From Rufibacter latericius (GTDB taxonomy: Bacteria; Bacteroidota; Bacteroidia; Cytophagales; Hymenobacteraceae), in assembly GCF_003721515.1 (NCBI RefSeq), contig NZ_RJJD01000001.1:124001-188000 (forward strand): a DNA stretch of 64,000 nucleotides. Direction: 5' to 3'. Positions 1 to 64,000 of this stretch are shown here, one piece after another (position 1 is the first letter of the stretch; the number at the start of each line of letters is the position of its first letter). A program made the translations under genes and the position numbers. A model generated the notes under the pieces. It searched no databases, was not told where the DNA came from, and saw nothing but the letters and a program-made list of their open reading frames with translations.

Positions 1-801
1 AGAAAGGATGCTAGGCTCAGCGTCAATGCCGTCTACGTGGTTCACGCCGGTTTTCTGGTACACGCTCAAACCTTGGTACAGGAAAGGACTTTTGGTGATG
101 AGGTTGGCCATGCCGTTGATGGCGTTCATGCCGTACAGCGCAGAGGCCGCACCCGGGGTAATTTCCACGCTTTCAATGTCCAGCTCGGTTGGCCCGATGG
201 CATTTCCCAGCGGCACACCAAGGGTAGCGGCCTGCATGTCTACACCATCCACCAACTGCATGAACCGGAAGTTGTTAGGGATGTTGAAACCCCGCGTATT
301 AGGCACCTTGAAGGTAAGGCTGCTGGTGGTCATCTGTACACCTTTCACGTTCTCCAAGGCGTCATAGAAACTGGGAGCAGGCGTTTCCTTGATGGCCCGA
401 ATGTCTAGTTTCTCGATAGCCACCGGCGATTTCAGGATGCTTTCCTCTACCCTGGATGCCGTCACCACTACTTCTTTCCCCAGAAGGGTTTGGGTTACCA
501 AGGCAATATCCAGACGGGAACCGGGTTCGGTGATGGCAAACTCCTGGGGTTGGAACCCTACCAAAGACACGACCAGCGTGAAAGGAAACTTCAGGCGGGT
601 TTTAAGACTGAAACTCCCGTCCAGGTTGGTAGCGGTTCCGGTCACGGTGCCCCGCACGTACACGCTCACCCCGGGCAGCGGTTCTTTACTCGCCTGGTCG
701 GTTACTCGGCCGCTGATCTCCACCAGGTTCGTTTCCTGGGCTTTCAGGGCAAAAACCGGAAAAGTGAATATAAGGTATATAAGTAGAATTCTGATTTTCA
801 T
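1..801 (-). CDS. TonB-dependent receptor, N-terminal 267 residues (C-terminus runs off the left edge)
   Basis: Outer-membrane active transporter for an unknown ligand. The reading frame is open from an ATG at 801 to the window edge. It starts with a signal peptide (MKIRILLIYLIFTFPVFA, probable cleavage near ALKAQ). A carboxypeptidase-regulatory-like beta-sandwich follows at about residues 25-110 (ISGRVTDQASKEPLPGVSVY). Then comes the plug domain, with the TonB-box-like stretch VVVTASRVEESILKSP and the plug motifs NTRGFN and VEITPGAASALYGMNAINGM. No SusD partner can be seen because the downstream side is outside the window. The start is the only ATG giving a clean signal peptide. The gene lies 45 bp downstream of a cysteine-rich leader ORF, which suggests a sulfur-related or thiol-linked substrate; that is inference. 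Confidence 0.9.
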   Translation of the reverse strand, partial: MKIRILLIYLIFTFPVFALKAQETNLVEISGRVTDQASKEPLPGVSVYVRGTVTGTATNLDGSFSLKTRLKFPFTLVVSLVGFQPQEFAITEPGSRLDIALVTQTLLGKEVVVTASRVEESILKSPVAIEKLDIRAIKETPAPSFYDALENVKGVQMTTSSLTFKVPNTRGFNIPNNFRFMQLVDGVDMQAATLGVPLGNAIGPTELDIESVEITPGAASALYGMNAINGMANLITKSPFLYQGLSVYQKTGVNHVDGIDAEPSILS

Positions 802-846
802 ATAGTTGTAAGTAAAAGAAATAAACAAGATAGGCGAAGTGGTGGG

Positions 847-927
847 TTAGCGACAACAACAGCAGGGTTGCGTGAGGGAGCCGCACATTCGTGTTCTTTG
901 GTTAGCTTTTACTACAGCTGATTTCAT
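847..927 (-). CDS. putative cysteine-rich leader peptide (26 aa) upstream of the TonB receptor
   Basis: Too short for routine gene callers. The frame reads MKSAVVKANQRTR, then M, then CGSLTQPCCCCR and stop. Five of the last 12 residues are cysteine, including a run of four directly before Arg-stop. Short ORFs ending in cysteine runs are known in other bacteria as leaders that let ribosome stalling on Cys codons control downstream sulfur genes. The ORF is on the same strand as the receptor and ends 45 bp before its ATG. No terminator hairpin is visible between them, so control would have to act through translation coupling or the folded RNA upstream. The role is inferred; the peptide itself is read directly. 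Confidence 0.6.
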   Translation of the reverse strand: MKSAVVKANQRTRMCGSLTQPCCCCR

Positions 928-964
928 CTTCTTGTACTTTGTTTTTGTCTTGTCTGAGATTCAA

Positions 965-1021
965 GGGGCGGAACTCCCGCCAACCGGCCTTCACGTCATC
1001 TTCAAGAGTTGTAAAAACTCT
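965..1021 (-). promoter_or_regulatory. structured 5' leader upstream of the cysteine-rich ORF
   Basis: On the minus strand this stretch can fold into a hairpin with AGAGTT/AACTCT arms (1005-1010 with 1016-1021) followed by a GC-rich hairpin with GGCGG/CCGCC arms (967-971 with 977-981). Both lie about 40-95 bp before the leader ATG at 927. A further imperfect inverted repeat, AACCGGCAGAAAG against CTTTTTCTGCC...GCCGGTT, spans about 1059-1115. I could not match it to a known riboswitch consensus (SAM, cobalamin and T-box were considered). The rest of the 802-1229 interval shows only the leader ORF and one copy of the dispersed palindrome. Confidence 0.35.
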
Positions 1022-1132
1022 GCTACTTAGCGTCCGATGAAAAGGAAGGCTTCTGAAAGAACCGGCAGAAAGAGCAGATACAAGCCCTTACCCTTTTTCT
1101 GCCTTCCGCCGGTTCAAGCCCAGGTCACCGTA

Positions 1133-1167
1133 GTTTATGGGGTACTTTCAAAAACTAGCCTTAAAAC
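1133..1167. repeat. dispersed intergenic palindrome, copy 1
   Basis: Member of a family with half-site close to GTTTTAGGCCTGTTTTC, a 2-4 nt centre, and the inverted half GAAAACAGGCCTAAAAC. Here the left half is GTTTATGGGGTACTTTC and the right half AAAAACTAGCCTTAAAAC. It lies between tRNA-Cys and the leader ORF. Confidence 0.6.
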
Positions 1168-1229
1168 AACCCTCCCCTACTCTTGGCCCTACTCCTTGCC
1201 GGAGGATCATCATTTTCCTTTTCATCTTG

Positions 1230-1300
1230 CGGTCACGGGCGGATTCGAACCGCCGTAAAAGACTTTGCTGGTCTTTGCTTTGCCTCTCAGCCACACGACC
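1230..1300 (-). tRNA. tRNA-Cys (anticodon GCA), atypical
   Basis: A full cloverleaf folds on the minus strand: acceptor GGTCGTG/CGTGACC (7 pairs, two of them G-U), D-stem GCT/AGC, anticodon stem AAGAC/GTCTT, T-arm GGCGG-TTCGAAT-CCGCC. The 7-nt anticodon loop is CAGCAAA, giving anticodon GCA (Cys). Two departures stand out: position 33 is A instead of the near-universal U, and the discriminator base is G rather than the U73 that cysteinyl-tRNA synthetase recognises. CCA is not encoded. It may be a decayed or specialised copy rather than the main tRNA-Cys. It sits about 300 bp upstream of the cysteine-run leader on the same strand. Confidence 0.75.
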
Positions 1301-1545
1301 TAATTCTTCTATTCCTGCTTCCTTCAGCATGCCCTGGAAGAAGCACTGCCTTTCTTTTTAGCAAACCTTTCCGGGAACAGAAGCTACATAGATACTCTTA
1401 ATCCCTATAGAACTAGTAGACAAATAGAAGATTTTAGATCGAGACAGCCAAATATTTACCTCTAAATTTTGATTATTTTTTTACTAATCCCTGATTTCCA
1501 GGCATTTTCACATCCACAAAGGCTTCCTGTTTTCAATTCCTTATC

Positions 1546-2913
1546 CTAAAAGGTGGCTGAAAACAGGAGATAATGCGCTAATCCAGCCATGGCACTGATG
1601 CCAATCCAGAGCATCATGCCCACTTTGAATCGGTACATGGCCAGAAAGGAAATCACCATCCACACCAAGGCAAAGTAATCTAAACGGCTAAGGGAAAGCC
1701 CCTCGGGGAAGAGTACCGCAACTCCAAAGTAGACGGTCAGATTCAGCACCACCCCTACTACGGCGGCGGTCACTACGCCCAGAATGGATTTGACGGCCGC
1801 ATTGCCACGGGTGCGTTCAATAAGGGGCGCTCCGGCCAGAATAAAGAAAAAGCAGGGCAAAAAAGTGTAGAAGGTGGTGGTAAACAGACCCAGCGCCCCC
1901 ATGGCCAGCGACCCGCCGTAATGGTTGAACCCCGCCATAAATCCTACAAACGTCAGTACCATGATGAGCGGACCAGGCGTGGTCTCGCCCAAGGCCAGTC
2001 CGTCTATCATCTGATAGCGTGAAAGCCACTCGAATTTCTCCACCGCCACCTGGGCTACGTATGGCAGCACCGCGTAGGCTCCGCCAAACGTCACCAGGGC
2101 GGCTTTGGTGAAAAAGGCCACCAGATGGCTCCAGAAGGGAAACTCGCGGGTGAATAGGTAGAACAGCCCAAGCGGCACCACCCATAGCAATAAGGTTACA
2201 CCCAACCGGAGCAGGCTTTTCCCCCAGGTGACCCCAGCGCCCACTACTTCACTGCCCGCATGCAGGTAATAGCTTTCTTCGTCTTCGGCCTGTTTTTGGG
2301 TGGCTTCTTTTTCCTGGAACAGGTTTGGGGTTAGTTTTCGCAAAACGATCGCTAAAACGATGGTGGCCAGAATAATCAGCGGAAAAGGTATCTTCAGAAA
2401 GAAAATGGCCACGAAACTGAGCACCGCCAGCAGGTAATGGAACCAAGTTTTCAGCGATTTGCCCGCAATCTTCAGAAGGGCCAGAGCCACAATGGCTACC
2501 ACCGCCGGTTTAAGGCCGTAAAACAGCGCTGCTACCCACGGAATGGTTCCGTAGCTCACGTACACAGAGCTCAAGCCCAGCAAAATGAACACAGAGGGCA
2601 GCACGAAGAAAATACCCGCCACTAAGCCGCCACGCACCCCGTGCATAAGCCAACCCAGGTACGTGGCCAATTGCTGGGCCTCGGGACCGGGCAACAGCAT
2701 GCAGTAGTTAAGCGCGTGCAGAAACCGGGAATCTGAGACCCAGCGTTTCTGCTCCACAATAAAGGTATGCATGATCCCGATTTGGCCCGCGGGCCCGCCG
2801 AAACTGATGAAACCCAGCTTCAGCCAGAATAGAAACGCTTCCCGGAAGGAAGGTTTCTCTGGCGCGGTTAGTCTTGTTTTCTGCGGAGGTGTGGCTAGCA
2901 TCTTTGTTTCCAT
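1546..2913 (-). CDS. chrA: chromate transporter ChrA, long-chain (two CHR domains)
   Basis: Inner-membrane carrier of the CHR family, which exports chromate and gives Cr(VI) resistance. The 455 residues contain two homologous halves. The first carries FGGPAGQIG (about residues 38-46) and LPGPEAQQLATYLGW (74-88); the second carries FGGAYAVLPYV (277-287) and LGETTPGPLIMVLTFVG (308-324). These repeated FGG and PGP signatures are typical of the family, and the length fits long-chain ChrA (about 400-450 residues). About 10-12 hydrophobic segments are visible, with a charged linker (EKEATQKQAEDEE) between halves. It is 58 bp downstream of the ChrB-domain regulator on the same strand, so the two are probably one transcription unit. 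The start ATG at 2913 fits the family N-terminus. Some CHR proteins may move other oxyanions, so chromate is inferred from family and neighbour. Confidence 0.95.
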   Translation of the reverse strand: METKMLATPPQKTRLTAPEKPSFREAFLFWLKLGFISFGGPAGQIGIMHTFIVEQKRWVSDSRFLHALNYCMLLPGPEAQQLATYLGWLMHGVRGGLVAGIFFVLPSVFILLGLSSVYVSYGTIPWVAALFYGLKPAVVAIVALALLKIAGKSLKTWFHYLLAVLSFVAIFFLKIPFPLIILATIVLAIVLRKLTPNLFQEKEATQKQAEDEESYYLHAGSEVVGAGVTWGKSLLRLGVTLLLWVVPLGLFYLFTREFPFWSHLVAFFTKAALVTFGGAYAVLPYVAQVAVEKFEWLSRYQMIDGLALGETTPGPLIMVLTFVGFMAGFNHYGGSLAMGALGLFTTTFYTFLPCFFFILAGAPLIERTRGNAAVKSILGVVTAAVVGVVLNLTVYFGVAVLFPEGLSLSRLDYFALVWMVISFLAMYRFKVGMMLWIGISAMAGLAHYLLFSATF

Positions 2914-2971
2914 AGTAATCCAGGTTTCAGCACAAGGATAAGGAACCTTGTATACGCAGGCTAGAACAGAG

Positions 2972-3835
2972 TTAACCTTTGGAACCTGGTTTACCTTTCC
3001 GTAAATTTTTCTGGTATTCCGAAGGGCTCTGGCCCATGTGCTGCCGGAAAATGCGGGTAAAATGGCTTTGGTCCGAGAAACCCGTGAGGTAAGCGACCTC
3101 GGCCAGGGTGTAGCCCGAGGTATGCAGCAGATTCAGGGCTTTCTCAATGCGCAGTTTCCGGATGTACTCCCCAAACGACAGATTATCGAAGTATTTGGAA
3201 AACGCCCGCGAAACGTAGGTGGGGTGCACATCCAGCGCCTCAGAGATTTCCTTCAGGTTCAAACTGAGGTTGGTGTCTATCTGGTCCTGGATGATCTCCT
3301 TCAGGTGCTGTGCCCAGGTGGGTACCTTCTGCGCCGATTCCTTTTTCTCTTGGAGGTAATTGGTATAGATCTCCAGGAAAAGCTGCTCGGTAGGGTGCGT
3401 GGTGTGTTTTTGCTTCTGCAGGTGCTTGGCCCAACTGTACAACCCGTCATACAGCACCATGGCCTTGTCCAGCAATTCGTGGTCATCGGTGATGTTGAAG
3501 GCCATGCCGTGCGAAATGGCCCACAGCCCCGCCGACTGGGCCGCCAGGGAATGGTCATCGGTATCTGCGCCGCGCACAATCATTGCCATGGTCTGCAGCG
3601 CCGGGTCCTGTAGATCGAATTTCTTCAGGAAGTAGTCAAAGGTGCAATGGTCCTGGTAATGCGAGTATTCTACCCCCGGAATATCGAACGGAACGGCATC
3701 CAGTTCCTTGGCTTTGTCCAGCACCTGGCGCTCGGGCACGTAGATGATTTCCGCAGTAGCGTCAATGAACCGACGAATAAGCCAGGGACAGGCCAGTCGG
3801 TCAATCTTTGGGCGCTCACGGGTAATCCATCTCAT
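2972..3835 (-). CDS. ChrB-type chromate-sensing domain fused to an AraC-family HTH
   Basis: Probable cytoplasmic transcription regulator of chrA. Residues 1-150 match the C-terminal part of chromate resistance protein ChrB (MRWITRERPKIDRLACPWLIRRFID, then HCTFDYFLKKF and IVRGADTDDH). In classical systems ChrB is the chromate-responsive regulator. Here that domain is followed at about residues 180-280 by an AraC/XylS DNA-binding domain with its two helix-turn-helix units (NLKEISEALDVHPTYVSRAF, then LAEVAYLTGFSDQSHFTRIF). The usual N-terminal half of ChrB is absent. The arrangement replaces the normal output of ChrB with an AraC head. It lies directly upstream of chrA, supporting local control. 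Both domain calls are secure from motifs; the ligand and mode of action are inferred. Confidence 0.88.
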   Translation of the reverse strand: MRWITRERPKIDRLACPWLIRRFIDATAEIIYVPERQVLDKAKELDAVPFDIPGVEYSHYQDHCTFDYFLKKFDLQDPALQTMAMIVRGADTDDHSLAAQSAGLWAISHGMAFNITDDHELLDKAMVLYDGLYSWAKHLQKQKHTTHPTEQLFLEIYTNYLQEKKESAQKVPTWAQHLKEIIQDQIDTNLSLNLKEISEALDVHPTYVSRAFSKYFDNLSFGEYIRKLRIEKALNLLHTSGYTLAEVAYLTGFSDQSHFTRIFRQHMGQSPSEYQKNLRKGKPGSKG

Positions 3836-3907
3836 GGAACTCTGGTTTTAAAAAAGTGACCTTCCACAAAGGAACGATCTTTTCATAAAGGTAAGGGTTC
3901 CCGCCTT

Positions 3908-3945
3908 CGTTTAGGAGCTTGTTTTCTGAAAAGGGGCTTAAAAGG
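3908..3945. repeat. dispersed intergenic palindrome, copy 2
   Basis: Left half GTTTAGGAGCTTGTTTTC, centre TN, right half GAAAAGGGGCTTAAAAG. It sits 70 bp upstream of the ChrB/AraC gene, in the divergent gap 3836-4221. Apart from this and the adjacent weaker copy I see no gene or clear promoter in that 386-bp gap. Confidence 0.65.
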
Positions 3946-3983
3946 GGTTTTCAGGATGATCTGTAAAAAACGGCCCTAAAACA
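3946..3983. repeat. dispersed intergenic palindrome, copy 3 (weak left half)
   Basis: Directly abuts copy 2. The right half AAAAAACGGCCCTAAAAC is clear; the left half, beginning GTTTTCAGGATGATC, is decayed. This is one of the few places where two copies lie in tandem. Confidence 0.45.
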
Positions 3984-4221
3984 GGACGCGGGAAAGGAAA
4001 AGCCAGTTTACCCGATGCCATGTGGTGGATTTTCACTTGGGGACCCTTTTTATTGCCAGACCCGATCTGAAAAAGTTGAAGGGGAAGCGCAAAATTACTA
4101 ACCGCCCGAACAAGCGTCCGTATAGGTACAAATTCGTTGCCTACCTGCACTTTACCGCAGTTTTCCGGGGTGGAGTCTTCCTTGAACCGTTCTTTTTCTA
4201 CGATACTCGAAACAAGTGACC

Positions 4222-5646
4222 ATGGAGCATACACGCATTGCCATTATTGGGGGCGGTCTAAGCGGAACCCTGACGGCTATCAATTTACTGAAGGTGGCCC
4301 GGAAGAAAACCACGATCTACCTCCTGGAGAAAGAGGCCGGTAAAATGCACCGCGGGGTGGCCTATAGCAGCAGACTGCCTTTTCAGCCCCTGAACGTGCC
4401 CGCCTACCGCATGAGCCTTTTCCCAGATCAGCCCCATGATTTCGTAGATTGGCTCAGTGAGAACCAGCACCTTTATCCTACCGCCCTGCCCCAGCCCGTC
4501 TCACCAGATGACTTTATCCCCCGGCACATCTTCGGGGATTACGTTACTTCCTGGCTTTTTCGGGCGGAGGCTGGTGCCTCCCAGAACGTGCGGTTGGTGC
4601 GGTTTCAAAAAGAGGTGGTGGCCCTAAACCAAAGATCCGGCACTAACGACTTTCTGCTGGAACTGGAAGACGGATCACAACTGGAAGCGCAGAGGGTGGT
4701 CTTGGCCTTGGGGAACCTTGCCCCCACCAATGTGCCCATCTCAAACAAAGCCTTTTACCAAAGCAAGCACTATCAGACTACCCCGTGGTCTGCCGAGGTG
4801 CTGGAGAAATTACCGCAGGAAGCCTCCCTTCTCCTCATCGGATCCAGCCTCACCATGGTTGACTTGGTAGGCAGCCTGATCGCCAAAGGCCATAAAGGAT
4901 GCATTTACGTGGTCTCCCGCCATGGAATGGTCCCGAGGGCGTACCAACTGGGAGCCAAACCTTACCCGGTGCAATTGGCCCAGTTCCAGAACGATCTTAG
5001 CCCGCTGGAAGTGTTGCGTGCTGTGAGAAAGGAAATTAAAAAAGCAACTGCTGAAGGCTATACCTGGCACAGTGTGTTGGATGCTCTGCGCGATTCGGTT
5101 CCCGTCCTGTGGGGGAATTTCTCCCTCAAAGAGAAAAAGCAGTTTTTACGGCATGTTCGCCCGTACTGGGAAGTGCACCGCCACCGCATGCCCCAGACAT
5201 CGGCGGAATTACTTGAAAAATTAGAGCAAAAAGGTCAGTTGAAAATTATAGCCGCCTCCTTGCTGGACATTCACCTGGAAAACAACCGGGCCCAAGTCCA
5301 GCTCAAAGAAAGAAGGAGCCACACAAGGCATCATCTGGAGGTTGACCTGGTGATTAACTGTACCGGTCCCTTGTGCGATTACGCTAAAAGCCAGGAGCCG
5401 CTGGTGAAAAATCTGCTGGCCCAAAGCCTTATCTGCCCTGACGAACTTCGGTTAGGCCTTTCCGCTGCCCCAGACGGCAACCTCCTTACCCCTGATGGTG
5501 TACCCGTCGAAAATCTGTACACCCTGGGCCCTCCGCTTAAGAGCGAATTCTATGAATCTACTGCCCTGCGGGAAATCAGGCAACAGGCTGCGGCTCTGGC
5601 CGGTCTGCTCCTTTTTGGCGAAACCATGCTGGCTGCCGCTTTGTAA
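4222..5646 (+). CDS. FAD/NAD(P)-binding protein, YdhS-like (COG4529 type)
   Basis: Predicted cytoplasmic flavoprotein of unknown substrate. The N-terminus has a dinucleotide-binding fold, RIAIIGGGLSGTLTAINLL, followed by the family signature RGVAYSSRLPFQPLNVPA and later a second Rossmann-like segment LLLIGSSLTMVDLVGSL and the closing motif VINCTGP. This order matches the FAD-NAD(P)-binding family that includes E. coli YdhS. Length (474 residues) is normal. A GTG at 4216 would add two residues, but the ATG at 4222 (MEHTRIAIIGGG) places the GxGxxG motif at the usual distance and is preferred. It stands alone, divergent from the chromate genes and followed by repeat-rich DNA. Reaction and partner cannot be told from sequence. 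Confidence 0.85.
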   Translation: MEHTRIAIIGGGLSGTLTAINLLKVARKKTTIYLLEKEAGKMHRGVAYSSRLPFQPLNVPAYRMSLFPDQPHDFVDWLSENQHLYPTALPQPVSPDDFIPRHIFGDYVTSWLFRAEAGASQNVRLVRFQKEVVALNQRSGTNDFLLELEDGSQLEAQRVVLALGNLAPTNVPISNKAFYQSKHYQTTPWSAEVLEKLPQEASLLLIGSSLTMVDLVGSLIAKGHKGCIYVVSRHGMVPRAYQLGAKPYPVQLAQFQNDLSPLEVLRAVRKEIKKATAEGYTWHSVLDALRDSVPVLWGNFSLKEKKQFLRHVRPYWEVHRHRMPQTSAELLEKLEQKGQLKIIAASLLDIHLENNRAQVQLKERRSHTRHHLEVDLVINCTGPLCDYAKSQEPLVKNLLAQSLICPDELRLGLSAAPDGNLLTPDGVPVENLYTLGPPLKSEFYESTALREIRQQAAALAGLLLFGETMLAAAL

Positions 5647-5707
5647 ACGGCGAGTTCCTTTTTAGAAAACAGCCTGTTTTCTTCTTTTGAAAGGGAAACA
5701 CAGGCCG

Positions 5708-5763
5708 TTTCGTTTTAAGCTTTTGAGGTGTTGGCAACGTTTCTTGAAAATCAGCTCTAAAAC
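5708..5763. repeat. dispersed intergenic palindrome, copy 4 (extended centre), with further half-copies upstream
   Basis: Halves CGTTTTAAGCTTTTGAGG and TTGAAAATCAGCTCTAAAAC are separated by extra bases. The preceding 5645-5707 holds more fragments of the same family (TTTTTAGAAAACAGCC and AAACAGCCTGTTTTC). Those fragments could also form the hairpin ending the upstream flavoprotein gene. Confidence 0.45.
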
Positions 5764-5928
5764 GCCTGCTTGCCCCTCCTTCTGAATTGCCGCTTATATA
5801 CAATTTCGGCTATATAACAATGACCAGCATCATCCCCAGAAGTGGCGCTGCTCATCCAAACGAAGTCGGCCGCCCCGCTACCTTGTGCCAGCTTCCATTC
5901 GGGAGAGATTCACCTTTTTTCGAATACC

Positions 5929-7743
5929 ATGTCTTTCACCTCTCTGCACACCTTCCACATCCCGGTCATGGGATTGGCCTTTTCCATTGATTCACCGCTG
6001 AAAGTTGCCCGTTACGGGATTTCCTCCGTCCTGTCGCTCGCCGATGACAAACTTCTGGAGGAGATGCGGCTGTATTATGCCTCGTTGTACCAGAAACCTT
6101 ACACCCCAATTTCGGAAAAGCAGGAAGATTACCGGGCCCGGCGCGTGACGGCGTACCTGAACCTGGTGGACGAGCTGGTGAAAGAACAACTGGAAAAAGT
6201 CCGTGGGGAAGAGTTTCAGCCCGGCACTCAACTGACTAAATACTTCGAGCTGCTGCCCGATGCCTCTCCCCTGCGGATGTTGTACCACCAGATGCTGCAA
6301 ACGCAGGATGCGTTGTACCGCCGGTTTTTGCAGGGTCAGTTGCGCGAAGCAGTGGTGCCCGGCAGCATTGACGTGAACATCATGACCAAGCTGGATAAAA
6401 CCAATTATGCCGAAGACGGGTCCCCGCTTCCTGCTGAGTTCTCTGATGCGCTGGCGGCCCTGCGCGGCTTTGCCAGAAGCTCGGTAAGGTCTTCCATGGT
6501 GTTCTCGGCGGGCATGAACCCAAGGCTGTTCAGTTACCTGGAGCAGTTCCCTTGTTTTCTGCCCAATACCCAAGGCGAATTTGAAAAGCAGATCATCATC
6601 AAGGTAAGCGATTATCGGTCGGCGGCGGTGCAGGGGAAGATTCTGGCTAAGAAAGGAATCTGGGTCTCGGAGTTCAGGGTTGAATCTGGGCTGAACTGCG
6701 GCGGACACGCCTTCGCCACCGATGGGCTATTGCTGGGTCCTATTCTGGAGGAGTTCAAAACCAACCGCCAGGCGCTGAAAGCCGAGCTCTGGGCCATGTG
6801 CCAACAAGCCTTAACGGCGAAAGGCCTAAAGTTACCAACCTCGGTTCCCGCGCAGCGCTTCACGGTACAGGGCGGCATTGGCACTGCCGAAGAACATAAC
6901 TTCCTGCTGGAATACTACGGCTGCGACGCCACCGGATGGGGCACGCCGTTCCTGCTGGTTCCCGAAGCTACCTCCGTAGATGCCGATACCTTGACCAAAC
7001 TATCAAAAGCCACAGCCGAGGATCTGTACCTAAGCCCCATCTCCCCGCTGGGCGTCCCGTTTAATGCCCTGCGCGGCACCACGAGCGAACAACTCACCCA
7101 CATGCGCATTGAGAAAGGCAAAACCGGAAGCCCTTGCGTGAAAAAGCACCTGGTCTCCAGCACCGAGTTCACCGAGGAACCACTTTGCACCGCCTCCCGC
7201 AAATTCCAGCGCCGCAAACTGGAACAACTGCTCCAACAAGGCCTCAGTCCAGAAGCGTTGAAAGCCGAGAAAAACAAGATCCTGTCCAAAGAATGCCTCT
7301 GCGAAGGTCTGGCCAATACGGCCTCGCTGCTGTACAACCTCGGGAAGAAAACGGTGAGCAAACCGGTTGCCATCTGCCCCGGACCTAACCTGGCGTTCTT
7401 CTCGGGTATCTTCAAGCTGCAGGAAATGGTGGACCACATTTACGGCCGTTTTAACGCCCTGAACCAAACCTACCGGCCACACCTATTCATCAACGAACTC
7501 AACCTGTACATCGATTACTGGAAAAACAAGAAAGCCGAGCAACTTAACACCCTCACCGATAAACAGGCCAAGTACCTGCAGACCTTCTGGCAAAACCTGC
7601 AATCAGGAATTACTTATTACAAGCAGTTGCTTCCTACCCTGTTTACCCAAGAGGAACTGGAGAGAAAAGTGATCATGCTGGAAGAACTGTTGGAAGCTGA
7701 GGATCAGTTGTGGGAAGCCGCATTGGTACGGGCTAAAGCCTAA
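5929..7743 (+). CDS. conserved protein of unknown function, possibly an FMN-dependent TIM barrel (nitronate monooxygenase-like)
   Basis: I do not recognise a named family with certainty. Starting at the ATG at 5929 the protein is 604 residues; an upstream ATG at 5842 would add 29 residues of untypical composition. The N-terminus FHIPVMGLAFSIDSPLKVA resembles the first strand of nitronate monooxygenase/PfaD enzymes (ligand-binding PxMG followed by SP-LA). Later ESGLNCGGHAFATDG recalls their conserved GGH segment, and GGIGTAEEHNFLLEYYGCDATGWGTPFLLVPEA parallels their phosphate-binding GGI...GA...GT-F---E stretch. The second half (from about residue 400) has several cysteines (CVKKH, EPLCTASR, KECLCEGLA, AICPGPN) that might bind a metal or cluster. 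No signal peptide or membrane segment. The family link is inference from these motifs. Confidence 0.6.
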   Translation: MSFTSLHTFHIPVMGLAFSIDSPLKVARYGISSVLSLADDKLLEEMRLYYASLYQKPYTPISEKQEDYRARRVTAYLNLVDELVKEQLEKVRGEEFQPGTQLTKYFELLPDASPLRMLYHQMLQTQDALYRRFLQGQLREAVVPGSIDVNIMTKLDKTNYAEDGSPLPAEFSDALAALRGFARSSVRSSMVFSAGMNPRLFSYLEQFPCFLPNTQGEFEKQIIIKVSDYRSAAVQGKILAKKGIWVSEFRVESGLNCGGHAFATDGLLLGPILEEFKTNRQALKAELWAMCQQALTAKGLKLPTSVPAQRFTVQGGIGTAEEHNFLLEYYGCDATGWGTPFLLVPEATSVDADTLTKLSKATAEDLYLSPISPLGVPFNALRGTTSEQLTHMRIEKGKTGSPCVKKHLVSSTEFTEEPLCTASRKFQRRKLEQLLQQGLSPEALKAEKNKILSKECLCEGLANTASLLYNLGKKTVSKPVAICPGPNLAFFSGIFKLQEMVDHIYGRFNALNQTYRPHLFINELNLYIDYWKNKKAEQLNTLTDKQAKYLQTFWQNLQSGITYYKQLLPTLFTQEELERKVIMLEELLEAEDQLWEAALVRAKA

Positions 7744-7764
7744 TTTTCCTGATTTTTACTGATC

Positions 7765-7800
7765 GTTTCTTAGCTGTTTTCCGGAAAGCAGGCTTAAATC
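7765..7800. repeat. dispersed intergenic palindrome, copy 5
   Basis: GTTTCTTAGCTGTTTTC / CG / GAAAGCAGGCTTAAATC, 22 bp after the stop of the preceding gene, where it could act as a transcript-end hairpin. Confidence 0.6.
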
Positions 7801-7835
7801 AAAAGGCTTTTTACCCCACCAAAAACATGGTTCAC

Positions 7836-7972
7836 GTTTGCAAATTGGACCTACTATACCTGTAGTTTGCGATTACAAACCCTGATAGCCCCAGGATTTG
7901 CAATGATAAGTTTCGGTTACAAACTGAAGTCATAATGGGTCCAAGTTGCAAACTTGAATCTTGGGATAACAA
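7836..7972. repeat. degenerate array of units of about 30 bp containing TTTGCAA/TTACAAAC
   Basis: Related words recur at 7837 (TTTGCAAATTGGACC), 7865 (TTTGCGATTACAAACC), 7897 (TTTGCAATGATAAG), 7917 (TTACAAACTGAAGTC) and 7945 (TTGCAAACTTGAATC), mostly 28-32 bp apart, with TATA/CATAAT and CCAG words between them. It looks like an eroded tandem repeat. The convergent gap 7744-8073 otherwise holds only one palindrome copy and a terminator. Confidence 0.45.
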
Positions 7973-8016
7973 AGAACCTGGAGCTGCTTTTTACCTATTT
8001 CCCTGAAAACAACCTA

Positions 8017-8058
8017 GAAACAGAAAAGCCTCTCCTACGGGAAAGGCTTTTCTGTTTC
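8017..8058. terminator. bidirectional Rho-independent terminator
   Basis: Perfect 15-bp arms GAAACAGAAAAGCCT and AGGCTTTTCTGTTTC around a 12-nt loop, with A/T-rich ends on both sides. It lies between two convergent genes and 15 bp past the dehydrogenase stop. Confidence 0.8.
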
Positions 8059-8073
8059 TATTTACTACAGTCA

Positions 8074-11046
8074 CTACTTCTTCAACGCCTGCCACAGAAT
8101 CTCAGCAGGATGCAGGGCTTTACGGGCAGTGCCGTCTTTGATCTGGTGGCGGCAACTGGTACCGGCTGCCGCAATGATTACCTCCGGGGCAGCGTTTCTA
8201 ACGGCTGGGAACAGCACTAATTCGCCAATCTGCATGGAGACCCCATAATGCTCTTCCTCATATCCGAAGGAACCCGCCATGCCGCAGCAACCCGATGGAA
8301 TCATCTCCACCTCGTAATGCTGGGGCAGGGACAGGATTTTCTGCGTAGGCGTAAGCACTTGCAGCGCTTTCTGGTAGCAGTGTCCGTGCAGTTTGATTTG
8401 TTTTTTCTCCTGGGTAAAAGCCGCCGGGGTAATGTTTCCGTTTTCCACCTCTTTTAGTAAAAACTCCTCTAAAAGGAATGAGTTGTCGGCGACTTGCCGG
8501 GCGGCAGGCACTAAGTCAGTAAGAACCAGATCTAGGTACTCATCGCGCAAAGTCAGGATGGCCGAGGGCTCAATGCCGATGATGGGCGTCCCGTTGGCCA
8601 TGGCTTGGCTCAGCAGTTGCACATTTTTGATGGCGATCTCTTTAGCCTCGCGCACCAAGCCTTTAGACAAATAGGTACGGCCGCTTTCCAGGTGCTCTGG
8701 GATCTGCACGGAATAGCCCAACGCCGTCAATAACTTCACTGTGGTTTGCCCGATCTCAACGTCATTGTAGTTGGTGAATTCGTCGCAGAACAGGTAAACC
8801 GGTCTTCCGTTCTGGGTGCTTCCGGCATTCTCCTTCTGCCACTTCTTGAACCAGCTTCTCAGGGTGGTTTTACCCACTTCAGGCAACGAACGTTCCGGTG
8901 CGAAGCCCACGGTTTTCTTGATCAGCTTACTGGTCACGGGGTTGCTGATCATGAAGTTGTACACGCCCGGCACCACTGAGGCCAACTGCTGCATCTTGGT
9001 GAAGTTCCCGATCATGCGGGTGCGCAGCGGCACGCCGTTGGCATCATGGTAATGCTGCAGAAACTCGGCCTTCATCTTGGCTACGTCTACACTGGAGGGG
9101 CATTCGCTCTTACAGGCCTTACAGCTCAAACACAGGTCCATCACTTCCTTGATTTCCTTGTGGTCAAACTTGTTAAGCTTGTCTGAATTAGTAAGGAACT
9201 GGCGCAGGATGTTGGCCCGGGCACGGGTGGTATCTTTTTCCTGGCGGGTGGCCATGTAACTGGGACACATGGTACCGCCGCTCACGTGGGTTTTGCGGCA
9301 GTCGCCGGAGCCGGAGCATTTTTCGGCCATCCGGAGGATTCCTTCCTGCTGGGAGAAATCGAAGAGCGTTTCCACGGGGATCACCTGCTGGGCGGGTTTC
9401 TCTTCGTAGCGCAGGAACTCGTTCATGGGCGGAGTGTCCACAATCTTGCCTGCGTTAAAAATATGCTTCGGATCGAAGATGCTTTTCACTTCCTTCAGCA
9501 ACTGGTACACCTCCTGGCCCAGGGCCTGCGGGATGAACTCGCCGCGCAGACGGCCGTCACCGTGCTCGCCGCTGAGGGAGCCATTGTATTTCTTGACCAG
9601 TTCAGTGGTTTCTGCTAAAACCTGCCGGAAGACCTGTTTTCCTTCGTTCGTTTTGAGGTTGATCATGGGCTCCACGTGCAACTCCCCGGCGCCGGCATGG
9701 GCGTAATACGAAGCCTGCAGATTATGTTTCTCCAGCACTTTCTGCAAATCAGTGATGTAAGCAGGCAAATCCTCCGGCGACACAGCGCAGTCTTCAATGA
9801 GGTTCACGGGTTGGGTGTCGCCGGGCAGGTTCCGGATCAATCCCAGGCCCGCCTTGCGCACGTCCCACACGGGTTTGGTGAGCGCGCCCCGTACTACGGG
9901 GTAGGCATAGCCCAGCCCGGCAGCTTTCAGGTCAGCGATAAGCGCCTCGGCTTTGTCAGTGATGATGTCTTGGGAATCGGCCATGAATTCCACCATCAGC
10001 AGCGCCGCGGGGTCGCCTTCAATGAAGAACCGGTTGGCGTCATAGGTGCGGTGTCCCTTGGTGAAATCCATGATGTACTTGTCCACCAGCTCAGAGGACA
10101 TGGGTTGGTGCTTCAGGATGATGATGTTCGCCTCCAGGGCTTCCATCAGAGAGTTGAAATGCACGCACACCAAGCCCTCCTCCTTGGGAGGTAGCGGAAT
10201 CAAGTTCAGCTTGGCTTCGGTGACAAAGGCCAGCGTGCCTTCAGAGCCCGCCAGCAGTTTGCAGAGGTCCAGCGTAGTTTGGCCTTCGGCTCCGGCGCCT
10301 TCGTCTACCAGGAAATCCAGCGCGTAACCGGTGTTGCGGCGGGTGAGGGTTTTCTTGGGATAATTCTGCTGGATAAGCGCGCGGTTTTCAGGGGCACTGA
10401 TGAGCCCGTACATCTTCCGGTAGATCTCCCCTTCCAGGTTCTGCAGCGTGAGTTTCTGTTGCAGTTCCTGATGGGTGAGCGGCTTGAACTCGGCCTCTGA
10501 ACCATCGCTCAGCAGCACTTTGGCCGAGAGCAAATGCGTACGGGTGTCGCCCCAAACAATGGAGTGCAGGCCGCAGGAGTTGTTCCCGATCATGCCACCC
10601 ACCATAGCCCGACTGGCCGTGGATGTCTCAGGACCGAACAGCAGCCCGTGCGGACGCAGGGTGGCGTTTAAATCGTCACGGATGACGCCGGGCTGTACCC
10701 GCACCCACTGCTCGGCATCGTTTATTTCCAGAATCTGGGTGAAATATTTAGAGATGTCTACCACCAGCCCGTTTCCTACTACCTGACCCGCCAACGAGGT
10801 ACCGGCCGCCCGCGGAATGAGCGTGATCTGGTGCTGGTTCGCGAAACGGATGAGGGCTTTCAGGTCTTCCTTCGTCTTGGGAATGGCCACCGCCACGGGT
10901 TTCTCCTGGTACACCGAGGCATCGGTGGCGTAGACCCGTCGCTGGGCTTCGTGCAGAGAGGAGCCTGCGTCGTAAAACAATTCACCGGTAAACGAAGCTT
11001 CCAGTTCAGCGAAGGCAGAGAATGAGGGGGCAGCGGTCATAAGCAT
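8074..11046 (-). CDS. FAD-linked oxidase / Fe-S dehydrogenase, YdiJ-like (D-2-hydroxyacid dehydrogenase family)
   Basis: Oxidises a D-2-hydroxy acid (D-2-hydroxyglutarate or D-lactate in relatives) and passes electrons through Fe-S clusters, probably to quinone at the membrane. The N-terminal half is a vanillyl-alcohol-oxidase-type FAD domain (PRAAGTSLAGQVVGNGLVVDISKYF; later GSEGTLAFVTEAKLNLIPLP and the C-terminal FAD oxidase part with HAGAGELHVEPMINL and GEHGDGRLRGEF). The C-terminal half is a GlpC-like module with a 4Fe-4S ferredoxin pair (CSGSGDCRK...MCPSYMAT and CLSCKACKSECPSSVDVAKMK) and a CCG-type domain (SGCCGMAGSFGYE). About 990 residues matches YdiJ (about 1018). A TTG at 11061 would lengthen it; ATGs at 11046 and 11040 are more likely starts. 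Substrate is inferred from family. Confidence 0.9.
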   Translation of the reverse strand: MLMTAAPSFSAFAELEASFTGELFYDAGSSLHEAQRRVYATDASVYQEKPVAVAIPKTKEDLKALIRFANQHQITLIPRAAGTSLAGQVVGNGLVVDISKYFTQILEINDAEQWVRVQPGVIRDDLNATLRPHGLLFGPETSTASRAMVGGMIGNNSCGLHSIVWGDTRTHLLSAKVLLSDGSEAEFKPLTHQELQQKLTLQNLEGEIYRKMYGLISAPENRALIQQNYPKKTLTRRNTGYALDFLVDEGAGAEGQTTLDLCKLLAGSEGTLAFVTEAKLNLIPLPPKEEGLVCVHFNSLMEALEANIIILKHQPMSSELVDKYIMDFTKGHRTYDANRFFIEGDPAALLMVEFMADSQDIITDKAEALIADLKAAGLGYAYPVVRGALTKPVWDVRKAGLGLIRNLPGDTQPVNLIEDCAVSPEDLPAYITDLQKVLEKHNLQASYYAHAGAGELHVEPMINLKTNEGKQVFRQVLAETTELVKKYNGSLSGEHGDGRLRGEFIPQALGQEVYQLLKEVKSIFDPKHIFNAGKIVDTPPMNEFLRYEEKPAQQVIPVETLFDFSQQEGILRMAEKCSGSGDCRKTHVSGGTMCPSYMATRQEKDTTRARANILRQFLTNSDKLNKFDHKEIKEVMDLCLSCKACKSECPSSVDVAKMKAEFLQHYHDANGVPLRTRMIGNFTKMQQLASVVPGVYNFMISNPVTSKLIKKTVGFAPERSLPEVGKTTLRSWFKKWQKENAGSTQNGRPVYLFCDEFTNYNDVEIGQTTVKLLTALGYSVQIPEHLESGRTYLSKGLVREAKEIAIKNVQLLSQAMANGTPIIGIEPSAILTLRDEYLDLVLTDLVPAARQVADNSFLLEEFLLKEVENGNITPAAFTQEKKQIKLHGHCYQKALQVLTPTQKILSLPQHYEVEMIPSGCCGMAGSFGYEEEHYGVSMQIGELVLFPAVRNAAPEVIIAAAGTSCRHQIKDGTARKALHPAEILWQALKK

Positions 11047-11174
11047 GTAATTGGGGAACAAAGATAGGGCGGCGGAAAACGGATGTCCAGCAAATCTTGC
11101 TCGGCTTTAAATGGCTGGCTCCGGAAATTAAACTATTCAGAAATGAACGGGCCTATTTTATTTAAAACGGGGAA

Positions 11175-11213
11175 CGTTTGAAGCATATTTTCCGGAAAAC
11201 AGCTTAAAAACAG
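11175..11213. repeat. dispersed intergenic palindrome, copy 6
   Basis: CGTTTGAAGCATATTTTC / CG / GAAAACAGCTTAAAAAC, between the TcmP-like stop and the dehydrogenase start. A decayed half (CTTTAAATGGCTGGCTCC) is visible further left, near 11105. Confidence 0.6.
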
Positions 11214-11251
11214 CCGCACATGAGCGGCAAAAAAACAACCGGTTTGCTATC

Positions 11252-12388
11252 TCAGGCCTTGAATTTGATGAGGCAACTATAGGAAAGCTTGTGCACCTGC
11301 TGGGCGGTTTTGGGGTTAAGCAGCAGAATCTTGCCTTGTTCCTTCAACTTTTCCATCACCGTCAGGTAGTTGGCCCGCGAATAGGGCGTTTCCACGTTGT
11401 GCTTCTCGTAGATTTTCTCCAGGCTCAGGCGGTTGTACGCAGACGCGTTCTGCAGCAGATCTTCCTGGAGTTTGTAGAGCGAGAACGGCAGGTACTGCGC
11501 GTACTCCGGTATCAGCAGCCGTAGGGGCTTCAGGTTGGCGGCCAGCAGAGGCACCCCGTCTTCCTGGTAATCACTGTAGTCCAGCAGGATTTCCTTCAGT
11601 TTGGTGCAGGTGGTTTCTGACCGGGAGGCAAAAACCAGGTACTGCTGCGGTTGCTCTTTGCCCGTGCCAAATTTGAAGGTCACGGTGCGAAATCCTTTTC
11701 CCCGGAGGACGTTTTCCAGCGTTTTCAAGGCAAACTCTTCCCGCTTCTGTGCCTGAGCTGTGCGCTCATAGAACTGCTGGAGCGCCGCCAGGTGGGTGCC
11801 GTACAGATGCTGCAGGGCCCCGGGGGCCGATGCGCTTTTCACCGAGGCTTTCAGTTTACTCCCTTCGAACAGCAGAAACACATCCGTTGCGTTGTTTTCC
11901 AAAGCTTGCCCCAGCATCTCCTGCGAGAATTTGTAGCCGAACGGATCAGTCACCAGCAAGGCCGGCAAGTTGGTTTGCAGTTTCTCCCGGATCTCTTTTT
12001 GGCTTTCCTGATCTTTTACCCAAACCGGGGGCGTTTCCAGCTCGGGGAAGAAAGGAAGCGCTTCGGTGGCCTGCAGGTGTGCAGCCAACGCGTTTTTGTT
12101 TGATTCTCCGAAAAACGACCGAAAAACAGCTTTCTGGTGAGGCCTGCTTCCTACGCCCGCGAAAATCTGCTTCAAAACTCTGTGCGAAGCATCGGGCAGT
12201 CCGCCTTCCAAGGACCCGGTGCCAACATTCAGGTCCAGGTAAAGGCACGCAGCCTCCGCAGCCTCCTTCTGACCTGCCACCGCTAACTCGCTCCAAACCG
12301 GAAAAAACCGGGAGAGTATCTCCGCTTTGATCTCTGACGCTTTTCTGGGCTGCTTGAAGAAATCCTTGGGTTCAGTTCCGGTCACCAC
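11252..12388 (-). CDS. TcmP-like protein (three-Cys-motif partner family), divergent
   Basis: Features of the TcmP family are visible in order: an N-terminal helix region (ASEIKAEILSRFFPVWSEL), a glycine loop like the family's D-AGxG stretch (CLYLDLNVGTGSLEGGLPDASHRVL), a VTDPFGYKFS motif matching the usual DPyG, the QYLVFASRS segment matching the family's yyLvFat, and a C-terminal winged-helix-like part. TcmP proteins normally pair with a three-Cys-motif (radical-SAM-like or Gp37/Gp68) protein, but no such partner is next to this gene. It may act alone or with a partner elsewhere. The start is GTG (12388); no better ATG is present upstream. The stretch FRSFFGESNKNA is encoded by DNA resembling the dispersed palindrome. 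Function unknown. Confidence 0.55.
   Translation of the reverse strand: MVTGTEPKDFFKQPRKASEIKAEILSRFFPVWSELAVAGQKEAAEAACLYLDLNVGTGSLEGGLPDASHRVLKQIFAGVGSRPHQKAVFRSFFGESNKNALAAHLQATEALPFFPELETPPVWVKDQESQKEIREKLQTNLPALLVTDPFGYKFSQEMLGQALENNATDVFLLFEGSKLKASVKSASAPGALQHLYGTHLAALQQFYERTAQAQKREEFALKTLENVLRGKGFRTVTFKFGTGKEQPQQYLVFASRSETTCTKLKEILLDYSDYQEDGVPLLAANLKPLRLLIPEYAQYLPFSLYKLQEDLLQNASAYNRLSLEKIYEKHNVETPYSRANYLTVMEKLKEQGKILLLNPKTAQQVHKLSYSCLIKFKA
12091..12129. repeat. palindrome-like sequence inside the TcmP-like gene
   Basis: CGTTTTTGTTTGATTCTC / CG / AAAAACGACCGAAAAACAG has the same layout as the intergenic family but stays in frame, encoding VFRSFFGESNKN. It may be chance or an old insertion that was absorbed into the protein. 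Confidence 0.3.
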
Positions 12389-12471
12389 TGCTGTTTGCTC
12401 AATTTATTTTCTACCTGAATAAGGGTCGGCCGTAAGATTCAGGTCACCTAAGAGGTTACAAATTTACCGTT

Positions 12472-12507
12472 GTTTTTGGTCTGATTTCAGGAAAACATGC
12501 TAAAAAT
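12472..12507. repeat. dispersed intergenic palindrome, copy 7
   Basis: Left half GTTTTTGGTCTGATTTC, right half GAAAACATGCTAAAAAT. It lies in the divergent gap 12389-12709, which also holds the blaI promoter and nothing else I can identify. Confidence 0.55.
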
Positions 12508-12675
12508 ATTCGCAATGACAAAAGCTTTGTCTTTCCGTAAGAAATCCGCTTTTAGGCTAATAGAGCTTCCATTGATTTAATACCTTAAAAGTCAATACAT
12601 CATGAACTTTGAAGCGGATCATGAAAATACGGTTTCAGCCCCCGAAAAGATTTTTGCACAAAATCATGGTAAATA

Positions 12676-12705
12676 TTTGTTCGTACGAAATTTTTCCTAC
12701 CTTTA
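12676..12705 (+). promoter_or_regulatory. Bacteroidota-type promoter of the blaI-like gene with an embedded palindromic operator
   Basis: A -33 box TTTG (12676-12679) is followed after 18 bp by TACCTTTA (12698-12705), a close match to the Bacteroidota -7 consensus TAnnTTTG. The spacer contains the perfect 10-bp palindrome TTCGTACGAA (12680-12689), well placed for autorepression by the dimeric BlaI-type product. The start codon is only 4 bp after the -7 box, so the transcript would be leaderless or nearly so. Confidence 0.5.
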
Positions 12706-12709
12706 TCGT

Positions 12710-13108
12710 ATGAACGCGAAAGATCTATCTAAAAACAAGTTACCGGAACCCACCAAGTCCGAGCTGGAGATTCTGCAGGTGCTGTGGCAGCACGGCCCCT
12801 CCACGGTGCGTTTCGTGAATGATGAACTAAATCTGCAGCGGCCGGTGAACTACACCTCCACCCTCAAGCTCATGCAGATTATGGTAGACAAAGGCCTGCT
12901 GAACCGCGATGAGAGCAGCATGAAGCATATTTACCGGGTGGCCGAGGCGGAGGAAAAAACCAAAGATCACCTCCTGGACAAATTCATTGACACCATGTAC
13001 AACGGTTCGGCGGGTAAGCTGGTCATGCAACTGCTGGGTAACCAAAAGACTTCCAGAGAAGAGTTGGAAGCCATTAAGGAGATGATCAAAAACATGCCGA
13101 AAGACTAA
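12710..13108 (+). CDS. BlaI/MecI/CopY family transcriptional repressor
   Basis: Cytoplasmic winged-helix repressor, 132 residues from the ATG at 12710. The core reads LPEPTKSELEILQVLWQHGPSTVRFVNDEL...NYTSTLKLMQIMVDKGLL, the typical BlaI recognition-helix region, followed by a C-terminal dimerisation helix with the usual cleavage-region spacing. An upstream ATG at 12602 would add 36 residues of non-conserved sequence that overlap the promoter, so it is rejected. It is followed 15 bp later by an M56 peptidase, the standard BlaI-BlaR1 pairing in which the membrane peptidase relieves repression. In Bacteroidota such pairs often sit beside envelope genes and not beta-lactamases, and none is present here. 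Confidence 0.93.
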   Translation: MNAKDLSKNKLPEPTKSELEILQVLWQHGPSTVRFVNDELNLQRPVNYTSTLKLMQIMVDKGLLNRDESSMKHIYRVAEAEEKTKDHLLDKFIDTMYNGSAGKLVMQLLGNQKTSREELEAIKEMIKNMPKD

Positions 13109-13123
13109 TTCACCCATACGGAT

Positions 13124-15007
13124 ATGCCATTTCTGCTCGCTCAGCTTCTTTCCTCTGACTTCATACAGGCCCTCTGCTGGACCTTGGTGCACTCCTTATG
13201 GCAGGGCCTGGTGCTAGCCATTGCGGCGGGTCTGGTGGTGCAGTTGACGCGCAGATCGGCCCCGGCGCTACGGTACAATTTACTGGCGGGCTTGTTTGTG
13301 CTGTTTCTGGGGGCCAGCGGAGGCACGTTCTGGTATGAATGGGGACTGATTTCGCCCGCGGGCAATGGGTTTTCAGGGTCGCTGGAGGTATCGGTGTTGC
13401 CGGAGATTGGCGTTAATTCTTCCGGATTTCTGCGTTCGGGAAGCACGTCACTTTCCTTGACGCAGGCTTTCGCGGAGTTCTGCACGGCCCATGCCTCCAC
13501 CATTGTGCTGGTCTGGTTTCTGGTGTTTGCGCTGAAAAGCCTGCAGATCCTGAGCGGAATGCATTACGTGGTTCGGCTGAGGAAAGAGCAAACCAGCCCC
13601 GTTTCTGCTTTCTGGCTCGCCCGCATCACGGAACTGAGCCGGAGGTTGCAGATTGGTTTGCCGGTATCATTGCTGGAGTCTGGCCTGGTGAAAGTGCCGG
13701 CGGTCATTGGGTTTCTAAAGCCCTTGGTGCTGGTGCCCACGGGCATGCTGGCGCAGTTGCCGCCCGAGCAGGTGGAGGCCATTCTGCTGCACGAACTGGC
13801 CCACATCCGCCGCCGCGATTACCTGGTGAACTTGCTGCAAACAATGGCTGAGGTGCTGTTCTTCTTCAATCCGGGATTGCTGTGGCTCTCTGCCCGACTG
13901 CGGCAGGAACGTGAGAATTGCTGCGATGACCTGGCCATTCAGGCGCTGCAAAGCAAAACGAATTTCCTGCAGGCGCTGGTCACGTTCCAGGAATACAACC
14001 TCTCGCAATTTGGCTTGGCCCCGGGCTTCGCCGATAAACGCACCTCCCTCACTGACCGCGTGAAACGGATCATCTACCAGGACAACGTGCCGCTGCAACG
14101 CTCCGAGAAAGTGTTTGTAGGCTTTTGCCTGGTGCTCGTTTCGGGGCTGCTTTTGGGATTTGCGCGCCAAAACACTTCGGTTCTTTCAGAGCAACTGCCC
14201 CAGCAGGCCTTGGAGATTCTGCTTCCCAGAAAAACATCAGGAAACAGCCCGATAGTACATGTCCCCCAGAAATCCCCCGTTTTGGTAAAACCACGCCAAA
14301 AACTGGCAGGCAAACCCGTCGCGCAGAAAACCCAACCAGTCCAGACTACACCCAAAGAACTGAATGTATCCGGGGCGGCCCATAAGTCCTCCGATGGGGT
14401 GATCCAGAGATACGACTTCGAGCGGAACGGCGTGGTGTATGAAATTGAGAGAGACAGCGTGGATATTCTTGCTTTGAAGATCAACGGTGAAAAGGTTAGT
14501 GCGCAGGAAGTGCAACGCTACAAAAACCTGATGCAGAACCTTCTACAGCAGTATGAGCAGGGCGCACTCAAGATTGTGGTGAACGGGATTGTGCCGGAGG
14601 TGGAAACGGAACCTACATACCTGATTCCGGTGGGTTTTATCAAAAACGGCACCATCACCACTACCCAAAACGGCACCGAGTATGTGGTGAAAGTGAAAAA
14701 CCACAAAACGGTACAGTTCCTGATCAACGAAGAAATTGTAGCCGATCACCAGCTTCCCTCCCACACTTCTCTGATCCAGGCCTTGGTGAAGGAAGCCGAA
14801 GCCGACCGGGTATACGCGGAATTATCAGCCAAAGCCGCCGAGCAGTTGCGCTATCCCTCGGTCAGCCCAGACGCCGAGATGCTGCCCGGCTCTAAGTTTG
14901 AACCCCAGGAATACCATTACACCTACTTGCCCAAATCCAGAGCAAACCAATACCAGGCCCGCACCCAAACCTACCAGGAAAGAACCCAGCAACCACCTAC
15001 CATCTAG
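13124..15007 (+). CDS. M56 family (BlaR1-like) membrane metallopeptidase
   Basis: Inner-membrane zinc peptidase and probable signal transducer acting on the upstream BlaI-type repressor. Hydrophobic segments fill the first 140 residues. The zinc motif HELAH lies at 223-227 in HELAHIRRRDYLVNLLQ, followed by the family motif RQERENCCDDLAI that supplies the third ligand. A further transmembrane helix (KVFVGFCLVLVSGLLLGFA) comes near residue 330, and then about 280 residues of periplasmic, proline- and lysine-rich sequence. This C-terminal part is not a penicillin-binding sensor as in classical BlaR1, so the stimulus is probably different. Translation is likely coupled to blaI (15-bp gap). Length 627 is at the long end for the family. 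Confidence 0.9.
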   Translation: MPFLLAQLLSSDFIQALCWTLVHSLWQGLVLAIAAGLVVQLTRRSAPALRYNLLAGLFVLFLGASGGTFWYEWGLISPAGNGFSGSLEVSVLPEIGVNSSGFLRSGSTSLSLTQAFAEFCTAHASTIVLVWFLVFALKSLQILSGMHYVVRLRKEQTSPVSAFWLARITELSRRLQIGLPVSLLESGLVKVPAVIGFLKPLVLVPTGMLAQLPPEQVEAILLHELAHIRRRDYLVNLLQTMAEVLFFFNPGLLWLSARLRQERENCCDDLAIQALQSKTNFLQALVTFQEYNLSQFGLAPGFADKRTSLTDRVKRIIYQDNVPLQRSEKVFVGFCLVLVSGLLLGFARQNTSVLSEQLPQQALEILLPRKTSGNSPIVHVPQKSPVLVKPRQKLAGKPVAQKTQPVQTTPKELNVSGAAHKSSDGVIQRYDFERNGVVYEIERDSVDILALKINGEKVSAQEVQRYKNLMQNLLQQYEQGALKIVVNGIVPEVETEPTYLIPVGFIKNGTITTTQNGTEYVVKVKNHKTVQFLINEEIVADHQLPSHTSLIQALVKEAEADRVYAELSAKAAEQLRYPSVSPDAEMLPGSKFEPQEYHYTYLPKSRANQYQARTQTYQERTQQPPTI

Positions 15008-15148
15008 TCGCCTCTTCCCTTCATTTTAGTTTTTGCAAGTCCCTTTCGCCCCCTGGATCAGGAGTGCAAGCCCTCGCTGTGCCTTAAAATTCCAGCCGAT
15101 GGTGCAGGTTCCGCCCAAATCGCCAATCTTTTCTACCTGATAAAACCC

Positions 15149-17620
15149 ATGAAAAAACTCTTTCTCCCCTTTCTTCTCCTGTTACTTTCTCCGTTGGCCT
15201 GGGCGCAGCAAACCGGAAAGATCACCGGGGCTGTCCAAGACCAAAGCAACAAACCTCTGGAGGCTGCCACCGTTTCTCTCCTGAAAGCGCAGGACAGCTC
15301 GCTGGTGAAAATCAGCATTACAGATGCCACGGGCAAGTTTGAGCTGGAGAACCTTACATTCAACAACTACCTGGTGGTGGTGAATGCCATGGGCTACAAA
15401 CTTTACCAGAGCGCCCCCCTTACCCTGGATGCTGCTAATCAACAGCTCAGTTTGCCCACCATTACACTGGAGCAGAACGGTGGGCAGGTGCTGCAGGAAG
15501 TGACCGTGGCTAGCCAGAAGCTGTTTGTGGAACAGAAAATTGACCGCACCGTGGTGAACGTGGATGCGCTCCTTTCCAACGCCGGTACCAGCGCGCTGGA
15601 AGTGCTGGAGAAATCGCCGGGCGTGCTGGTGGGCGAAAACGGATCCATCAGTCTGAAAGGAAAAGCGGGCGTGGTGGTGTTCATTGATGACCGCCCCACG
15701 TATTTGGCCGGAACAGATCTGGAAAACTACCTCCGCTCCCTTCCCTCCGAAACGCTTGACAAGATTGAGATCATGACCAACCCACCGGCTAAGTACGAGT
15801 CGGCCGGCAATGCCGGGGTCATCAACATCAGAACGAAGAAATTGGCGGTGGAGGCGTTCAACGGCAACCTGAACCTGAGTTACGGCCGGGGCAAGATGGG
15901 CAAGACCAGCAACAGCCTCAACCTGAACTACCGCAAAAACAAACTGAATGTATTCGCTACTTTGTCGCAAACGGCCCAAAACAACTTCACTGACCTGAAC
16001 ATTGAGCGCCGGTACAAAACCGAGGGAAACCAACTGGAATCCATGTTCAGCCAGTACTCTTACCTGCTGCGCGGGTTTGAATCGTATTCTGCCAAAATAG
16101 GCCTTGATTTCTACGCCACTCCGTCCACCACGCTGGGGTTTGTGGTGAACGGCCTCACCCGTCCCTCCGACAACGACACAGACAATACCAGCCGCCTGCG
16201 GGATGCCAACGGACAGCTCACCTCCACTATCGTAGCCGACAACGTGAGCCAAAACGAATTCCAGAACGGAAGCGTGAACCTGAACCTTCGGCACGAGTTC
16301 GGGAAGACCGGCCGCTCACTGGCCGCCGACGTGGACTACTTGGTGTATAAAACCGATGCCGACCAACTCTACAAAAACTTCCTTTACGGGTCGGGCGGCG
16401 AGCTCACCGGGCAAGACCAATTAGACGGTTCTCTGCCTGCGCGCATTGACATCTACACCGCCAAATCTGATTACCGCCATCCATTGAAAAACGGGGTGAA
16501 CGTAGAAATGGGCGCTAAGGCCAGCTACATCAAAACAGACAACAAAGCCGACTATCTCGCCACCGTGGGTGGTACCACCTCCCCTGATTTCAATTTGAGC
16601 AACCATTTCAAGTACCGCGAGAACATCAACGCCGGGTACCTAAACTTGAACAAAGACTTCAAACAGTGGGCGCTGCAGGCCGGGCTACGGCTGGAGAACA
16701 CTGTTTCTAAGGGACACCAACTGGGCAACGCCGAGAAGAAAGACTCGTCCTTTTCTAGAAATTACACGCACCTGTTTCCCACGCTGTACCTGCAGTACAA
16801 ATTGGATACTGCCGGGGCCAAGAGCGTCACTTTCTCGTACGGCAAACGCATTGACCGTCCGGTTTTCCAGGACCTGAACCCCTTCCTGTCGCCGCTGGAC
16901 AAGCTCACTTACTACTCGGGGAATCCGTTCCTGCAGCCTACCATTTCTCATAACCTAGAGGTATCGTACACGCACAACCTGGTGACAGCCTCGGCGCGCT
17001 ACAGCCGCTCCACCGATCTTATCAACGAGACAATTGAGATTGTAAAAGAGCGTGAAGACGATGGCCAGTTGGTGAACCGCTACTACAGCCGTCCTGGTAA
17101 CCTCAGGTTGGGCGAATCCTTCGTGGTTTCCCTTAATGCCACGCACAATCCGGTGAAGTGGCTCCGGGCCAACCTATACGTCGAACTCAGTCACAATCGC
17201 TTCGACAGCAAATTGTATGACACCTATCTGAAAACCAGCGGCAATTTCTTCTATGCGTCGCTCAACAACCAGATCACCTTGAAGAAAGGCTGGAGCGCGG
17301 AGGTGAGCGGCCAGTACCGCACCGACCTCATCTACACTCAGTTCAAAGTAGGAGGCTATTGGCAGGCGAATGCTGGCGTACAGAAACGCTTCATGCAGGA
17401 AAAAGCCACCCTGCGCCTGAACGTCGCCGATATTTTCTACACCAGAATCACCAACGGAGTCATCAACAACCTCGTCAACACCGAGGCCTGGTGGCGTAAC
17501 GCCGGCGATTCACGGGTGGTCACCCTCTCGTTTTCGTACCGTTTCGGGAAAACGGCCCAGAATCAGCGTCAACGCGAAACCGGCGGTTCTGAAAGCGAAC
17601 AGAACCGGGTGAGGAATTAA
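15149..17620 (+). CDS. outer-membrane beta-barrel protein (TonB-receptor-like, OMP_b-brl_3 type)
   Basis: Outer-membrane protein of 823 residues. Signal peptide MKKLFLPFLLLLLSPLAWAQ. Residues about 22-105 form a carboxypeptidase-regulatory-like domain (ITGAVQDQSNKPLEAATVSLLKAQDSSLVK), then a plug-like part (TSALEVLEKSPGVLVGENGSISLKGKAGVVVFIDDRPTYL, then IEIMTNPPAKYESAGNAGVINIRTKK) and a large barrel with a YSFRF-like end (VVTLSFSYRFGK). This family typically shows an AGNAGVINI plug motif and the barrel motif SYGKRIDRPVFQDLNPF, both present. It follows the blaI/M56 pair by 141 bp on the same strand and may belong to its regulon. Ligand unknown. Confidence 0.9.
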   Translation: MKKLFLPFLLLLLSPLAWAQQTGKITGAVQDQSNKPLEAATVSLLKAQDSSLVKISITDATGKFELENLTFNNYLVVVNAMGYKLYQSAPLTLDAANQQLSLPTITLEQNGGQVLQEVTVASQKLFVEQKIDRTVVNVDALLSNAGTSALEVLEKSPGVLVGENGSISLKGKAGVVVFIDDRPTYLAGTDLENYLRSLPSETLDKIEIMTNPPAKYESAGNAGVINIRTKKLAVEAFNGNLNLSYGRGKMGKTSNSLNLNYRKNKLNVFATLSQTAQNNFTDLNIERRYKTEGNQLESMFSQYSYLLRGFESYSAKIGLDFYATPSTTLGFVVNGLTRPSDNDTDNTSRLRDANGQLTSTIVADNVSQNEFQNGSVNLNLRHEFGKTGRSLAADVDYLVYKTDADQLYKNFLYGSGGELTGQDQLDGSLPARIDIYTAKSDYRHPLKNGVNVEMGAKASYIKTDNKADYLATVGGTTSPDFNLSNHFKYRENINAGYLNLNKDFKQWALQAGLRLENTVSKGHQLGNAEKKDSSFSRNYTHLFPTLYLQYKLDTAGAKSVTFSYGKRIDRPVFQDLNPFLSPLDKLTYYSGNPFLQPTISHNLEVSYTHNLVTASARYSRSTDLINETIEIVKEREDDGQLVNRYYSRPGNLRLGESFVVSLNATHNPVKWLRANLYVELSHNRFDSKLYDTYLKTSGNFFYASLNNQITLKKGWSAEVSGQYRTDLIYTQFKVGGYWQANAGVQKRFMQEKATLRLNVADIFYTRITNGVINNLVNTEAWWRNAGDSRVVTLSFSYRFGKTAQNQRQRETGGSESEQNRVRN

Positions 17621-17639
17621 CCCGGTTTCCAGGTGATTG

Positions 17640-17676
17640 AAAATGCCCAAGATCCGGAAGTGGTCTTGGGCATTTT
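17640..17676. terminator. Rho-independent terminator between convergent genes
   Basis: Perfect 13-bp arms AAAATGCCCAAGA and TCTTGGGCATTTT with an 11-nt loop. T-tracts on both strands make it usable in both directions. It lies 20 bp past the barrel-protein stop. Confidence 0.8.
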
Positions 17677-17716
17677 ACTTTGGATTTAGGTCCCACAGGA
17701 AAACGGAGGCAGATAA

Positions 17717-17750
17717 CGTTTTAGGCCTTATTTGAGGAAAACGGTCTTAT
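17717..17750. repeat. dispersed intergenic palindrome, copy 8, overlapping a stop codon
   Basis: CGTTTTAGGCCTTATTTG / AG / GAAAACGGTCTTAT. The right half encodes the last residues (KTVFLK-stop) of the Gfo/Idh/MocA gene. A second decayed copy (TTTAGGTCCCACAGG / AAAACGGAGG) precedes it at 17683-17710. Confidence 0.55.
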
Positions 17751-18816
17751 TTGACTTCGCCGATTCTTTGGCGGCCTCCAGAATTTCCACCACCTTCACG
17801 TTGAGGGGCAGACCGTACAGATCATTTTGGTCCAAGGTCAGTTTACCGGTTACCACCGAGGCCAGCACCGAGAAAGGATCCAGAAAGGGCTCCGGCCGAG
17901 GGTCCAATTTCAAAGATTCTTCGGGTGAACTATCATTTAGCCGCTGCCGCACGGTAGTGGCATCTACCGCGACGGCGTACCCTTTGGTACCGAACACCTC
18001 CATGTCTTTGCGCGGGAAGGTCCAGTTCCAGGAACCCTGGATGATGCACTGGGCTTTGGGGTACTGCAGAATGATAGAGGCTTCGTCGTCTACGTTTTTG
18101 TAGATTTCGGGCTTGTTCTGCCGGGTGACCGCCGTTACCGAGAGCGGCCGTTCGCCCTTCATGAGCCAGCTCATCAGGTTAGCGCCGTAGCAGCCGAAAT
18201 CGGTCAGGGCTCCCGCCCCGTTCTTCACCGGATCCGTCAGGATTTCCAGGAATTCCGGGCTTACCCCTATTTCCTTGGGTCCCTGGTGCCCATCGTTTAC
18301 CATCACTTTCCGGATTTCGCCCAGTTTTCCTTCGTTATACAGACCAGCTACGTGCTGGTTGCTGGCGTACCAGGAGGTTTCGAAGTTGGTGAGCACGTGA
18401 ATGGCGTGCTTTTGGGCCAAGGCCTGGATTTCCTTTGCATCTGCCAGCGTGGTGGCGAGCGGTTTCTCTACCATCACGTGGATTTTCCGGGGGGCACACG
18501 CCCGCACCACGGATATGTGCTCGTTCGTGGCCCCAAACGCCGACACCGCCTGTGGTTTTACCTTGTCCAGCATTTTGGCAAGGTCATTATAAAAAAGTTT
18601 CGGGCTCAGCTTGTAGCGTTTGGTGTACCGCTCCACCAAAACCGGGTTCGGTTCGTAAATGCCCACCACCAGGATGTCCTGCTTGCCCGGCCGGTTAAAA
18701 ACCCAGTCTACGTGCCCGTGGCTCAAACCCGCTATCGCCAACCGAATCGGTGACTGGGCAGAGGCTTGGGTTAAAGACATCAGACTTAAAAGAAAAAGGA
18801 GTAAAAACGTTTTCAT
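17728..18816 (-). CDS. Gfo/Idh/MocA family oxidoreductase, exported
   Basis: NAD(P)-dependent sugar or polyol oxidoreductase fold. From the ATG at 18816 the protein is 362 residues and begins with a signal peptide (MKTFLLLFLLSLMSLTQASAQ), so it is probably periplasmic. The Rossmann start IRLAIAGLSHGHVDWVFNRPG has GLSHGH where classic members have GxGxxG, and the catalytic EKP motif is intact (HVMVEKPLATTLADAKEIQAL). The C-terminal sheet domain follows (DFGCYGANLMSWLM). A longer start at 18861 would place 15 polar residues before the signal peptide and is rejected. It is the last gene of the minus-strand fucose/rhamnose-type cluster and may act on the same sugar. The substrate is not evident. 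Confidence 0.85.
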   Translation of the reverse strand: MKTFLLLFLLSLMSLTQASAQSPIRLAIAGLSHGHVDWVFNRPGKQDILVVGIYEPNPVLVERYTKRYKLSPKLFYNDLAKMLDKVKPQAVSAFGATNEHISVVRACAPRKIHVMVEKPLATTLADAKEIQALAQKHAIHVLTNFETSWYASNQHVAGLYNEGKLGEIRKVMVNDGHQGPKEIGVSPEFLEILTDPVKNGAGALTDFGCYGANLMSWLMKGERPLSVTAVTRQNKPEIYKNVDDEASIILQYPKAQCIIQGSWNWTFPRKDMEVFGTKGYAVAVDATTVRQRLNDSSPEESLKLDPRPEPFLDPFSVLASVVTGKLTLDQNDLYGLPLNVKVVEILEAAKESAKSNKTVFLK

Positions 18817-18847
18817 AGCTTGAGAATTAGGAAAACCACCTAAGGGA

Positions 18848-18885
18848 TGATTTAGCGTCAATTTCAGGAAAAAGGGGCCAAAACA
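18848..18885. repeat. dispersed intergenic palindrome, copy 9
   Basis: GATTTAGCGTCAATTTC / AG / GAAAAAGGGGCCAAAACAG, 32 bp upstream of the Gfo/Idh/MocA start, in the gap after the SDR gene. Confidence 0.55.
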
Positions 18886-18935
18886 GCACAGGTACTTTTC
18901 AGCTAAGACCCACTATTTTGCCTGCGAGTTCTTGT

Positions 18936-19715
18936 TTAAAGGGCCCGATCCAGGTGCACATAGCCGCCGTCTACGTGGATGATTTGTCCAGTGGTGTGGC
19001 TCGATTTCTCAGAGAGCAGAAAGGCCGCTGTTTGGGCGATTTCCTCCGGCGTGGTCATGCGTTGGCCGAGGGGAATTCTGGAAGTGATTTCCCTGAGCTT
19101 TTCCTCAGGATCAGGCAGGGTCTGAATCCAGCTTTCGTATTGCGGGGTCCAGCTCTCGGCCACGGCAATGGCGTTCACCCTGATGCCGTACTTAAGCAGT
19201 TCCACGGCCCACTCACGGGTAAGGGCATTGCGCCCGCCGTTAGCCGCCGCGTACGCCGATGTGTTGCCCTGCCCGGTCTCGGCCACTTTGGAGGTGATGT
19301 TCAGGATAGCGCCTTTTGATTCCTTCAGCGCTGGCAGGGCATGATGAGCGAGCAAATAGTAATGAACCAGATTCTTGTGGAGCGAAGCCACAAACGATTC
19401 ATAGTCACCTTTCTCCAAGCCAACCCCATCGTTCACCCCGGCATTGTTTACCAAGCCATCTATTTTACCAAACTGACGAAGCACAGCGCTGATGGCTTGC
19501 TGGCATTCCTCGGGGTTGCTCAGTTCGGCTACCACCTGATACGCTTGTCCGCCCTGCTGCTCTATTTCCTGGAGGGCCCCCAGGTTATCGGACTCACTTC
19601 TTCCCAGAATCACCGGAATGGCTTTTTCCTGGGCGAGTACCGTAACAATTCCTTTGCCGATGCCCTTGGCTCCGCCTGAAACGATGAAGACTTTGCCTGC
19701 TAAAAGTAAATCCAT
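18936..19715 (-). CDS. SDR family oxidoreductase, L-fucose dehydrogenase-like, with Asn at the catalytic Lys position
   Basis: Short-chain dehydrogenase of 259 residues, predicted cytoplasmic. The cofactor loop is SGGAKGIGKG (residues 13-22), the NNAG motif is at 90-93, and the catalytic Ser is at 142. The active-site segment reads SAYAAANGGRNALTREW: Tyr155 is present, but the lysine expected four residues later is Asn159. It lies between the lactonase gene and the Gfo/Idh gene, so the likely role is oxidation of L-fucose or L-rhamnose to the lactone. The missing Lys questions activity unless the whole subfamily shares it. The C-terminal segment GQIIHVDGGYVHLDRAL is normal for SDRs. Confidence 0.85.
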   Translation of the reverse strand: MDLLLAGKVFIVSGGAKGIGKGIVTVLAQEKAIPVILGRSESDNLGALQEIEQQGGQAYQVVAELSNPEECQQAISAVLRQFGKIDGLVNNAGVNDGVGLEKGDYESFVASLHKNLVHYYLLAHHALPALKESKGAILNITSKVAETGQGNTSAYAAANGGRNALTREWAVELLKYGIRVNAIAVAESWTPQYESWIQTLPDPEEKLREITSRIPLGQRMTTPEEIAQTAAFLLSEKSSHTTGQIIHVDGGYVHLDRAL

Positions 19716-19757
19716 AGGAGATGTTGAAATGGGCCAGCGCTTTCGTGGCGTTTAGGG

Positions 19758-20579
19758 TTAGAGTTGATAAAACCGCGTGGCGTTCCCTCCGAAGAATAGC
19801 GCCTGCTCGTCTGGACTGAATCCTGAGAAATAGTCTTCCACAATGCCCAGCACTTCCTCATAAGCACCTGCCACCAGGCACACCGGCCAATCAGAACCGA
19901 ACATGATCCTTTTCGGGCCGAAGGTCTCCACCACGGCATCCAGGTAGGGCCTGAAATCAGCCTTTTTCCAGTTCCGCCAATCGGCTTCGGTGACCATCCC
20001 GGAGATTTTGCAGGATACGTTTTCGTGCCCGGCGAAGGCTTTGATCTGCTTTGCCCATTCTTCCCATTTACCGTCTTTGATAGTGGGCTTGGCCAGGTGA
20101 TCGATCACAAAAGGCTGATCCGGGAAAGCGCTCACAAACTCCTTGGTGTACCCTAATTGATCAGGAAAAATTAAGATATCAAAGGTATAGCTGTAATCCC
20201 GCAATTGGGCAATGCCTCGCTTGAAAGCAGGTTGCAGCATCAAGGCCCGGTCTTGGGCACTCTGTAGAATATACCGGAAACCTTTAAGTTTCTTGTATTG
20301 CTTCAAGTACGCCAATTGCTCTCCTACCTGCTCGTCCTGGAACTCCACCCAGCCCACCACACCTTTCACGAAGTCATGCGCCGCGGCGATCTCCAGCAGG
20401 AAATCATTATCTTCCTTGGCCTGCACCAGCACGCACCCGGTAAATCCGTTCTTCTCTAGAATGGGCTGCAGATCCGGAGGCAGGAAATCACGCCTGATGG
20501 CTGCCATGTCCTCGGTGATCCAGGTGTCCCGCGCGGGATCGTACTGCCAGATATGCTGGTGGGCGTCAATCCTGGGCAT
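19758..20579 (-). CDS. amidohydrolase family lactonase (L-fucono- or L-rhamnono-1,4-lactonase type)
   Basis: Metal-dependent TIM-barrel hydrolase of 273 residues, predicted cytoplasmic. The N-terminal metal motif HQH is at residues 7-9 in RIDAHQHIWQYDPARDTWI, followed by the family stretches CVLVQAKEDNDFLLEIA and VKGVVGWVEF, the histidine of VIDHLAKP, and the C-terminal metal aspartate in RIMFGSDWPVC. These match COG3618 lactonases of the L-fucose and L-rhamnose oxidative pathways. The gene overlaps the end of the FAH-family gene by 14 bp, so the two are translated from one transcript. It would open the sugar lactone made by a neighbouring dehydrogenase. Which deoxysugar is used cannot be decided from sequence. 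Confidence 0.88.
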   Translation of the reverse strand: MPRIDAHQHIWQYDPARDTWITEDMAAIRRDFLPPDLQPILEKNGFTGCVLVQAKEDNDFLLEIAAAHDFVKGVVGWVEFQDEQVGEQLAYLKQYKKLKGFRYILQSAQDRALMLQPAFKRGIAQLRDYSYTFDILIFPDQLGYTKEFVSAFPDQPFVIDHLAKPTIKDGKWEEWAKQIKAFAGHENVSCKISGMVTEADWRNWKKADFRPYLDAVVETFGPKRIMFGSDWPVCLVAGAYEEVLGIVEDYFSGFSPDEQALFFGGNATRFYQL

Positions 20580-21423
20580 AGGCTCTGACGGTCTGCCGCG
20601 AGGTGCCTAATCCCTCAATACCCAGTTCCACCACATCGCCGGGCTTCAGGTACACCTGCGGGTTCATGCCTAAGCCAACCCCAGCCGGAGTACCGGTGGA
20701 GATGAGATCACCAGGCAGAAGGGTCATGAACTGGCTGAGGTAAGAAACCAACACCGGAATGTTGAAGATCAGGTTAGAAGTGGAGCCGTCCTGCATGGTT
20801 TCGCCGTTCACGGTGAGCCACAGACGCAGGTTGTCTATATCGCCTAACTCATCTGGCGTAGCCAGGAAGGGACCTACCGGGGCGAAGGTATCGTTGCTTT
20901 TGCCTTTCACCCATTGGCCGCCGCGCTCCAACTGGAAGGCGCGCTCACTGTAGTCGTTGTGCAGCACGTAACCCGCCACGTAATCCAAGGCATCGGCCTC
21001 AAAGACATAGCTAGCTTTCTTGCCGATGACCACCCCCAGTTCCACCTCCCAGTCCAGCTTTTCGGCATTTTTAGGGATGACCACATCGTCGTTGGGGCCG
21101 CAGAGGGCCGTGGTGGCCTTGAAGAAAACGATGGGTTCTTTGGGAATGGCGGCGTTGGTTTCGCGGGCGTGGTCGGCGTAGTTCAACCCAATGCAGACAA
21201 TCTTGGACGGACGCGCAATGGCCGATCCAAGGCGAACTCCTTCAGTTACCTGCGGCAGTTTTCCTTCGTTCTCCCGCACAAAGGCCTGTAATCGGGACAG
21301 GCCATCGTTCTGGAAGAAACCCTCGTTGTAATCTTCACCAAAGGCAGAAACGTCATAAGAGACATCGTTCAGGATAACTCCTGGTTTTTCCTGTCCGGGT
21401 TCTCCAAATCTGAATAACTTCAT
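20566..21423 (-). CDS. fumarylacetoacetate hydrolase family protein, 2,4-diketo-3-deoxy-L-fuconate/rhamnonate hydrolase type
   Basis: Cytoplasmic hydrolase of 285 residues that in this context would split 2,4-diketo-3-deoxy-sugar acid into pyruvate and lactate. The FAH core is clear: KIVCIGLNYADHARE, PIVFFKATTALCGPNDDVVIP, the metal-binding acidic set in LDWEVELGVVIGKKASYV and YVLHNDYSERAFQ, and the closing GDLISTGTPAGVGLG. The short N-terminal domain (MKLFRFGEPGQEKPGVIL) is typical of the bacterial subgroup. It sits between the two SDRs and the lactonase in one transcription unit. A plain FAH-type isomerase or hydrolase of another pathway is possible, but the neighbours favour deoxysugar acids. 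Confidence 0.88.
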   Translation of the reverse strand: MKLFRFGEPGQEKPGVILNDVSYDVSAFGEDYNEGFFQNDGLSRLQAFVRENEGKLPQVTEGVRLGSAIARPSKIVCIGLNYADHARETNAAIPKEPIVFFKATTALCGPNDDVVIPKNAEKLDWEVELGVVIGKKASYVFEADALDYVAGYVLHNDYSERAFQLERGGQWVKGKSNDTFAPVGPFLATPDELGDIDNLRLWLTVNGETMQDGSTSNLIFNIPVLVSYLSQFMTLLPGDLISTGTPAGVGLGMNPQVYLKPGDVVELGIEGLGTSRQTVRAYAQD

Positions 21424-21466
21424 AAACTATGATCAAGTTAAGATGGGAAAGGGGTAAGTTCTATTT

Positions 21467-21505
21467 CGTTTAGGACCTGTTTTCCTGAAAACGGCTCTAA
21501 AACAG
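21467..21505. repeat. dispersed intergenic palindrome, copy 10
   Basis: GTTTAGGACCTGTTTTC / CT / GAAAACGGCTCTAAAAC, one of the best-preserved copies. It fills most of the 83-bp gap between the SDR stop and the FAH start, inside a predicted operon. Confidence 0.75.
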
Positions 21506-21506
21506 G

Positions 21507-22271
21507 TTAACTGTTCAGCCTGATGAAGCCGCCATCAATGGGATAGTCGCAGCCGGTAATGAACCCAGCTTCGTCTGAGCACAGGAACAGCGCCAATGCG
21601 GCTACTTCCTCAGGTTTGGCCATCCGGCCGATGGGCTGGGTTTTAGACAGCTTCTCGAACATCTCTGTTTCCTGGCCCGGGTAATTCTTGGAGATAAACC
21701 CATCTACGAAGGGCGTATGCACCCGCGCCGGCGATACGCTGTTACACCTGATGTTGTAAGGCAGATAATCCTTGGCCACCGATAAGGTCATGGCGTACAT
21801 GGCTCCTTTGCTCATGGAGTAGGCAAACCGATCTGACAAACCTACGTGCGAAGCAATGGAGGCCATGTTCAGGATAACCCCGCCGCCCTGCTCCTTCATT
21901 TGGGCCACAGCGGCTTGAAGGCAATTGTAAGCACCTTTCACGTTTACCTGGTAGATTTTGTCCAAGTCTTCCTCAGTGGTGTTCTCCACGTTCCCGATGT
22001 GGGCGATGCCGGCGTTGTTCACCAGAATGTCTACCCGGGGAATGGCCTTGAAAACCGCTTTTACCTGCTCCTGGTCTCTTACATCACAGGCGTGGCTTTG
22101 GGCTGAACCTCCGGCGGCCTCAATCTCCGAGATGGTTTCCTGGGCATTTTCCGTCGATAGTTCCAGCACCTGCACCTGGGCTCCTTGTCGCGCGAAGACC
22201 AGAGAAATGGCTTTCCCAATGCCGCTTCCGCCACCGGTGACTACTACTGTTTTGCCCGTTAAATCAAACAT
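21507..22271 (-). CDS. SDR family oxidoreductase, 2-keto-3-deoxy-L-fuconate dehydrogenase-like
   Basis: Cytoplasmic NAD(P)-dependent dehydrogenase of 254 residues with a complete SDR active site: cofactor loop TGGGSGIGKA (12-21), NNAG (85-88), Ser138, Tyr151 and Lys155 (YSMSK). The closing segment ITGCDYPIDGGFIRLNS is standard. Its most likely step is oxidation of the 2-keto-3-deoxy acid to the 2,4-diketo acid used by the next gene. It begins downstream of the TonB receptor gene, separated by a perfect hairpin of the dispersed palindrome family. Substrate assignment rests on the neighbourhood. Confidence 0.87.
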   Translation of the reverse strand: MFDLTGKTVVVTGGGSGIGKAISLVFARQGAQVQVLELSTENAQETISEIEAAGGSAQSHACDVRDQEQVKAVFKAIPRVDILVNNAGIAHIGNVENTTEEDLDKIYQVNVKGAYNCLQAAVAQMKEQGGGVILNMASIASHVGLSDRFAYSMSKGAMYAMTLSVAKDYLPYNIRCNSVSPARVHTPFVDGFISKNYPGQETEMFEKLSKTQPIGRMAKPEEVAALALFLCSDEAGFITGCDYPIDGGFIRLNS

Positions 22272-22302
22272 AAGGTGTCTTTGTTATGAGAAGCATTCGT
22301 TT

Positions 22303-22338
22303 GTTTCGGGGCTGTTTTGCTTAAAACAGCCCCGAAAC
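22303..22338. repeat. dispersed intergenic palindrome, copy 11 (perfect)
   Basis: Exact 16-bp arms GTTTCGGGGCTGTTTT and AAAACAGCCCCGAAAC around a GCTT loop, 32 bp upstream of the SDR start. This is the reference copy of the family. It could also act as a weak terminator for the TonB receptor transcript, though no clear U-tract follows. Confidence 0.85.
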
Positions 22339-22396
22339 TGTGGAATCAGAAATTAGCGCATCCGCAGGTGCCTTTATTAATAATCTGCAGACTTGC

Positions 22397-24817
22397 TTAG
22401 AAGTTTGCCCGCAGAGAAACGCCGTACGTGGCAGGATTTCCTAAGCGAGTTGCCCCGAAGTTGTAAGCATAGTCAATGTAGGTTTCATCGGTGAGGTTTC
22501 TGCCCCACAGGAAAGCCTCGAACCGTTTGGTCTGTACGCCGGCCCGCGCGTTGAACACGCTGAATCCGTCTTGTGAAAGTTGGTTGGCCAGGTCAAAGTA
22601 CTGCTTGCCCAGGTAGCGCCACTCGCCTCGCAGCACCAGCCTCAGGTTCTGAGAATTGCCCAGACTATGGCCATATTGCAAGGCCAGCATGGAGGTGATA
22701 TTTGGGGTAAAAATCTGCTTGTTTCCGTTCAGGTTCACTTCCTCGCCGTCATTGGTGCCCGTTAAGCGGGTGTACTTGGCATCTGTGTAACCGAAGCTAT
22801 AGCTGGTCTCCAGACCTTTCAACGGGGTGGCGTTCAGTTCCAATTCAACTCCTTTGCTCTCCAATTCGCCCACGTTGCGGGTGATGATGAGCGCCTCGGG
22901 CAAAACCAGGGTGGGCACCTGGGCATCGGTTACCTGGGTGTAGAACGCTGACACATTAGCCGTTACTCGGTTTTGCAGAAAAGCCGTTTTCAGCCCGATT
23001 TCATAATTGTTGCTGTATTCCGGGTCATAGGCGAATAAAGGCGGCTGCGACGGATCTGAGGAAAGCTGCGTGATGCCGCCCGTCCGGAAACCGCGGCTGT
23101 AGGATCCGTACAGATGCACGTCATCGGTGAGGTGGTATGCCAAACTGGCCTTGGGCGAGAAAGCCTTGAAACTAGCTTTTGAGGAGGTATCGGAACGCAC
23201 GACCATGAGCTCATCGCCGTCAGGCTGAAACTCACCGCGGATGGTTTGTTTCCGGTGTTCGTAGTCATAGCGCAGACCGGCGGTAAATTCCAGGTTAGGA
23301 AGCACCCGGTACGTTCCCTGCCCAAAGAAAGCGGTTCCGTAATTCTGTCCTTCGTTGATGTTGATGCTGGTGAAAAAAGGAAAAGGAGCGCCCATCATTT
23401 CCGCGTCTTTCCCGAAGTGCGTACCCTGTTTCACCGGATTATCATGGAAGAACCCGTACGCGCCCGCAACCCATTGCAGTTTAGAAATGGAGGAAGCCGG
23501 TGAGGAGAACCTGATTTCCTGAGTCAACACCTTCACTTTGTTCCATTCTCCGCCCAAAAATTTTATCTCTTGGTTGAAGAACTTTAAATTCTTCCTTTCA
23601 TTCCCATAGTCATTCACAATGGAAACCCCGTCAATTGGGGAAAAATCACCGTCCAAGGGTTGGTCATAAACGCGGTAATTTGATTGATAAGCCGTCTGGG
23701 AAGTGAAGTTGAAACCGCTTCCGGTATGGTTCACAATGAAGGAGCCATTGAAGGTGTTGTCAATCATTTTGCCCACGGCATTCTGGTTTACCTCAAACGG
23801 ATGCGCCAAGGCTTCTTCCAGGCTGGAGGCCAGCGGGAAAGCGCCATGGTTTCGGTTCTGGCTGTGCTTGGCATTGAGCGTAAGGCTCCAGGAGGGGTTT
23901 ACCAGGTATTTGAGGTAGTAATTACCCGCGAATACGCGCTGACGGTCAAAATCTGAGTTGTCATAGGTGTTGGTATAGAACCCGTCTTGTTTCCGAAACA
24001 TACCAGATACTCCCAGAAACAGCTTGTCCTGCACCAAAGGAGCCCTGAATCCCAGGCTGTAGCGTTGCTGCCCGTAGTTTCCGAAGTCAAGGGAGGCAAA
24101 ACCGCCCGGGGTGTTGCTTGGCTGTCTGGTAATGATGTTGATGACTCCGCCCATGGCGTTGCGGCCGTACAAAGTGCCCTGCGGGCCGCGCAGCACTTCA
24201 ATGCGTTCTACATCCAGCAGTTCAGGCAGATAGGTGTCCAGGGTGAATTGGTTTACCCCGTCAATGTAAGTAGCCACCGCCGGGTCATACGACGTGGTGG
24301 CAATGCCCCTGATGGAGGTCAGGTTTCGGTTGTCGCCGGGATCAGAGGAATAAAGGTTGGGGATAATGGTGGAGATGTCGCGGGTGTTCCAGAGGCGGTA
24401 CTCCTGCACCTGTTTGCTGGTGAGGGCGGTAATGCTGGCGGGCACCCGTTGCAGGTCTTCCTCTACTTTCTGGGAACTTACCACCACTTCGTCCAGGCGA
24501 GCCGCCGATTCAGTTAGTTGGAAGATTATATCGGTTTCATTCTGGGGTAGGCGCACGGTTTGGGTTGAGGTGGCGAACCCCACGGCGCTCACCTGCATTC
24601 TGTAATTCCCCGAGGGAACATTGTTGAAAAGGAACTGTCCCTGGGCATCGGTGACGGCGCTTTGGTTTGTATTCAATAACCTGACGTTAGCCCCGGGGAT
24701 TCCTGCTGCATTTCGGTCCTGAACTTTCCCCCGCAGGGAACTCACCTGTTGGCTGTGCCCTAAGGAGATGGTGAAAACAAATAAAAGGATAAGGGAAAAA
24801 AGTACTTTACTTCTCAT
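22397..24817 (-). CDS. TonB-dependent receptor
   Basis: Outer-membrane receptor of 806 residues with all expected parts: signal peptide (MRSKVLFSLILLFVFTISLGHSQ), carboxypeptidase-regulatory-like domain (SLRGKVQDRNAAGIPGANVRLLNTNQSAVTDAQGQF), TonB-box-like LDEVVVSSQKVEEDLQRVP, plug motifs (VPASITALTSKQ, RGPQGTLYGRNAMGGVINIITRQP), and a barrel ending in GVSLRANF with a terminal Phe. No SusD partner follows; the plug resembles classical siderophore-style receptors. Its place at the head of the deoxysugar cluster suggests uptake of the sugar or a small glycoside, with the MFS carrier upstream doing inner-membrane transport. That role is inferred from position. Confidence 0.92.
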   Translation of the reverse strand: MRSKVLFSLILLFVFTISLGHSQQVSSLRGKVQDRNAAGIPGANVRLLNTNQSAVTDAQGQFLFNNVPSGNYRMQVSAVGFATSTQTVRLPQNETDIIFQLTESAARLDEVVVSSQKVEEDLQRVPASITALTSKQVQEYRLWNTRDISTIIPNLYSSDPGDNRNLTSIRGIATTSYDPAVATYIDGVNQFTLDTYLPELLDVERIEVLRGPQGTLYGRNAMGGVINIITRQPSNTPGGFASLDFGNYGQQRYSLGFRAPLVQDKLFLGVSGMFRKQDGFYTNTYDNSDFDRQRVFAGNYYLKYLVNPSWSLTLNAKHSQNRNHGAFPLASSLEEALAHPFEVNQNAVGKMIDNTFNGSFIVNHTGSGFNFTSQTAYQSNYRVYDQPLDGDFSPIDGVSIVNDYGNERKNLKFFNQEIKFLGGEWNKVKVLTQEIRFSSPASSISKLQWVAGAYGFFHDNPVKQGTHFGKDAEMMGAPFPFFTSININEGQNYGTAFFGQGTYRVLPNLEFTAGLRYDYEHRKQTIRGEFQPDGDELMVVRSDTSSKASFKAFSPKASLAYHLTDDVHLYGSYSRGFRTGGITQLSSDPSQPPLFAYDPEYSNNYEIGLKTAFLQNRVTANVSAFYTQVTDAQVPTLVLPEALIITRNVGELESKGVELELNATPLKGLETSYSFGYTDAKYTRLTGTNDGEEVNLNGNKQIFTPNITSMLALQYGHSLGNSQNLRLVLRGEWRYLGKQYFDLANQLSQDGFSVFNARAGVQTKRFEAFLWGRNLTDETYIDYAYNFGATRLGNPATYGVSLRANF

Positions 24818-24862
24818 AAGCTATTTCTGAAAAAACTAAAAGGGTAGGTAAGTAAACGGAGA

Positions 24863-24897
24863 AGCAGCGCACGCCGGAATACCCTGCGTACGCTGCT
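24863..24897. other. intergenic hairpin between the MFS and TonB receptor genes
   Basis: 12-bp stem AGCAGCGCACGC / GCGTACGCTGCT (one mismatch on the plus strand, a G-U pair on the minus strand) with an 11-nt loop, 46 bp before the receptor ATG. There is no clear U-tract, so it may be an mRNA-processing or stability structure, not a terminator. Confidence 0.4.
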
Positions 24898-24920
24898 ATT
24901 TCTTAGGGAACCTACCGTCT

Positions 24921-24956
24921 GTTTCAGGCCCGATTTAAAGAAAACAGGCCCGAAAT
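24921..24956. repeat. dispersed intergenic palindrome, copy 12
   Basis: GTTTCAGGCCCGATTTA / AAG / AAAACAGGCCCGAAAT, in the 223-bp gap upstream of the TonB receptor. Confidence 0.65.
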
Positions 24957-25040
24957 ACATTCTGGATTTTAACACCTCTCCTGCCGTTTGGCCTTAAGAG
25001 GATTTGGAAGGTTGATACAAAATTGTTTAGACAGAGGGTA

Positions 25041-26327
25041 CTACACCGCTGCATACCTGGAGTCTTGTACGTTTTTGTTTTTCCGGGAACGCATGTACAG
25101 GAACAATGCCCCGAAAGCGAAAGCCAGAATGATAGGAATAATCAAGGTGGCTTGCAGTACCTCTGGACCCGCCAGGTTTTTGGCGTTGTTCAGGGCATTG
25201 GCCATATCGGTACCCGGGGCGGCCTTGCCATATTCCTCCAGGTTTGCCCCGGCCGGTAAGCGCTCGGTCAAAATATTGTCGTAGAAACTTCCCATGAAAA
25301 TGGTATAGATGGAAACCGCGAACATCCCGGCTCCGCCCATCAGGTTTAGACCTAAAGCACCAGACCTAGGGATATTTTCGGCCACAAATCCAATCATGGT
25401 TGGCCAGAAATAGGTTACCCCTAAACCAAAAATAATGGCGGCAAAAAAGATGGAGTTGCCAGTTAACGTACTTAACAGATAAAGGCCCAGCGCTGCTAAT
25501 ATAGCCGAGATGCACAACACCCCGGATGGACTCAACTTGTGCACCACTGGTTCGGCAAAGGCTCTACCCAAAACCTGTACACCTGCCGTAAGGGTAAGAA
25601 TCAGCAGTGCGTTGTCGGTTACGTTTTTCAGGAGTAGGTCAATCCATTGGCCGGTGAAAAGCTCTGTGATGGCGGTCCCGAACATACAGATGAACATGAA
25701 CAGAAACAGCGGCGACAATACGGCTTTGTACATGTCTGCAGTGGTGTAACCAGAAGCCACACGCTCGGTCACCGGGAAATCAAGTTTGGAGAATAGGAAC
25801 CCATAAATCACCGTTGGGATCAGCATTACAGCCACCTGAATTTGCCAGCCAATACCCAAGTTGGTAAATAAGAATACAAGCAAGGTACCAATCACCGCCC
25901 CACCGGGGAACCACAAGTGGAAGTAGTTCAGACGAGTCGTTTTATTCTCGGGATATAGTGTAGCTACCAATGGGTTACAAGCCGCTTCTACCGTTCCGTT
26001 CGCTAAGCCAACGCACAAGGTGGAAATGAACAAGGTCCAGTAACCCTGCGCGAAAATGGTGAGCAGAATTCCAGTCAAGTGCAGGATAAAAGCCGCCACC
26101 AACAAACGTTTCATACCGATGGCATCCACCACAAACCCTCCTACCACAATGGCCAAAGGAAAACCCCAGAACGCCGTTGCGGTGATGGTACTCAACTCAG
26201 AGGCACTTAATTGAAACTCTACGCCAAGTCGGCTCAGAATCCCGGCCCTAATCCCGAAGGACAGGGACGTCACCAATAGGGCCAAACAGCTTGCCCAAAA
26301 GAGCTTTGAACGTTGGATATTTTGCAT
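25041..26327 (-). CDS. MFS transporter, probable sugar or sugar-acid permease
   Basis: Inner-membrane carrier of 428 residues with about 12 hydrophobic segments. The N-terminal half holds the MFS loop signature GGFVVDAIGMKRLLV between helices 2 and 3, and the sequence GLANGTVEAACNPLVATLYPENKTTRLNYFHLWFPGGAVIG is characteristic of the FucP-like sugar branch (conserved acidic residue in helix 4 and the N-x-FH stretch). The C-terminus ends with a basic tail (MRSRKNKNVQDSRYAAV). It is the first gene of the minus-strand cluster that includes the TonB receptor and deoxysugar enzymes, so it likely moves the same sugar across the inner membrane. Confidence 0.88.
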   Translation of the reverse strand: MQNIQRSKLFWASCLALLVTSLSFGIRAGILSRLGVEFQLSASELSTITATAFWGFPLAIVVGGFVVDAIGMKRLLVAAFILHLTGILLTIFAQGYWTLFISTLCVGLANGTVEAACNPLVATLYPENKTTRLNYFHLWFPGGAVIGTLLVFLFTNLGIGWQIQVAVMLIPTVIYGFLFSKLDFPVTERVASGYTTADMYKAVLSPLFLFMFICMFGTAITELFTGQWIDLLLKNVTDNALLILTLTAGVQVLGRAFAEPVVHKLSPSGVLCISAILAALGLYLLSTLTGNSIFFAAIIFGLGVTYFWPTMIGFVAENIPRSGALGLNLMGGAGMFAVSIYTIFMGSFYDNILTERLPAGANLEEYGKAAPGTDMANALNNAKNLAGPEVLQATLIIPIILAFAFGALFLYMRSRKNKNVQDSRYAAV

Positions 26328-26509
26328 AAAACAGATTTTGTTAGAAGGTTTGCTTGTTTGTAAAAGGGTGCAATGAAGTAGGTTGATCTTTCCCGATGCC
26401 TCGGTAAGCAGCGTCTCCTAGAAAGCAGTATTCCCCGAAAGTAGCCTCTTTTCTATAAAAGAGCGGAAAACCACCAGAGGAAAACTGCTTTTTGGAAGAC
26501 GACTGCTAT

Positions 26510-27565
26510 CTAGGACAAGCCCAGAATCTGCTTGTTCAAGGCTTCGTTCACACCGGTAGCTGCGAAATCATCAAAGGCTTTTTCGGTTACTCTAATGATG
26601 TGGTCCTTGATGAAAATGGCCCCCTCGCGGGCACCGTCTTCGGGGTGCTTGATGGCACATTCCCATTCCATTACCGCCCAACCTTTGAAGTCGTACGCGG
26701 CTAGTTTGCTAAAAATGCCCTTAAAATCTACCTGACCGTCACCCAAAGAGCGGAAGCGTCCGGCGCGGTCAATCCAGCTCTGGTAACCGCCGTATACGCC
26801 CTGCTTTCCGGTTGGGTTGAACTCAGCGTCCTTCACATGGAACATCTTGATACGCTCATGGTAGTGGTCAATGTAGGCCAGGTAATCCAGGCACTGCAGC
26901 ACGAAGTGCGAGGGGTCATACAGCAAGCAAGCCCGTGGGTGGTTGTTCACCTTTTCCAGGAACATCTCATAGGAAATGCCGTCGTGCAGGTCCTCGCCCG
27001 GATGGATCTCATAGCAAAGGTCTACGCCATTCTCGTCGTAGATATCCAGGATGGGTGTCCAACGCTTGGCAAGCTCGGTGAAACCAGCTTCTACCAAACC
27101 AGCGGGGCGTTGTGGCCACGGATAAACAGTATGCCATAGCAAAGCACCACTGAACGAGGCGCTCGCGTTGAGACCCAGGTTACGGGAGGCTTGCGCGGCG
27201 TAGGTTAGCTGCTGCACTGCCCACTCGGTGCGGGCTTTGGGGTTGTTGCGGTACGCTTCAGGCGCGAACCCGTCAAACAACTGGTCATAGGCCGGGTTTA
27301 CGGCTACCAATTGCCCCTGTAAGTGTGTGGAAAGTTCGGTGATTTTCAGGCCGTGGCTTTCTACCATGCCTTTGATTTCTTCGGCGTAGGTTTTGCTTTC
27401 GGCGGCTTTCTGCAAATCAAAGTAGCTGGTGGCCCAGGTTGGAATCTGAACGCCTTCAAAGCCCAGGCTTTTGGCCCATTTACAGATGGATTCTAAATCG
27501 TTGAACGGGGGATTATCTCCTAGAAACTGCGCCAGGAAAATAGCGGGTCCTTGTATAGTAGTCAT
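26510..27565 (-). CDS. sugar phosphate isomerase/epimerase family protein (xylose-isomerase-like TIM barrel)
   Basis: Predicted cytoplasmic TIM barrel of 351 residues. Family marks are LESICKWAKSLGFEGVQIPTW at the N-terminus, the metal-binding Glu in VDLCYEIHPGEDLHDG, DPSHFVLQCLDYLAYIDHYHERIKMFHVKDAEF with further His/Asp ligands, and AVMEWECAIKHPEDG near the end with the last Glu. It starts 7 bp after the stop of a Gfo/Idh/MocA gene, and these two families often work together on oxidised (keto) sugars. Relatives include epimerases, isomerases and 3-keto-sugar lyases; the exact reaction is not readable from sequence. It is the promoter-distal gene of its transcription unit. Confidence 0.88.
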   Translation of the reverse strand: MTTIQGPAIFLAQFLGDNPPFNDLESICKWAKSLGFEGVQIPTWATSYFDLQKAAESKTYAEEIKGMVESHGLKITELSTHLQGQLVAVNPAYDQLFDGFAPEAYRNNPKARTEWAVQQLTYAAQASRNLGLNASASFSGALLWHTVYPWPQRPAGLVEAGFTELAKRWTPILDIYDENGVDLCYEIHPGEDLHDGISYEMFLEKVNNHPRACLLYDPSHFVLQCLDYLAYIDHYHERIKMFHVKDAEFNPTGKQGVYGGYQSWIDRAGRFRSLGDGQVDFKGIFSKLAAYDFKGWAVMEWECAIKHPEDGAREGAIFIKDHIIRVTEKAFDDFAATGVNEALNKQILGLS

Positions 27566-27572
27566 CGTCTAG

Positions 27573-28733
27573 TTAGATGGTGAATTCAATCCATTTATTT
27601 TCTGATTGGCCCGAGGCAATCACCTGCTCAATAAAGGCCATGCCGCGCACGCCTTCCTCAATGCCCGGGAAATCCAGTGCCTCGGCTGGCGCTTCTTCGC
27701 CGTTCAGGCGGGCTTTCACGCACAGCGCGAAGTTGCGGTACAGGTTAGCAAATGCCTCCAGGTAACCTTCTGGGTGACCGCCCGGAGTACGGGTGTTGTG
27801 CTGGGCGTAAGAACCTACGTGCCCACCACCGGTGCGGTAAATCTCGGCAGGGCGGTCCAGCCATTTCACCAGCAGGGTGTTGGCAATGTCCTGCTGCCAG
27901 TCAAGGCCGCCTTTCTCGCCGTACACGCGTATTCTGACATTGTTTTCCTCACCGGCCGCAATCTGCGTGGCAAACAGCACGCCGCTGGCGCCGTTGTTGA
28001 ATTTCAGGAGCGCCGCACCGTCATCATCTAGTTGGCGGCCTTCCACCACCACGTTGATATCGGCACAGAGCTGGGTTACTTCCAGGCCAGACACGTACTC
28101 GGCCAAGTTGAAGGCGTGCGTACCGATGTCACCCATGGCGCCGGCGATGCCGCTCTGTTTGGGATCTGTGCGCCAGGAAGCCTGCTTGTTGTCGCCTCCT
28201 TCCTCAAAGGTGCTCAGCCAGCCCTGCGGATACTCCACGTACACTTTCCGAATCTTGCCCAGTTTACCCGAGGCCACCAGTTGCCGGGCTTCTTTCACCA
28301 TCGGGTAACCGGTGTAGGTGTGCGTGAGGCAGAAGAGGTTGCCGGTTCTTTCAACTACTTCCCGTAGTTGCAGCGCCTCCTCTAGTGAGAACGTCATGGG
28401 CTTGTCCAGAATCACATGGAAACCGCTTTCCAGTGCCAGTTTGGTGGGCTCAAAGTGCACGTGGTTGGGGGTCACAATGCTGATGACCTGCACGCGCTGG
28501 TCTTCGGGGAGCTGTTGCTCTTTTTCGTAAAGCTCCTGATATGATCCATATACTCTCTCTGGGGAGATGCCCAGCAGTTCGCCGCTGGCTTTTGACTTTT
28601 CCGGGTTGCTGCTGAAAGCACCGCACACAAGTTCATATTCCCCGTCCAAGCGGGCCGCGATGCGGTGAACGGCGCCAATAAACGCTCCCTGTCCCCCGCC
28701 AATCATGCCCAGTCTGAGTCTCTGGTTGTTCAT
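27573..28733 (-). CDS. Gfo/Idh/MocA family oxidoreductase, cytoplasmic
   Basis: NAD(P)-dependent sugar oxidoreductase of 386 residues without a signal peptide. The Rossmann motif is LGMIGGGQGAFIGAVHRIA, with the EKP-type catalytic lysine in HVILDKPMTFSLEEALQL and the second-domain histidine in GDIGTHAFNLAEYVSG. It is tightly linked to the downstream TIM-barrel isomerase (7-bp gap) and follows the FucP-like carrier, forming an import-oxidise-isomerise unit. Related enzymes interconvert hydroxyl and keto groups at C3 or C2 of sugars or inositols, which fits the nearby DUF1080 (3-keto-disaccharide hydrolase) genes. Substrate is inferred. Confidence 0.9.
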   Translation of the reverse strand: MNNQRLRLGMIGGGQGAFIGAVHRIAARLDGEYELVCGAFSSNPEKSKASGELLGISPERVYGSYQELYEKEQQLPEDQRVQVISIVTPNHVHFEPTKLALESGFHVILDKPMTFSLEEALQLREVVERTGNLFCLTHTYTGYPMVKEARQLVASGKLGKIRKVYVEYPQGWLSTFEEGGDNKQASWRTDPKQSGIAGAMGDIGTHAFNLAEYVSGLEVTQLCADINVVVEGRQLDDDGAALLKFNNGASGVLFATQIAAGEENNVRIRVYGEKGGLDWQQDIANTLLVKWLDRPAEIYRTGGGHVGSYAQHNTRTPGGHPEGYLEAFANLYRNFALCVKARLNGEEAPAEALDFPGIEEGVRGMAFIEQVIASGQSENKWIEFTI

Positions 28734-28787
28734 TCGTTTTATTTGTTAGGTTATGGATTGATCGCTTCTAATATATACTTCCTTCTT

Positions 28788-28823
28788 GTTTCAGACCTAC
28801 TTTCTGCAAAACAGGCGTAAAAT
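28788..28823. repeat. dispersed intergenic palindrome, copy 13
   Basis: GTTTCAGACCTACTTTC / TG / CAAAACAGGCGTAAAAT, 55 bp upstream of the Gfo/Idh/MocA start. Confidence 0.6.
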
Positions 28824-28845
28824 ACTTCTCTTTCTCTGCCTTTGG

Positions 28846-30135
28846 TTACCCACGGGAAGGCACTGCCGGTTTATAGAACTTATACCCGAAAAGGAAAATC
28901 ACCGCATAGCAGATTATGGGCAGGTAGTACGAGGCCGCCACGTCATGGTCGGCCACCATGCCCATCAAAGGTGGAAAGACGGCACCACCCACCACGCCCA
29001 TGATGATGAAGGAAGAAGCCTGTTGGGTTTTTGACCCCATTTCTTTCAGACCCAAGCTGAAGATGGTAGGGAACATGATACTGAAGAAGAAATTGATCAG
29101 CAGCAAAGCCACAAACGAGGCGGTTCCCCAACTCTGCGCCACAATGACGCACATGACAATGGAAGCCAAGGCGTACCCCGCCAATAGTTTATGCGGCGCG
29201 ATGTAGCGCATCAGGAAAGCCCCGGAGAAACGGCCTACCATCATCATGACCATACTCAGGGAGAAATAATAAGAAGCCATTTCGGCCGGAAGCTCCATCT
29301 TTTCTTTCCCGTAGGTGATGAAGAAGGCCCACGTACCGCCTTGGGCTGCCACGTTGAAGAACTGCGCAATACAGGCCCACACAAAATGCCGGTTCTGGAA
29401 CAGGCTTTTGGGCTTATTTTCTGAAATCAGGCCATTTTCTTGATGTACTGAATCAGCAGGGCTTTCATGCGGGTCTACCAGGGCTGGTACTTTCACAAAG
29501 GCAAAAGCGGTAGCCAACAACAAAATGACAGAGCCGATAATGGTGTACAGTAACTCCACTGAATCCAGCTCACCCGGGGTACCGGTGCGCAACAGGAAGT
29601 AGCCGCCAATCACCGGTCCAATCACTGCACCCAACCCATTGAAGGCCTGCGCGAAGTTCAGGCGTTGGTCACTGGTGCGTTGGTCGCCTAAAGCCGCGAT
29701 GAATGGGTGGGCAACTGCCTCTAAAGTGGCTAGTCCGCAACCCAAGATGAAAAGCGCCAACCTGAAAAAGTTAAAAGACTCGGCCGCCGCGGCCGGAACA
29801 AACAGGAACGCGCCCATGGAATACAGGCACAAGCCCAGCAACACGCCCATCTTATATCCGAACCGCTTCATGAACAACCCCGCCGGGATGCCCATTAGGA
29901 AATACGCCCCAAAAATGGAGAACTGCACCAAACCAGATTGCGCCTTTGACACCCTGAGTACCTCCTGGAAATGCTGGTTCAAAACATCGCCCATAGTAAT
30001 GGCGATGCCCCAGAGCATGAACAGAGACGTGACAAACACAAACGTGACCAAGTACTTCTTCTCCGTGAAAGCAGGTTTGCCATCTACCAAGTGATCTGCA
30101 TTGGTCACACTTTTAGCTGCGGTTACTTGTGTCAT
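28846..30135 (-). CDS. FucP-family sugar:H+ symporter (MFS)
   Basis: Inner-membrane transporter of 429 residues with 12 predicted helices. Sequence follows the L-fucose permease family closely: FVTSLFMLWGIAITMGDVLNQHFQEVLRVSKAQSGLVQFSIFGAYFLMGIPAGLFMKRFGYKMGV, then LGCGLATLEAVAHPFIAALGD with the helix-4 glutamate used in proton coupling, and RLNFAQAFNGLGAVIGPVIGG. It lies on the minus strand between the ThuA/sugar-dehydrogenase lipoprotein gene and the Gfo/isomerase pair. It probably imports a monosaccharide or keto-sugar released in the periplasm. The family also carries glucose, galactose and N-acetylglucosamine, so the name does not fix the substrate. Confidence 0.93.
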   Translation of the reverse strand: MTQVTAAKSVTNADHLVDGKPAFTEKKYLVTFVFVTSLFMLWGIAITMGDVLNQHFQEVLRVSKAQSGLVQFSIFGAYFLMGIPAGLFMKRFGYKMGVLLGLCLYSMGAFLFVPAAAAESFNFFRLALFILGCGLATLEAVAHPFIAALGDQRTSDQRLNFAQAFNGLGAVIGPVIGGYFLLRTGTPGELDSVELLYTIIGSVILLLATAFAFVKVPALVDPHESPADSVHQENGLISENKPKSLFQNRHFVWACIAQFFNVAAQGGTWAFFITYGKEKMELPAEMASYYFSLSMVMMMVGRFSGAFLMRYIAPHKLLAGYALASIVMCVIVAQSWGTASFVALLLINFFFSIMFPTIFSLGLKEMGSKTQQASSFIIMGVVGGAVFPPLMGMVADHDVAASYYLPIICYAVIFLFGYKFYKPAVPSRG

Positions 30136-30190
30136 GGGCAGTACCTTTGGTTAGACGTTGTTTCAATATAAGGCTTATTCTGAAGGGTTT

Positions 30191-33100
30191 CTATTTCACT
30201 TTGACAGTGGCTAAAGAAGACCCTGTACTTCTACCCTGCGGAGTAAAGGTGACCGTTTTTAGAAGTGGCCTGTTATTGCCGCCTGCAGTTACTTCTTTAC
30301 AGATGAGGTACACTTCCGTAGTTCTTAGATTGAGAGGAGCCTGAATTGGAATGCGGGTGCTTACGATCTGCCCTTGCGGGCCAAAAGCCATCCGTCCGCT
30401 TCCTATTTTCTGCCCGTTTACCGTCCCAATTCTTACTTCCACGGCATAGGTACCCAAGTACCCGCTGTTTACCGCGGATAGCTCAATGGAGCCGATGTCT
30501 GTTAAATCCAGGGTCTCTTTGATCCAGCCCTCACTTGCAGGAAACACCAGATATTTGCTTCCAGAAGAGTCTCTACTGGTAAAACCTTTCACCTGCTTGA
30601 ATTCAGACACATCCACCCTGTTACTTCTTAGTTGAACGGCGTTAGAACCCACCAACGGTTTCAAGCCGGTGCCGCCCTCGTGGGTATAAGTGGCTGTGAG
30701 TTTCAGGACGGTGTTCTCTTTCTTCTGCTCGGCTACCCTTGGAACAATCTCTCCCTTGGCCGGAAGCGAAGGCTTAGTGCTGGTTGGGCTGGCCAGAGAA
30801 AGAATCCAGGAGACGATCTGCCGGGCATCTGCCTCTGACATGTCTGGGTGGGCCGGCATGGCATTTTCGCCCCACACGCCACCGCCGCCTTTGATGATCT
30901 TGTTCGTAAGGTGCGACGTGGCCTTGCCATCTTTAAGGTACCGTTTAGAGACGTCTACGTAAGACGGCCCTATCGATTTCTCATCTATTTTATGGCAGCC
31001 TTTGCAGTCTGAGTTTTCCATCAGGGTTCTGCCCACCAAAGTGGCGGAGGCCACCTGGTGCCCCATGGAGGCTCCGGCTAGGTCTTTTCCTTCTATGTAT
31101 TCCGCAGACACGAAAAGGTTTTCTGGCTTCACCTGACCGCCCGGAGTAGCTACGTGCACCTGGTATTTGATAGGGGTTCCCTCGAAATAGAAGCTTCGGT
31201 TGCCCGGCAAAGCCACCACCACATCGGGCTGCTCATTACCGGCGTACACAGTTACGGCCTTGCTGCCGGAGGTGGCCTTTTCGGTATCGGTGACTTCTAC
31301 CCGTATGTCGTAATCTCCCGCCTTGGTGAAGGTATGTTCCAGTTGCGGGGTATCTGTCAGCTTCTTCAGGCCGTTAACGGTCCAGAGGTATCTTAGATTA
31401 TCTTTCTCCGGATCTGCTACTTCTACGGTAGCGGTCACGGTGAAAGGAAGCAGCCCGCTTTGCCGGTCTACCGTTAGGTTCGTGATTTTAGGAGGCCGGT
31501 TCCCGGAAAGATAATCCACCCTGGAGAGCGCAGCATCCGGGTTTCCGGTGAACCATCCTTTTCCATATTCCAGAATGTAAATCTTCCCGTCAGGACCTAC
31601 CTCCATGTCCATGATGGCCGCGAATTTTTCATTTTCCATGAAGGGCTCCATTTTATCAAAGTCACCATTTTTCTTCATGGTCACCACTTTGATCCAGTCC
31701 CTGATCCAGTCATAGATAAAGAGCTTGCCATGGTAGTATTGGGCATACCGGGTGTTTTCCGGGAACATGTCTGTGTAATAGACAGGACCCGCCATGGCGT
31801 TACGTCCGCCCGTTCCAACCTGCGGAAAGTCTGGGGAAGCGTCATACGGGTACCAGATAAAAGCGGGCTGGGCTGCTGGCAAATTCACCAGACCAGTGTT
31901 ATTGCGAGAATCGTTGACAGGCTTGGCAGGATTAAAAGCCTCCCCGGAAGTACCCGTGCCATAGTTATATCTGAGATAGGGATAGTTGTTCGCCACGAAA
32001 AGCGGCCAGCCGTAGTTACCAGCCTTACGGGCTTGGTTTACTTCATCATACCCTTTAGGGCCTCTGGTGGCTAAGCTATCGGTTTTGGCGTCTGGCCCTA
32101 CCTCGCCCCAATACAGGAACCCTGTTTTTTGATCCACAGAGATGCGGTACGGGTTACGGTGTCCCATGGTGTAGATCTCAGGTCTGGTTTTCGCCTGATT
32201 TTTAGGAAACAAATTCCCGGCGGGTATTTCGTAGGATCCATCGGCCTTTACCTTGATCCTGATCACCTTTCCGCGCAGATCATTGGTATTACCGGATGTT
32301 CTTCTGGCATCATACTGCAAATGTCCCTCCCGGTCATCTAAAGGCGCGTACCCCTGATTGGTGTAGGTTTGGCCTTTTTCGTCAAAAGGCGTGCTGTTGT
32401 CTCCGGTAGAAAGATACAGCAGGTTGTCTGGCCCAAAGGCAATAGAGCCGCCCGTGTGGCAGCAGATCTGACGCTGGGAATACAGTTCAAGCACGATCTT
32501 CTCGGAGGCCATGTCTAATTTCCCGTTCCTGAAGACAAAGCGGGAAAGCCGGTTCACAGACGTATCTGCCGGGCTGTAGTACAGGAATATGAAGTTGTTC
32601 TTGGCAAAATCTGGGTCTTTGGCCAATCCCATTAAGCCTTCCTCGGCATTGGCGTCTGAGCTGGAAGTATGGTACACATCCAGAAAACCTGCCTGTGTTA
32701 AGGAGCCATTGCCCTGGTTGTAGTACATCAGTTCGCCGCGGCGCTGGGCTACCAGGATATCCAGGTTAGGTAAGATGGTCATCTCGGTAGGCTCCGTAAA
32801 CTTGCCTTGGGTCAGCACCGTTTTCACAAACCGGTCTTCTTCTGGTACGCGCAGGGCGGTTGCTTTTTCGTAATCCAGTTCTTTGTTGTCGCCGATGGCA
32901 TATTCCAGCCCTGCCAGCAGGTGCTGCAGGAACAGATTGTCTTGGTAAGATTCTTCGGTGTGGCCTAGCGCGGTGTAGAAAGCGCGTCCGCCATCAAAAT
33001 CATGGTACCAGGCTACCGGGTGATTGGCGCCGTTGGTGCCGCCTTTGTAGCTTTTCTCGTCCAGCGTGAGCAGAACCTTCACGTCTTTGCTCAGGTTTTT

Positions 33101-33709
33101 GAAGTTGTACCACTCGTCTTTTCGTTTCCACTCCTTGGGCAAGTGTTCAGTGGCTTCGTTTTGTTCATCAGTTACCCGCACCACGGCTTCCTGCTGATCT
33201 GGGTGACCGTTGAAATAAGCGCCCACTAACCGGCCGTACCAACCCCAGTCATACTCGGTGTCCGTAGCCGAGTGAACCCCCACGAACCCGCCACCTGCCT
33301 GGATGTACCGCTCAAAATCAGCTTCCTGGTAGTGGTTCAATACATCGCCCGTAGTATTCAGAAACACTACGGCGGCATATTTCTTCAAAGAGTCTTCCTG
33401 GATGTAACCGCTATTGGTAGTGGTGTCTACTGCAAAACCGTTCTTATTTCCCAGTTCCACAATGGCTTTGTTACCCTCATCTATGGCCGAATGGTGGTAG
33501 CCGCTGGTTTTGCTGAACACCAGAATCCTTGGGTCTCCGTCCCGCTTGCCGCAGGAAGCCAGCAGAGTCAACAGGAGAAAACAGAAAGCCAGCGAGGAGA
33601 ACCTAGACCCGAGTTTCGGGGAAATACGTTCCGATGGCAAGCCAAACTGGTTTGCTGCGGGAGAAGAAAGGTGGCCTAAAGTCAACGAGGACTTACGGTG
33701 TAATCTCAT
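30191..33709 (-). CDS. multidomain lipoprotein: ThuA + sugar dehydrogenase propeller + PKD + cytochrome c + C-terminal beta domain
   Basis: Periplasmic or outer-membrane lipoprotein of about 1172 residues. A hydrophobic signal (SLAFCFLLLTLLASC) ends in a lipobox with Cys at residue 53. Domains in order: ThuA (about 60-290; ILVFSKTSGYHHSAIDEGNKAI, GGGFVGVHSATDTEYDW, GHTEESYQ); a sorbosone/glucose dehydrogenase-type beta-propeller (about 310-720; EEGLMGLAKDPDF, GGSIAFGPDNLLYLSTGD, YTMGHRNPYRIS); a PKD-like domain (about 735-815; DYDIRVEVTDTE); a class I cytochrome c (CKGCH at 902-906, distal Met in NAMPAHPDMS); and a C-terminal domain resembling a family 6 carbohydrate-binding module. The design suggests sugar binding and oxidation with electrons passed to its own haem. 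The ATG at 33709 is chosen over 33781; the 37 residues before the signal helix leave the start uncertain. Confidence 0.88.
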   Translation of the reverse strand: MRLHRKSSLTLGHLSSPAANQFGLPSERISPKLGSRFSSLAFCFLLLTLLASCGKRDGDPRILVFSKTSGYHHSAIDEGNKAIVELGNKNGFAVDTTTNSGYIQEDSLKKYAAVVFLNTTGDVLNHYQEADFERYIQAGGGFVGVHSATDTEYDWGWYGRLVGAYFNGHPDQQEAVVRVTDEQNEATEHLPKEWKRKDEWYNFKNLSKDVKVLLTLDEKSYKGGTNGANHPVAWYHDFDGGRAFYTALGHTEESYQDNLFLQHLLAGLEYAIGDNKELDYEKATALRVPEEDRFVKTVLTQGKFTEPTEMTILPNLDILVAQRRGELMYYNQGNGSLTQAGFLDVYHTSSSDANAEEGLMGLAKDPDFAKNNFIFLYYSPADTSVNRLSRFVFRNGKLDMASEKIVLELYSQRQICCHTGGSIAFGPDNLLYLSTGDNSTPFDEKGQTYTNQGYAPLDDREGHLQYDARRTSGNTNDLRGKVIRIKVKADGSYEIPAGNLFPKNQAKTRPEIYTMGHRNPYRISVDQKTGFLYWGEVGPDAKTDSLATRGPKGYDEVNQARKAGNYGWPLFVANNYPYLRYNYGTGTSGEAFNPAKPVNDSRNNTGLVNLPAAQPAFIWYPYDASPDFPQVGTGGRNAMAGPVYYTDMFPENTRYAQYYHGKLFIYDWIRDWIKVVTMKKNGDFDKMEPFMENEKFAAIMDMEVGPDGKIYILEYGKGWFTGNPDAALSRVDYLSGNRPPKITNLTVDRQSGLLPFTVTATVEVADPEKDNLRYLWTVNGLKKLTDTPQLEHTFTKAGDYDIRVEVTDTEKATSGSKAVTVYAGNEQPDVVVALPGNRSFYFEGTPIKYQVHVATPGGQVKPENLFVSAEYIEGKDLAGASMGHQVASATLVGRTLMENSDCKGCHKIDEKSIGPSYVDVSKRYLKDGKATSHLTNKIIKGGGGVWGENAMPAHPDMSEADARQIVSWILSLASPTSTKPSLPAKGEIVPRVAEQKKENTVLKLTATYTHEGGTGLKPLVGSNAVQLRSNRVDVSEFKQVKGFTSRDSSGSKYLVFPASEGWIKETLDLTDIGSIELSAVNSGYLGTYAVEVRIGTVNGQKIGSGRMAFGPQGQIVSTRIPIQAPLNLRTTEVYLICKEVTAGGNNRPLLKTVTFTPQGRSTGSSLATVKVK

Positions 33710-33788
33710 GGTGGTACGCTTGAAGGGTGTTTGGGGAAAAAGTACTCTCAATATATCAAACAGAAAACCTGTCGTTTCCAACTCCGGG

Positions 33789-33823
33789 CTTTAAAGGTAT
33801 TTTCAGGAAAAGGAGCTTAAAAC
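33789..33823. repeat. dispersed intergenic palindrome, copy 14
   Basis: CTTTAAAGGTATTTTC / AG / GAAAAGGAGCTTAAAAC, 80 bp upstream of the ThuA-fusion start; one of two copies in the 312-bp gap 33710-34021. I see nothing else there. Confidence 0.6.
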
Positions 33824-33924
33824 GGGGAGCATGTTTTCACTAGATTTAAGCAAGGGCTAATCATTTGAACCTCGTTTGGCTCACCTCCTGACGTTCATTT
33901 GCGCCTCCCCGCGCTGGAAGAGGA

Positions 33925-33970
33925 TTTCTGATTTAAGGCTGGTTTTCAGAAAACTGCCTTAAATCAGAAA
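33925..33970. repeat. dispersed intergenic palindrome, copy 15 (long, nearly perfect)
   Basis: Arms TTTCTGATTTAAGGCTGG and its complement pair over about 21 of 23 bases around TTTTCAGAAAA, the longest copy in the window. It ends about 50 bp past the DUF1080 stop and could serve as its transcript-end hairpin. Confidence 0.75.
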
Positions 33971-34021
33971 GTAGCCGGCAAACTTGCAAAATAGGAAAGC
34001 CGGGTGGCTGCTCTTAGGTCT

Positions 34022-34816
34022 TTACAATTCCCTGATCCAGACATTGCGGTAGGCCACGGGGTTGCCGTGGTCTTGCAGGCTGATGGGGGCTTTGCCGTGG
34101 GCCTTGTACTCGGGCAAGCCGATGTACTCCGTAGGGCCTTTCAGTTCCACGTTGTTCTGCACCAGCACGCCGTTGTGGAGCACCGTCACACGGGCGGGCG
34201 TAAACAAAGAACCGTCTTCCTTGAAGCGAGGAGCGGTGTAGATGATGTCGTACACGTTCCACTCAGTGGGCTTATTCATGGCGTTCACCAAGGGGCGGTG
34301 CTGTTTGTAAATGCTGCCAGCCTGTCCGTTGGAATACGTGCGGTTATTGTAAGAATCAAGGACCTGCACCTCGTAGCGGTCTTGCAGGAAGATGCCGCTG
34401 TTGCCTCGGCCCTGGCTCGTGCCTTTCACTTCGTCGGGCGCGCTCCACTCAATATGTAACTGAAAATCCCCAAACTCCTTTTTGGTGGAGATATCGCCTT
34501 TGCCTACGGTAAACGCGCCGTTCTTCACTTCCCATTTGGCGTCTCCGCTGCCTCCTTTGGCTTTCCACTGAGACAGGTCTTTCCCGTTGAACAGGACAAG
34601 GGCGTCTGAAGGGGCAGCATTGTTGGTGCCGGGCGTTACCTTGCGCGGCTCGGGTTCCCAGAACTCGGTCATTTCAGGGACCATTTTGGGAGGTTTGGGC
34701 GTATCTGTCTTTACAGACTGAGAGGCATCTACGGCCTGAGCCTGGGTTTCTGAAAAGGAAAGTAAGCCAAGGGCCAACGCGGCGAAAGAAAGCTTATGCG
34801 TAATCGAAAGCGACAT
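34022..34816 (-). CDS. DUF1080 protein (3-keto-disaccharide hydrolase family), exported
   Basis: Periplasmic protein of 264 residues with signal peptide MSLSITHKLSFAALALGLLSFSETQAQA. The single DUF1080 jelly-roll domain (about residues 70-264) shows the family landmarks ALVLFNGKDLSQWKAKGG, EFGDFQLHIEWSAP, GNSGIFLQDRYEVQVLDS and WNVYDIIYTAPRF. Members of this family hydrolyse 3-keto-glycosides by an elimination-type mechanism. A second, larger DUF1080 protein is encoded upstream at 36909, and sugar-oxidising modules lie on both sides. The locus therefore supports a pathway in which a glycoside is oxidised at C3, cut by this hydrolase, and the keto-sugar imported. That pathway is inferred. Confidence 0.92.
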   Translation of the reverse strand: MSLSITHKLSFAALALGLLSFSETQAQAVDASQSVKTDTPKPPKMVPEMTEFWEPEPRKVTPGTNNAAPSDALVLFNGKDLSQWKAKGGSGDAKWEVKNGAFTVGKGDISTKKEFGDFQLHIEWSAPDEVKGTSQGRGNSGIFLQDRYEVQVLDSYNNRTYSNGQAGSIYKQHRPLVNAMNKPTEWNVYDIIYTAPRFKEDGSLFTPARVTVLHNGVLVQNNVELKGPTEYIGLPEYKAHGKAPISLQDHGNPVAYRNVWIREL

Positions 34817-34833
34817 AGGGGTATATATTTTCT

Positions 34834-34868
34834 GTTTTAGGGTCAGTTCTAGAAATCCGGGCGAAAAG
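34834..34868. repeat. dispersed intergenic palindrome, copy 16
   Basis: GTTTTAGGGTCAGTTCT / AGAAATCCGGGCGAAAAG, 18 bp upstream of the DUF1080 start and inside the 70-bp gap that follows the cytochrome gene, so it would be part of the operon transcript. Confidence 0.55.
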
Positions 34869-34886
34869 CGCCTTTCCTAAATTTAG

Positions 34887-36890
34887 TTACTTCAAGGAAT
34901 TAATCCAGGCCGCGATTTTGAGGGCTTCTCCCTTGGGCACCTGCGGCATTGGCGGCATTGGGGTAGCATAAGTTGGCCAGTTCTCCGGTTTAGGGTTATG
35001 GATCAAGTCCACGATCTTCTGGTTAGAGTATTTCCGCTTCGCGATTTCCCGGAACCCCGGGCCTACCTGCTTCTTATCGGTGGTATGGCAGGCGAGGCAG
35101 GTATTCTTGGCCAGCAATGGTTTCACGTCATTAAAGGTCAGGACAACGTTGGCATTTTTAGGGGCAGCCGTGGTTTTACCCGGAGTAGCTGGCGCCTTTG
35201 AAACGGTGTTTTTTGCCGCAGAACCACCTTTGGCTTTCCCGGTAGTAAGGTTGGCTTTTGATGCCTTGGAAGTAGCGGAAGCGGCGGCAGAGTTACGAGT
35301 GCTCACCTCGCTTAACGCTAACTTCTGCCCTTCGGGGATGCTGTTCAAAGTATAATACGCCACCGGATGCACCAGCGTGTAGTAGTTTTCCTTGGCCCGT
35401 ACACCGTCCAGCTTTAACACGTGAATGTATCCTTCGCGCAAGTTATCCACGAGCACGCGCGCCTTCGTTCCGTCTGCAGAGAGTTTCACGCCTTTCACAG
35501 CCAGCTTTTTGGCATTCACGGGAGGGCTGCCGTACACGGCATGGTATTTATAGATGTAACTGTCCACGGCGTAAGAAGCGATGTCTTCGGCAGATTTCCG
35601 GTCTACAGGTGAGGTAAACTCTACTTCAAACCCATCGGGCATGGCTTTCACGGTCTTCATCTCGAAGGGGATGCGGGTGTTCCAGATCAGGCGTTGAAGA
35701 CCTTCGTTAGCTTCTCCGGCGGCCCCCCATCCGCGGGCGGTCTCGCCCACGAACAGCGACTTGTCTTTGGCCCAGGCCATGCGCAGCACGCCAGACTGGA
35801 AACCACTCCGGAAATCAAAGGCCACGCCTTGGTACTCACCCTTTACTTTTTCCAATGCTACCCGCATGATCTTGCTTTGGCCCTGGTCACCCACCAGCAA
35901 CTGCCCTTCAAACGGCCCGAAGTGCCCTTCCGGTATTTTCAGGACCTCAGAATTGGAAATTCCCAGAATTCCGTGCGGAAGCCACACCGCCGGCAGTTGT
36001 AGATCTGGGAATTGCTTTTTCATGTCGAACATGGTCACGTTGGGCTCCTTTACCCGGTTCTCGGGCTTCACGTGTCCGCCTTTGGCGTCTTTCTCAAAAC
36101 GGGGATCAAGCTTGGCGTAGACCTGCTGCTGGGTCATCTTCAGCGGGGAGTTGGGCTGGTTTGTCCAGCGCAGACCACCGGGATGCACGGTAAAGGCACC
36201 TTTTTTCACGTGCCACAGACCGCCGGAGCCAACCCAGTCGCCTTGGTTTTCGGTGTAGAACATTTCCCCGTCAATCATCCCGATGCCCGCTGGAGAGCGC
36301 AGTCCAGTAGCCCAGGGCTCCATTTTCCCTTCCGGGCTGATTTTAAGCATCCAGCCGCGCCACGGCACCAGGCTAGTCGCATGCCACCAAGGATCTGGAA
36401 AGCCCAGGTTGGTGGTCACGAAGAAAGAACCATCCGGCGCAATTTTCGGCCCAAAACTGTATTCATGGTAATTCCCCGACAAGGGCCAAGCGTACACGGT
36501 CTCAAACAGATCGGCTTTGCCGTCATTGTTCGTATCGGTGAGTTTGGTGAGTTCGCCTCGCTGTGCGCAGTACAGGGAACCGTCTTTGTAGGCCAGGCCC
36601 AGTACCTCGTGTAACCCGGAGGCAAATTTTCGGAAATGTGGTTTGGGACTGGTGGGGTTCTCCAGAATAAAGATATCGCCCCGGCGGGTAGAGATTCCCA
36701 GGTCTCCGTTGGGGAGGATCACCAGGCCGCCTACCTCCAGCAACGTACCCTCGGGCGAAGGCACCCGCATGATCTTAAAGAAATCCTCTTCCATAGGTGA
36801 CTCCTGCGCTTGCACTTTCTGAGGCAAACCAGCGAACAAGGCACCCGCCATTAGCACCGGAAGGAAAAGCTTTTTAGCTACTTTTATCAT
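34887..36890 (-). CDS. exported propeller protein with C-terminal cytochrome c
   Basis: Periplasmic electron-transfer protein of 667 residues. Signal peptide MIKVAKKLFLPVLMAGALFAGLPQKVQAQ. Residues about 30-500 form a sorbosone-dehydrogenase/NHL-like beta-propeller (VGGLVILPNGDLGISTRRGDIFIL, LYCAQRGELTKLTDTNNDGKADLFETV, GLRSPAGIGMIDGEMFYTENQGDWVG). A Ser/Ala/Lys-rich linker (about 540-590) leads to a haem domain with CLACH at 598-602 and a methionine-rich end (TPMPPMPQVPKGEALKIAAWINSLK). It begins 18 bp after the stop of the large DUF1080 gene, so the two share a transcript. The haem suggests it takes electrons from a periplasmic sugar oxidation; the donor is unknown. Confidence 0.85.
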   Translation of the reverse strand: MIKVAKKLFLPVLMAGALFAGLPQKVQAQESPMEEDFFKIMRVPSPEGTLLEVGGLVILPNGDLGISTRRGDIFILENPTSPKPHFRKFASGLHEVLGLAYKDGSLYCAQRGELTKLTDTNNDGKADLFETVYAWPLSGNYHEYSFGPKIAPDGSFFVTTNLGFPDPWWHATSLVPWRGWMLKISPEGKMEPWATGLRSPAGIGMIDGEMFYTENQGDWVGSGGLWHVKKGAFTVHPGGLRWTNQPNSPLKMTQQQVYAKLDPRFEKDAKGGHVKPENRVKEPNVTMFDMKKQFPDLQLPAVWLPHGILGISNSEVLKIPEGHFGPFEGQLLVGDQGQSKIMRVALEKVKGEYQGVAFDFRSGFQSGVLRMAWAKDKSLFVGETARGWGAAGEANEGLQRLIWNTRIPFEMKTVKAMPDGFEVEFTSPVDRKSAEDIASYAVDSYIYKYHAVYGSPPVNAKKLAVKGVKLSADGTKARVLVDNLREGYIHVLKLDGVRAKENYYTLVHPVAYYTLNSIPEGQKLALSEVSTRNSAAASATSKASKANLTTGKAKGGSAAKNTVSKAPATPGKTTAAPKNANVVLTFNDVKPLLAKNTCLACHTTDKKQVGPGFREIAKRKYSNQKIVDLIHNPKPENWPTYATPMPPMPQVPKGEALKIAAWINSLK

Positions 36891-36908
36891 TGATATTGCG
36901 CTTATAAA

Positions 36909-38753
36909 TCAAAAAAGGATAGAATACGCCAGCTTGCCCTGTACCGGCACCAGCAGTTCCTGGCGACCGCCCACATTCCGCACCAAGGGCTTTGCCCCGG
37001 CAGTATCATCTAGGCGCACATAGTAGGCTTTGTCATCTACCATGTACATTCCTTTGGCGGTCTCCTCTATTTTTTCGGCTTCCACCACGCGGGCGTACAT
37101 CACTCCTGACGGATTCTGAATGCTGAGTTCTCGCCGAAGCCCTTTCCCGTTCTCAATGATCCGGATGGCGTCCTGCACCGTGGCGCCGTGCATCTGGTAC
37201 ATAAAAGTAGGCTCTGAATTCTGGTCTAACTGGTAGCCCTTCGGGCGGAAAGAAGTGCCGGTGGTGTCAGAAGCCCAAGGAGCTTGGTCTGAGGCCAGTT
37301 TCGCCAGGGTAATGGTTGGTTTCCCGAATCGCTGCACGGAGCCGATGGCCTGCGAAGAACCGTCGCCGCGTTCATGCCACATGGGGGTAGCATCCAGGAA
37401 GCCGCCGCGCCACAACTGCACGATGGTGCCGTTGTCCAGGTCATAGGTGTAGTGTAACTGCGTAGGACTTCCTACCGATACCGCATGGGTCACCCGGTGA
37501 TTGCCGGGCAGGTCTATGAAGCTGCGAAGTACCGGTCTCTCCTTCACATCCACCAAAATAGGATCGATTTCCTCGTTCATGATTACCTCACTCAGCAGGA
37601 ATTCCCGCACGCCGGGCCCGGCCACTTGCAGGCTCAAAGCGGGTTGGCCCCAATCATTGTATTTGGAGTAGATCAACTCAAAAGGTACTTCTCCGGCGGG
37701 TAAGGTGACCTTTCCTGCATTGTTCCAGTACTTCATGGGCACTACTTCCTTTTTGTTTAACCGGATAAGCCCTGCCCCGGCGGGGGTGCTCAGATTAAAC
37801 ACATATTCTCCGGCTTCCTTGGCCACAAAGGTTCCGGTGTACTGCACCAGAAATTGGTTTGATTTGATATCCAGGTTAGAGGTCAGGAGCTTGGTTGTCC
37901 CCTGCGGACCGGCGGCTTCGGGTGGGAGGCTGCCATACGCTGGTTCCTGCTCGTATTTGCCTTTATAGATCTTATAGGAAAGGTTTTTCAGCTCCGGACG
38001 GGGCTTGCTGTAGTGATTCACCTTGATATTGCGGAAAGCAACGGCGCCATGGTCTCCCTGCAGCCGCAGCGGACCAGTAGCTTTCTCGTCGTTGCTCATG
38101 GCACCCCGGGTGGGCCCGAACAGCTCTAAGTCTTCATGGATGGTGACGCCATTCAACTGTACCAGCAACAGCCGAGCGTTTTCAATTTTCTTACCGTTGG
38201 CATCGAACCGCGGAGCCTGAAACGAGATCTTGAGGTGCTGCCATAAACCCGGGGCACGGCCAGCGTTTTGGCGAGGCGCATACCCCTGGTAGCCTTTCTG
38301 ACCATCGGGACGGCTTTCATCCCAGCGCTCGTAAATGCCTCCGTTGCTGCCGGCGGTACGGTCGGTGGTGCCCCAGTTATCGGCGAGTTGCAGTTCGTAG
38401 CGCCCCTGTAGGTAGATACCTGAATTAGAGCCTTTGGCCATCATGTAGTCCAGTTCCAGGTCCATGTCGCCGTGCTCGAAATTAGAGTACAAGTCTTCGC
38501 CTTTGACTTTTTTCCCGGGTAGGTTCACCAGTATTCCGCCGCCTTTGGCAGGCACGAGCAGATTGTCTTCAGAGAGGCTGGCCACTACATTTCCGGCTAC
38601 CTGCCAGCTTTTGCCCGGGTTCTTGAAGCCAGACAGGTCTTGCAGCGGTACAGCGTTATTTTGGCTGTGAACATGACCGCAGAAAGCGAGCGAAGCGAAG
38701 AGGGTGCACGCCATCGCCCCCCAGGTAAGTGGTGGTTTTGGTAGTTTTAGCAT
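36909..38753 (-). CDS. DUF1080 + PA14-like domain protein, exported
   Basis: Secreted or periplasmic protein of 614 residues from the ATG at 38753, which gives a signal peptide (MLKLPKPPLTWGAMACTLFASLAFCGHVHSQ). An ATG at 38846 would add 31 basic residues before the signal and is less likely. Residues about 35-245 are a DUF1080 domain (DLELDYMMAKGSNSGIYLQGRYELQLADNWG). A PA14-like sugar-binding beta-barrel follows at about 280-385 (FLVQYTGTFVAKEAGEYVFNLSTPAGAGLIRLN). The last 220 residues (LHYTYDLDNGTIVQLWRGGFLDATPMWHERG) form a module often found beside cytochrome c propeller proteins such as its neighbour. It heads the minus-strand DUF1080 operon and likely binds and cleaves a keto-glycoside. 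Confidence 0.85.
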   Translation of the reverse strand: MLKLPKPPLTWGAMACTLFASLAFCGHVHSQNNAVPLQDLSGFKNPGKSWQVAGNVVASLSEDNLLVPAKGGGILVNLPGKKVKGEDLYSNFEHGDMDLELDYMMAKGSNSGIYLQGRYELQLADNWGTTDRTAGSNGGIYERWDESRPDGQKGYQGYAPRQNAGRAPGLWQHLKISFQAPRFDANGKKIENARLLLVQLNGVTIHEDLELFGPTRGAMSNDEKATGPLRLQGDHGAVAFRNIKVNHYSKPRPELKNLSYKIYKGKYEQEPAYGSLPPEAAGPQGTTKLLTSNLDIKSNQFLVQYTGTFVAKEAGEYVFNLSTPAGAGLIRLNKKEVVPMKYWNNAGKVTLPAGEVPFELIYSKYNDWGQPALSLQVAGPGVREFLLSEVIMNEEIDPILVDVKERPVLRSFIDLPGNHRVTHAVSVGSPTQLHYTYDLDNGTIVQLWRGGFLDATPMWHERGDGSSQAIGSVQRFGKPTITLAKLASDQAPWASDTTGTSFRPKGYQLDQNSEPTFMYQMHGATVQDAIRIIENGKGLRRELSIQNPSGVMYARVVEAEKIEETAKGMYMVDDKAYYVRLDDTAGAKPLVRNVGGRQELLVPVQGKLAYSILF

Positions 38754-39112
38754 TGATTTATGCTGTGGTGGCACAAAAGGGAGTTTGAACTTGGAAGTAA
38801 ACCGCAGAGAACGTTTAAGGCTCACGTAGACCTCCTTCTCTGGCATTTTACAATTTTAAAATTAAACCTTAATTATAGAGCTAAGTCTTGAATAATAAAA
38901 GGTTTTAGCTATACTTTCTTTTATTATCGTCAAAATGAAGGCTTTGCCTAAACCTGAACAAACCTCTGAAAGCAACGCTGAAACAAGAGCACTAAGGCTA
39001 TTTGCCATACTCTTTGATGGGCTGTTTGAAGATAGAAGCAGGTTTGTTAGAAAGGTTTAGTAACAGGGTATTTATGAATTGAATCATCGCTCCGAATTCA
39101 GAAACGAACTCT

Positions 39113-39148
39113 GTTTTGGGGCTCCTTTCCTGATTCTGGCCTTAAAAC
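39113..39148. repeat. dispersed intergenic palindrome, copy 17
   Basis: GTTTTGGGGCTCCTTTC / CT / GATTCTGGCCTTAAAAC. It lies in the 483-bp gap 38754-39236, between the two-component genes and the DUF1080 operon. The A/T-rich part at 38850-38935 probably holds the operon promoter, but I could not fix its boxes. Confidence 0.6.
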
Positions 39149-39236
39149 GGATTACCTGGCTAGCCAGGCACCAGGTGAATTGAAGTCCTCAGGATGGTAA
39201 AATCATCTTACTTGACAATAGAATGGAAGTAAATGG

Positions 39237-39926
39237 CTACAGGTTCTCCACCACATCGCGGTAGCCGCGCCCGATGGGAATGGCTACCCCGTTCACCTCT
39301 ACCGTATCTGAGGTGTAGGACTCAATCCGGTTGATAGAAATGATAAAAGAGCGGTGAATCCGTTTGAAAAGGGCGGCGGGCAACAGGGCTTCTATCTCAT
39401 GGGTGCTCATTTTGGGGTGGTATTCCCGGCTGGTGGTCACGATCCGGATGTATTCCCGCTGACTCTCTATGTAGACTATCTCCGAGAACAGGATCTTGAC
39501 TTTCTTTTTCTGGACGGTCACAAAGAGGTGGTCTTTTGCCGGGCTTTCGTTTTGAGGCTGTTTTTCCTTTTTCGTGCCCTTTACCTTGGTGACGGCTACC
39601 AGAAAACGTTCAAATTCAAAAGGCTTCAGAAGGTAATCGGTGACGTTCAGGTTGAACCCTTCCACGGCGTACTGGTGGTAAGCGGTAGTGATAATGACGG
39701 CGGGCGGATCTACGAGGGTCTTCAGGAAAGCCATCCCCTTGAGTTTGGGCAAGTGGATATCCAAAAAGATTACATCCACGGCATGGTCCCGGAGGTAGTC
39801 TGAGGCCAGGAGGGCGTCTTTGAAGGTAGCCTGCAGGTTCAGGAACGGCACCTGCGAGATATAGTCTGACAGGACTTTCACGGCCAAGGGTTCGTCTTCG
39901 ATGATGATACAGGAAAGGTTAGACAT
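39237..39926 (-). CDS. LytTR-family response regulator
   Basis: Cytoplasmic transcription factor of 229 residues. The receiver domain (1-120) has the acidic pocket IIIEDEPLAV, phospho-acceptor Asp56 in DVIFLDIHLPKLKG, and the conserved ITTAYHQYAVEGF. The C-terminal LytTR DNA-binding domain (about 130-229) shows VKILFSEIVYIESQREYIRIVT and LPAALFKRIHRSFIISINRIESY. It overlaps the sensor kinase gene by 8 bp, so the two are translationally coupled. The next gene downstream on the same strand, after 483 bp, starts the DUF1080 operon, a possible target. LytTR sites are too degenerate to call by eye here. Confidence 0.95.
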   Translation of the reverse strand: MSNLSCIIIEDEPLAVKVLSDYISQVPFLNLQATFKDALLASDYLRDHAVDVIFLDIHLPKLKGMAFLKTLVDPPAVIITTAYHQYAVEGFNLNVTDYLLKPFEFERFLVAVTKVKGTKKEKQPQNESPAKDHLFVTVQKKKVKILFSEIVYIESQREYIRIVTTSREYHPKMSTHEIEALLPAALFKRIHRSFIISINRIESYTSDTVEVNGVAIPIGRGYRDVVENL

Positions 39927-40956
39927 GGCTGGAGAGGTTGATGTTCAAAGTAGCCGTAAACGCATCGTCACTTTGCTTCAGGGAGAGGTCGTATTCCTGG
40001 TACAGCAATTCCAATTGCCGCCGCAGGTTAGAGAGCCCTATGTGTTCCTTCACGCCTCCCTCCTGAGCAACGGTTTCAGAGGAGTTTTTCACGATGAAGG
40101 CCAACTGCCGCTGCTTCACCGAAAGATGAATGTCTACGAACGGATGGTGCCGAGTTTCGGAAACCCCGTGTTTAAAGGCGTTCTCCACCAACGGAATCAG
40201 CAAAAGGGGTGGCAAGGCCTGCCTCAGGTCTTCAATGTCATGGTTGAAATTAACATGCAGGGAATCATCGTACCGAAGCTGCTCCAGGGCAATATAATCG
40301 CTTATTATTTTTAGTTCCTGCTCTATGGCTATATACGCTCCGCCGGCCTCGTACAGCATAAAACGCAGGATTTTGGACAATCGCAAAATGGATTCAGGCG
40401 CCAGATCAGACTTGTCACGGGCCAGCACATAGATGTTGTTCAGGGTGTTGAACAGGAAGTGCGGGTTGGTCTGCGATTTCAGGTAGTTCAGTTCGGCCTC
40501 CTGCTTCTCAATGCGCAGCAGTTGCGCCGCCTCCCTCAATTTCCGGTATTCATAGATGTGCCGGATGATCCCGAAAAACACAATGGAGAAAATACCAGCC
40601 CCAAACTGCTCACCCAGTCCGTGCCCAAAGGATGTATAGGTAGCAAAAGACGTATGGATACCTACCTGAATACCCAACTCCCGCCAGGCGTACAATCCGA
40701 ATGAATAAAAGAAAAACTGCCCCAGTAAAAGGAGAATGGACCTGAAAATCCGTTTTCGGCTTAGTTTGGGCAAAGTGTACTCAAAGAACAGGAAGTTGAC
40801 AAAAACGATATACACGGCCCGCCAGATTTCATTTAAGGCCCAGCCGCCAAAGGCGTCAGGGTGTTGGGCCAAATCCACCAACAGCCATAAAGCCAGATAG
40901 GCCGCTCCTATCCAAAGGAATAGCTTCAACCTCTTGGGATCTAGTTTTAACTTCAT
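39919..40956 (-). CDS. LytS-type sensor histidine kinase
   Basis: Inner-membrane kinase of 345 residues partnered with the overlapping LytTR regulator. Four hydrophobic segments fill residues 10-135 (for example LFLWIGAAYLALWLLVDL and FSIVFFGIIRHIY). A coiled linker (RKLREAAQLLRIEKQEAELNYLKSQ) leads to the His_kinase domain with phospho-acceptor His166 in NPHFLFNTLNNIYVLA and the ATP-binding N-box LVENAFKHGVS. The glycine-rich G-box is reduced to GLSNLRRQLELLY, normal for this subfamily. No periplasmic sensor domain is obvious, so the signal is probably membrane-borne or comes from another protein. Confidence 0.94.
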   Translation of the reverse strand: MKLKLDPKRLKLFLWIGAAYLALWLLVDLAQHPDAFGGWALNEIWRAVYIVFVNFLFFEYTLPKLSRKRIFRSILLLLGQFFFYSFGLYAWRELGIQVGIHTSFATYTSFGHGLGEQFGAGIFSIVFFGIIRHIYEYRKLREAAQLLRIEKQEAELNYLKSQTNPHFLFNTLNNIYVLARDKSDLAPESILRLSKILRFMLYEAGGAYIAIEQELKIISDYIALEQLRYDDSLHVNFNHDIEDLRQALPPLLLIPLVENAFKHGVSETRHHPFVDIHLSVKQRQLAFIVKNSSETVAQEGGVKEHIGLSNLRRQLELLYQEYDLSLKQSDDAFTATLNINLSSHV

Positions 40957-41171
40957 TAGGCGGCTATTCTTTATGATTTTTAAGGCGATACTCTAGAAGA
41001 AATCAGGGGGTGAAAGCGCTTAGACTAAAATACGTCCTTTTTCTCACCCTACCTATTCCTTAAATCTTCCAACTTCTGCCGTTGGTAGACCATAAGCTGC
41101 TGTCTGTTGACACCTGCTTTTTCTAATGTTCCAAGTGAAGTATCTTTTACTAAACCTTACGATAAGAGCGC

Positions 41172-42539
41172 ATGAAAAAGAGCTTACTCCTTCTGGTTGC
41201 CGTACTTCTGATGGCCACCCACCTGCAGGCCCAGGTGGAACCCGCCGCCGGCAATTGGAAAACCTGGTTTATTTCATCAGGCAAGGCCTATCGGTTACCT
41301 TCTCCCCCCTCCAACAAAGAGGAAATAGCCCAGGTGCTTTCGCGGCAGCAGGAACTGGACTCAGCCGGGCTGCAACAGATCCTTTTCTGGAATGCCGGCT
41401 CCCCCGGTTACCGCTGGCACCAGATGATCTCCAAGCTTTGGGTTGTGGATACAGCCTACACCGGGGTTTTGGCGAACATGCTGTTGAATGCGGGAATCTA
41501 TGATGCCACCGTTGCTGCCTGGGACACCAAATACGCCTTCAACCGGGAACGTCCCTTCGCGGCCAGCAGCAAAATCAAAGCCTATGCCCCTAAACCCGAA
41601 AGTCCCTCCTATCCCTGCGAACACTCGGTGGCGGCCGGGGTAGCTTCTACTGTCATTGCCCATTTCTATCCCGCTTTGGCAGATTCTGTCAACCGGATGG
41701 CCCAGCGGGTGATGGAATCCCGGGTGGCAGCGGGCGTAGCGTTCCCCAGTGATACTAAAGCAGGCTTTGAATTAGGCAGAAGAATTGCCCTAAAAGAGAT
41801 TGAACACACCAAAGGCTACTCGCCAAAAGGCCCTTGGGACGGCAAAATGCCTCAGAAAGCCGGGCTCTGGAACGGCAAAAAACCAATGTTCCCCATGGCA
41901 GGCAAAGGCAAGACCGTGGTACTGGACAGCAGCAGCCAGTTCCGCCCAGGTCCGCCCCCCGATTTTGCCAAGGATATGGCGGAGATGAAGGCCTTTAAAC
42001 CCACGTTCCGGTCTCAGGCCAATGCCTTTTATTATGCCAGCCAAACTGGAGAAGACGTGTTGCACAAAAAGATATTTGAGTACAACCTTCACCAGAACCC
42101 ACCGCAGGCAGCCCGGGTGTATGCCCTTACCGCCGTTGCCTCCTATGATGCATTTATCGCCTGCTGGGACGCCAAGTACGCCTATTGGGGAATCCGTCCC
42201 AATCAATATGACACCACCTACCACCCCTTGATTCCTACACCGCCTTTCCCCGGGTATCCTTCCGGCCATGCGGTCATCAGTGGTGTGACGGGTGAACTGT
42301 ACTCCTACTTTTTCCCGGCAGATAGGACGTATTTCCAGAAGAGAGCCAAAGACGGCGCAGAATCACGCTTCCAGGCAGGCATCCACTTCCGGACTGATAA
42401 TGAGGTTGGTTTAGAGATGGGCCGGAAAATAGCAAATGCCGTCATCCAGAAAGCACGCGCAGATGGTGCCGAAAACCAGTTAAGCTTGGTAAAACGGAAA
42501 CCAAGCAGTCTTAAGCCCATTTCTAGAAAAACGCCTTAG
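41172..42539 (+). CDS. PAP2/vanadium-haloperoxidase-like phosphatase with an internal duplication
   Basis: Exported acid phosphatase-like protein of 455 residues, signal peptide MKKSLLLLVAVLLMATHLQA. The C-terminal half carries the complete haloperoxidase/PAP2 active site: K335 with R342-P343 (KYAYWGIRP), PSGH at 363-366, and R399, H405, D409 (RFQAGIHFRTD). The N-terminal half repeats the layout 215 residues earlier: K120, R127-P128 (KYAFNRERP), PCEH at 148-151, and R184, A190, D194 (RVAAGVAFPSD), so the catalytic His is replaced by Ala. Only the second half looks active. The last residues (LKPISRKTP) are encoded by a copy of the dispersed palindrome. It is a single-gene unit with its own strong terminator. 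Confidence 0.9.
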   Translation: MKKSLLLLVAVLLMATHLQAQVEPAAGNWKTWFISSGKAYRLPSPPSNKEEIAQVLSRQQELDSAGLQQILFWNAGSPGYRWHQMISKLWVVDTAYTGVLANMLLNAGIYDATVAAWDTKYAFNRERPFAASSKIKAYAPKPESPSYPCEHSVAAGVASTVIAHFYPALADSVNRMAQRVMESRVAAGVAFPSDTKAGFELGRRIALKEIEHTKGYSPKGPWDGKMPQKAGLWNGKKPMFPMAGKGKTVVLDSSSQFRPGPPPDFAKDMAEMKAFKPTFRSQANAFYYASQTGEDVLHKKIFEYNLHQNPPQAARVYALTAVASYDAFIACWDAKYAYWGIRPNQYDTTYHPLIPTPPFPGYPSGHAVISGVTGELYSYFFPADRTYFQKRAKDGAESRFQAGIHFRTDNEVGLEMGRKIANAVIQKARADGAENQLSLVKRKPSSLKPISRKTP

Positions 42540-42543
42540 AAAC
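42508..42543. repeat. dispersed palindrome, copy 18, overlapping the PAP2 gene end
   Basis: GTCTTAAGCCCATTTCT / AG / AAAAACGCCTTAGAAAC. It encodes the final 10 codons and the stop of the PAP2 gene, so the present C-terminus may have been created by the repeat. Confidence 0.5.
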
Positions 42544-42577
42544 GCTGGATTTCCCCTTTGCGGCATGGTAAAATCCG

Positions 42578-42643
42578 CTCCATTTAAAAACAGAGAGGGC
42601 CTGTAAGACTAAACTTGCAGGCCTTCTCTGTTTTTAAATGGAG
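42578..42643. terminator. strong bidirectional Rho-independent terminator
   Basis: Arms at 42578-42603 and 42618-42643 pair over 26 positions with one mismatch (core AAAAACAGAGAGGGCCTG against CAGGCCTTCTCTGTTTTT), 14-nt loop. A/T-rich shoulders serve both strands. It separates the convergent PAP2 and antiporter genes. Confidence 0.9.
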
Positions 42644-42687
42644 ACGAGACAATGCTGAAAGTAAAGCCGCACCTGAGGGGCTCTGGA

Positions 42688-43890
42688 TTAACTCAGGCCC
42701 TCCATGGAGGATTTGGCTTCTTCGTTGTGGTCCTGTTTGAAGAAAACCGACCCCACCATCATGACCAAAACCGTCAATATGATAACCTGAATGATAAGGG
42801 AGTTGTCCACCAAGGGAATCCTGTTCCCCAGGGGTATGCTGAAGAACAGCAGAATCGTGATCAGGCCGCGGGGGGCAACGAACAGCAGGGGTTTCATGGG
42901 CAACTTGGCCACCCATAACTGAAGGCCCCGCAAGCCGAAGATGGCCGCCACGATCCCCACGGCCCAGGCAAAGGTGCTGATGTTCAGCAAATCTGAGGTC
43001 TCAATCAGGAAACCGAACAGCAGGAAAAACAACGCTCTTATCAGGAAAGTGGCCTCTACCGTGATCTCCTTGAACCGATGCACCTCCCGGTTCAGTTCGG
43101 TGGGCCTCAATTTCTGCACCCATTTAAGGTGTTTAAGTTCATCCAGGTTCCCCAGGAACAACCCAAAAAGCAGGATAAAGATCAGCGCCGGTAGATGATA
43201 CACCTTGGAGACGGCATAGATAAGGATAACCAGCAGGATAATCGGCCCGAATTTTACGTGGTGGTCTATCCTCCCAATCAGGAAAGACAACCCGAGGGTG
43301 GCGATAAAAGAGACGGCGACGATGACAAGTAACTCTAACCCGAAATGGGCGAACGACTGGGTGTTGATGGTTTCGTTCAGCGCCACGAAGTTAAAAAGCA
43401 GCACCCCGAAGATATCTGACAGGCTGCTCTCATAGATCACGAACTCCTTGTTGAACCCACTGAAGTTCTTGACACTGGGAATGGCGATCGCGCTGCTGAT
43501 GACGCAAAGCGGAAGGGCATTGAGGAGGTTGTCCTTGAACGATGGCTGGCCAGAATACTGAAAAAGGAATGCCAGCAGAAAGGCCAGCGCCAACATGGGG
43601 AAAAGGGCAACGATGAAGGTCTTTTTGACGAGGGGGAATTTGGTTCGGTCTATCTCCAGTTCCAGGGAACCTTCCAGCACGATCAGAATCAACCCGACAG
43701 TTCCCAGGATGGGCAGAAGAGGAGACAGGTTGGGAACCTGCACCTCAAAGAAACCGGACCCCTGCCGTACCACCCACCCCATGGCTAGCAGCAGGATAAC
43801 GGAGGGCACCTTGGTTTTAGCAGACGTAAGATCGAAAAGATAGGCTACCAGCAACAGGGTGCAGAGCGTGATAATGATTCCACTCGTCAT
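42688..43890 (-). CDS. cation:proton antiporter (CPA family)
   Basis: Inner-membrane Na+/H+ or K+/H+ exchanger of 400 residues with about 11-12 hydrophobic segments. Family features are the early segment VPSVILLLAMGWVVRQGSGF, the acidic ion-binding region LPLCVISSAIAIPSVKNFSGFNKEFVIYESSLSDIFGVLLFNFVAL, and the basic closing loops. It has no C-terminal TrkA-N or CBS regulatory domain, unlike KefB/KefC. The stop is 45 bp from the shared terminator. It stands alone, upstream of tRNA-Ser, and its specific ion cannot be told. Confidence 0.88.
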   Translation of the reverse strand: MTSGIIITLCTLLLVAYLFDLTSAKTKVPSVILLLAMGWVVRQGSGFFEVQVPNLSPLLPILGTVGLILIVLEGSLELEIDRTKFPLVKKTFIVALFPMLALAFLLAFLFQYSGQPSFKDNLLNALPLCVISSAIAIPSVKNFSGFNKEFVIYESSLSDIFGVLLFNFVALNETINTQSFAHFGLELLVIVAVSFIATLGLSFLIGRIDHHVKFGPIILLVILIYAVSKVYHLPALIFILLFGLFLGNLDELKHLKWVQKLRPTELNREVHRFKEITVEATFLIRALFFLLFGFLIETSDLLNISTFAWAVGIVAAIFGLRGLQLWVAKLPMKPLLFVAPRGLITILLFFSIPLGNRIPLVDNSLIIQVIILTVLVMMVGSVFFKQDHNEEAKSSMEGLS

Positions 43891-44161
43891 AGGTCAGTCG
43901 TTTACATAATCGATAGGCAGGTACAAGTTAAGTTATCAGCCACTTAATTCCTGTTTTAAACACTTCAGTACGCCCAAAGCGTTAAGAAGTCCAACAAGCC
44001 TTTGGAAGAGACGCCGCCAAAATACTGAATCGGACGCGCCATGAAAACCGGGCTCCCAAGAGAAGAGCCAGGCAAGGAAGATAGACCTGGAAAAACCAAT
44101 TCAAGCCAGGAGCCCAACCCTAGAAGCATCTTCCAGGGCATGCCCTGGGGCAGAAAACGAA
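43891..44161. other. intergenic gap without an identifiable gene
   Basis: Between the antiporter start and the tRNA-Ser terminator I see only a poorly preserved palindrome-like stretch (about 43943-43981, AATTCCTGTTTTAAACAC) and no ORF with family features. Confidence 0.5.
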
Positions 44162-44193
44162 AAAGCCCTGTATGATTTCTCCTACAGGGCTTT
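44162..44193 (-). terminator. terminator of tRNA-Ser
   Basis: 11-bp perfect arms AAAGCCCTGTA and TACAGGGCTTT with a 10-nt loop, ending in a T-run on the minus strand 12 bp past the tRNA 3' end. Confidence 0.8.
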
Positions 44194-44205
44194 CATCTTT
44201 TCAAG

Positions 44206-44290
44206 CAGAGAGAGAGGGATTCGAACCCCCGGACCCGCAAAGGTCAACGGTTTTCAAGACCGCCGCAATCGACCACTCTGCCATCTCTCT
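44206..44290 (-). tRNA. tRNA-Ser (anticodon UGA)
   Basis: 85-nt class II tRNA. Acceptor AGAGAGA/TCTCTCT pairs perfectly, the anticodon loop CTTGAAA gives UGA (Ser), and there is a long variable arm with TTGACCTTTGCGGGTCC and a T-arm GGGGG-TTCGAAT-CCCTC. The discriminator is G, as expected for Ser. CCA is not encoded. The first base is A, where most homologues have G; the pair A1-U72 keeps the stem intact. Confidence 0.95.
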
Positions 44291-44475
44291 AAATGTGACA
44301 CAAAAGTAAGAGCTGGAAGTGTACCTGTCAAGTCCCAAGCCCTCCTTTTTTCTTATTTTTTACGCAAAAGCTTTGTCAACATCGGCTTACTTCCTGAATG
44401 TCACGCTCCTACCCTCCTGAATTTTTTTTTCTGATTTTCAGATCAACTCGTTCTTCAGACGCAACAGGTACTCCT

Positions 44476-44511
44476 GCTTTAGGGCCATTTTCAGGAAAAC
44501 AGGCCTCAAAC
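44476..44511. repeat. dispersed intergenic palindrome, copy 19
   Basis: GCTTTAGGGCCATTTTC / AG / GAAAACAGGCCTCAAAC, ending 2 bp from the stop of the YihY gene, where it could act as a transcript-end hairpin. Confidence 0.75.
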
Positions 44512-44513
44512 GG

Positions 44514-45443
44514 CTAAACTTTCCCCCGCACCAGGCGCTTGGTGAGGGCATCTATGCTGATATTGACCTCAAACCCTACAATCAAGCTCATGCATACGAA
44601 GTCCAGCCACACCATCAGACCAATGAGGGCGCCAATGGAGCCGTAGAACTTGTTGTAAGAATCGAACTTGCCAATGTAGAGCGAGAATAGCCAGGAGACC
44701 AGGAATATCAGGATGGTGGCTACCACTGATCCTGCGCTCACAAACGGCCACTTGTCATGCACCGCCGGCACGTAATAATAGATCATGGAAGTAGCCAGGA
44801 AAAACAGCAAGGCCACCGCCACATACTTCACTGACACAATCAGGCCGTAGGTAAAAGCCTCGGTCACTATTTCATAAAAAACCAGCGCATCCAGGATATA
44901 CGTCCCGAAGAAGATGGCCCCAATGGCCAAAAACAAAATCAAGGCCAGGGCGATGGTGAGCAGCGTGGCTATCATCCGCTTGCGCAGGTAGGTTCTGCGG
45001 CGAAAGGTTTTGTACTTCTTGTCAAAGGCATCCATCAGGCTCATGATGCCGTTGGTAGACAGCACCAGCGCAAAAAGGAAACCGAAAGACAGCAAGCCCC
45101 CGCGTGGTTTGTTCACGATGTCCTCGATGGTATCGGCGGCGACCACGTAGATCTCTGAAGGCATGATATCGCCGAGCAGAGTGAGAATATCGCGGTCCAG
45201 GTGGCCTACGGGAATGTAGGGGATGAGCGTGAACAGGAAGATAATGGTGGGGAAAATAGCCAGCGTGAAGTTGAAGGCCATGTACGACGAGCGCTTGGTG
45301 AGCGAGTCCATCTTCAGTTCGTCCATCATGACCTTGAGCACATGGTACACCGACACCTGCTCGTCCCCGAAACGCAGCCGTTTCAGGAAAACGATGAAGA
45401 TTCGGTACCACCGGTATTGGGCCAGGCGCTCGTAGAGGTTCAT
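44514..45443 (-). CDS. YihY/UPF0761 (BrkB-like) integral membrane protein
   Basis: Inner-membrane protein of 309 residues with six hydrophobic segments in the YihY/virulence-factor BrkB arrangement: SSYMAFNFTLAIFPTIIFLFTLIPYIPVG, LSFGFLFALVLSTNGIMSLMDAFDKKY, MIATLLTIALALILFLAIGAIFF, and the typical FVSAGSVVATILIFLVSWLFSLYIGKFDSYNKFYGSIGALIGLMVWLDFV. The family's molecular function is not established (once thought to be ribonuclease BN, which was wrong). It overlaps the end of the thioesterase gene by 4 bp and is co-transcribed with it. Confidence 0.92.
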   Translation of the reverse strand: MNLYERLAQYRWYRIFIVFLKRLRFGDEQVSVYHVLKVMMDELKMDSLTKRSSYMAFNFTLAIFPTIIFLFTLIPYIPVGHLDRDILTLLGDIMPSEIYVVAADTIEDIVNKPRGGLLSFGFLFALVLSTNGIMSLMDAFDKKYKTFRRRTYLRKRMIATLLTIALALILFLAIGAIFFGTYILDALVFYEIVTEAFTYGLIVSVKYVAVALLFFLATSMIYYYVPAVHDKWPFVSAGSVVATILIFLVSWLFSLYIGKFDSYNKFYGSIGALIGLMVWLDFVCMSLIVGFEVNISIDALTKRLVRGKV

Positions 45444-45853
45444 GCCGTAAAGTGCGGGTCTATTTTGGCATGAATATAAGCAGGAATAGCCGTGGGTCGG
45501 TTGGTTTTCATGTCTACAAACACCATGGTGGTCTCCCCGATGTTGAGGAGTTCCTGGGCCTCGTTGTACACCTCGTATTCAAACTTGATGCGGGCGCCTT
45601 GGGGTTTGGTCTTGAGCATAAGCCGCACGGTAAGCAGATCGTCGTAGCGGGCCGGCCTGATGTACTTGCACCGCAACTCCAGCACCGGCATCATCACGCC
45701 TTCGGCTTCCATCTCTTTGTAATTGATGCCCAACTGCCGGAACGTCTCGGTACGGGCTACCTCATAGTAGGCGCCGTAGTTTCCGTAGTAAACGTAGCCC
45801 ATTTGGTCAGTCTCGGCGTAGCGCACGCGTATCTGTACTTCTGATGTAAACAA
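45440..45853 (-). CDS. acyl-CoA thioesterase, 4-hydroxybenzoyl-CoA thioesterase/YbgC type
   Basis: Cytoplasmic hot-dog-fold thioesterase of 137 residues. The active-site helix motif is RYAETDQMGYVYYGNYGAYYEVARTE, with the catalytic Asp in TDQMG, followed by the typical MPVLELRCKYIRPARYDDLLTVRL. It cleaves acyl-CoA or acyl-ACP thioesters. The 4-bp stop/start overlap with the YihY gene implies coupled translation; both may relate to membrane lipid upkeep, which is only suggested by position. Confidence 0.93.
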   Translation of the reverse strand: MFTSEVQIRVRYAETDQMGYVYYGNYGAYYEVARTETFRQLGINYKEMEAEGVMMPVLELRCKYIRPARYDDLLTVRLMLKTKPQGARIKFEYEVYNEAQELLNIGETTMVFVDMKTNRPTAIPAYIHAKIDPHFTA

Positions 45854-45887
45854 AGTCTTTCTTCTCTATAAAATGATGGTGGAACCT

Positions 45888-45923
45888 GCTTTAGGGCCAT
45901 TTTGATAAAATGGATGCCAAAAC
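45888..45923. repeat. dispersed intergenic palindrome, copy 20
   Basis: GCTTTAGGGCCATTTT / GAT / AAAATGGATGCCAAAAC, 35 bp upstream of the thioesterase start. Its left half is identical over 16 bp to that of copy 19, 1.4 kb away. Confidence 0.65.
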
Positions 45924-45975
45924 ATACCTACCTTTCGTCAGGAAATCACTCCTTTTTAAGGCTTGTCAGGAAATG

Positions 45976-46623
45976 TTATTGCACCCTACGGCCTTCATGC
46001 AGAAGTTCTTCTGAAGGATTATAAGTAGCGTTCAAAAGGCCGGCATACTCCTCAACAGTTTCCCGAAACCCGATTGCCTTTCTACGGGCATTCACATTTT
46101 TGCTGTCAGCGATGGGCCAGATGCCCATGGAACCATCTTTCCGGTTCATAGACGAAGCCTGGGTACCGTAAACCTGCTTCTTGCCCTGGTACATGAGCAA
46201 ACGGTCTTCCATCATCGCTGCCGAAATAATGCTTGCTTCTCCTTTCTGGGCCATTTTCTTGAGTTCTGGCAAGTACTTCTCTATCACGGGAGATGGTGCG
46301 TGCTGAACCACTAAAAACAATCCATCGGCTGCTTTATCCCCAATCTTGCTTTTGGGCAGCCAGCCGTACTGCTGCAAAATCTTCTGCACCTGAACCTGAT
46401 TCACGGAGTCTACCTGCCTCATTTTAAGCATAAAGGCATTCCTGTCCTCTTCCTTCACGTCATTGAATCCCTGCCGGGTAGCCTGGTCAACATCGTGGAT
46501 TTTCTCCAGCTCCGTTGTTAAAGCTTCATACGGAACAGGTATAGGGGCATTCGGCTCGGTTTGCCTGCACGCACCCATGATAAAACACCAGGAAAGCAGA
46601 AGTAAGGAGACAGCTTTTCTCAT
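45976..46623 (-). CDS. DUF6624 family lipoprotein
   Basis: Secreted lipoprotein of 215 residues from the ATG at 46623. The signal ends in a lipobox with Cys19 (LLLLSWCFIMGAC). The mature part follows the DUF6624 pattern: a DQATRQ motif, VQKILQQYGWLPKSKIGDKAADGLFLVVQHAPSPVIEKYLPELKKMAQKGE, then MMEDRLLMYQGKKQVYGTQ. The function of the family is unknown. An ATG at 46653 would add ten residues and overlap the palindrome, so it is rejected. It is a single gene between the thioesterase and mltG. Confidence 0.85.
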   Translation of the reverse strand: MRKAVSLLLLSWCFIMGACRQTEPNAPIPVPYEALTTELEKIHDVDQATRQGFNDVKEEDRNAFMLKMRQVDSVNQVQVQKILQQYGWLPKSKIGDKAADGLFLVVQHAPSPVIEKYLPELKKMAQKGEASIISAAMMEDRLLMYQGKKQVYGTQASSMNRKDGSMGIWPIADSKNVNARRKAIGFRETVEEYAGLLNATYNPSEELLHEGRRVQ

Positions 46624-46652
46624 AGAAGGTTGATATCCGTGAAACACATCCA

Positions 46653-46687
46653 ATTTAGACCTATTTATGGGAAAAAAGCCCTAAAGC
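46653..46687. repeat. dispersed intergenic palindrome, copy 21
   Basis: ATTTAGACCTATTTATGG / GAAAAAAGCCCTAAAGC, between the lipoprotein start (30 bp away) and the mltG stop (8 bp away). Confidence 0.55.
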
Positions 46688-46694
46688 TTCTTTT

Positions 46695-47783
46695 TTACCG
46701 CATGATGTTGCGTTGGTTCATGGCCGCGTGGAAGCGCTGGGCGTTCCGCCGATGCTCCGCCTCGGTCACGGCAAACGCGTGGTAACCAGAGAAATCTTCC
46801 TTCGCGCAGAAATACAGGTATTCGTGCTGCTCAGGGTTCAGGACCGCGTTGATGGAAGAGATAGCGGGCAAATTGATGGGCCCCGGCGGCAGGCCTTTGT
46901 TCAGGTACGTGTTGTAGGGTGAGTTGACTCTCAGGTGTTGGTTCAAAACCCTCCGGATGGTAAAGTCGCCGGTTGCGTACACTACCGTTGGGTCAGCCTG
47001 CAGGGCCATGTTGCGTTTGAGGCGGTTGAGGTACACGCCCGCAATGCGCGGCCGCTCATCGGCGTGCACAGACTGCTCGGCCTGCACGATGGACGCCAGA
47101 ATGGAAACCTCTTTTGGCGACAACCCCACATCCTCGGCTTTGGCTTTGCGTTCCTCTGTCCAGAAGTTATCGTACTCTTTTTTCATGCGCTTCATCATGT
47201 CAGGCGCCGAGGTGGTCCAGTACATCTCGTAGGTATTCGGGATGAACATGGTGAGGATGGTAGTGGTGTCAAAGCCAAGTTGCCTGGTGTACGACGGACT
47301 GTTGAGCAAAGAGTCAATCTCGGCGGGCGAGGAGTTGATGAACGTGCTCAGCTTCTGGGCCAGGTCCTTTTTGAGGCGCACGTTGGTGTACGTCAGCTTC
47401 ACCGGGTCTTGGTCACCGGAGCGCAGTTTGGCGATGAGTTTGTAGTTGGTCAGGCCATCTTTCAGCTCGTAACGGCCGGGTTTCACCAGTTCTGGGTAGT
47501 CCATCAGTTTGGCCATGAACCGAAGCGAAAGCCGGTCAATCACTACTTTTTTGGCGTCAATGGAATCCATGGCCTGCTCGTAGGTGGCTCCGTTCGGGAT
47601 CAACACATATACCGGCTCGCCTTTGTTTTCTACGTTGGGAGTATAGACAATCTGGTAGGCATAGTAAGAGAAGCAGACGAAAAGGAACATCAGGACCACC
47701 AGCACATAGGTCCACTTGCTTGTCTTGCGGGGCTTACGCGGCCCTCTTGGACCACGCGTGACAGGAATGTTTTGTTCTGACAT
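46695..47783 (-). CDS. mltG: endolytic murein transglycosylase MltG
   Basis: Inner-membrane-anchored enzyme that cuts nascent peptidoglycan and sets glycan strand length. From the ATG at 47783 it has 362 residues: a basic proline/arginine-rich cytoplasmic tail, one transmembrane helix (WTYVLVVLMFLFVCFSYYAYQIVY), a LysM-like domain, and the YceG/MltG catalytic domain with EVSILASIVQAEQSVHADERPRIAGVYLNRL containing the catalytic Glu, followed by LQADPTVVYA and YNTYLNKGLPPGPINLPAISSI. A TTG at 47792 could add three residues. The gene is divergent from the YrdC gene. Confidence 0.95.
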   Translation of the reverse strand: MSEQNIPVTRGPRGPRKPRKTSKWTYVLVVLMFLFVCFSYYAYQIVYTPNVENKGEPVYVLIPNGATYEQAMDSIDAKKVVIDRLSLRFMAKLMDYPELVKPGRYELKDGLTNYKLIAKLRSGDQDPVKLTYTNVRLKKDLAQKLSTFINSSPAEIDSLLNSPSYTRQLGFDTTTILTMFIPNTYEMYWTTSAPDMMKRMKKEYDNFWTEERKAKAEDVGLSPKEVSILASIVQAEQSVHADERPRIAGVYLNRLKRNMALQADPTVVYATGDFTIRRVLNQHLRVNSPYNTYLNKGLPPGPINLPAISSINAVLNPEQHEYLYFCAKEDFSGYHAFAVTEAEHRRNAQRFHAAMNQRNIMR

Positions 47784-47789
47784 AGACGA

Positions 47790-47797
47790 CAAAGGTA
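47790..47797 (-). promoter_or_regulatory. putative -7 promoter box of mltG
   Basis: On the minus strand this reads TACCTTTG, an exact match to TAnnTTTG, 6 bp before the mltG ATG. No convincing -33 TTG lies at 18-20 bp, so the call is tentative. If used, the mRNA would have almost no leader. Confidence 0.35.
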
Positions 47798-47820
47798 CAA
47801 ATTTAATGTGCTAATGGGGA

Positions 47821-48075
47821 AATGTGCTGATGTGCTAATTGGTTCTTTAAAACCCCTCCTCCTGCTCCAGGTTTTAATCCCTGATGTATAGCCATTCTGT
47901 TTTGAGGCTGTTTTCTGATAATCGACTTAAAAACGGAAATTTGGGTTTAAGCGTATGCACTGAAACATTAGTAGGAAATACTTCTTGAAGCTGGTTTTTT
48001 ACTTACGGAACAATTGGTTTACCAACTCCAAAAGCGGTTTGAAAGCCATTTCCCCAAGTAGCACATCAGCACATT
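47821..48075. repeat. 22-bp inverted repeat bracketing the mltG/yrdC divergent region
   Basis: AATGTGCTGATGTGCT at 47821-47836 is exactly the complement of AGCACATCAGCACATT at 48060-48075; the match extends to 22 bp with one mismatch. Both ends consist of degenerate 8-bp units (GCACATYA). The enclosed 255 bp hold one palindrome copy and no ORF. Confidence 0.6.
47899..47934. repeat. dispersed intergenic palindrome, copy 22
   Basis: GTTTTGAGGCTGTTTTC / TG / ATAATCGACTTAAAAAC, inside the inverted-repeat-bounded segment between mltG and the YrdC gene. Confidence 0.65.
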
Positions 48076-48097
48076 GACTCATTAGCCCCTTAAACTC

Positions 48098-48727
48098 ATG
48101 GCACAGGCAACTTTCCTCCGGATTCACCCCGACAACCCTCAAGCGAAAAGCATTGCCCAGGCAGTGGAAATTCTACGAAAAGGCGGACTGGTCATCTACC
48201 CCACCGATACCATTTACGGCTTGGGCTGCGACCTGCACAACGCCCGGGCCGTGGAGCGGCTATGTCAGTTGCGCGGCATAAATCCGGCCAAGGCTCACCT
48301 GTCGTTTATCTGCCATGACCTGACCCATATCTCAGACTACGCCAGGATCTCCACCCAAACCTACAAAGTCATGAAGAAAGCCTTGCCAGGCCCCTTCACG
48401 TTTGTGCTGGAGGCCAGCAGCAAAGTACCCAAATTAGGCGGCAAGCGAAAAGACACCGTGGGCATCCGGATTCCCGACAACGGCATAGCCTTAACGCTGG
48501 TGCAGGAACTGGGCAACCCCATTGTGTCCACCTCCATCCATGACGAGGACGAGGTAGTGGAGTACACCACCGATCCCGAGCTGATCTATGAGAAATACCG
48601 CAACCTGGTAGACCTGGTCATTGACGGCGGGTTCGGGAACAACATAGCCTCTACGGTGGTCAACTGCGAGAACGATGAATTTGACGTACTGCGCCAGGGT
48701 GCCGGCGACATTGAAGAGTTTCTGTAA
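48098..48727 (+). CDS. L-threonylcarbamoyladenylate synthase family protein (Sua5/YrdC/YciO)
   Basis: Cytoplasmic protein of 209 residues, probably making or related to threonylcarbamoyl-AMP for the t6A modification of tRNA. YrdC-fold marks: AVEILRKGGLVIYPTDTIYGLGCD near the N-terminus (nucleotide and carbamoyl site), KAHLSFICHDLTHIS, PGPFTFVLEAS, and VGIRIPDNGIALTLVQELGNPIVSTSIH. Detail of the sequence (YTTDPELIYEKYRNLVDLVIDGG) is closest to the YciO branch, whose role in t6A is less certain. It is a single-gene unit ended by heptamer repeats, a palindrome copy and a strong terminator. Confidence 0.92.
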   Translation: MAQATFLRIHPDNPQAKSIAQAVEILRKGGLVIYPTDTIYGLGCDLHNARAVERLCQLRGINPAKAHLSFICHDLTHISDYARISTQTYKVMKKALPGPFTFVLEASSKVPKLGGKRKDTVGIRIPDNGIALTLVQELGNPIVSTSIHDEDEVVEYTTDPELIYEKYRNLVDLVIDGGFGNNIASTVVNCENDEFDVLRQGAGDIEEFL

Positions 48728-48731
48728 AAGA

Positions 48732-48752
48732 GAGTTCTGAGACTTGAGTCAA
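48732..48752. repeat. heptamer repeat array at a gene end (copy A)
   Basis: Three 7-bp units GAGTTCT, GAGACTT, GAGTCAA begin 5 bp after the YrdC-gene stop. Two more arrays of the same type lie at the ends of other genes (55250 and 63310). Confidence 0.5.
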
Positions 48753-48766
48753 AAAAAGCCAAAGCG

Positions 48767-48800
48767 GCTTTGCGGCCGATTTCAAGGAAACACCCTAAAT
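48767..48800. repeat. dispersed intergenic palindrome, copy 23
   Basis: GCTTTGCGGCCGATTTC / AAG / GAAACACCCTAAAT, directly before the terminator. Confidence 0.55.
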
Positions 48801-48840
48801 ACAGAAAGGCTTGCAATCACTTGCAAGCCTTTCTGTTTTT
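48801..48840. terminator. bidirectional Rho-independent terminator
   Basis: Perfect 16-bp arms ACAGAAAGGCTTGCAA and TTGCAAGCCTTTCTGT around a TCAC loop, then TTTT. It separates the convergent YrdC and SusCD-lipoprotein genes. Confidence 0.92.
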
Positions 48841-48852
48841 CTAACAACGCCT

Positions 48853-49446
48853 TTATCCCGTGATGTACACCCTCACTTCAATGGCGCGCTGTTCCTGTTC
48901 GGTATTATCTACCTTAACCCTGAAAAACAACCGGATCACATCTCCCACGGCCATCGTAGGCATTTCGGCATCAGCGAGCACCGCCGGAACATCAGTGGTG
49001 GAGATGTTGTAGGTTACCATGTTGCCGGGGGCACCGGTGATGGTGGTTGGCAGATTCCCGGCTGTGTTGCGTGATATGGGCGAGTTAGGCGCCAGGTTGG
49101 CCGCAGCCGTGGCTCCCGAAGGGAGAGTAGGGCTGTAATTGGGCGCCACGGGCGCTGGGCTCCTGAAACGCTGCCCCGTCACCCTGGTCAGTTCCTGGAT
49201 TGTTCGGCCCTCGGGCACCTTTATCTGCACCGATATCTGACCCTGCGCAATGGAGTTCTGCTTAATGATATAGGCATTGTCTTCCAGCCGGGCTACTCCG
49301 TTAGACTCCACGGACTGTGGGAAAGTAATGGCAGCAGAAGGAATTGGGTCAGGGTTCACCAAACCATCATATTCGTCGTTCTCACACGCGCTGAAAGCCA
49401 AAAGCATAATGCTTAAAAGGCTTAGGAATAACTTTTTGATTTTCAT
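48853..49446 (-). CDS. lipoprotein of unknown function encoded after susD
   Basis: Lipoprotein of 197 residues; signal MKIKKLFLSLLSIMLLAFSAC with lipobox Cys21. The mature part has alternating beta-strand character (SVQIKVPEGRTIQELTRVTGQRF, GDVIRLFFRVKVDNTEQEQRAIEVRVYITG) and a central Ser/Pro/Ala-rich stretch. No named domain is recognisable. It is the third gene of the SusC-SusD operon (25 bp after susD), the place usually taken by SusE/SusF-like surface glycan-binding lipoproteins, so a surface ligand-binding role is a reasonable guess. Confidence 0.75.
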   Translation of the reverse strand: MKIKKLFLSLLSIMLLAFSACENDEYDGLVNPDPIPSAAITFPQSVESNGVARLEDNAYIIKQNSIAQGQISVQIKVPEGRTIQELTRVTGQRFRSPAPVAPNYSPTLPSGATAAANLAPNSPISRNTAGNLPTTITGAPGNMVTYNISTTDVPAVLADAEMPTMAVGDVIRLFFRVKVDNTEQEQRAIEVRVYITG

Positions 49447-49471
49447 ATCTCAAATGAGTTAAGTCTTTTAA

Positions 49472-50998
49472 TTACTGCATCCACCAAATGGGAATCAGGA
49501 AAGCGGCCGGGTATGCGTTTTCATCGGGAATGGGAACATTGTCCTTGTTAGACTGGATTTCCCCCTGCACATATGGCCATCTTGTGGGGATGCGATTTAC
49601 ACCTGCCAAGGCATTCTGCGGCAATTCTAACCGTGGGTAGCCAGTCCGCCTATAATCATTGTAGGCCTCATAGGCATTACCAGCAGAAGACACCCATTTG
49701 TCCCGGATGAGCACATTCAGTTTTCCCTCAGCCGAGGAACTTGCGTTGAAAGCAGCCTCCCGGGCAGCAATGTAGGTTTGGGCATCGGCAGTGAAATTGG
49801 CCGGAGTATATGCCGCTCCTAAGAAACTGGAGATGTCATCAAAATTTGCCTGCAAAGCCTGCCGGTACAGGGTGGCTGGATCACCGGAAGTGCCCAAAGT
49901 AAGTGCCGCCTCCGCAAGCCAGTAATACACCATGTAAGATGTTATAAGCCGGAAGGGGGCCTGATCACCGGCCACGGATACGTTAATGGTTCCGTTGGCC
50001 GCCGTCTGTCCTTTGCCTACAATGTACAAGCCCCAACGGGAGCGATTGGCTGAGGTAAAGTTCAGGACGGTGTGTGCCCCGTTATCATACCCAATGTAGG
50101 CTCCTCCGCTTTGGGTAAGGATGGCAGGCAACCGTGGGTCATTTAAAACCTGCATAGAATCAATAAACCGCGAACTCGCGATCATGTCATTGGGGCGGGT
50201 AAGGTGATTGTACATGTACAGCGGGTTCTGCGCCCCAGACGAAGCAAAGAACGGCACGTTGAGGTTGTCAGCGTTGGAGGTGATCAATTGCCCCTGGGCA
50301 ATCAGGTCATTGATGCCCGCTGTGGCCTCGGCGGCGTTTTTCTTCCGGCTCTGGATGTACAGTTTCAGCTTGATGGAATTAGCGGCCTTTGTCCATTTGG
50401 CCACGTCACCGGAGTAAATCAGGTCTCCCTCTGAGGAGGCAATTGCGTTGGTCTTACCCAGATCGGCAATGGCTTCGTTCAGGATGGTCAAGATTCCGGC
50501 GTAGATGTTTTGCTGCGGATCATACACCGGGGTAGCCGATTGGTCAAAGCTAAGCGCCTGCGAGAAAGGTACGTCTCCCCAGATGTCGGTGGTTACGGCC
50601 CAGGTGTACGCCTGCAGCACGCCCGCCATACCGGCATGTATGAAGTTGCCCTCTTCCCGGCCTTGCACCTTCACCTGCTGTAAATCATCCAGCAAAGAGG
50701 CATACATGAGATCCCACTCATTGTCCAGATCGTTGGGGCCGATGTTGTACCGGTCATAGGGGTCTGACTGGGTACCGGTGCCGGCCATGTGCTGCACCCA
50801 CAAAGAGTTTACGAGCTGGATGGTGTTCCCCATTGCAAACCCGATCCCCAGTTCTGCCCCGGGCAGTATGTACTGCACCTCTGAAGACGGCAGGTTGTTA
50901 GGGCTGGTGTTCACATCCAGGAAATCATCGCAGGAACTAGCCATAACCAGCGCCACGGCCAGCAAGATGGTCTTACATGATTTTATATATCGTTTCAT
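49472..50998 (-). CDS. SusD/RagB family nutrient-binding lipoprotein (SusD-like_2)
   Basis: Outer-membrane lipoprotein of 508 residues that forms the lid of the SusC-type channel encoded upstream. Signal peptide and lipobox give Cys23 (LLAVALVMASSCDDFLDVNTSPNN). The family start DDFLDVNTSPNNLPSS, the tetratricopeptide-like helices (WTKAANSIKLKLYIQSRKKN, GINDLIAQGQLI) and the C-terminal NALAGVNRIPTRWPYVQGEIQSNKDNV place it in the SusD-like_2 group, often linked to peptide- or small-molecule-type substrates rather than only starch. It lies 18 bp after susC and is co-transcribed. Confidence 0.94.
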   Translation of the reverse strand: MKRYIKSCKTILLAVALVMASSCDDFLDVNTSPNNLPSSEVQYILPGAELGIGFAMGNTIQLVNSLWVQHMAGTGTQSDPYDRYNIGPNDLDNEWDLMYASLLDDLQQVKVQGREEGNFIHAGMAGVLQAYTWAVTTDIWGDVPFSQALSFDQSATPVYDPQQNIYAGILTILNEAIADLGKTNAIASSEGDLIYSGDVAKWTKAANSIKLKLYIQSRKKNAAEATAGINDLIAQGQLITSNADNLNVPFFASSGAQNPLYMYNHLTRPNDMIASSRFIDSMQVLNDPRLPAILTQSGGAYIGYDNGAHTVLNFTSANRSRWGLYIVGKGQTAANGTINVSVAGDQAPFRLITSYMVYYWLAEAALTLGTSGDPATLYRQALQANFDDISSFLGAAYTPANFTADAQTYIAAREAAFNASSSAEGKLNVLIRDKWVSSAGNAYEAYNDYRRTGYPRLELPQNALAGVNRIPTRWPYVQGEIQSNKDNVPIPDENAYPAAFLIPIWWMQ

Positions 50999-51016
50999 AG
51001 AGAAGTCCTCCCGAGG

Positions 51017-54000
51017 TTAGAAAGTGAAGCGAAGGTTAACGCCGAAATTGCGCACCGATGGCGGAGAGTTAAACTCGAACCCCCGGGTGTTGGCCCCCAA
51101 CTGGTTAGACTCTGGGTCGGCGTGCGGCAGGTTAGGCGCATAGTACAGCAGGTTTCGGCCAGTAAGGGTAACACTTGCCGCTTTAAACGGGGTCTTGGCA
51201 AGCAGCGCGGCGGGCAAGGTATACCCCAGGCTTACTTCGCGCAACCGTAGAACCGAGGCATCAAAGACGGCAAACTCAGAGGCATTGTTGAACGTGGTCC
51301 AATACTGCTGCGCCGTAATCTGAATGTTGTTAGGCGTAGTAGTAGGTTCCCCTGCCTCATTGGCCAACACACCCTCAAACATGTAAGGCTGCTCCCGGTT
51401 TTCGGCTGTTTCCTCTAAAACACCCCGGAAACGCGCAATCTGGGTTTGTCTTGAATAGAAGTCACCGCCGTGTACGTACTGCACCATGGCACTTAAACTA
51501 AACCCTTTGAAGGAGATTGTATTAGACAGACTACCCCACCAGTCGGCGTTGGGGTCGCCTATGATCTCCGAGTTGGTGTTTACCACAGGCAAGCCGTTCG
51601 TAGGGTCAATGATCAGTTGACCAGCCTCGTTTCTTCTGAACCTGGTGCCCTGTAGAACCCCAAATGGCTGGCCTGGCTGTAGCAGCGGGCTCAAACCCGA
51701 GAACCCAGACCCGCTACTTCCGGTAAGCGGATCAATATACCCGGTGGTAAGATTGAACTGATCCAACCCGGGGGCAAGTTCTACTACCTCGGTTTCCAGC
51801 GCCGTGAAATTTGCCCCAATGTCCCACCGGAACCCGGTTTCAAACTCCAACGGCGTAGCATTGGCCGATATCTCCCAACCTTTGTTGTCAATCCTACCGG
51901 CATTGGTGGTAAAATCGGTGAACCCGGTAGAGCTAGGCACCGTCAAACTCAGGATCTGATCAGTGGTGCTGTTATTAAAGTAATTGACGTCCAGGGTACC
52001 CCTACCATTGAAGAAAGTAAACTCAGCCCCTATCTCGTAGGATTTCTTAGACTCAGGCTTCAGGTCCAGGTTTCCGCGACGGTCATTGCGGGTGAAGGCT
52101 ACCGTATTTCCATTGAAAGGGAATGTAAGCCCCGCTACGTTGTTCCCGAAGGCCTGGGTAACAAAAAAAGTGTTGGTCAGGTAAGGATCGGTGTCATTCC
52201 CCACCTGGGCGTAACTGGCCCGAATTTTTCCATAGCTAAAGATGTCATTGCTGATACCTAAAGCATCTGTGAAGACGAATCCAAGGCTGACCGATGGATA
52301 GAAATAGCTGTTGTTAGCAGTTGGCAAGGTAGATGACCAGTCGTTCCGGGCCGTGAACTCGGCAAACAACAGGTTTTTGTAGTTTAGGCCTACTTGCCCG
52401 TAAACACCCACTAAACGCCTTTCGGTTTGGTAGTTGGTGGCAAACGTGGTAGAAGGCAAGTGGTTGGCCAGGTTATAAAAGTCCGGCACCAGCAGATCCT
52501 CGGCCTGAATGGAGTTGCGCCTGGTTTCAATCATGTTGATTTGGGTTCCCACCAGGGCCCTGAAATTGAAATCAGGGGTAAGGTCTTTTTGGTAGACCCC
52601 AAACAAATCATGGTTCACTGACAGAAACCGGTTGTCTTCATAAAGCTGAGACCCGCGCTGGTTGGTGGCGGTGTTCCCGTTTGAGTTGAAGGAACCATAC
52701 CCATAGGCCTGCAAGCGGTCATCAGAGTACTGGTCCATGCCTATCCGGTAGGTGGCCGTGAAGTCTTTGAAGAAGGTTGGGGTATAGTTGAGCGTGGCGC
52801 TTACAATGGACCGGTTCACCTCACTGTCATAGAAAGACTCGTTGACACTCCACATAGGGTTATCGCGGTTGAGTTGGGTAAACAGTGTAGGGGCCTGCAC
52901 CCCTGGCCGCAATTTGTAAGGCACATTTACTATGTCAAAGCTTCTGGGGATGAAGGGCAGCGTGAACCAAGGGCTGGATCCGGAGTTTCCCTGCAGGGAT
53001 CCTTCCTGGTTGGTCTTGGCGTACAGCACAGAAGCATCTACAGAGAAGCCGTGCCCCAGGGTTGCATTGCCCGCCGCCCGAAGGGTGTACCGGTCCAGTC
53101 CGCTTTCAGGGATAATTCCGTCCTGATTGGTGGTATTGACGCTGAAGATATAGCGCATTTTCTCACTCCCGCTGGAAAGCGTAATTCCGTTGTCCCAGAT
53201 TTTACCTGTCTGGAAGAAGTCTTTCACGTTGTCTGGATAAGCCCGATAAGCGAGCCTGGTCATGGGGTTCCCGCTCACGTTGTTTACAGAGTCAAGCCCA
53301 GGAGTCCCGAAACGAGGTCCCCAACTGTCAGTGGAAGCCAGATTGTACCGCCCGTTAGTTCCTTGCCCGTAGTCGTTCTGGTAATTTGGCAAACCATAAA
53401 CTCTCTGCATGTTGAAGGAAGAGGTCAAGGTTATTTCCACATCGCCAGACCGGCCCCGTTTAGTGGTAATGATCACGGCCCCGTTCCCTGCCCTGGCCCC
53501 ATATAAGGCGGCGGCGGCAGGCCCTTTGAGCACGGTCATAGATTCAATGTCATTGGGGTGAATATCCAGGGCCCGGTTTGAATAAGAGGCCCCTCCCGTG
53601 GTTGGGTTAGAGGAGTAAGAGGTATTGTTGCTGATGGGCACCCCGTCTACCACGAAAAGCGGTTGGTTATTACCAGTAGCGGAAGAAAGCCCCCGAATGA
53701 ACACTTGGGCCCCTGCTCCAGGCATCCCGCTGGAGGAAATAATCTCTACCCCAGCCACTTTTCCCTGGAGGGCATTCACTACGTTTGGTTCAGACTTCTG
53801 GGCAACCTGGTCACCCTTTAAATCCTGCACCGCGTAGTTCACTTCTCTTTTCTGGCGCTCAATACCCACCGCCGTTACCACCACCTCACTCAGTTGCTCT
53901 GAGTCTTCGACCAAAGTCACGTTGATGGTGGTCTGGTCGCCAATGGGAACTTCGCGGTTCAGGTAACCAATGTAAGTAAACACCAACGTTCCGCCGGCCG

Positions 54001-54196
54001 CCGGTACCTGAAGGGAGTAATTGCCGCTGGCATCAGTTGGGGCGGCATTGGAGGTTCCTTTTACTTGCACCGTAACCCCTGGCATTGCCTCACCAGCGGA
54101 AGACGTAACCCTCCCGGTTACAGTTCGTGTCTGGGCCCACACCTGGCTGAGCAGGCAGAACATCAGCACAAATTGAATTAGTAAAGTTTTCATCAT
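51017..54196 (-). CDS. SusC/RagA family TonB-linked outer-membrane protein
   Basis: Outer-membrane transporter of 1059 residues. ATGs at 54196 and 54193 both give the signal peptide MKTLLIQFVLMFCLLSQVWAQ; the longer frame from 54268 adds non-signal residues and is rejected. Then a carboxypeptidase-regulatory-like domain (TVTGRVTSSAGEAMPGVTVQVKG), the TonB box and SusC signature (LSEVVVTAVGIERQKREVNYAVQ), the plug (VFIRGLSSATGNNQPLFVVDGVPIS, VLKGPAAAALYGARAGNGAVIITTKRG), and a large barrel ending in NFGVNLRFTF. It forms a pedal-bin complex with the downstream SusD. No polysaccharide-degrading enzyme is adjacent, so the ligand may be a peptide or small molecule. Confidence 0.95.
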   Translation of the reverse strand: MMKTLLIQFVLMFCLLSQVWAQTRTVTGRVTSSAGEAMPGVTVQVKGTSNAAPTDASGNYSLQVPAAGGTLVFTYIGYLNREVPIGDQTTINVTLVEDSEQLSEVVVTAVGIERQKREVNYAVQDLKGDQVAQKSEPNVVNALQGKVAGVEIISSSGMPGAGAQVFIRGLSSATGNNQPLFVVDGVPISNNTSYSSNPTTGGASYSNRALDIHPNDIESMTVLKGPAAAALYGARAGNGAVIITTKRGRSGDVEITLTSSFNMQRVYGLPNYQNDYGQGTNGRYNLASTDSWGPRFGTPGLDSVNNVSGNPMTRLAYRAYPDNVKDFFQTGKIWDNGITLSSGSEKMRYIFSVNTTNQDGIIPESGLDRYTLRAAGNATLGHGFSVDASVLYAKTNQEGSLQGNSGSSPWFTLPFIPRSFDIVNVPYKLRPGVQAPTLFTQLNRDNPMWSVNESFYDSEVNRSIVSATLNYTPTFFKDFTATYRIGMDQYSDDRLQAYGYGSFNSNGNTATNQRGSQLYEDNRFLSVNHDLFGVYQKDLTPDFNFRALVGTQINMIETRRNSIQAEDLLVPDFYNLANHLPSTTFATNYQTERRLVGVYGQVGLNYKNLLFAEFTARNDWSSTLPTANNSYFYPSVSLGFVFTDALGISNDIFSYGKIRASYAQVGNDTDPYLTNTFFVTQAFGNNVAGLTFPFNGNTVAFTRNDRRGNLDLKPESKKSYEIGAEFTFFNGRGTLDVNYFNNSTTDQILSLTVPSSTGFTDFTTNAGRIDNKGWEISANATPLEFETGFRWDIGANFTALETEVVELAPGLDQFNLTTGYIDPLTGSSGSGFSGLSPLLQPGQPFGVLQGTRFRRNEAGQLIIDPTNGLPVVNTNSEIIGDPNADWWGSLSNTISFKGFSLSAMVQYVHGGDFYSRQTQIARFRGVLEETAENREQPYMFEGVLANEAGEPTTTPNNIQITAQQYWTTFNNASEFAVFDASVLRLREVSLGYTLPAALLAKTPFKAASVTLTGRNLLYYAPNLPHADPESNQLGANTRGFEFNSPPSVRNFGVNLRFTF

Positions 54197-55170
54197 AACG
54201 AGAATTGATTTTGAATGTGTTTGGTGAACAGGTGCCTTCCTGCTGGAATAAGCCAAAGGCATTTTCATCGTTAAGAGCTGATTTTCATCTTACCGAGGGT
54301 GTGATAAACGTCCCTAACCGGAGATGATGCTTATGGCTTAGAGAGACAAAGCCAGGGGGAAGGTGATAATTTCTGCTTGGGTGTAAAACCGTTTCGGGGC
54401 TTTTTCCCAGAACAGATTTCTACCACAAGAGACTGAAGGAAGAGTGGATTGAGCATGCCTTACCATGCCCTTCGTTGATTTTTGGTGCGGGAAAGCCGTC
54501 TTTTCTGAAAACAGGAGTTGACCAAGACCCAAGGTATAAGATCTGTGGCTTCAACTGCCTTTCTGCAACGTTGCGGCTTGTTGTTCTTTGTAGTTTAGAA
54601 GAATGTTTTTCTATTCCGTTTCAAGAACCACCATTTTTTGGTTGTTTCTACACAAGGGAAGAGATCAGCCTATCGCCTCTACTTCTAGCCTTGCGTCTAT
54701 CTCGGTCCAAAGCGTTGCCTTTCTCAATAGGCAACCTAAGCAGAGTAGCAATCAGTAATTTAGCAAAATTTTATCCTTAATTAACATATCTACCTTTTAT
54801 ATATTTTCTGAATAAAATATGCTAAAAAAATACCTCAGGCACTCGCTTCCATTTAAAGACAATACCAAAAGTGAAAAGCTGCATGCTTTTTAAAAATTTT
54901 CTACTAAAAGCAGATTCCTCATTTCAGGGCGCGAAATGGAACCATAGGAAAGGCCTCTTTTGGGTTGGAATGCATCTGAAAACTTGTTTTCTGGAGAAGG
55001 GAACCTTCCCCAAGGGTTTAAATGAATTGAAAGGGATGGGATTGGTAAAACGGCAGAAATTAACCTAAGATACCGGTCATTCTACCCGGTCCGCACGGGT
55101 GACTTTAGAGGGAAATCTAGTTCCTCTTGCTTCAAATAAAATCTAATCTTCTAACTCTGCCTTACTGGCT
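54197..55170. other. large intergenic region upstream of susC
   Basis: About 1 kb without a supportable gene. ORFs of 101 and 65 codons on the plus strand show no family features. It contains decayed palindrome copies at about 54391 (GTTTCGGGGCTTTTTCCC) and 54484-54520 (AAAGCCGTCTTTTCTGAAAACAGG) and a very A/T-rich block at 54770-54860 that could hold the susC promoter; exact boxes are not clear. Confidence 0.5.
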
Positions 55171-55205
55171 GTTTCCTGCTTTCTTTTTCAAAACTGCTCC
55201 TAAAG
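55171..55205. repeat. dispersed intergenic palindrome, copy 24
   Basis: GTTTCCTGCTTTCTTTTTC / AAAACTGCTCCTAAAG, 70 bp past the stop of the acyltransferase gene. Confidence 0.5.
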
Positions 55206-55249
55206 CCCTCCTCAGAAAAGAATAACTGCAACAGGAAAGCCCAACTCTT

Positions 55250-55284
55250 GACTTAGGACTCAGGACTTAAGACCTAAGACTCTG
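55250..55284. repeat. heptamer repeat array at a gene end (copy B)
   Basis: Five exact 7-bp steps: GACTTAG, GACTCAG, GACTTAA, GACCTAA, GACTCTG. The array overlaps the acyltransferase stop codon (55274-55276) and encodes its last residues Glu-Ser. Confidence 0.6.
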
Positions 55285-56209
55285 GATTGGCCGAAGGTCT
55301 TTTATGTTTCCAGCGTTTATGGGACCATAGGTAGCTCTCAGGGTATTGGTTTACCCAGGCTTCCAGTTTGCGGGCAAAAGCGTCTGTGAGGGGGTATCCT
55401 TCTTCCGGAGTTCCAACCGCTGGGGCGGGAAGTAATTCCTGGAATTCAATTTCATAATAGCCGCGCTTCAGGTGGCGCATGCCCACAAAATAGGCGGGAA
55501 ACTTGAAGGAAGAACGCAGCTTCTCGGCGCCAACGTAGAAGGGAGTATCCTGGTGCAGGAAAGTGGTCCAATACTGGATTTCGCCGTAAGGCGGCACCTG
55601 GTCAGAGAGCAAAGTGAAAATGCGGGCATCGGCTTTGTGCCTGATCAGGTGGCGAAGGGTGTCTTTCATCCGCACCAGGTTAATCCCGAAGCGGCCGCGC
55701 ATGAACTTCATGAACTCATCAAAGAAAGAACTGGCCAACGGTTTGTACACCCCGTCCACAGGCGCAGCGTAAATGATCTGGCTGGCGGCCGACATATACT
55801 CCCAGTTTCCCAGGTGGGCGCCCAACATCAACACGGTGGTTCCGCTGGCTACGTGCGCCTCCACCCTTTCATGGCCCCGGTACACCAGCCGTTCCTTCAG
55901 GTTGGCCGGAGAAAGCGAAATCAGCTTCAGTGACTCCACAATCAAATCGGTGAGGTTCAGGAAAAAACGCTTTTCAATCGCAAGCCGCTCCTCAGGACTT
56001 TTATGGGGGAAAGATCGTTCCAGGTTCTGGCGCACTACTTTTTTCCGGTAGCCTATCACATGGTACAACACGCCATACAGAAACGTGGAGAGGGCGTACA
56101 GCACCGGGAAAGGCAGGAGAGAGATTCCTTTCAACAGCCACCAGAGCGGAAGCTGACTTGGTTTAAGATCAGGGCGGCGGAAAGAAGCGGTAGAGGGTTT
56201 AGGATGCAT
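55274..56209 (-). CDS. lysophospholipid/lipid A acyltransferase (LpxL/HtrB family)
   Basis: Membrane-associated acyltransferase of 311 residues that probably adds a secondary acyl chain to lipid A. The N-terminal membrane helix region (LWWLLKGISLLPFPVLYALSTFLYGVLYHVIGYRKKVVRQNLERSFPHKS) is followed by the catalytic H-x4-E type motif in LMLGAHLGNWEYMSAAS, then the family PVDGVYKPL and LLSDQVPP segments and the closing YLWSHKRWKHKRP. The start ATG at 56209 lies within a copy of the dispersed palindrome, and its stop lies within a heptamer array, so both gene ends are made of repeat sequence. Confidence 0.92.
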   Translation of the reverse strand: MHPKPSTASFRRPDLKPSQLPLWWLLKGISLLPFPVLYALSTFLYGVLYHVIGYRKKVVRQNLERSFPHKSPEERLAIEKRFFLNLTDLIVESLKLISLSPANLKERLVYRGHERVEAHVASGTTVLMLGAHLGNWEYMSAASQIIYAAPVDGVYKPLASSFFDEFMKFMRGRFGINLVRMKDTLRHLIRHKADARIFTLLSDQVPPYGEIQYWTTFLHQDTPFYVGAEKLRSSFKFPAYFVGMRHLKRGYYEIEFQELLPAPAVGTPEEGYPLTDAFARKLEAWVNQYPESYLWSHKRWKHKRPSANPES

Positions 56210-56232
56210 TTCTTGGAAAACAGGCCCAAAAC
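56197..56232. repeat. dispersed palindrome, copy 25, overlapping a start codon
   Basis: GTTTAGGATGCATTTCTTG / GAAAACAGGCCCAAAAC. The complement of its left part supplies the start and first codons (MHPK) of the acyltransferase gene. Confidence 0.6.
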
Positions 56233-56336
56233 AGGAAAAGACCGGCTCGGCAAAGGCAAAGATAACAGGGAGTCAGGGATTTCCTTTGCTTGCCCTTCTT
56301 CCTTCCGCTTCCTGGCAGAGCTTTAAGCAAAAAAGA

Positions 56337-56394
56337 GCGCCGTTTCATGGGCGAAGCAGAACTATAGGCTTCTGCTTTGCCCACGAAACGGCGC
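56337..56394 (-). terminator. Rho-independent terminator of the luciferase-like gene
   Basis: 24-bp arms GCGCCGTTTCATGGGCGAAG.. and ..CTTTGCCCACGAAACGGCGC with two differences, 10-nt loop, followed by TTTTTT on the minus strand. It lies 18 bp beyond the oxidoreductase stop. Confidence 0.88.
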
Positions 56395-56412
56395 AAAAAT
56401 CAAGTTAGGAAT

Positions 56413-57441
56413 TTATGAGGCCACTGGCTTAAAGAACCCGGCCAACAACTCGTAGGAATGCACCCGGGCACTGTGGTCGTAAAGGTTGCACCCTACCATG
56501 ATCTCGTCAACCCCGGTTTCGTCCAGGAAGGTTTGAAGTTCTTCCTGCACCGTCTTTGGCCCACCAATAAACGAATACCGCAACATCTGCTGTACTGCGT
56601 ACCGTTCTGAGGCATCCCAAAGGCCGTCCATGCTTTTCACGGGTGGTTGCATGGGTTTGGCGGTGCCGCGCACCACGTTCAGGAAAGATTGGTACAGCGA
56701 GGTAGACTGGTAAATGGCTGCCTCGTCGGTGTCGGCGGCAATCACGTTCACGCAGGCCATGGCGTAGGGTTCTTTCAGGTCCCCGATGGGTTGGAAACTG
56801 TCGCGGTACACTTTCAAGGCGGCGTGCAACTGAGACGGCGCGAAATGGCTGGCAAAAGCATAGGGCATTCCCAAAATACCGGCCAGCTGCGCCCCGAACG
56901 TACTAGAGCCTAAAATCCAGATGGGCACGTCAGAGCCCTCGCCGGGTACTGCCCGTACCCGGGCAGTGGGGTCTACGGGGCCAAGGTAGTTTTTCAACTC
57001 CACCACGTTTTGCGGGAATTCATCCACTGATCCGCGTAGATCCCGGCGCAGGGCATGAGCCGTCATCTGATCGGTACCTGGGGCACGGCCTAAGCCCAAG
57101 TCAATGCGACCGGGATACAAGGTGGCCAGAGTGCCAAACTGCTCAGCTACTACCAGCGGGGCATGGTTGGGCAACATGATTCCGCCCGAGCCCACCCGCA
57201 GGCGGGAAGTGGCACCGGCCACGTGGCCAATCAGTACGACGGTGGCAGAACTGGCAATACCGGCCATGTTGTGGTGCTCGGCCATCCAGTACCGCTGGAA
57301 CCCAAGCTGCTCTACGCGCTGGGCTAAGTCTACGGTGTTCTTAAAGGAATCGGCGGCGGTCTTCTCACTTAGGATGGGCACCAGATCCAGAACGGAAACG
57401 GGTATATCAGAAAGTTTTTTAGCAGGCATGGGCAACATCAT
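56413..57441 (-). CDS. LLM class flavin-dependent oxidoreductase (luciferase-like)
   Basis: Cytoplasmic FMN/F420-type oxidoreductase of 342 residues with a luciferase-like TIM barrel: [110 protein letters not shown]. This is the MsnO8-type branch common in bacteria, whose substrates are mostly unknown. ATGs at 57441 and 57438 give MMLPMPAKK; the first in-frame ATG is kept. Single-gene unit with its own terminator. Confidence 0.92.
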
Positions 57442-57547
57442 TAATCATCAACCCCTTTGTACGGTTGATTTACTGAAAGGCAAAAGTACAGGCAGAAAGT
57501 TCTGGTTTCGCGCCGCTTGCCCGTTACCTCCATGATACCACCCCCTG

Positions 57548-57585
57548 CGTTTTACCCCCGTTTTCTTGAAAGCAGCCGCAAAGCG
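57548..57585. repeat. dispersed intergenic palindrome, copy 26
   Basis: CGTTTTACCCCCGTTTTC / TT / GAAAGCAGCCGCAAAGCG. It lies in the divergent gap 57442-57943; nothing else definable is seen there apart from A/T-rich sequence that probably holds the WbqC-gene promoter. Confidence 0.6.
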
Positions 57586-57943
57586 CCTTGCGTTCCCTGC
57601 ACCTGATTCAGAACAAAATTCCCGGAACTTCCTGCCACCGGCGTCTTGTTTCTTACAGGCTGGTAAACAAGGAAAAACTAAGAAGGTAAATATTTGGCGC
57701 TTAACCCTTAACAGAGATACTACATTTATCCTTTAGCCGTTCTTCCCTTATCTGCATCAGGAGAAATAAGTACGCAAAAGTCCAATTTATAATAAGTGAA
57801 AGAATTTGGGCTAAGGCGGTTTTTGAAGAGTCTGTTTAGGTTTAATGCCTTTTGCATAGACCAGGTTTCCTCAAGGTCACGAATGGTTTCCGTGCAAGTC
57901 TCCGAAATTTCCCTTACTTGCACTTATTCAACTTTCTTCTTGC

Positions 57944-58561
57944 ATGCAGTTATTAACCGAGCTCCACTACAACCCTTGCATTCTTTATTTTCAGAAAGCT
58001 TTTGAAGCTGATGAATTACTCTTTGAGGCCCATGAACATTACCACAAGCAGAGCTACCGTAACCGCTGCCATATTCTCACGGCGCAGGGCGTGGTTCCTC
58101 TGAGTGTGCCGGTAGTGAAAGGCAACAGTAAAACCATCATCACCGAACTAGAGATTGACTACGGCCAGCGTTGGTTAGACATCCACTGGCGCACGATCAG
58201 GAGCGCCTACGGAAACGCGCCTTTTTTTGAGTTTTACGCCGATTATGTCAAGGACATCTATGACCGGAAACCGGCCCTGCTTTTCCAGTTGAACATGGAT
58301 CTGATGAAACTTTTCGCTAAATTCCTAAAGCTAAAGCAACCAATACGCCTTACTCAAACGTATGGGAATACATATGAGGCACCGGTGTTGGATTGGCGCG
58401 GGGAACTTCATCCCAAGAAGGAGCCTGACATTTTGCGCTTAACGCCCTACCGGCAGGTGTTTGGCAAACAATTTGCAATAAACCTGAGTATACTGGATCT
58501 GTTGTTTAACCTTGGCCCAGAGGCATCTACTTATTTGCAGAATCCTGCGGCTTTCTGTTGA
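57944..58561 (+). CDS. WbqC family protein
   Basis: Protein of 205 residues of the WbqC-like family, found in polysaccharide and glycolipid gene sets; precise activity is unproven. Landmarks are the early LLTELHYNPCILYF, the HEHYHKQSYRNRCHILTAQGVVPLSVPVVKG segment, the DYGQRWLDIHWRTIRSAYGNAPFFEFYADYVKDIY block, and the closing PYRQVFG...NLSILDLLFNLGPEA. In Bacteroidota this gene commonly stands near signal peptidase genes; here it is followed 96 bp later by clpC. Confidence 0.88.
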   Translation: MQLLTELHYNPCILYFQKAFEADELLFEAHEHYHKQSYRNRCHILTAQGVVPLSVPVVKGNSKTIITELEIDYGQRWLDIHWRTIRSAYGNAPFFEFYADYVKDIYDRKPALLFQLNMDLMKLFAKFLKLKQPIRLTQTYGNTYEAPVLDWRGELHPKKEPDILRLTPYRQVFGKQFAINLSILDLLFNLGPEASTYLQNPAAFC

Positions 58562-58657
58562 ACATTTGCCCCAAGCATTTTGTTAATTTTACAAGTGTCG
58601 CCTTGGCAGCACAGTTGCAGTACACGCACAACAACAATTTACTAGACAAGAACTTAC

Positions 58658-61264
58658 ATGGAAGCCAAATTCTCAAATAGAGTGAAAGAGGTGATCTCTC
58701 TCAGTCGCGAGGAAGCCATCCGTTTGGGGCATGATTACATCGGCACCGAGCACCTGCTTCTGGGTATGATCCGCGAAGGAGAAGGCACCGCAATCGCTTT
58801 GCTTAAAAAGCTGGGAGTACCTATGGAGGAGCTCAAGTACGCGCTTGAGCAGGCCACCAAAAATACCGCCAGCCCTAATACCAATATTACCGGAAGTATC
58901 CCGCTTACCAAACAGACGGAGAAGGTCCTGAAAATAACGTATTTGGAGGCTAAAATCTTCAAGTCTGACATCATAGGTACAGAACACCTACTGTTGTCCA
59001 TTTTGCGGGATGAGGATAATATTTCATCGCAAACCTTAGCCAAATTCAACGTGAACTACGAAGCTATTCGGGATTCGTTAGACTATCATGCTAACAACCC
59101 TCTTGCCTCTTCAGATACCGATGACAACGACGATAACGACAAACTCTTTGGCTCTTCCTCTAAAGGAGGCGCTGGCTCAGCCGCCAAGAAGGGTGCCGAG
59201 AAATCCCGCACTCCGGTGTTGGACAACTTCGGTCGTGATCTGACTAAATTGGCCGAAGAAGGCAAACTTGACCCTATTGTGGGTCGTGAAAAAGAAATCG
59301 AGCGGGTGGCCCAGGTACTGAGCCGCCGTAAGAAAAATAACCCGATCTTGATTGGGGAGCCAGGTGTGGGTAAAACGGCGATTGCCGAAGGCCTTGCCCT
59401 GCGCATCATCCAGAAGAAGGTTTCCCGGGTGCTTTTCGGAAAACGGGTGGTAACCTTAGATCTGGCCTCTTTGGTGGCCGGTACTAAATACCGCGGTCAG
59501 TTTGAAGAGCGCATGAAAGCCGTGATGAACGAGCTGGAGAAATCTCCGGACGTGATCCTTTTCATTGATGAGTTGCACACCATTGTAGGTGCTGGTGGAG
59601 CCTCCGGATCTCTGGATGCCTCCAACATGTTCAAACCTGCGCTGGCCCGCGGCGAAATCCAATGCATCGGCGCTACTACGCTAGACGAATACCGTCAGTA
59701 TATTGAGAAAGATGGTGCCTTGGCTCGTCGTTTCCAGATTGTGATGGTAGATCCTACCACGCCAGAGGAAACCATTGAGATCCTGCACAACATCAAAGAC
59801 AAATACCAGGATCACCACCACGTGACTTATTCAGACAAAGCCATTGAGGCCTGTGTGAAGTTGAGCGACCGCTACATGAGCGACCGTTTCTTACCAGACA
59901 AAGCCATTGACATTCTGGATGAAGCTGGTGCCCGCGTGCACATCAACAACATTGTGGTGCCAGAGGATATTCTTAACCTAGAGCAACAGATTGAGAACAT
60001 CAAGGACGAGAAAAACCGCGTGGTGAAAAGCCAGAAATACGAAGAGGCTGCTCAACTGCGTGACAAAGAGAAGAAACTTTTAGATCAACTTGACGCCGCT
60101 AAGAAAAGCTGGGAAGAGGAGACGAGAAAGAAACGTTACGCCGTGAAAGAAGAAAACGTGGCCGAGGTAATCGCCATGATGACAGGTATTCCGGTTAAAC
60201 GTATCGCCCAGAAAGAGAGCTTGAAGCTGCTCAACATGGGCGAAGAGCTGAAAGGCAAAGTAATCGGTCAGGAAAAAGCGATCACGCAGTTGGTGAAAGC
60301 CATCCAGCGGACCCGCGTTGGCCTGAAAGATCCTAAGCGCCCAATCGGTTCATTCGTATTCCTTGGCCCGACAGGGGTTGGTAAAACCGAGCTGGCCAAA
60401 GTTCTGGCTACCTACCTATTTGACAAAGAAGACGCTCTGGTACGTATTGACATGAGTGAGTACATGGAGAAATTCAGCGTATCTCGCTTGGTGGGAGCGC
60501 CTCCAGGCTACGTGGGTTACGAAGAAGGTGGTCAGCTAACGGAGAAAATCCGCCGCAAGCCATATTCAGTGGTATTGCTGGATGAGATTGAGAAAGCGCA
60601 CCCAGACGTGTACAACCTGTTGCTGCAAGTTTTGGATGACGGTGTGTTGACCGATGGTTTAGGCCGTAAAGTTGACTTCAGAAACACCATCATCATCATG
60701 ACCTCCAACATCGGGGCGCGTGACTTGCAGGACTTCGGGGCTGGGGTTGGTTTCGCGACCAAAACCCGTCAGGAGAACATGGACGACATCATGAAAGGCA
60801 CCATTGCTTCTGCCTTGAAGAAAACGTTCTCTCCCGAGTTCCTGAACCGTCTGGATGATGTGATTGTGTTCAACTCGCTGGTGAAAGAAGATATTCATAA
60901 AATCATTGATATCTCGCTTGCTAAGCTGTTGAACCGCGTGAAAACGCTGGGCTACACCATTGAGATCACTGACAAGGCCAAAGACTTTGTGGCCGAGAAA
61001 GGATACGACTCTAAGTATGGTGCCCGTCCGTTGAACCGTGCCATCACCAAGTACATGGAAGACCCGATTGCGGAGGAGATCCTGAAAGCCGAGTTGGCCC
61101 AAGGAGACACCATCGTGATTGACTACGAAGAAGGCAAAGAGGAATTGACGTTCTCTAACCGCAAGAACGAGGATGCCATTCCAGACACTTCTGACGATCT
61201 TCCAGAGGCTTCGTCTTCAGAAGAAGAGGAGACTACGCCAACTGATGGTAAGAAGAAAGACTAA
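58658..61264 (+). CDS. clpC: ATP-dependent Clp protease ATP-binding subunit ClpC
   Basis: Cytoplasmic AAA+ unfoldase of 868 residues that feeds proteins to ClpP. Domains in order: two Clp_N repeats (residues 1-145; [18 protein letters not shown] and [17 protein letters not shown]), an acidic/Gly-Ser-rich linker (150-185), AAA-1 with Walker A GEPGVGKT at 233-240 and Walker [20 protein letters not shown], a UVR-containing middle region ([22 protein letters not shown]), AAA-2 with GPTGVGKT near residue 570 and arginine finger region, and the ClpB_D2-small C-terminal domain. An acidic tail ([15 protein letters not shown]) ends it. Length fits Bacteroidota ClpC. Confidence 0.97.
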
Positions 61265-61282
61265 TTGAATTCATTCCATTTG

Positions 61283-61317
61283 AAAAGGCTGACAGACAAA
61301 CTGTCAGCCTTTTTTTT
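61283..61317 (+). terminator. Rho-independent terminator of clpC
   Basis: 13-bp arms AAAAGGCTGACAG and CTGTCAGCCTTTT around ACAAA, then a T-run (61309-61317). It starts 18 bp after the clpC stop. Confidence 0.95.
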
Positions 61318-61354
61318 GTTTTAGGGCTCATTCCCAAAAACGCACTTAAAAACG
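61318..61354. repeat. dispersed intergenic palindrome, copy 27
   Basis: GTTTTAGGGCTCATTCCC / AAAAACGCACTTAAAAACG, starting at the last T of the clpC terminator. Confidence 0.6.
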
Positions 61355-61361
61355 CAGATCA

Positions 61362-61544
61362 GAAACTGTAGCGTCATGTCCCTGTCATGACGTGTCTTAA
61401 TGAAACGGGAAAATCTCATCTAAGAACAAACTAAAAATCCTGGAAAAAAAAGAAGGTACCAGTTGCAATGCCAGATTCTTTCTGAATTGTAACGGGATTG
61501 TTGCATAGAACCACCTCTTGCCAAGGTCACGACGCTACAGTTTC
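61362..61544. mobile_element. MITE-like element with 23-bp terminal inverted repeats
   Basis: GAAACTGTAGCGTC at 61362-61375 is exactly complementary to GACGCTACAGTTTC at 61531-61544, and the match continues to 23 bp with three mismatches. The 183-bp element carries no ORF. An internal hairpin (CGTCATG...CATGACG) sits next to the left end. No clear target-site duplication is visible. It is flanked on both sides by copies of the dispersed palindrome. The 482-bp gap 61265-61746 holds nothing else but a probable promoter close to the next gene. Confidence 0.5.
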
Positions 61545-61579
61545 GTTTTCGGCTTTCTTTTCAGAATTGAGGCCGAAAT
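61544..61579. repeat. dispersed intergenic palindrome, copy 28
   Basis: CGTTTTCGGCTTTCTTTTC / AG / AATTGAGGCCGAAAT, abutting the right end of the MITE-like element. Confidence 0.55.
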
Positions 61580-61746
61580 CGGAAAGGCGCCTTCAACTTC
61601 AGTATTTATTTTTATCTAGAAGTACACCAATGATTCAGTCTTTCTAAAGTACCAAGTCAGTTGCCATAAGAAAAACATCACAAAAATTTCACACTGCCCT
61701 ATTCTTTCCTAAATTTGATTTCTTGTACCAACATCAAAGTGCTTCA

Positions 61747-63309
61747 ATGGCAGACCAGAACAACCTGAATAGCAAATTTGAAATATTAGATCGCAAAAAT
61801 GCTGAGGCGCTCTTAGGAGGCGGGCAGGCGCGTATTGATGCACAGCACAAAAAAGGCAAACTGACCGCCCGTGAACGCATTGATTTACTCCTGGACGAAG
61901 GTTCTTTTGAAGAGATAGGCAAGTTTGTGATGCACCGGTCCAAAGACTTCGGGCTGGACAAAGAATACTATTTAGGCGATGGCGTAGTCACCGGCTACGG
62001 TACCGTAAATGGTCGCCTGGTGTACGTTTTCTCCCAGGATTTCACCGTTTTCGGCGGTTCCCTTTCTGAGACGCACGCCGAGAAGATTGTCAAGATCATG
62101 GATCTGGCCATGAAAAACGGTGCTCCCGTAATTGGCTTAAATGACTCCGGCGGGGCCCGTATCCAGGAAGGCGTGGTTTCCCTGGGCGGTTACGCCGATA
62201 TTTTCTACAAAAATACCTTGGCTTCTGGCGTAGTCCCGCAACTCTCTGGTATTATGGGACCATGTGCTGGAGGAGCGGTTTATTCGCCGGCAATTACCGA
62301 CTTCATCCTGATGGTGGAGGACACGTCTTACATGTTTGTGACCGGCCCTAACGTGGTGAAAACGGTAACGCATGAGACCGTGACCTCAGAGGAACTAGGC
62401 GGCGCCAGCACCCACAGCACCAAAAGCGGCGTGACCCATTTTTCCTGCGCCAATGAGGTGGTGTGCATCCAAAACATAAAGCAACTGCTCAGCTACATGC
62501 CGCAGAACTGCGAGGAACTTCCTCCTGCCCTGCCGTATGAAGCCAAAGCCGATGAATCCCGTGAGGTTCTGAACAACATCGTTCCGGAAAACCCTAATCA
62601 GCCTTACGATATCCGTGAGGTGATTGAAGGCATCATCGATTCAGATACGTTCCTGGAGGTGCATAAGAACTTCGGGGAGAACATTGTGGTAGGGTTTGCC
62701 AGATTGGCAGGTCGTAGCATAGGTATTGTGGGTAACCAACCTGCAGTTTTAGCCGGGGTTCTGGACATCAACGCCAGCACCAAAGCCGCCCGTTTTGTAC
62801 GCTTCTGCGATTCCTTTAACATTCCGTTGCTGGTTCTGGAAGACGTGCCCGGTTTCCTTCCCGGCACTGACCAGGAGTGGCGCGGCATCATCACCAACGG
62901 AGCCAAATTGCTGTACGCCTTCTGCGAGGCCACCGTGCCCCGCGTAACCGTGATCACCCGTAAAGCGTATGGCGGGGCCTATGACGTGATGAACTCCAAG
63001 CACATTGGGGCTGACCTGAACTACGCCTGGCCTACCGCCGAGATTGCCGTAATGGGAGCCAAAGGAGCCGCGGAGATCATCTTCAAACGCGAGATTGCCG
63101 CCGCCGAGGACCCTGAAGCGAAACTCGCCGAGAAAGTGGCCGAGTACCAGGCGAAATTCGCGACGCCGTACCGCGCCGCCCACCGTGGCTTCGTGGATGA
63201 AGTGATTTATCCATCTGAGACCCGGGCCAAGTTGATTAAAGCCTTTAAGATGCTGGAAAATAAAGTAGATCAGTTGCCTAAGAAAAAGCACGGCAACATT
63301 CCGTTATAA
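61747..63309 (+). CDS. acyl-CoA carboxylase beta (carboxyltransferase) subunit, propionyl-/methylmalonyl-CoA type
   Basis: Cytoplasmic carboxyltransferase of 520 residues moving CO2 between biotin and an acyl-CoA, most likely propionyl-CoA. The ClpP/crotonase-fold halves are both complete: N-terminal [83 protein letters not shown], and C-terminal [56 protein letters not shown]. These oxyanion-hole glycine pairs are the family hallmark. A TTG at 61723 could add eight residues; the ATG at 61747 is preferred. Biotin carboxylase and biotin carrier genes are not in the window. Confidence 0.95.
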
Positions 63310-63337
63310 GAGTTGAGACTTTAGAAGTAAGACAAGG
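63310..63337. repeat. heptamer repeat array at a gene end (copy C)
   Basis: Units GAGTTGA, GACTTTA, GAAGTAA, GACAAGG start on the base right after the carboxylase stop codon. Confidence 0.5.
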
Positions 63338-63411
63338 TTTTGTAGGGCATATTACCGCTCACCAGAACCGCTTCTCACCTCCCAGAAAAGACATTCAATA
63401 TTCTATGCGCC

Positions 63412-63441
63412 TTGGCTGGCGATGACAAAGCACCCAGCCAA
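63412..63441. other. intergenic hairpin between the carboxylase and M42 genes
   Basis: Arms TTGGCTGG and CCAGCCAA (8 bp, perfect) with a 14-nt loop, 60 bp before the peptidase start. There is no strong T-run, so its role as a terminator is uncertain. Confidence 0.3.
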
Positions 63442-63501
63442 AACTATTTCAACTGACAAACAACTACCGGAGAGTGCTTTGCTCCACCTAAATGGAAAGC
63501 T

Positions 63502-64000
63502 ATGAGAGAAGAAAGCTTTGAATTCCTGCAAACCTACCTCAACAACGCCGCGCCAACCGGCTTTGAGTCATCGGGACAAAAACTGTGGTTAGACTACATC
63601 AAACCGTATGTAGACGAGTACTTCGTGGACACCTACGGCTCCGTGGTGGGCGTCATCAACCCAGAGGCTGAGTACAAGGTGGTTATTGAGGCGCACGCCG
63701 ATGAGATTGCCTGGTTTGTAAACTACATCACCCCAGAAGGGTTCATCTACGTGCGCCGCAACGGCGGATCTGACGCTGTGATTGCCCCTTCCAAGCGGGT
63801 AAACATCCATACCAAAAAGGGAATGGTAAAAGCGGTGTTCGGGTACCCGGCCATTCATGTACGCAAACCAGATCAGGACAAAGCCCCTACCGTAGAAACC
63901 ATTTTCCTGGACTGTGGTGCCGCTAACAAGCAGGAGGTAGAAGACATGGGCATTCACGTAGGTTGTGTGATTACCTTTGACGATGAGTTCTGGGTGATGA
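63502..64000 (+). CDS. M42 family metallopeptidase, N-terminal part (runs off the right edge)
   Basis: Cytoplasmic aminopeptidase of the tetrahedral M42 (PepA/FrvX-like) family; the first 166 codons are present. It starts MREESFEFLQTYLNNAAPTGFESSGQKLW, the usual opening with AAPTGFE, followed by the first zinc histidine-aspartate motif in VVIEAHADEIAWFVNYI, and IFLDCGAANKQEVEDMGIHVGCVITFD, matching the inserted beta-domain of the family. The ATG at 63502 gives the standard N-terminus. The remaining zinc ligands and catalytic Glu would lie beyond the window. Confidence 0.92.
   Translation, partial: MREESFEFLQTYLNNAAPTGFESSGQKLWLDYIKPYVDEYFVDTYGSVVGVINPEAEYKVVIEAHADEIAWFVNYITPEGFIYVRRNGGSDAVIAPSKRVNIHTKKGMVKAVFGYPAIHVRKPDQDKAPTVETIFLDCGAANKQEVEDMGIHVGCVITFDDEFWVM

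What the first reader, a model, noticed from the sequence alone, without database searches (positions are those of the whole stretch)
1133..61579. Dispersed 36-bp palindrome family in most intergenic gaps
About 29 recognisable copies of one palindrome (half-site near GTTTTAGGCCTGTTTTC, then a short centre and its inverse) occur across 64 kb, nearly all between genes. Copy 22303-22338 is perfect (16-bp arms) and 33925-33970 nearly so; most others have drifted separately in the two halves, so compensatory change is not obvious. Many lie 18-55 bp upstream of start codons (18816, 22271, 28733, 34816, 45853, 46623), or touch stop codons (17728, 42539, 44514), and some sit inside predicted operons (21467, 34834). 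They do not code and are too irregularly spaced to be CRISPR. Possible roles: REP/BIME-like element moved by an RAYT-type transposase, mRNA stability hairpin, or binding site for a global DNA-binding protein. I know of no described family with this consensus.
Basis: seen in the sequence. Interest (0 to 1): 0.8.

Follow-up and report, generated by a model that had tools for sequence, protein, structure and literature searches.

The report
Genus-wide palindromic DNA sites with dialects
Bacteria of the Rufibacter group carry hundreds to thousands of copies of one 40-base palindrome, mostly between genes, many of which stay at the same chromosomal places from species to species while their shared spelling changes together, as expected of DNA marks read by a protein rather than of jumping repeats.

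Summary
A 40-nt profile trained on the window finds 265 copies in 400 kb of the same genome, against 7-10 in Markov controls. A pattern with up to 3 mismatches gives 254-1984 matches in 16 of 16 genus genomes, 0-4 in 14 other genomes of the family, 0 in controls. The motif is four T/A-tracts in a dyad (18-4-18); lone half-sites are hardly enriched.
Many copies are inherited in place: 55% of tandem-gap tests find a counterpart within 8 bp in the orthologous gap, against 9% in non-orthologous gaps, while four-fold sites are only 50-67% identical between the relatives measured. Each species has its own spelling ('dialect'), and shared sites follow it.
No RNA signature appears: G-U 749, A-C 739 mismatches, no overall strand asymmetry, in 494 oriented sites. 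A minority form strong hairpins.
Best reading: duplex-DNA recognition sites of an unidentified dimeric protein, kept in place and changed in concert. Chromosome organisation or a DNA-uptake-like self mark are both open. A RAYT-driven REP family is not favoured, though Y1_Tnp loci are modestly enriched. Nine searches of a limited library listed no description.

The parts
1130..1169 (.). palindromic site, intergenic
   Evidence: 18.5 bits
1527..1566 (.). palindromic site over the stop end of called gene 1546-2901
   Evidence: 25.4 bits
2321..2360 (.). palindromic site inside called gene 1546-2901
   Evidence: 21.7 bits; retained in G063, the one relative tested
3907..3946 (.). palindromic site, intergenic (first of an abutting pair)
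   Evidence: 31.1 bits
3945..3984 (.). palindromic site, intergenic (second of the pair)
   Evidence: 31.8 bits
5726..5765 (.). palindromic site, intergenic
   Evidence: 24.5 bits
7763..7802 (.). palindromic site, intergenic, convergent gap
   Evidence: 34.9 bits
7984..8023 (.). palindromic site, intergenic, same convergent gap
   Evidence: 32.9 bits
8438..8477 (.). palindromic site inside called gene 8074-11046
   Evidence: 26.9 bits; retained in 3 of 3 relatives tested
11174..11213 (.). palindromic site, intergenic
   Evidence: 37.5 bits
12090..12129 (.). palindromic site inside called gene 11252-12388
   Evidence: 25.3 bits
12470..12509 (.). palindromic site, intergenic
   Evidence: 36.0 bits
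14136..14175 (.). palindromic site inside called gene 13124-15007
   Evidence: 23.2 bits; retained in G063, the one relative tested
14266..14305 (.). weak palindromic site inside called gene 13124-15007
   Evidence: 15.4 bits
14621..14660 (.). weak palindromic site inside called gene 13124-15007
   Evidence: 15.9 bits
17527..17566 (.). palindromic site inside the end of called gene 15149-17620
   Evidence: 25.3 bits; retained in 2 of 2 relatives tested
17716..17755 (.). palindromic site over the stop end of called gene 17728-18780
   Evidence: 23.6 bits
18847..18886 (.). palindromic site, intergenic
   Evidence: 30.7 bits; same offset in G042, not in G051 or G037
21466..21505 (.). palindromic site, intergenic within a same-strand run
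   Evidence: 40.5 bits
22301..22340 (.). palindromic site, intergenic; perfect 16-nt arms at 22303-22338
   Evidence: 36.5 bits; sequence
22984..23023 (.). weak palindromic site inside called gene 22397-24817
   Evidence: 16.6 bits
24919..24958 (.). palindromic site, intergenic; offsets 98-101 in the window and in 4 of 4 relatives compared
   Evidence: 35.0 bits
26435..26474 (.). palindromic site, intergenic
   Evidence: 19.6 bits
26690..26729 (.). palindromic site inside called gene 26510-27565
   Evidence: 18.4 bits
28786..28825 (.). palindromic site, intergenic; offset 52 in the window and in 3 of 3 relatives compared
   Evidence: 32.8 bits
29402..29441 (.). palindromic site inside called gene 28846-30135
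   Evidence: 20.8 bits; retained in 3 of 3 relatives tested
32184..32223 (.). weak palindromic site inside called gene 30191-33571
   Evidence: 16.7 bits
33786..33825 (.). palindromic site, intergenic
   Evidence: 33.3 bits
33928..33967 (.). palindromic site, intergenic, nearly perfect stem
   Evidence: 38.0 bits
34832..34871 (.). palindromic site in a 70-bp gap between same-strand genes
   Evidence: 27.2 bits; listed in 2 of 5 relatives compared
39111..39150 (.). palindromic site, intergenic
   Evidence: 32.7 bits
40750..40789 (.). palindromic site inside called gene 39919-40956
   Evidence: 18.6 bits
42506..42545 (.). palindromic site over the stop end of called gene 41211-42539
   Evidence: 25.5 bits
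44474..44513 (.). palindromic site, intergenic, touching the stop end of gene 44514-45443
   Evidence: 40.9 bits
45886..45925 (.). palindromic site, intergenic; offset differs by 1 in G006
   Evidence: 28.3 bits
46650..46689 (.). palindromic site, intergenic; offset differs by 2 in G006
   Evidence: 26.4 bits
47897..47936 (.). palindromic site, divergent gap
   Evidence: 36.7 bits
48765..48804 (.). palindromic site, convergent gap
   Evidence: 31.1 bits
51395..51434 (.). palindromic site inside called gene 51017-54085
   Evidence: 30.6 bits; retained in G006, the one relative tested
52379..52418 (.). palindromic site inside called gene 51017-54085
   Evidence: 18.8 bits; weaker (12.3) in G006
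54389..54428 (.). palindromic site, intergenic
   Evidence: 17.6 bits
55169..55208 (.). palindromic site, intergenic
   Evidence: 19.5 bits
56195..56234 (.). palindromic site at the edge of gene 55274-56209
   Evidence: 31.3 bits; counterpart 6 bp off in G006
57547..57586 (.). palindromic site, divergent gap; offset differs by 1 in G006
   Evidence: 33.6 bits
59418..59457 (.). palindromic site inside called gene 58658-61264
   Evidence: 21.2 bits
61316..61355 (.). palindromic site, intergenic
   Evidence: 28.6 bits
61543..61582 (.). palindromic site, intergenic
   Evidence: 28.0 bits

Best explanation
Each palindrome is a recognition site in double-stranded DNA for a sequence-specific, two-fold symmetric DNA-binding protein (a dimer or dimer of dimers). 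Each half would span about 18 bp and touch two T/A-tracts about one helical turn apart; the halves meet across a fixed 4-bp centre. The network of hundreds to thousands of sites, found in 16 of 16 genomes of the genus that were searched, is largely inherited in place, often just beyond gene ends, and when the protein's preference shifts in a lineage the sites follow (dialects). Shown: the motif, the near-fixed dyad spacing, lone half-sites at or barely above control, genus restriction, place conservation of about half of the sites, dialects at shared places, absence of an RNA-type constraint. Inferred: that a protein reads it, its symmetry, and the job. My first choice is a chromosome-organising or insulating protein acting at the borders of transcription units; a DNA-uptake-like self mark is the main rival for the job. 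A minority of sites near stops have been extended into hairpins that probably also serve as terminators.
For: Excess over controls in an independent 400 kb and in 16 of 16 genus genomes. Dyad spacing: 149 pairs at 4, 22 at 3, 5 at 5 in the own genome, nearly always 4 in three others; lone halves at >=14 bits 3 vs 2, 2 vs 3 and 3 vs 1 control in G012, G022, G060, and 41 vs 20 in the own genome. Arms of the bulk hardly covary; GU 749 vs AC 739 (p 0.82) and no overall strand asymmetry (chi2 155.8, 166 df, p 0.70) in 494 tandem-gap sites of 11 genomes. Kept in place: 108 of 203 site-by-relative tests have a counterpart vs 3 in reversed sequence, at 50-67% four-fold-site identity; within 8 bp: tandem 761 of 1389 vs 9% in non-orthologous gaps, convergent 105 of 228 vs 9%, divergent 63 of 187 vs 2%. 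Concerted change: at shared positions, found without using those columns (counted from 0), column 6 is A in 80% of arms in G045 and 0-18% in the ten others, column 7 is T in 100% in G022 and 9-85% elsewhere, column 14 is A in 56% in G048 and 9-24% elsewhere. 146 of 235 gaps >=60 bp are occupied vs 93 expected.
Against: No protein was identified. Information content (22-45 bits) is far above what locating a few thousand sites needs, which hints at a homogenising drive. A third to a half of sites have no counterpart in a given relative, so whole sites are gained or lost. Some copies are more alike than column shuffling predicts: strongly in G012, G022, G060, slightly in the own genome (29.2 vs 28.8 of 40, sd 0.07). 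Y1_Tnp loci are modestly enriched in sites (2.27 vs 1.78 per 3.2 kb, P 0.007). Arms covary weakly in several genomes, and mirrored unique flanks occur in 2-23% of sites, which a plain binding site does not explain. 83 of 291 (>=14 bits) or 60 of 302 (>=18 bits) own-genome sites lie in called genes, and divergent gaps hold 0.57 per gap, so the gene-border role is not exclusive. One search's position-specific identities are conditioned on both sites being found; one search's own-dialect scores use profiles trained on the same sites.
Confidence: 0.45

Rival explanations
1. A palindromic DNA-uptake or self-DNA sequence: fragments carrying the site are preferentially taken up or recombined, so a better-matching site spreads within a species at its own locus. 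This drive would keep positions, homogenise spelling genome-wide and create species dialects, as in Neisseriaceae DUS.
For: Copy number, lineage restriction, species dialects and placement near gene ends resemble published DUS behaviour (PMC3630211, passages seen: eight dialects, about 1900 to 5918 copies per genome, inverted pairs at terminators). In-place dialect change. Information content beyond per-site need. More even spacing than random intergenic placement (CV 0.90 vs 1.31). comEC (PF03772) in 16 of 16 genomes.
Against: DUS are 10-12-mers that also occur singly; here lone half-sites are at most weakly enriched. comEC is widespread (10 of 14 control genomes). Coding sites show no significant tendency to lie far from other sites. 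I know of no tested natural competence in Rufibacter (recalled, not searched).
Confidence: 0.25
2. A REP/BIME-like mobile palindrome family, spread by a RAYT or another transposase, now drifting in the own genome and more recently active in others.
For: Mostly intergenic, near 3' ends, as described for REPs (PMC3733652, passages). Copies alike beyond column shuffling, strongly in G012, G022, G060. Y1_Tnp in 15 of 16 genus genomes; 30 Y1_Tnp loci hold 2.27 sites per 3.2 kb against 1.78 around genes of similar size (287 genes, balanced by genome; P 0.007). A third to a half of sites are unshared in a given pair of genomes.
Against: About half of the sites are shared by position across the genus. 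Dialects change at shared places, and shared and unshared sites do not differ in own-dialect score in a consistent direction. No empty site in the one set tested. No tag flanking the core in the own genome. G017 has no Y1_Tnp at E<=0.001 but has the sites.
Confidence: 0.15
3. RNA hairpins: intrinsic terminators or mRNA stability elements with a genus-specific core.
For: Sites often lie near stops. Strong hairpins (MFE below -20) in 29% of 56 convergent, 14% of 118 tandem and 3% of 32 divergent sites of the own genome; TTTT follows 45% of 33 strong against 13% of 84 weak ones. Unique mirrored flanks, several followed by T-runs. In G012, G022 and G060 most tandem sites fold below -15.
Against: Little arm covariation in the bulk, no GU over AC excess and no overall strand asymmetry, fixed 4-nt centre of variable sequence, sites in divergent gaps kept in place and inside genes. 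In G060 strong hairpins are not followed by TTTT more often than weak ones.
Confidence: 0.1
4. Palindromes maintained and homogenised by DNA repair or replication template switching at cruciforms (quasi-palindrome correction), without a reader protein.
For: Mirrored flanks of 6-16 bp, counted from the outermost core base, above the null in each of 11 genomes, though by a single site in G006 and G032; some nearly perfect stems.
Against: Template switching perfects each palindrome from itself; it does not give the loci of a genome the same dialect nor hold the T-tracts. Most copies in the own genome are imperfect.
Confidence: 0.05

Closest known systems
Neisseriaceae DNA uptake sequence (DUS) dialects (PMC3630211, passages seen)
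   Same: Thousands of copies, lineage-restricted, species dialects with an invariant core, intergenic copies near terminators.
   Different: DUS is a 10-12-mer found singly as well as paired; here a 40-bp dyad whose halves are hardly found alone, depleted in coding DNA, in Bacteroidota. Uptake function untested.
REP elements, GTAG and CGTC super-families (PMC3733652, passages seen)
   Same: Small palindromes, high copy, mostly in convergent and unidirectional gaps near 3' ends; CGTC REPs are reported in Bacteroidetes without a dedicated transposase.
   Different: No terminal tag seen in the own genome, no overall asymmetry relative to transcription, about half of the sites inherited in place across the genus with dialect change, arms hardly covarying in the own genome.
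Chromosome-organising dyad sites such as parS, matS or nucleoid-occlusion sites (recalled, no call)
   Same: Dyad DNA sites read by a dimeric protein and spread over the chromosome.
   Different: Those are tens to a few hundred short sites; here 254-1984 pattern matches per genome, extrapolated to some 3,500 sites including weak ones in the own genome, 40 bp long, with species dialects.
Intrinsic terminators
   Same: A minority of sites form strong stems, some followed by T-runs near stops.
   Different: Terminators have no shared core sequence (recalled); the bulk here lacks stem constraint.

Membership tests
REP/BIME (RAYT-associated) | Short palindrome in high copy, mostly extragenic | tested here: met
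REP/BIME (RAYT-associated) | GTAG or CGTC tag at one end, asymmetric unit | tested here: not met
   Own genome only: symmetrised flank columns carry 0.05 bits or less
REP/BIME (RAYT-associated) | RAYT gene present and flanked by the repeat | tested here: inconclusive
   Y1_Tnp in 15 of 16 genomes, none in G017; 28 of 30 loci hold a site, 2.27 against 1.78 per 3.2 kb in controls, P 0.007
REP/BIME (RAYT-associated) | Insertion at new places (empty sites in relatives) | tested here: inconclusive
   No joined-flank alignment beat the filled one in syntenic gaps of 6 genomes; small sample, distant relatives; many sites are unshared
DNA uptake sequence (DUS/USS) | Species dialects, many copies, conserved core | tested here: met
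DNA uptake sequence (DUS/USS) | Single copies abundant, also in coding DNA | tested here: not met
   Lone halves at control level in three genomes, weakly above in the fourth; coding sites 6 of 70, 5 of 43, 1 of 53 in three genomes, 83 of 291 in the own
DNA uptake sequence (DUS/USS) | Raises DNA uptake or transformation | not testable with these tools
   experiment needed
Intrinsic terminator | GC-rich stem followed by U-run at 3' ends | tested here: not met
   Met only by a minority
RNA structural element | Compensatory change and GU tolerance on the transcribed strand | tested here: not met
   weak covariation in G012, G022, G060
Rfam family | Match over gathering score | tested here: not met
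   Only two tRNAs in the window
Protein-binding dyad | Bound by a cognate protein | not testable with these tools
   no protein identified

The most novel reading that the evidence does not exclude
A palindromic self-DNA or uptake-type signal in Bacteroidota: thousands of 18-4-18 dyads, largely fixed in place over the whole genus, whose spelling is driven to a species-specific dialect by biased uptake and recombination with a co-evolving receptor, acting as a barrier between species.
Probability: 0.25. Interest if true: 0.9.

Novelty: new variant of a known kind. Interest (0 to 1): 0.72.

Why it matters
Dispersed bacterial palindromes are usually explained as mobile or RNA elements. Here about half of a family is held at orthologous places over a divergence at which four-fold degenerate sites are only 50-67% identical, while its consensus is rewritten in concert in each species. 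That is either thousands of binding sites co-evolving with one protein or a genome-wide drive, and the dialects make it testable by swapping sites between species.

Tried and rejected
Mobile-element reading: searched Y1_Tnp in the own genome and the genus, site density at Y1_Tnp loci (with matched controls), empty sites, near-identical copies. The density (P 0.007) and the near-identical copies speak for it and are kept as evidence against my reading. After I moved its odds from 0.13 to 0.15 and my own from 0.47 to 0.45.

RNA reading: covariation, flank pairing, GU versus AC, folding, Rfam. A minority of hairpin/terminator-like sites remains.

Sister genera: 80 loci around one conserved gene: 13 and 12 sites at >=14 bits in Rufibacter hautae and Sabulibacter ruber; of the other 78, 72 have none and 6 have one, against 8 of those 78 with one in the reversed control. 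Palindromes of other sequence were seen in other genera.

Spacing-driven placement of coding sites: no significant signal. A first attempt at cross-dialect synteny found no shared gene pairs outside the own clade and was replaced by the recA-eno region. Diagnostic-column numbers are halved by a coding slip; use.

Literature: (nine searches of an open-licence library, no preprints) gave listings only; by titles and abstract starts none is on this family or on palindromes in Rufibacter. I read passages of two papers, not their whole text.

Full report
WHAT IS THERE. A 40-nt dyad with four T/A-tracts (GTTTT-six variable-GTTTT-4-nt centre-AAAAC-six-AAAAC) occurs 47 times at >=14 bits in the window; 29 midpoints are intergenic and 18 in called genes. 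In 400 kb of another contig of the same genome the window-trained profile gives 265 copies at >=12 bits, against 7-10 in Markov controls and 9 in the reversed sequence. Information sits in the tracts; the bases between are loose. At 6.1 per 10 kb the own genome would hold about 3,500 copies at >=14 bits (extrapolated). A fixed pattern with up to 3 mismatches counts 795 in the own genome, 254-1984 in the 16 genus genomes, 0-4 in 14 genomes of other genera of the family, and 0 for the reversed pattern in all 30.

WHO HAS IT. A sequence-only model saturates its scored candidates in 16 of 16 genus genomes of 120 family genomes searched; 38 of the other 104 have 1-8 matches at E<=0.1.

SHAPE. The halves meet at a near-fixed spacing: 149 pairs at 4, 22 at 3 and 5 at 5 in the own genome; nearly always 4 in three others. 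Lone half-sites at >=14 bits are at control level in three genomes (3 vs 2, 2 vs 3, 3 vs 1) and weakly above it in the own genome (41 vs 20). Within a copy 10.7 of 20 positions pair, against 10.5 between arms of different copies, with z about 3 at three outer columns and a tail of near-perfect stems. Oriented by transcription, 494 tandem-gap sites of 11 genomes show 749 G-U and 739 A-C mismatches (p 0.82), and no column asymmetry in total (p 0.70; one column at p 0.002 in one group). This is what a duplex-DNA site would show, not an RNA stem. Arms do covary weakly in other genomes.

WHERE. In the own genome convergent gaps hold 2.9 per kb (1.08 per gap), tandem 2.2 (0.58), divergent 1.5 (0.57). 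Tandem sites are nearer the upstream stop in 85 of 118; in G012 27 of 35, G022 17 of 17, G060 16 of 31. 146 of 235 gaps of 60 bp or more are occupied against 93 under random intergenic placement. 83 of 291 own-genome sites fall in called genes with lower scores, against 6 of 70, 5 of 43 and 1 of 53 elsewhere. Twelve site-by-relative tests of 7 coding sites of the window were all retained at >=10 bits, T-tract columns 98% identical against 85% for the rest and 81% for random stretches of the same genes (small, codon position not controlled; the other coding sites gave no row in that call).

KEPT IN PLACE. Against five syntenic relatives, four-fold sites are only 50-67% identical, yet 108 of 203 tests find a counterpart of >=10 bits within 15 bp, against 3 in reversed sequence. 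Over 11 genomes, mainly in the recA-eno region, 1129 of 1819 tests have one within 20 bp against 2. With the stricter control of non-orthologous gaps of the same class and similar length: tandem 761 of 1389 against 9%, convergent 105 of 228 against 9%, divergent 63 of 187 against 2%. Tests are made in both directions and share sites, so they are not independent. Four-fold identity was measured only in the own clade. The rest of the sites are unshared in a given pair, so whole sites are also gained or lost.

DIALECTS. Consensus left halves differ by species, for example GTTTTTGGCCTGTTTTC (G022), GTTTAGGGGCTGTTTTT (G045), GTTTTCGGCCTCATTTC (G048); information ranges from 22 bits (G006) to 45 bits (G022). 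With the diagnostic columns (counted from 0) ignored when finding sites, shared sites still carry their own genome's letters: column 6 is A in 80% of arms in G045, 0-18% in the ten others; column 7 is T in 100% in G022, 85% in G017, 9-44% elsewhere; column 14 is A in 56% in G048, 9-24% elsewhere. So shared sites changed in place and in concert. In most pairs a site scores better with its own dialect (profiles trained on the same sites), though G000 sites against G012 do so in only 6 of 12.

MOBILITY. Against: one Y1_Tnp gene in the own genome, 15 of 16 genus genomes with 1-6, none in G017, whose sites are well formed; no empty site in a small test. For: copies alike beyond column shuffling in G012, G022 and G060, and slightly in the own genome; 30 Y1_Tnp loci hold 68 sites, 2.27 per 3.2 kb, against 1.78 around genes of 150-250 aa in the regions held (P 0.007), with 2 of 30 loci empty. 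Isolated single genes flanked by long gaps could explain this modest excess; not tested.

HAIRPIN MINORITY. Strong stems are commoner in convergent and tandem gaps and are followed by TTTT in 45% of 33, against 13% of 84 weak ones, in the own genome; the contrast is absent in G060. Mirrored unique flanks of 6 bp or more, counted from the outermost core base, occur in 2-23% of sites, above the null in each of 11 genomes, by a single site in G006 and G032. I read these as sites built into terminators; how the mirrored flanks arise is unexplained.

MECHANISM. Shown: dyad without RNA signature, about half kept in place, changed in concert. Inferred: a protein reads it. Two jobs fit, chromosome organisation or insulation at transcription-unit borders, and a DUS-like self mark. 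The high information content favours some drive; the near-fixed dyad and the scarcity of lone halves favour a dimeric chromosomal protein. The 28 top-scoring sites of G012 shown in the capped list do not depart from uniformity along its chromosome, so no origin or terminus role is indicated.

PRIOR ART. Rfam gives only tRNAs in the window. Nine searches of an open-licence library listed no paper that by title or abstract start is on this family. The nearest published phenomena seen are DUS dialects (PMC3630211, passages) and GTAG/CGTC REPs (PMC3733652, passages).

Noticed in passing
L050, L055, L056, L061, L068, L070, L072 (Mucilaginibacter): Another palindrome family, near CAAAAGCAAAGC...GCTTTGCTTTTG, among the top palindromes of the seven Mucilaginibacter loci scanned together.
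   Followed up: no
L025-L030, L036, L041, L063, L065 (Pontibacter): Several of the 21 Pontibacter palindromes share AGGCAGGCCT-like arms, a different sequence in the sister genus.
   Followed up: no
11 genus genomes, e.g. G045 recA-eno region (L215-L219): Sites with perfectly mirrored unique flanks (runs up to 16 bp from the core edge), not always followed by a T-run; origin unexplained.
   Followed up: partly
L113, L114, L115: Y1_Tnp matches vary from 0 to 6 per genus genome; three (in G054, G060, G048) match nearly the whole domain at above 90 bits and may be a different, IS200-like subgroup (the label is recalled).
   Followed up: no
window 2972-3835 (-): Protein with a ChrB C-terminal domain followed by an AraC-type helix-turn-helix.
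   Followed up: no
window 30191-33571 (-): 1126-aa protein joining ThuA, GSDH, PKD and cytochrome c domains.
   Followed up: no
window 1230-1300 and 44206-44290 (-): Two tRNA genes.
   Followed up: no
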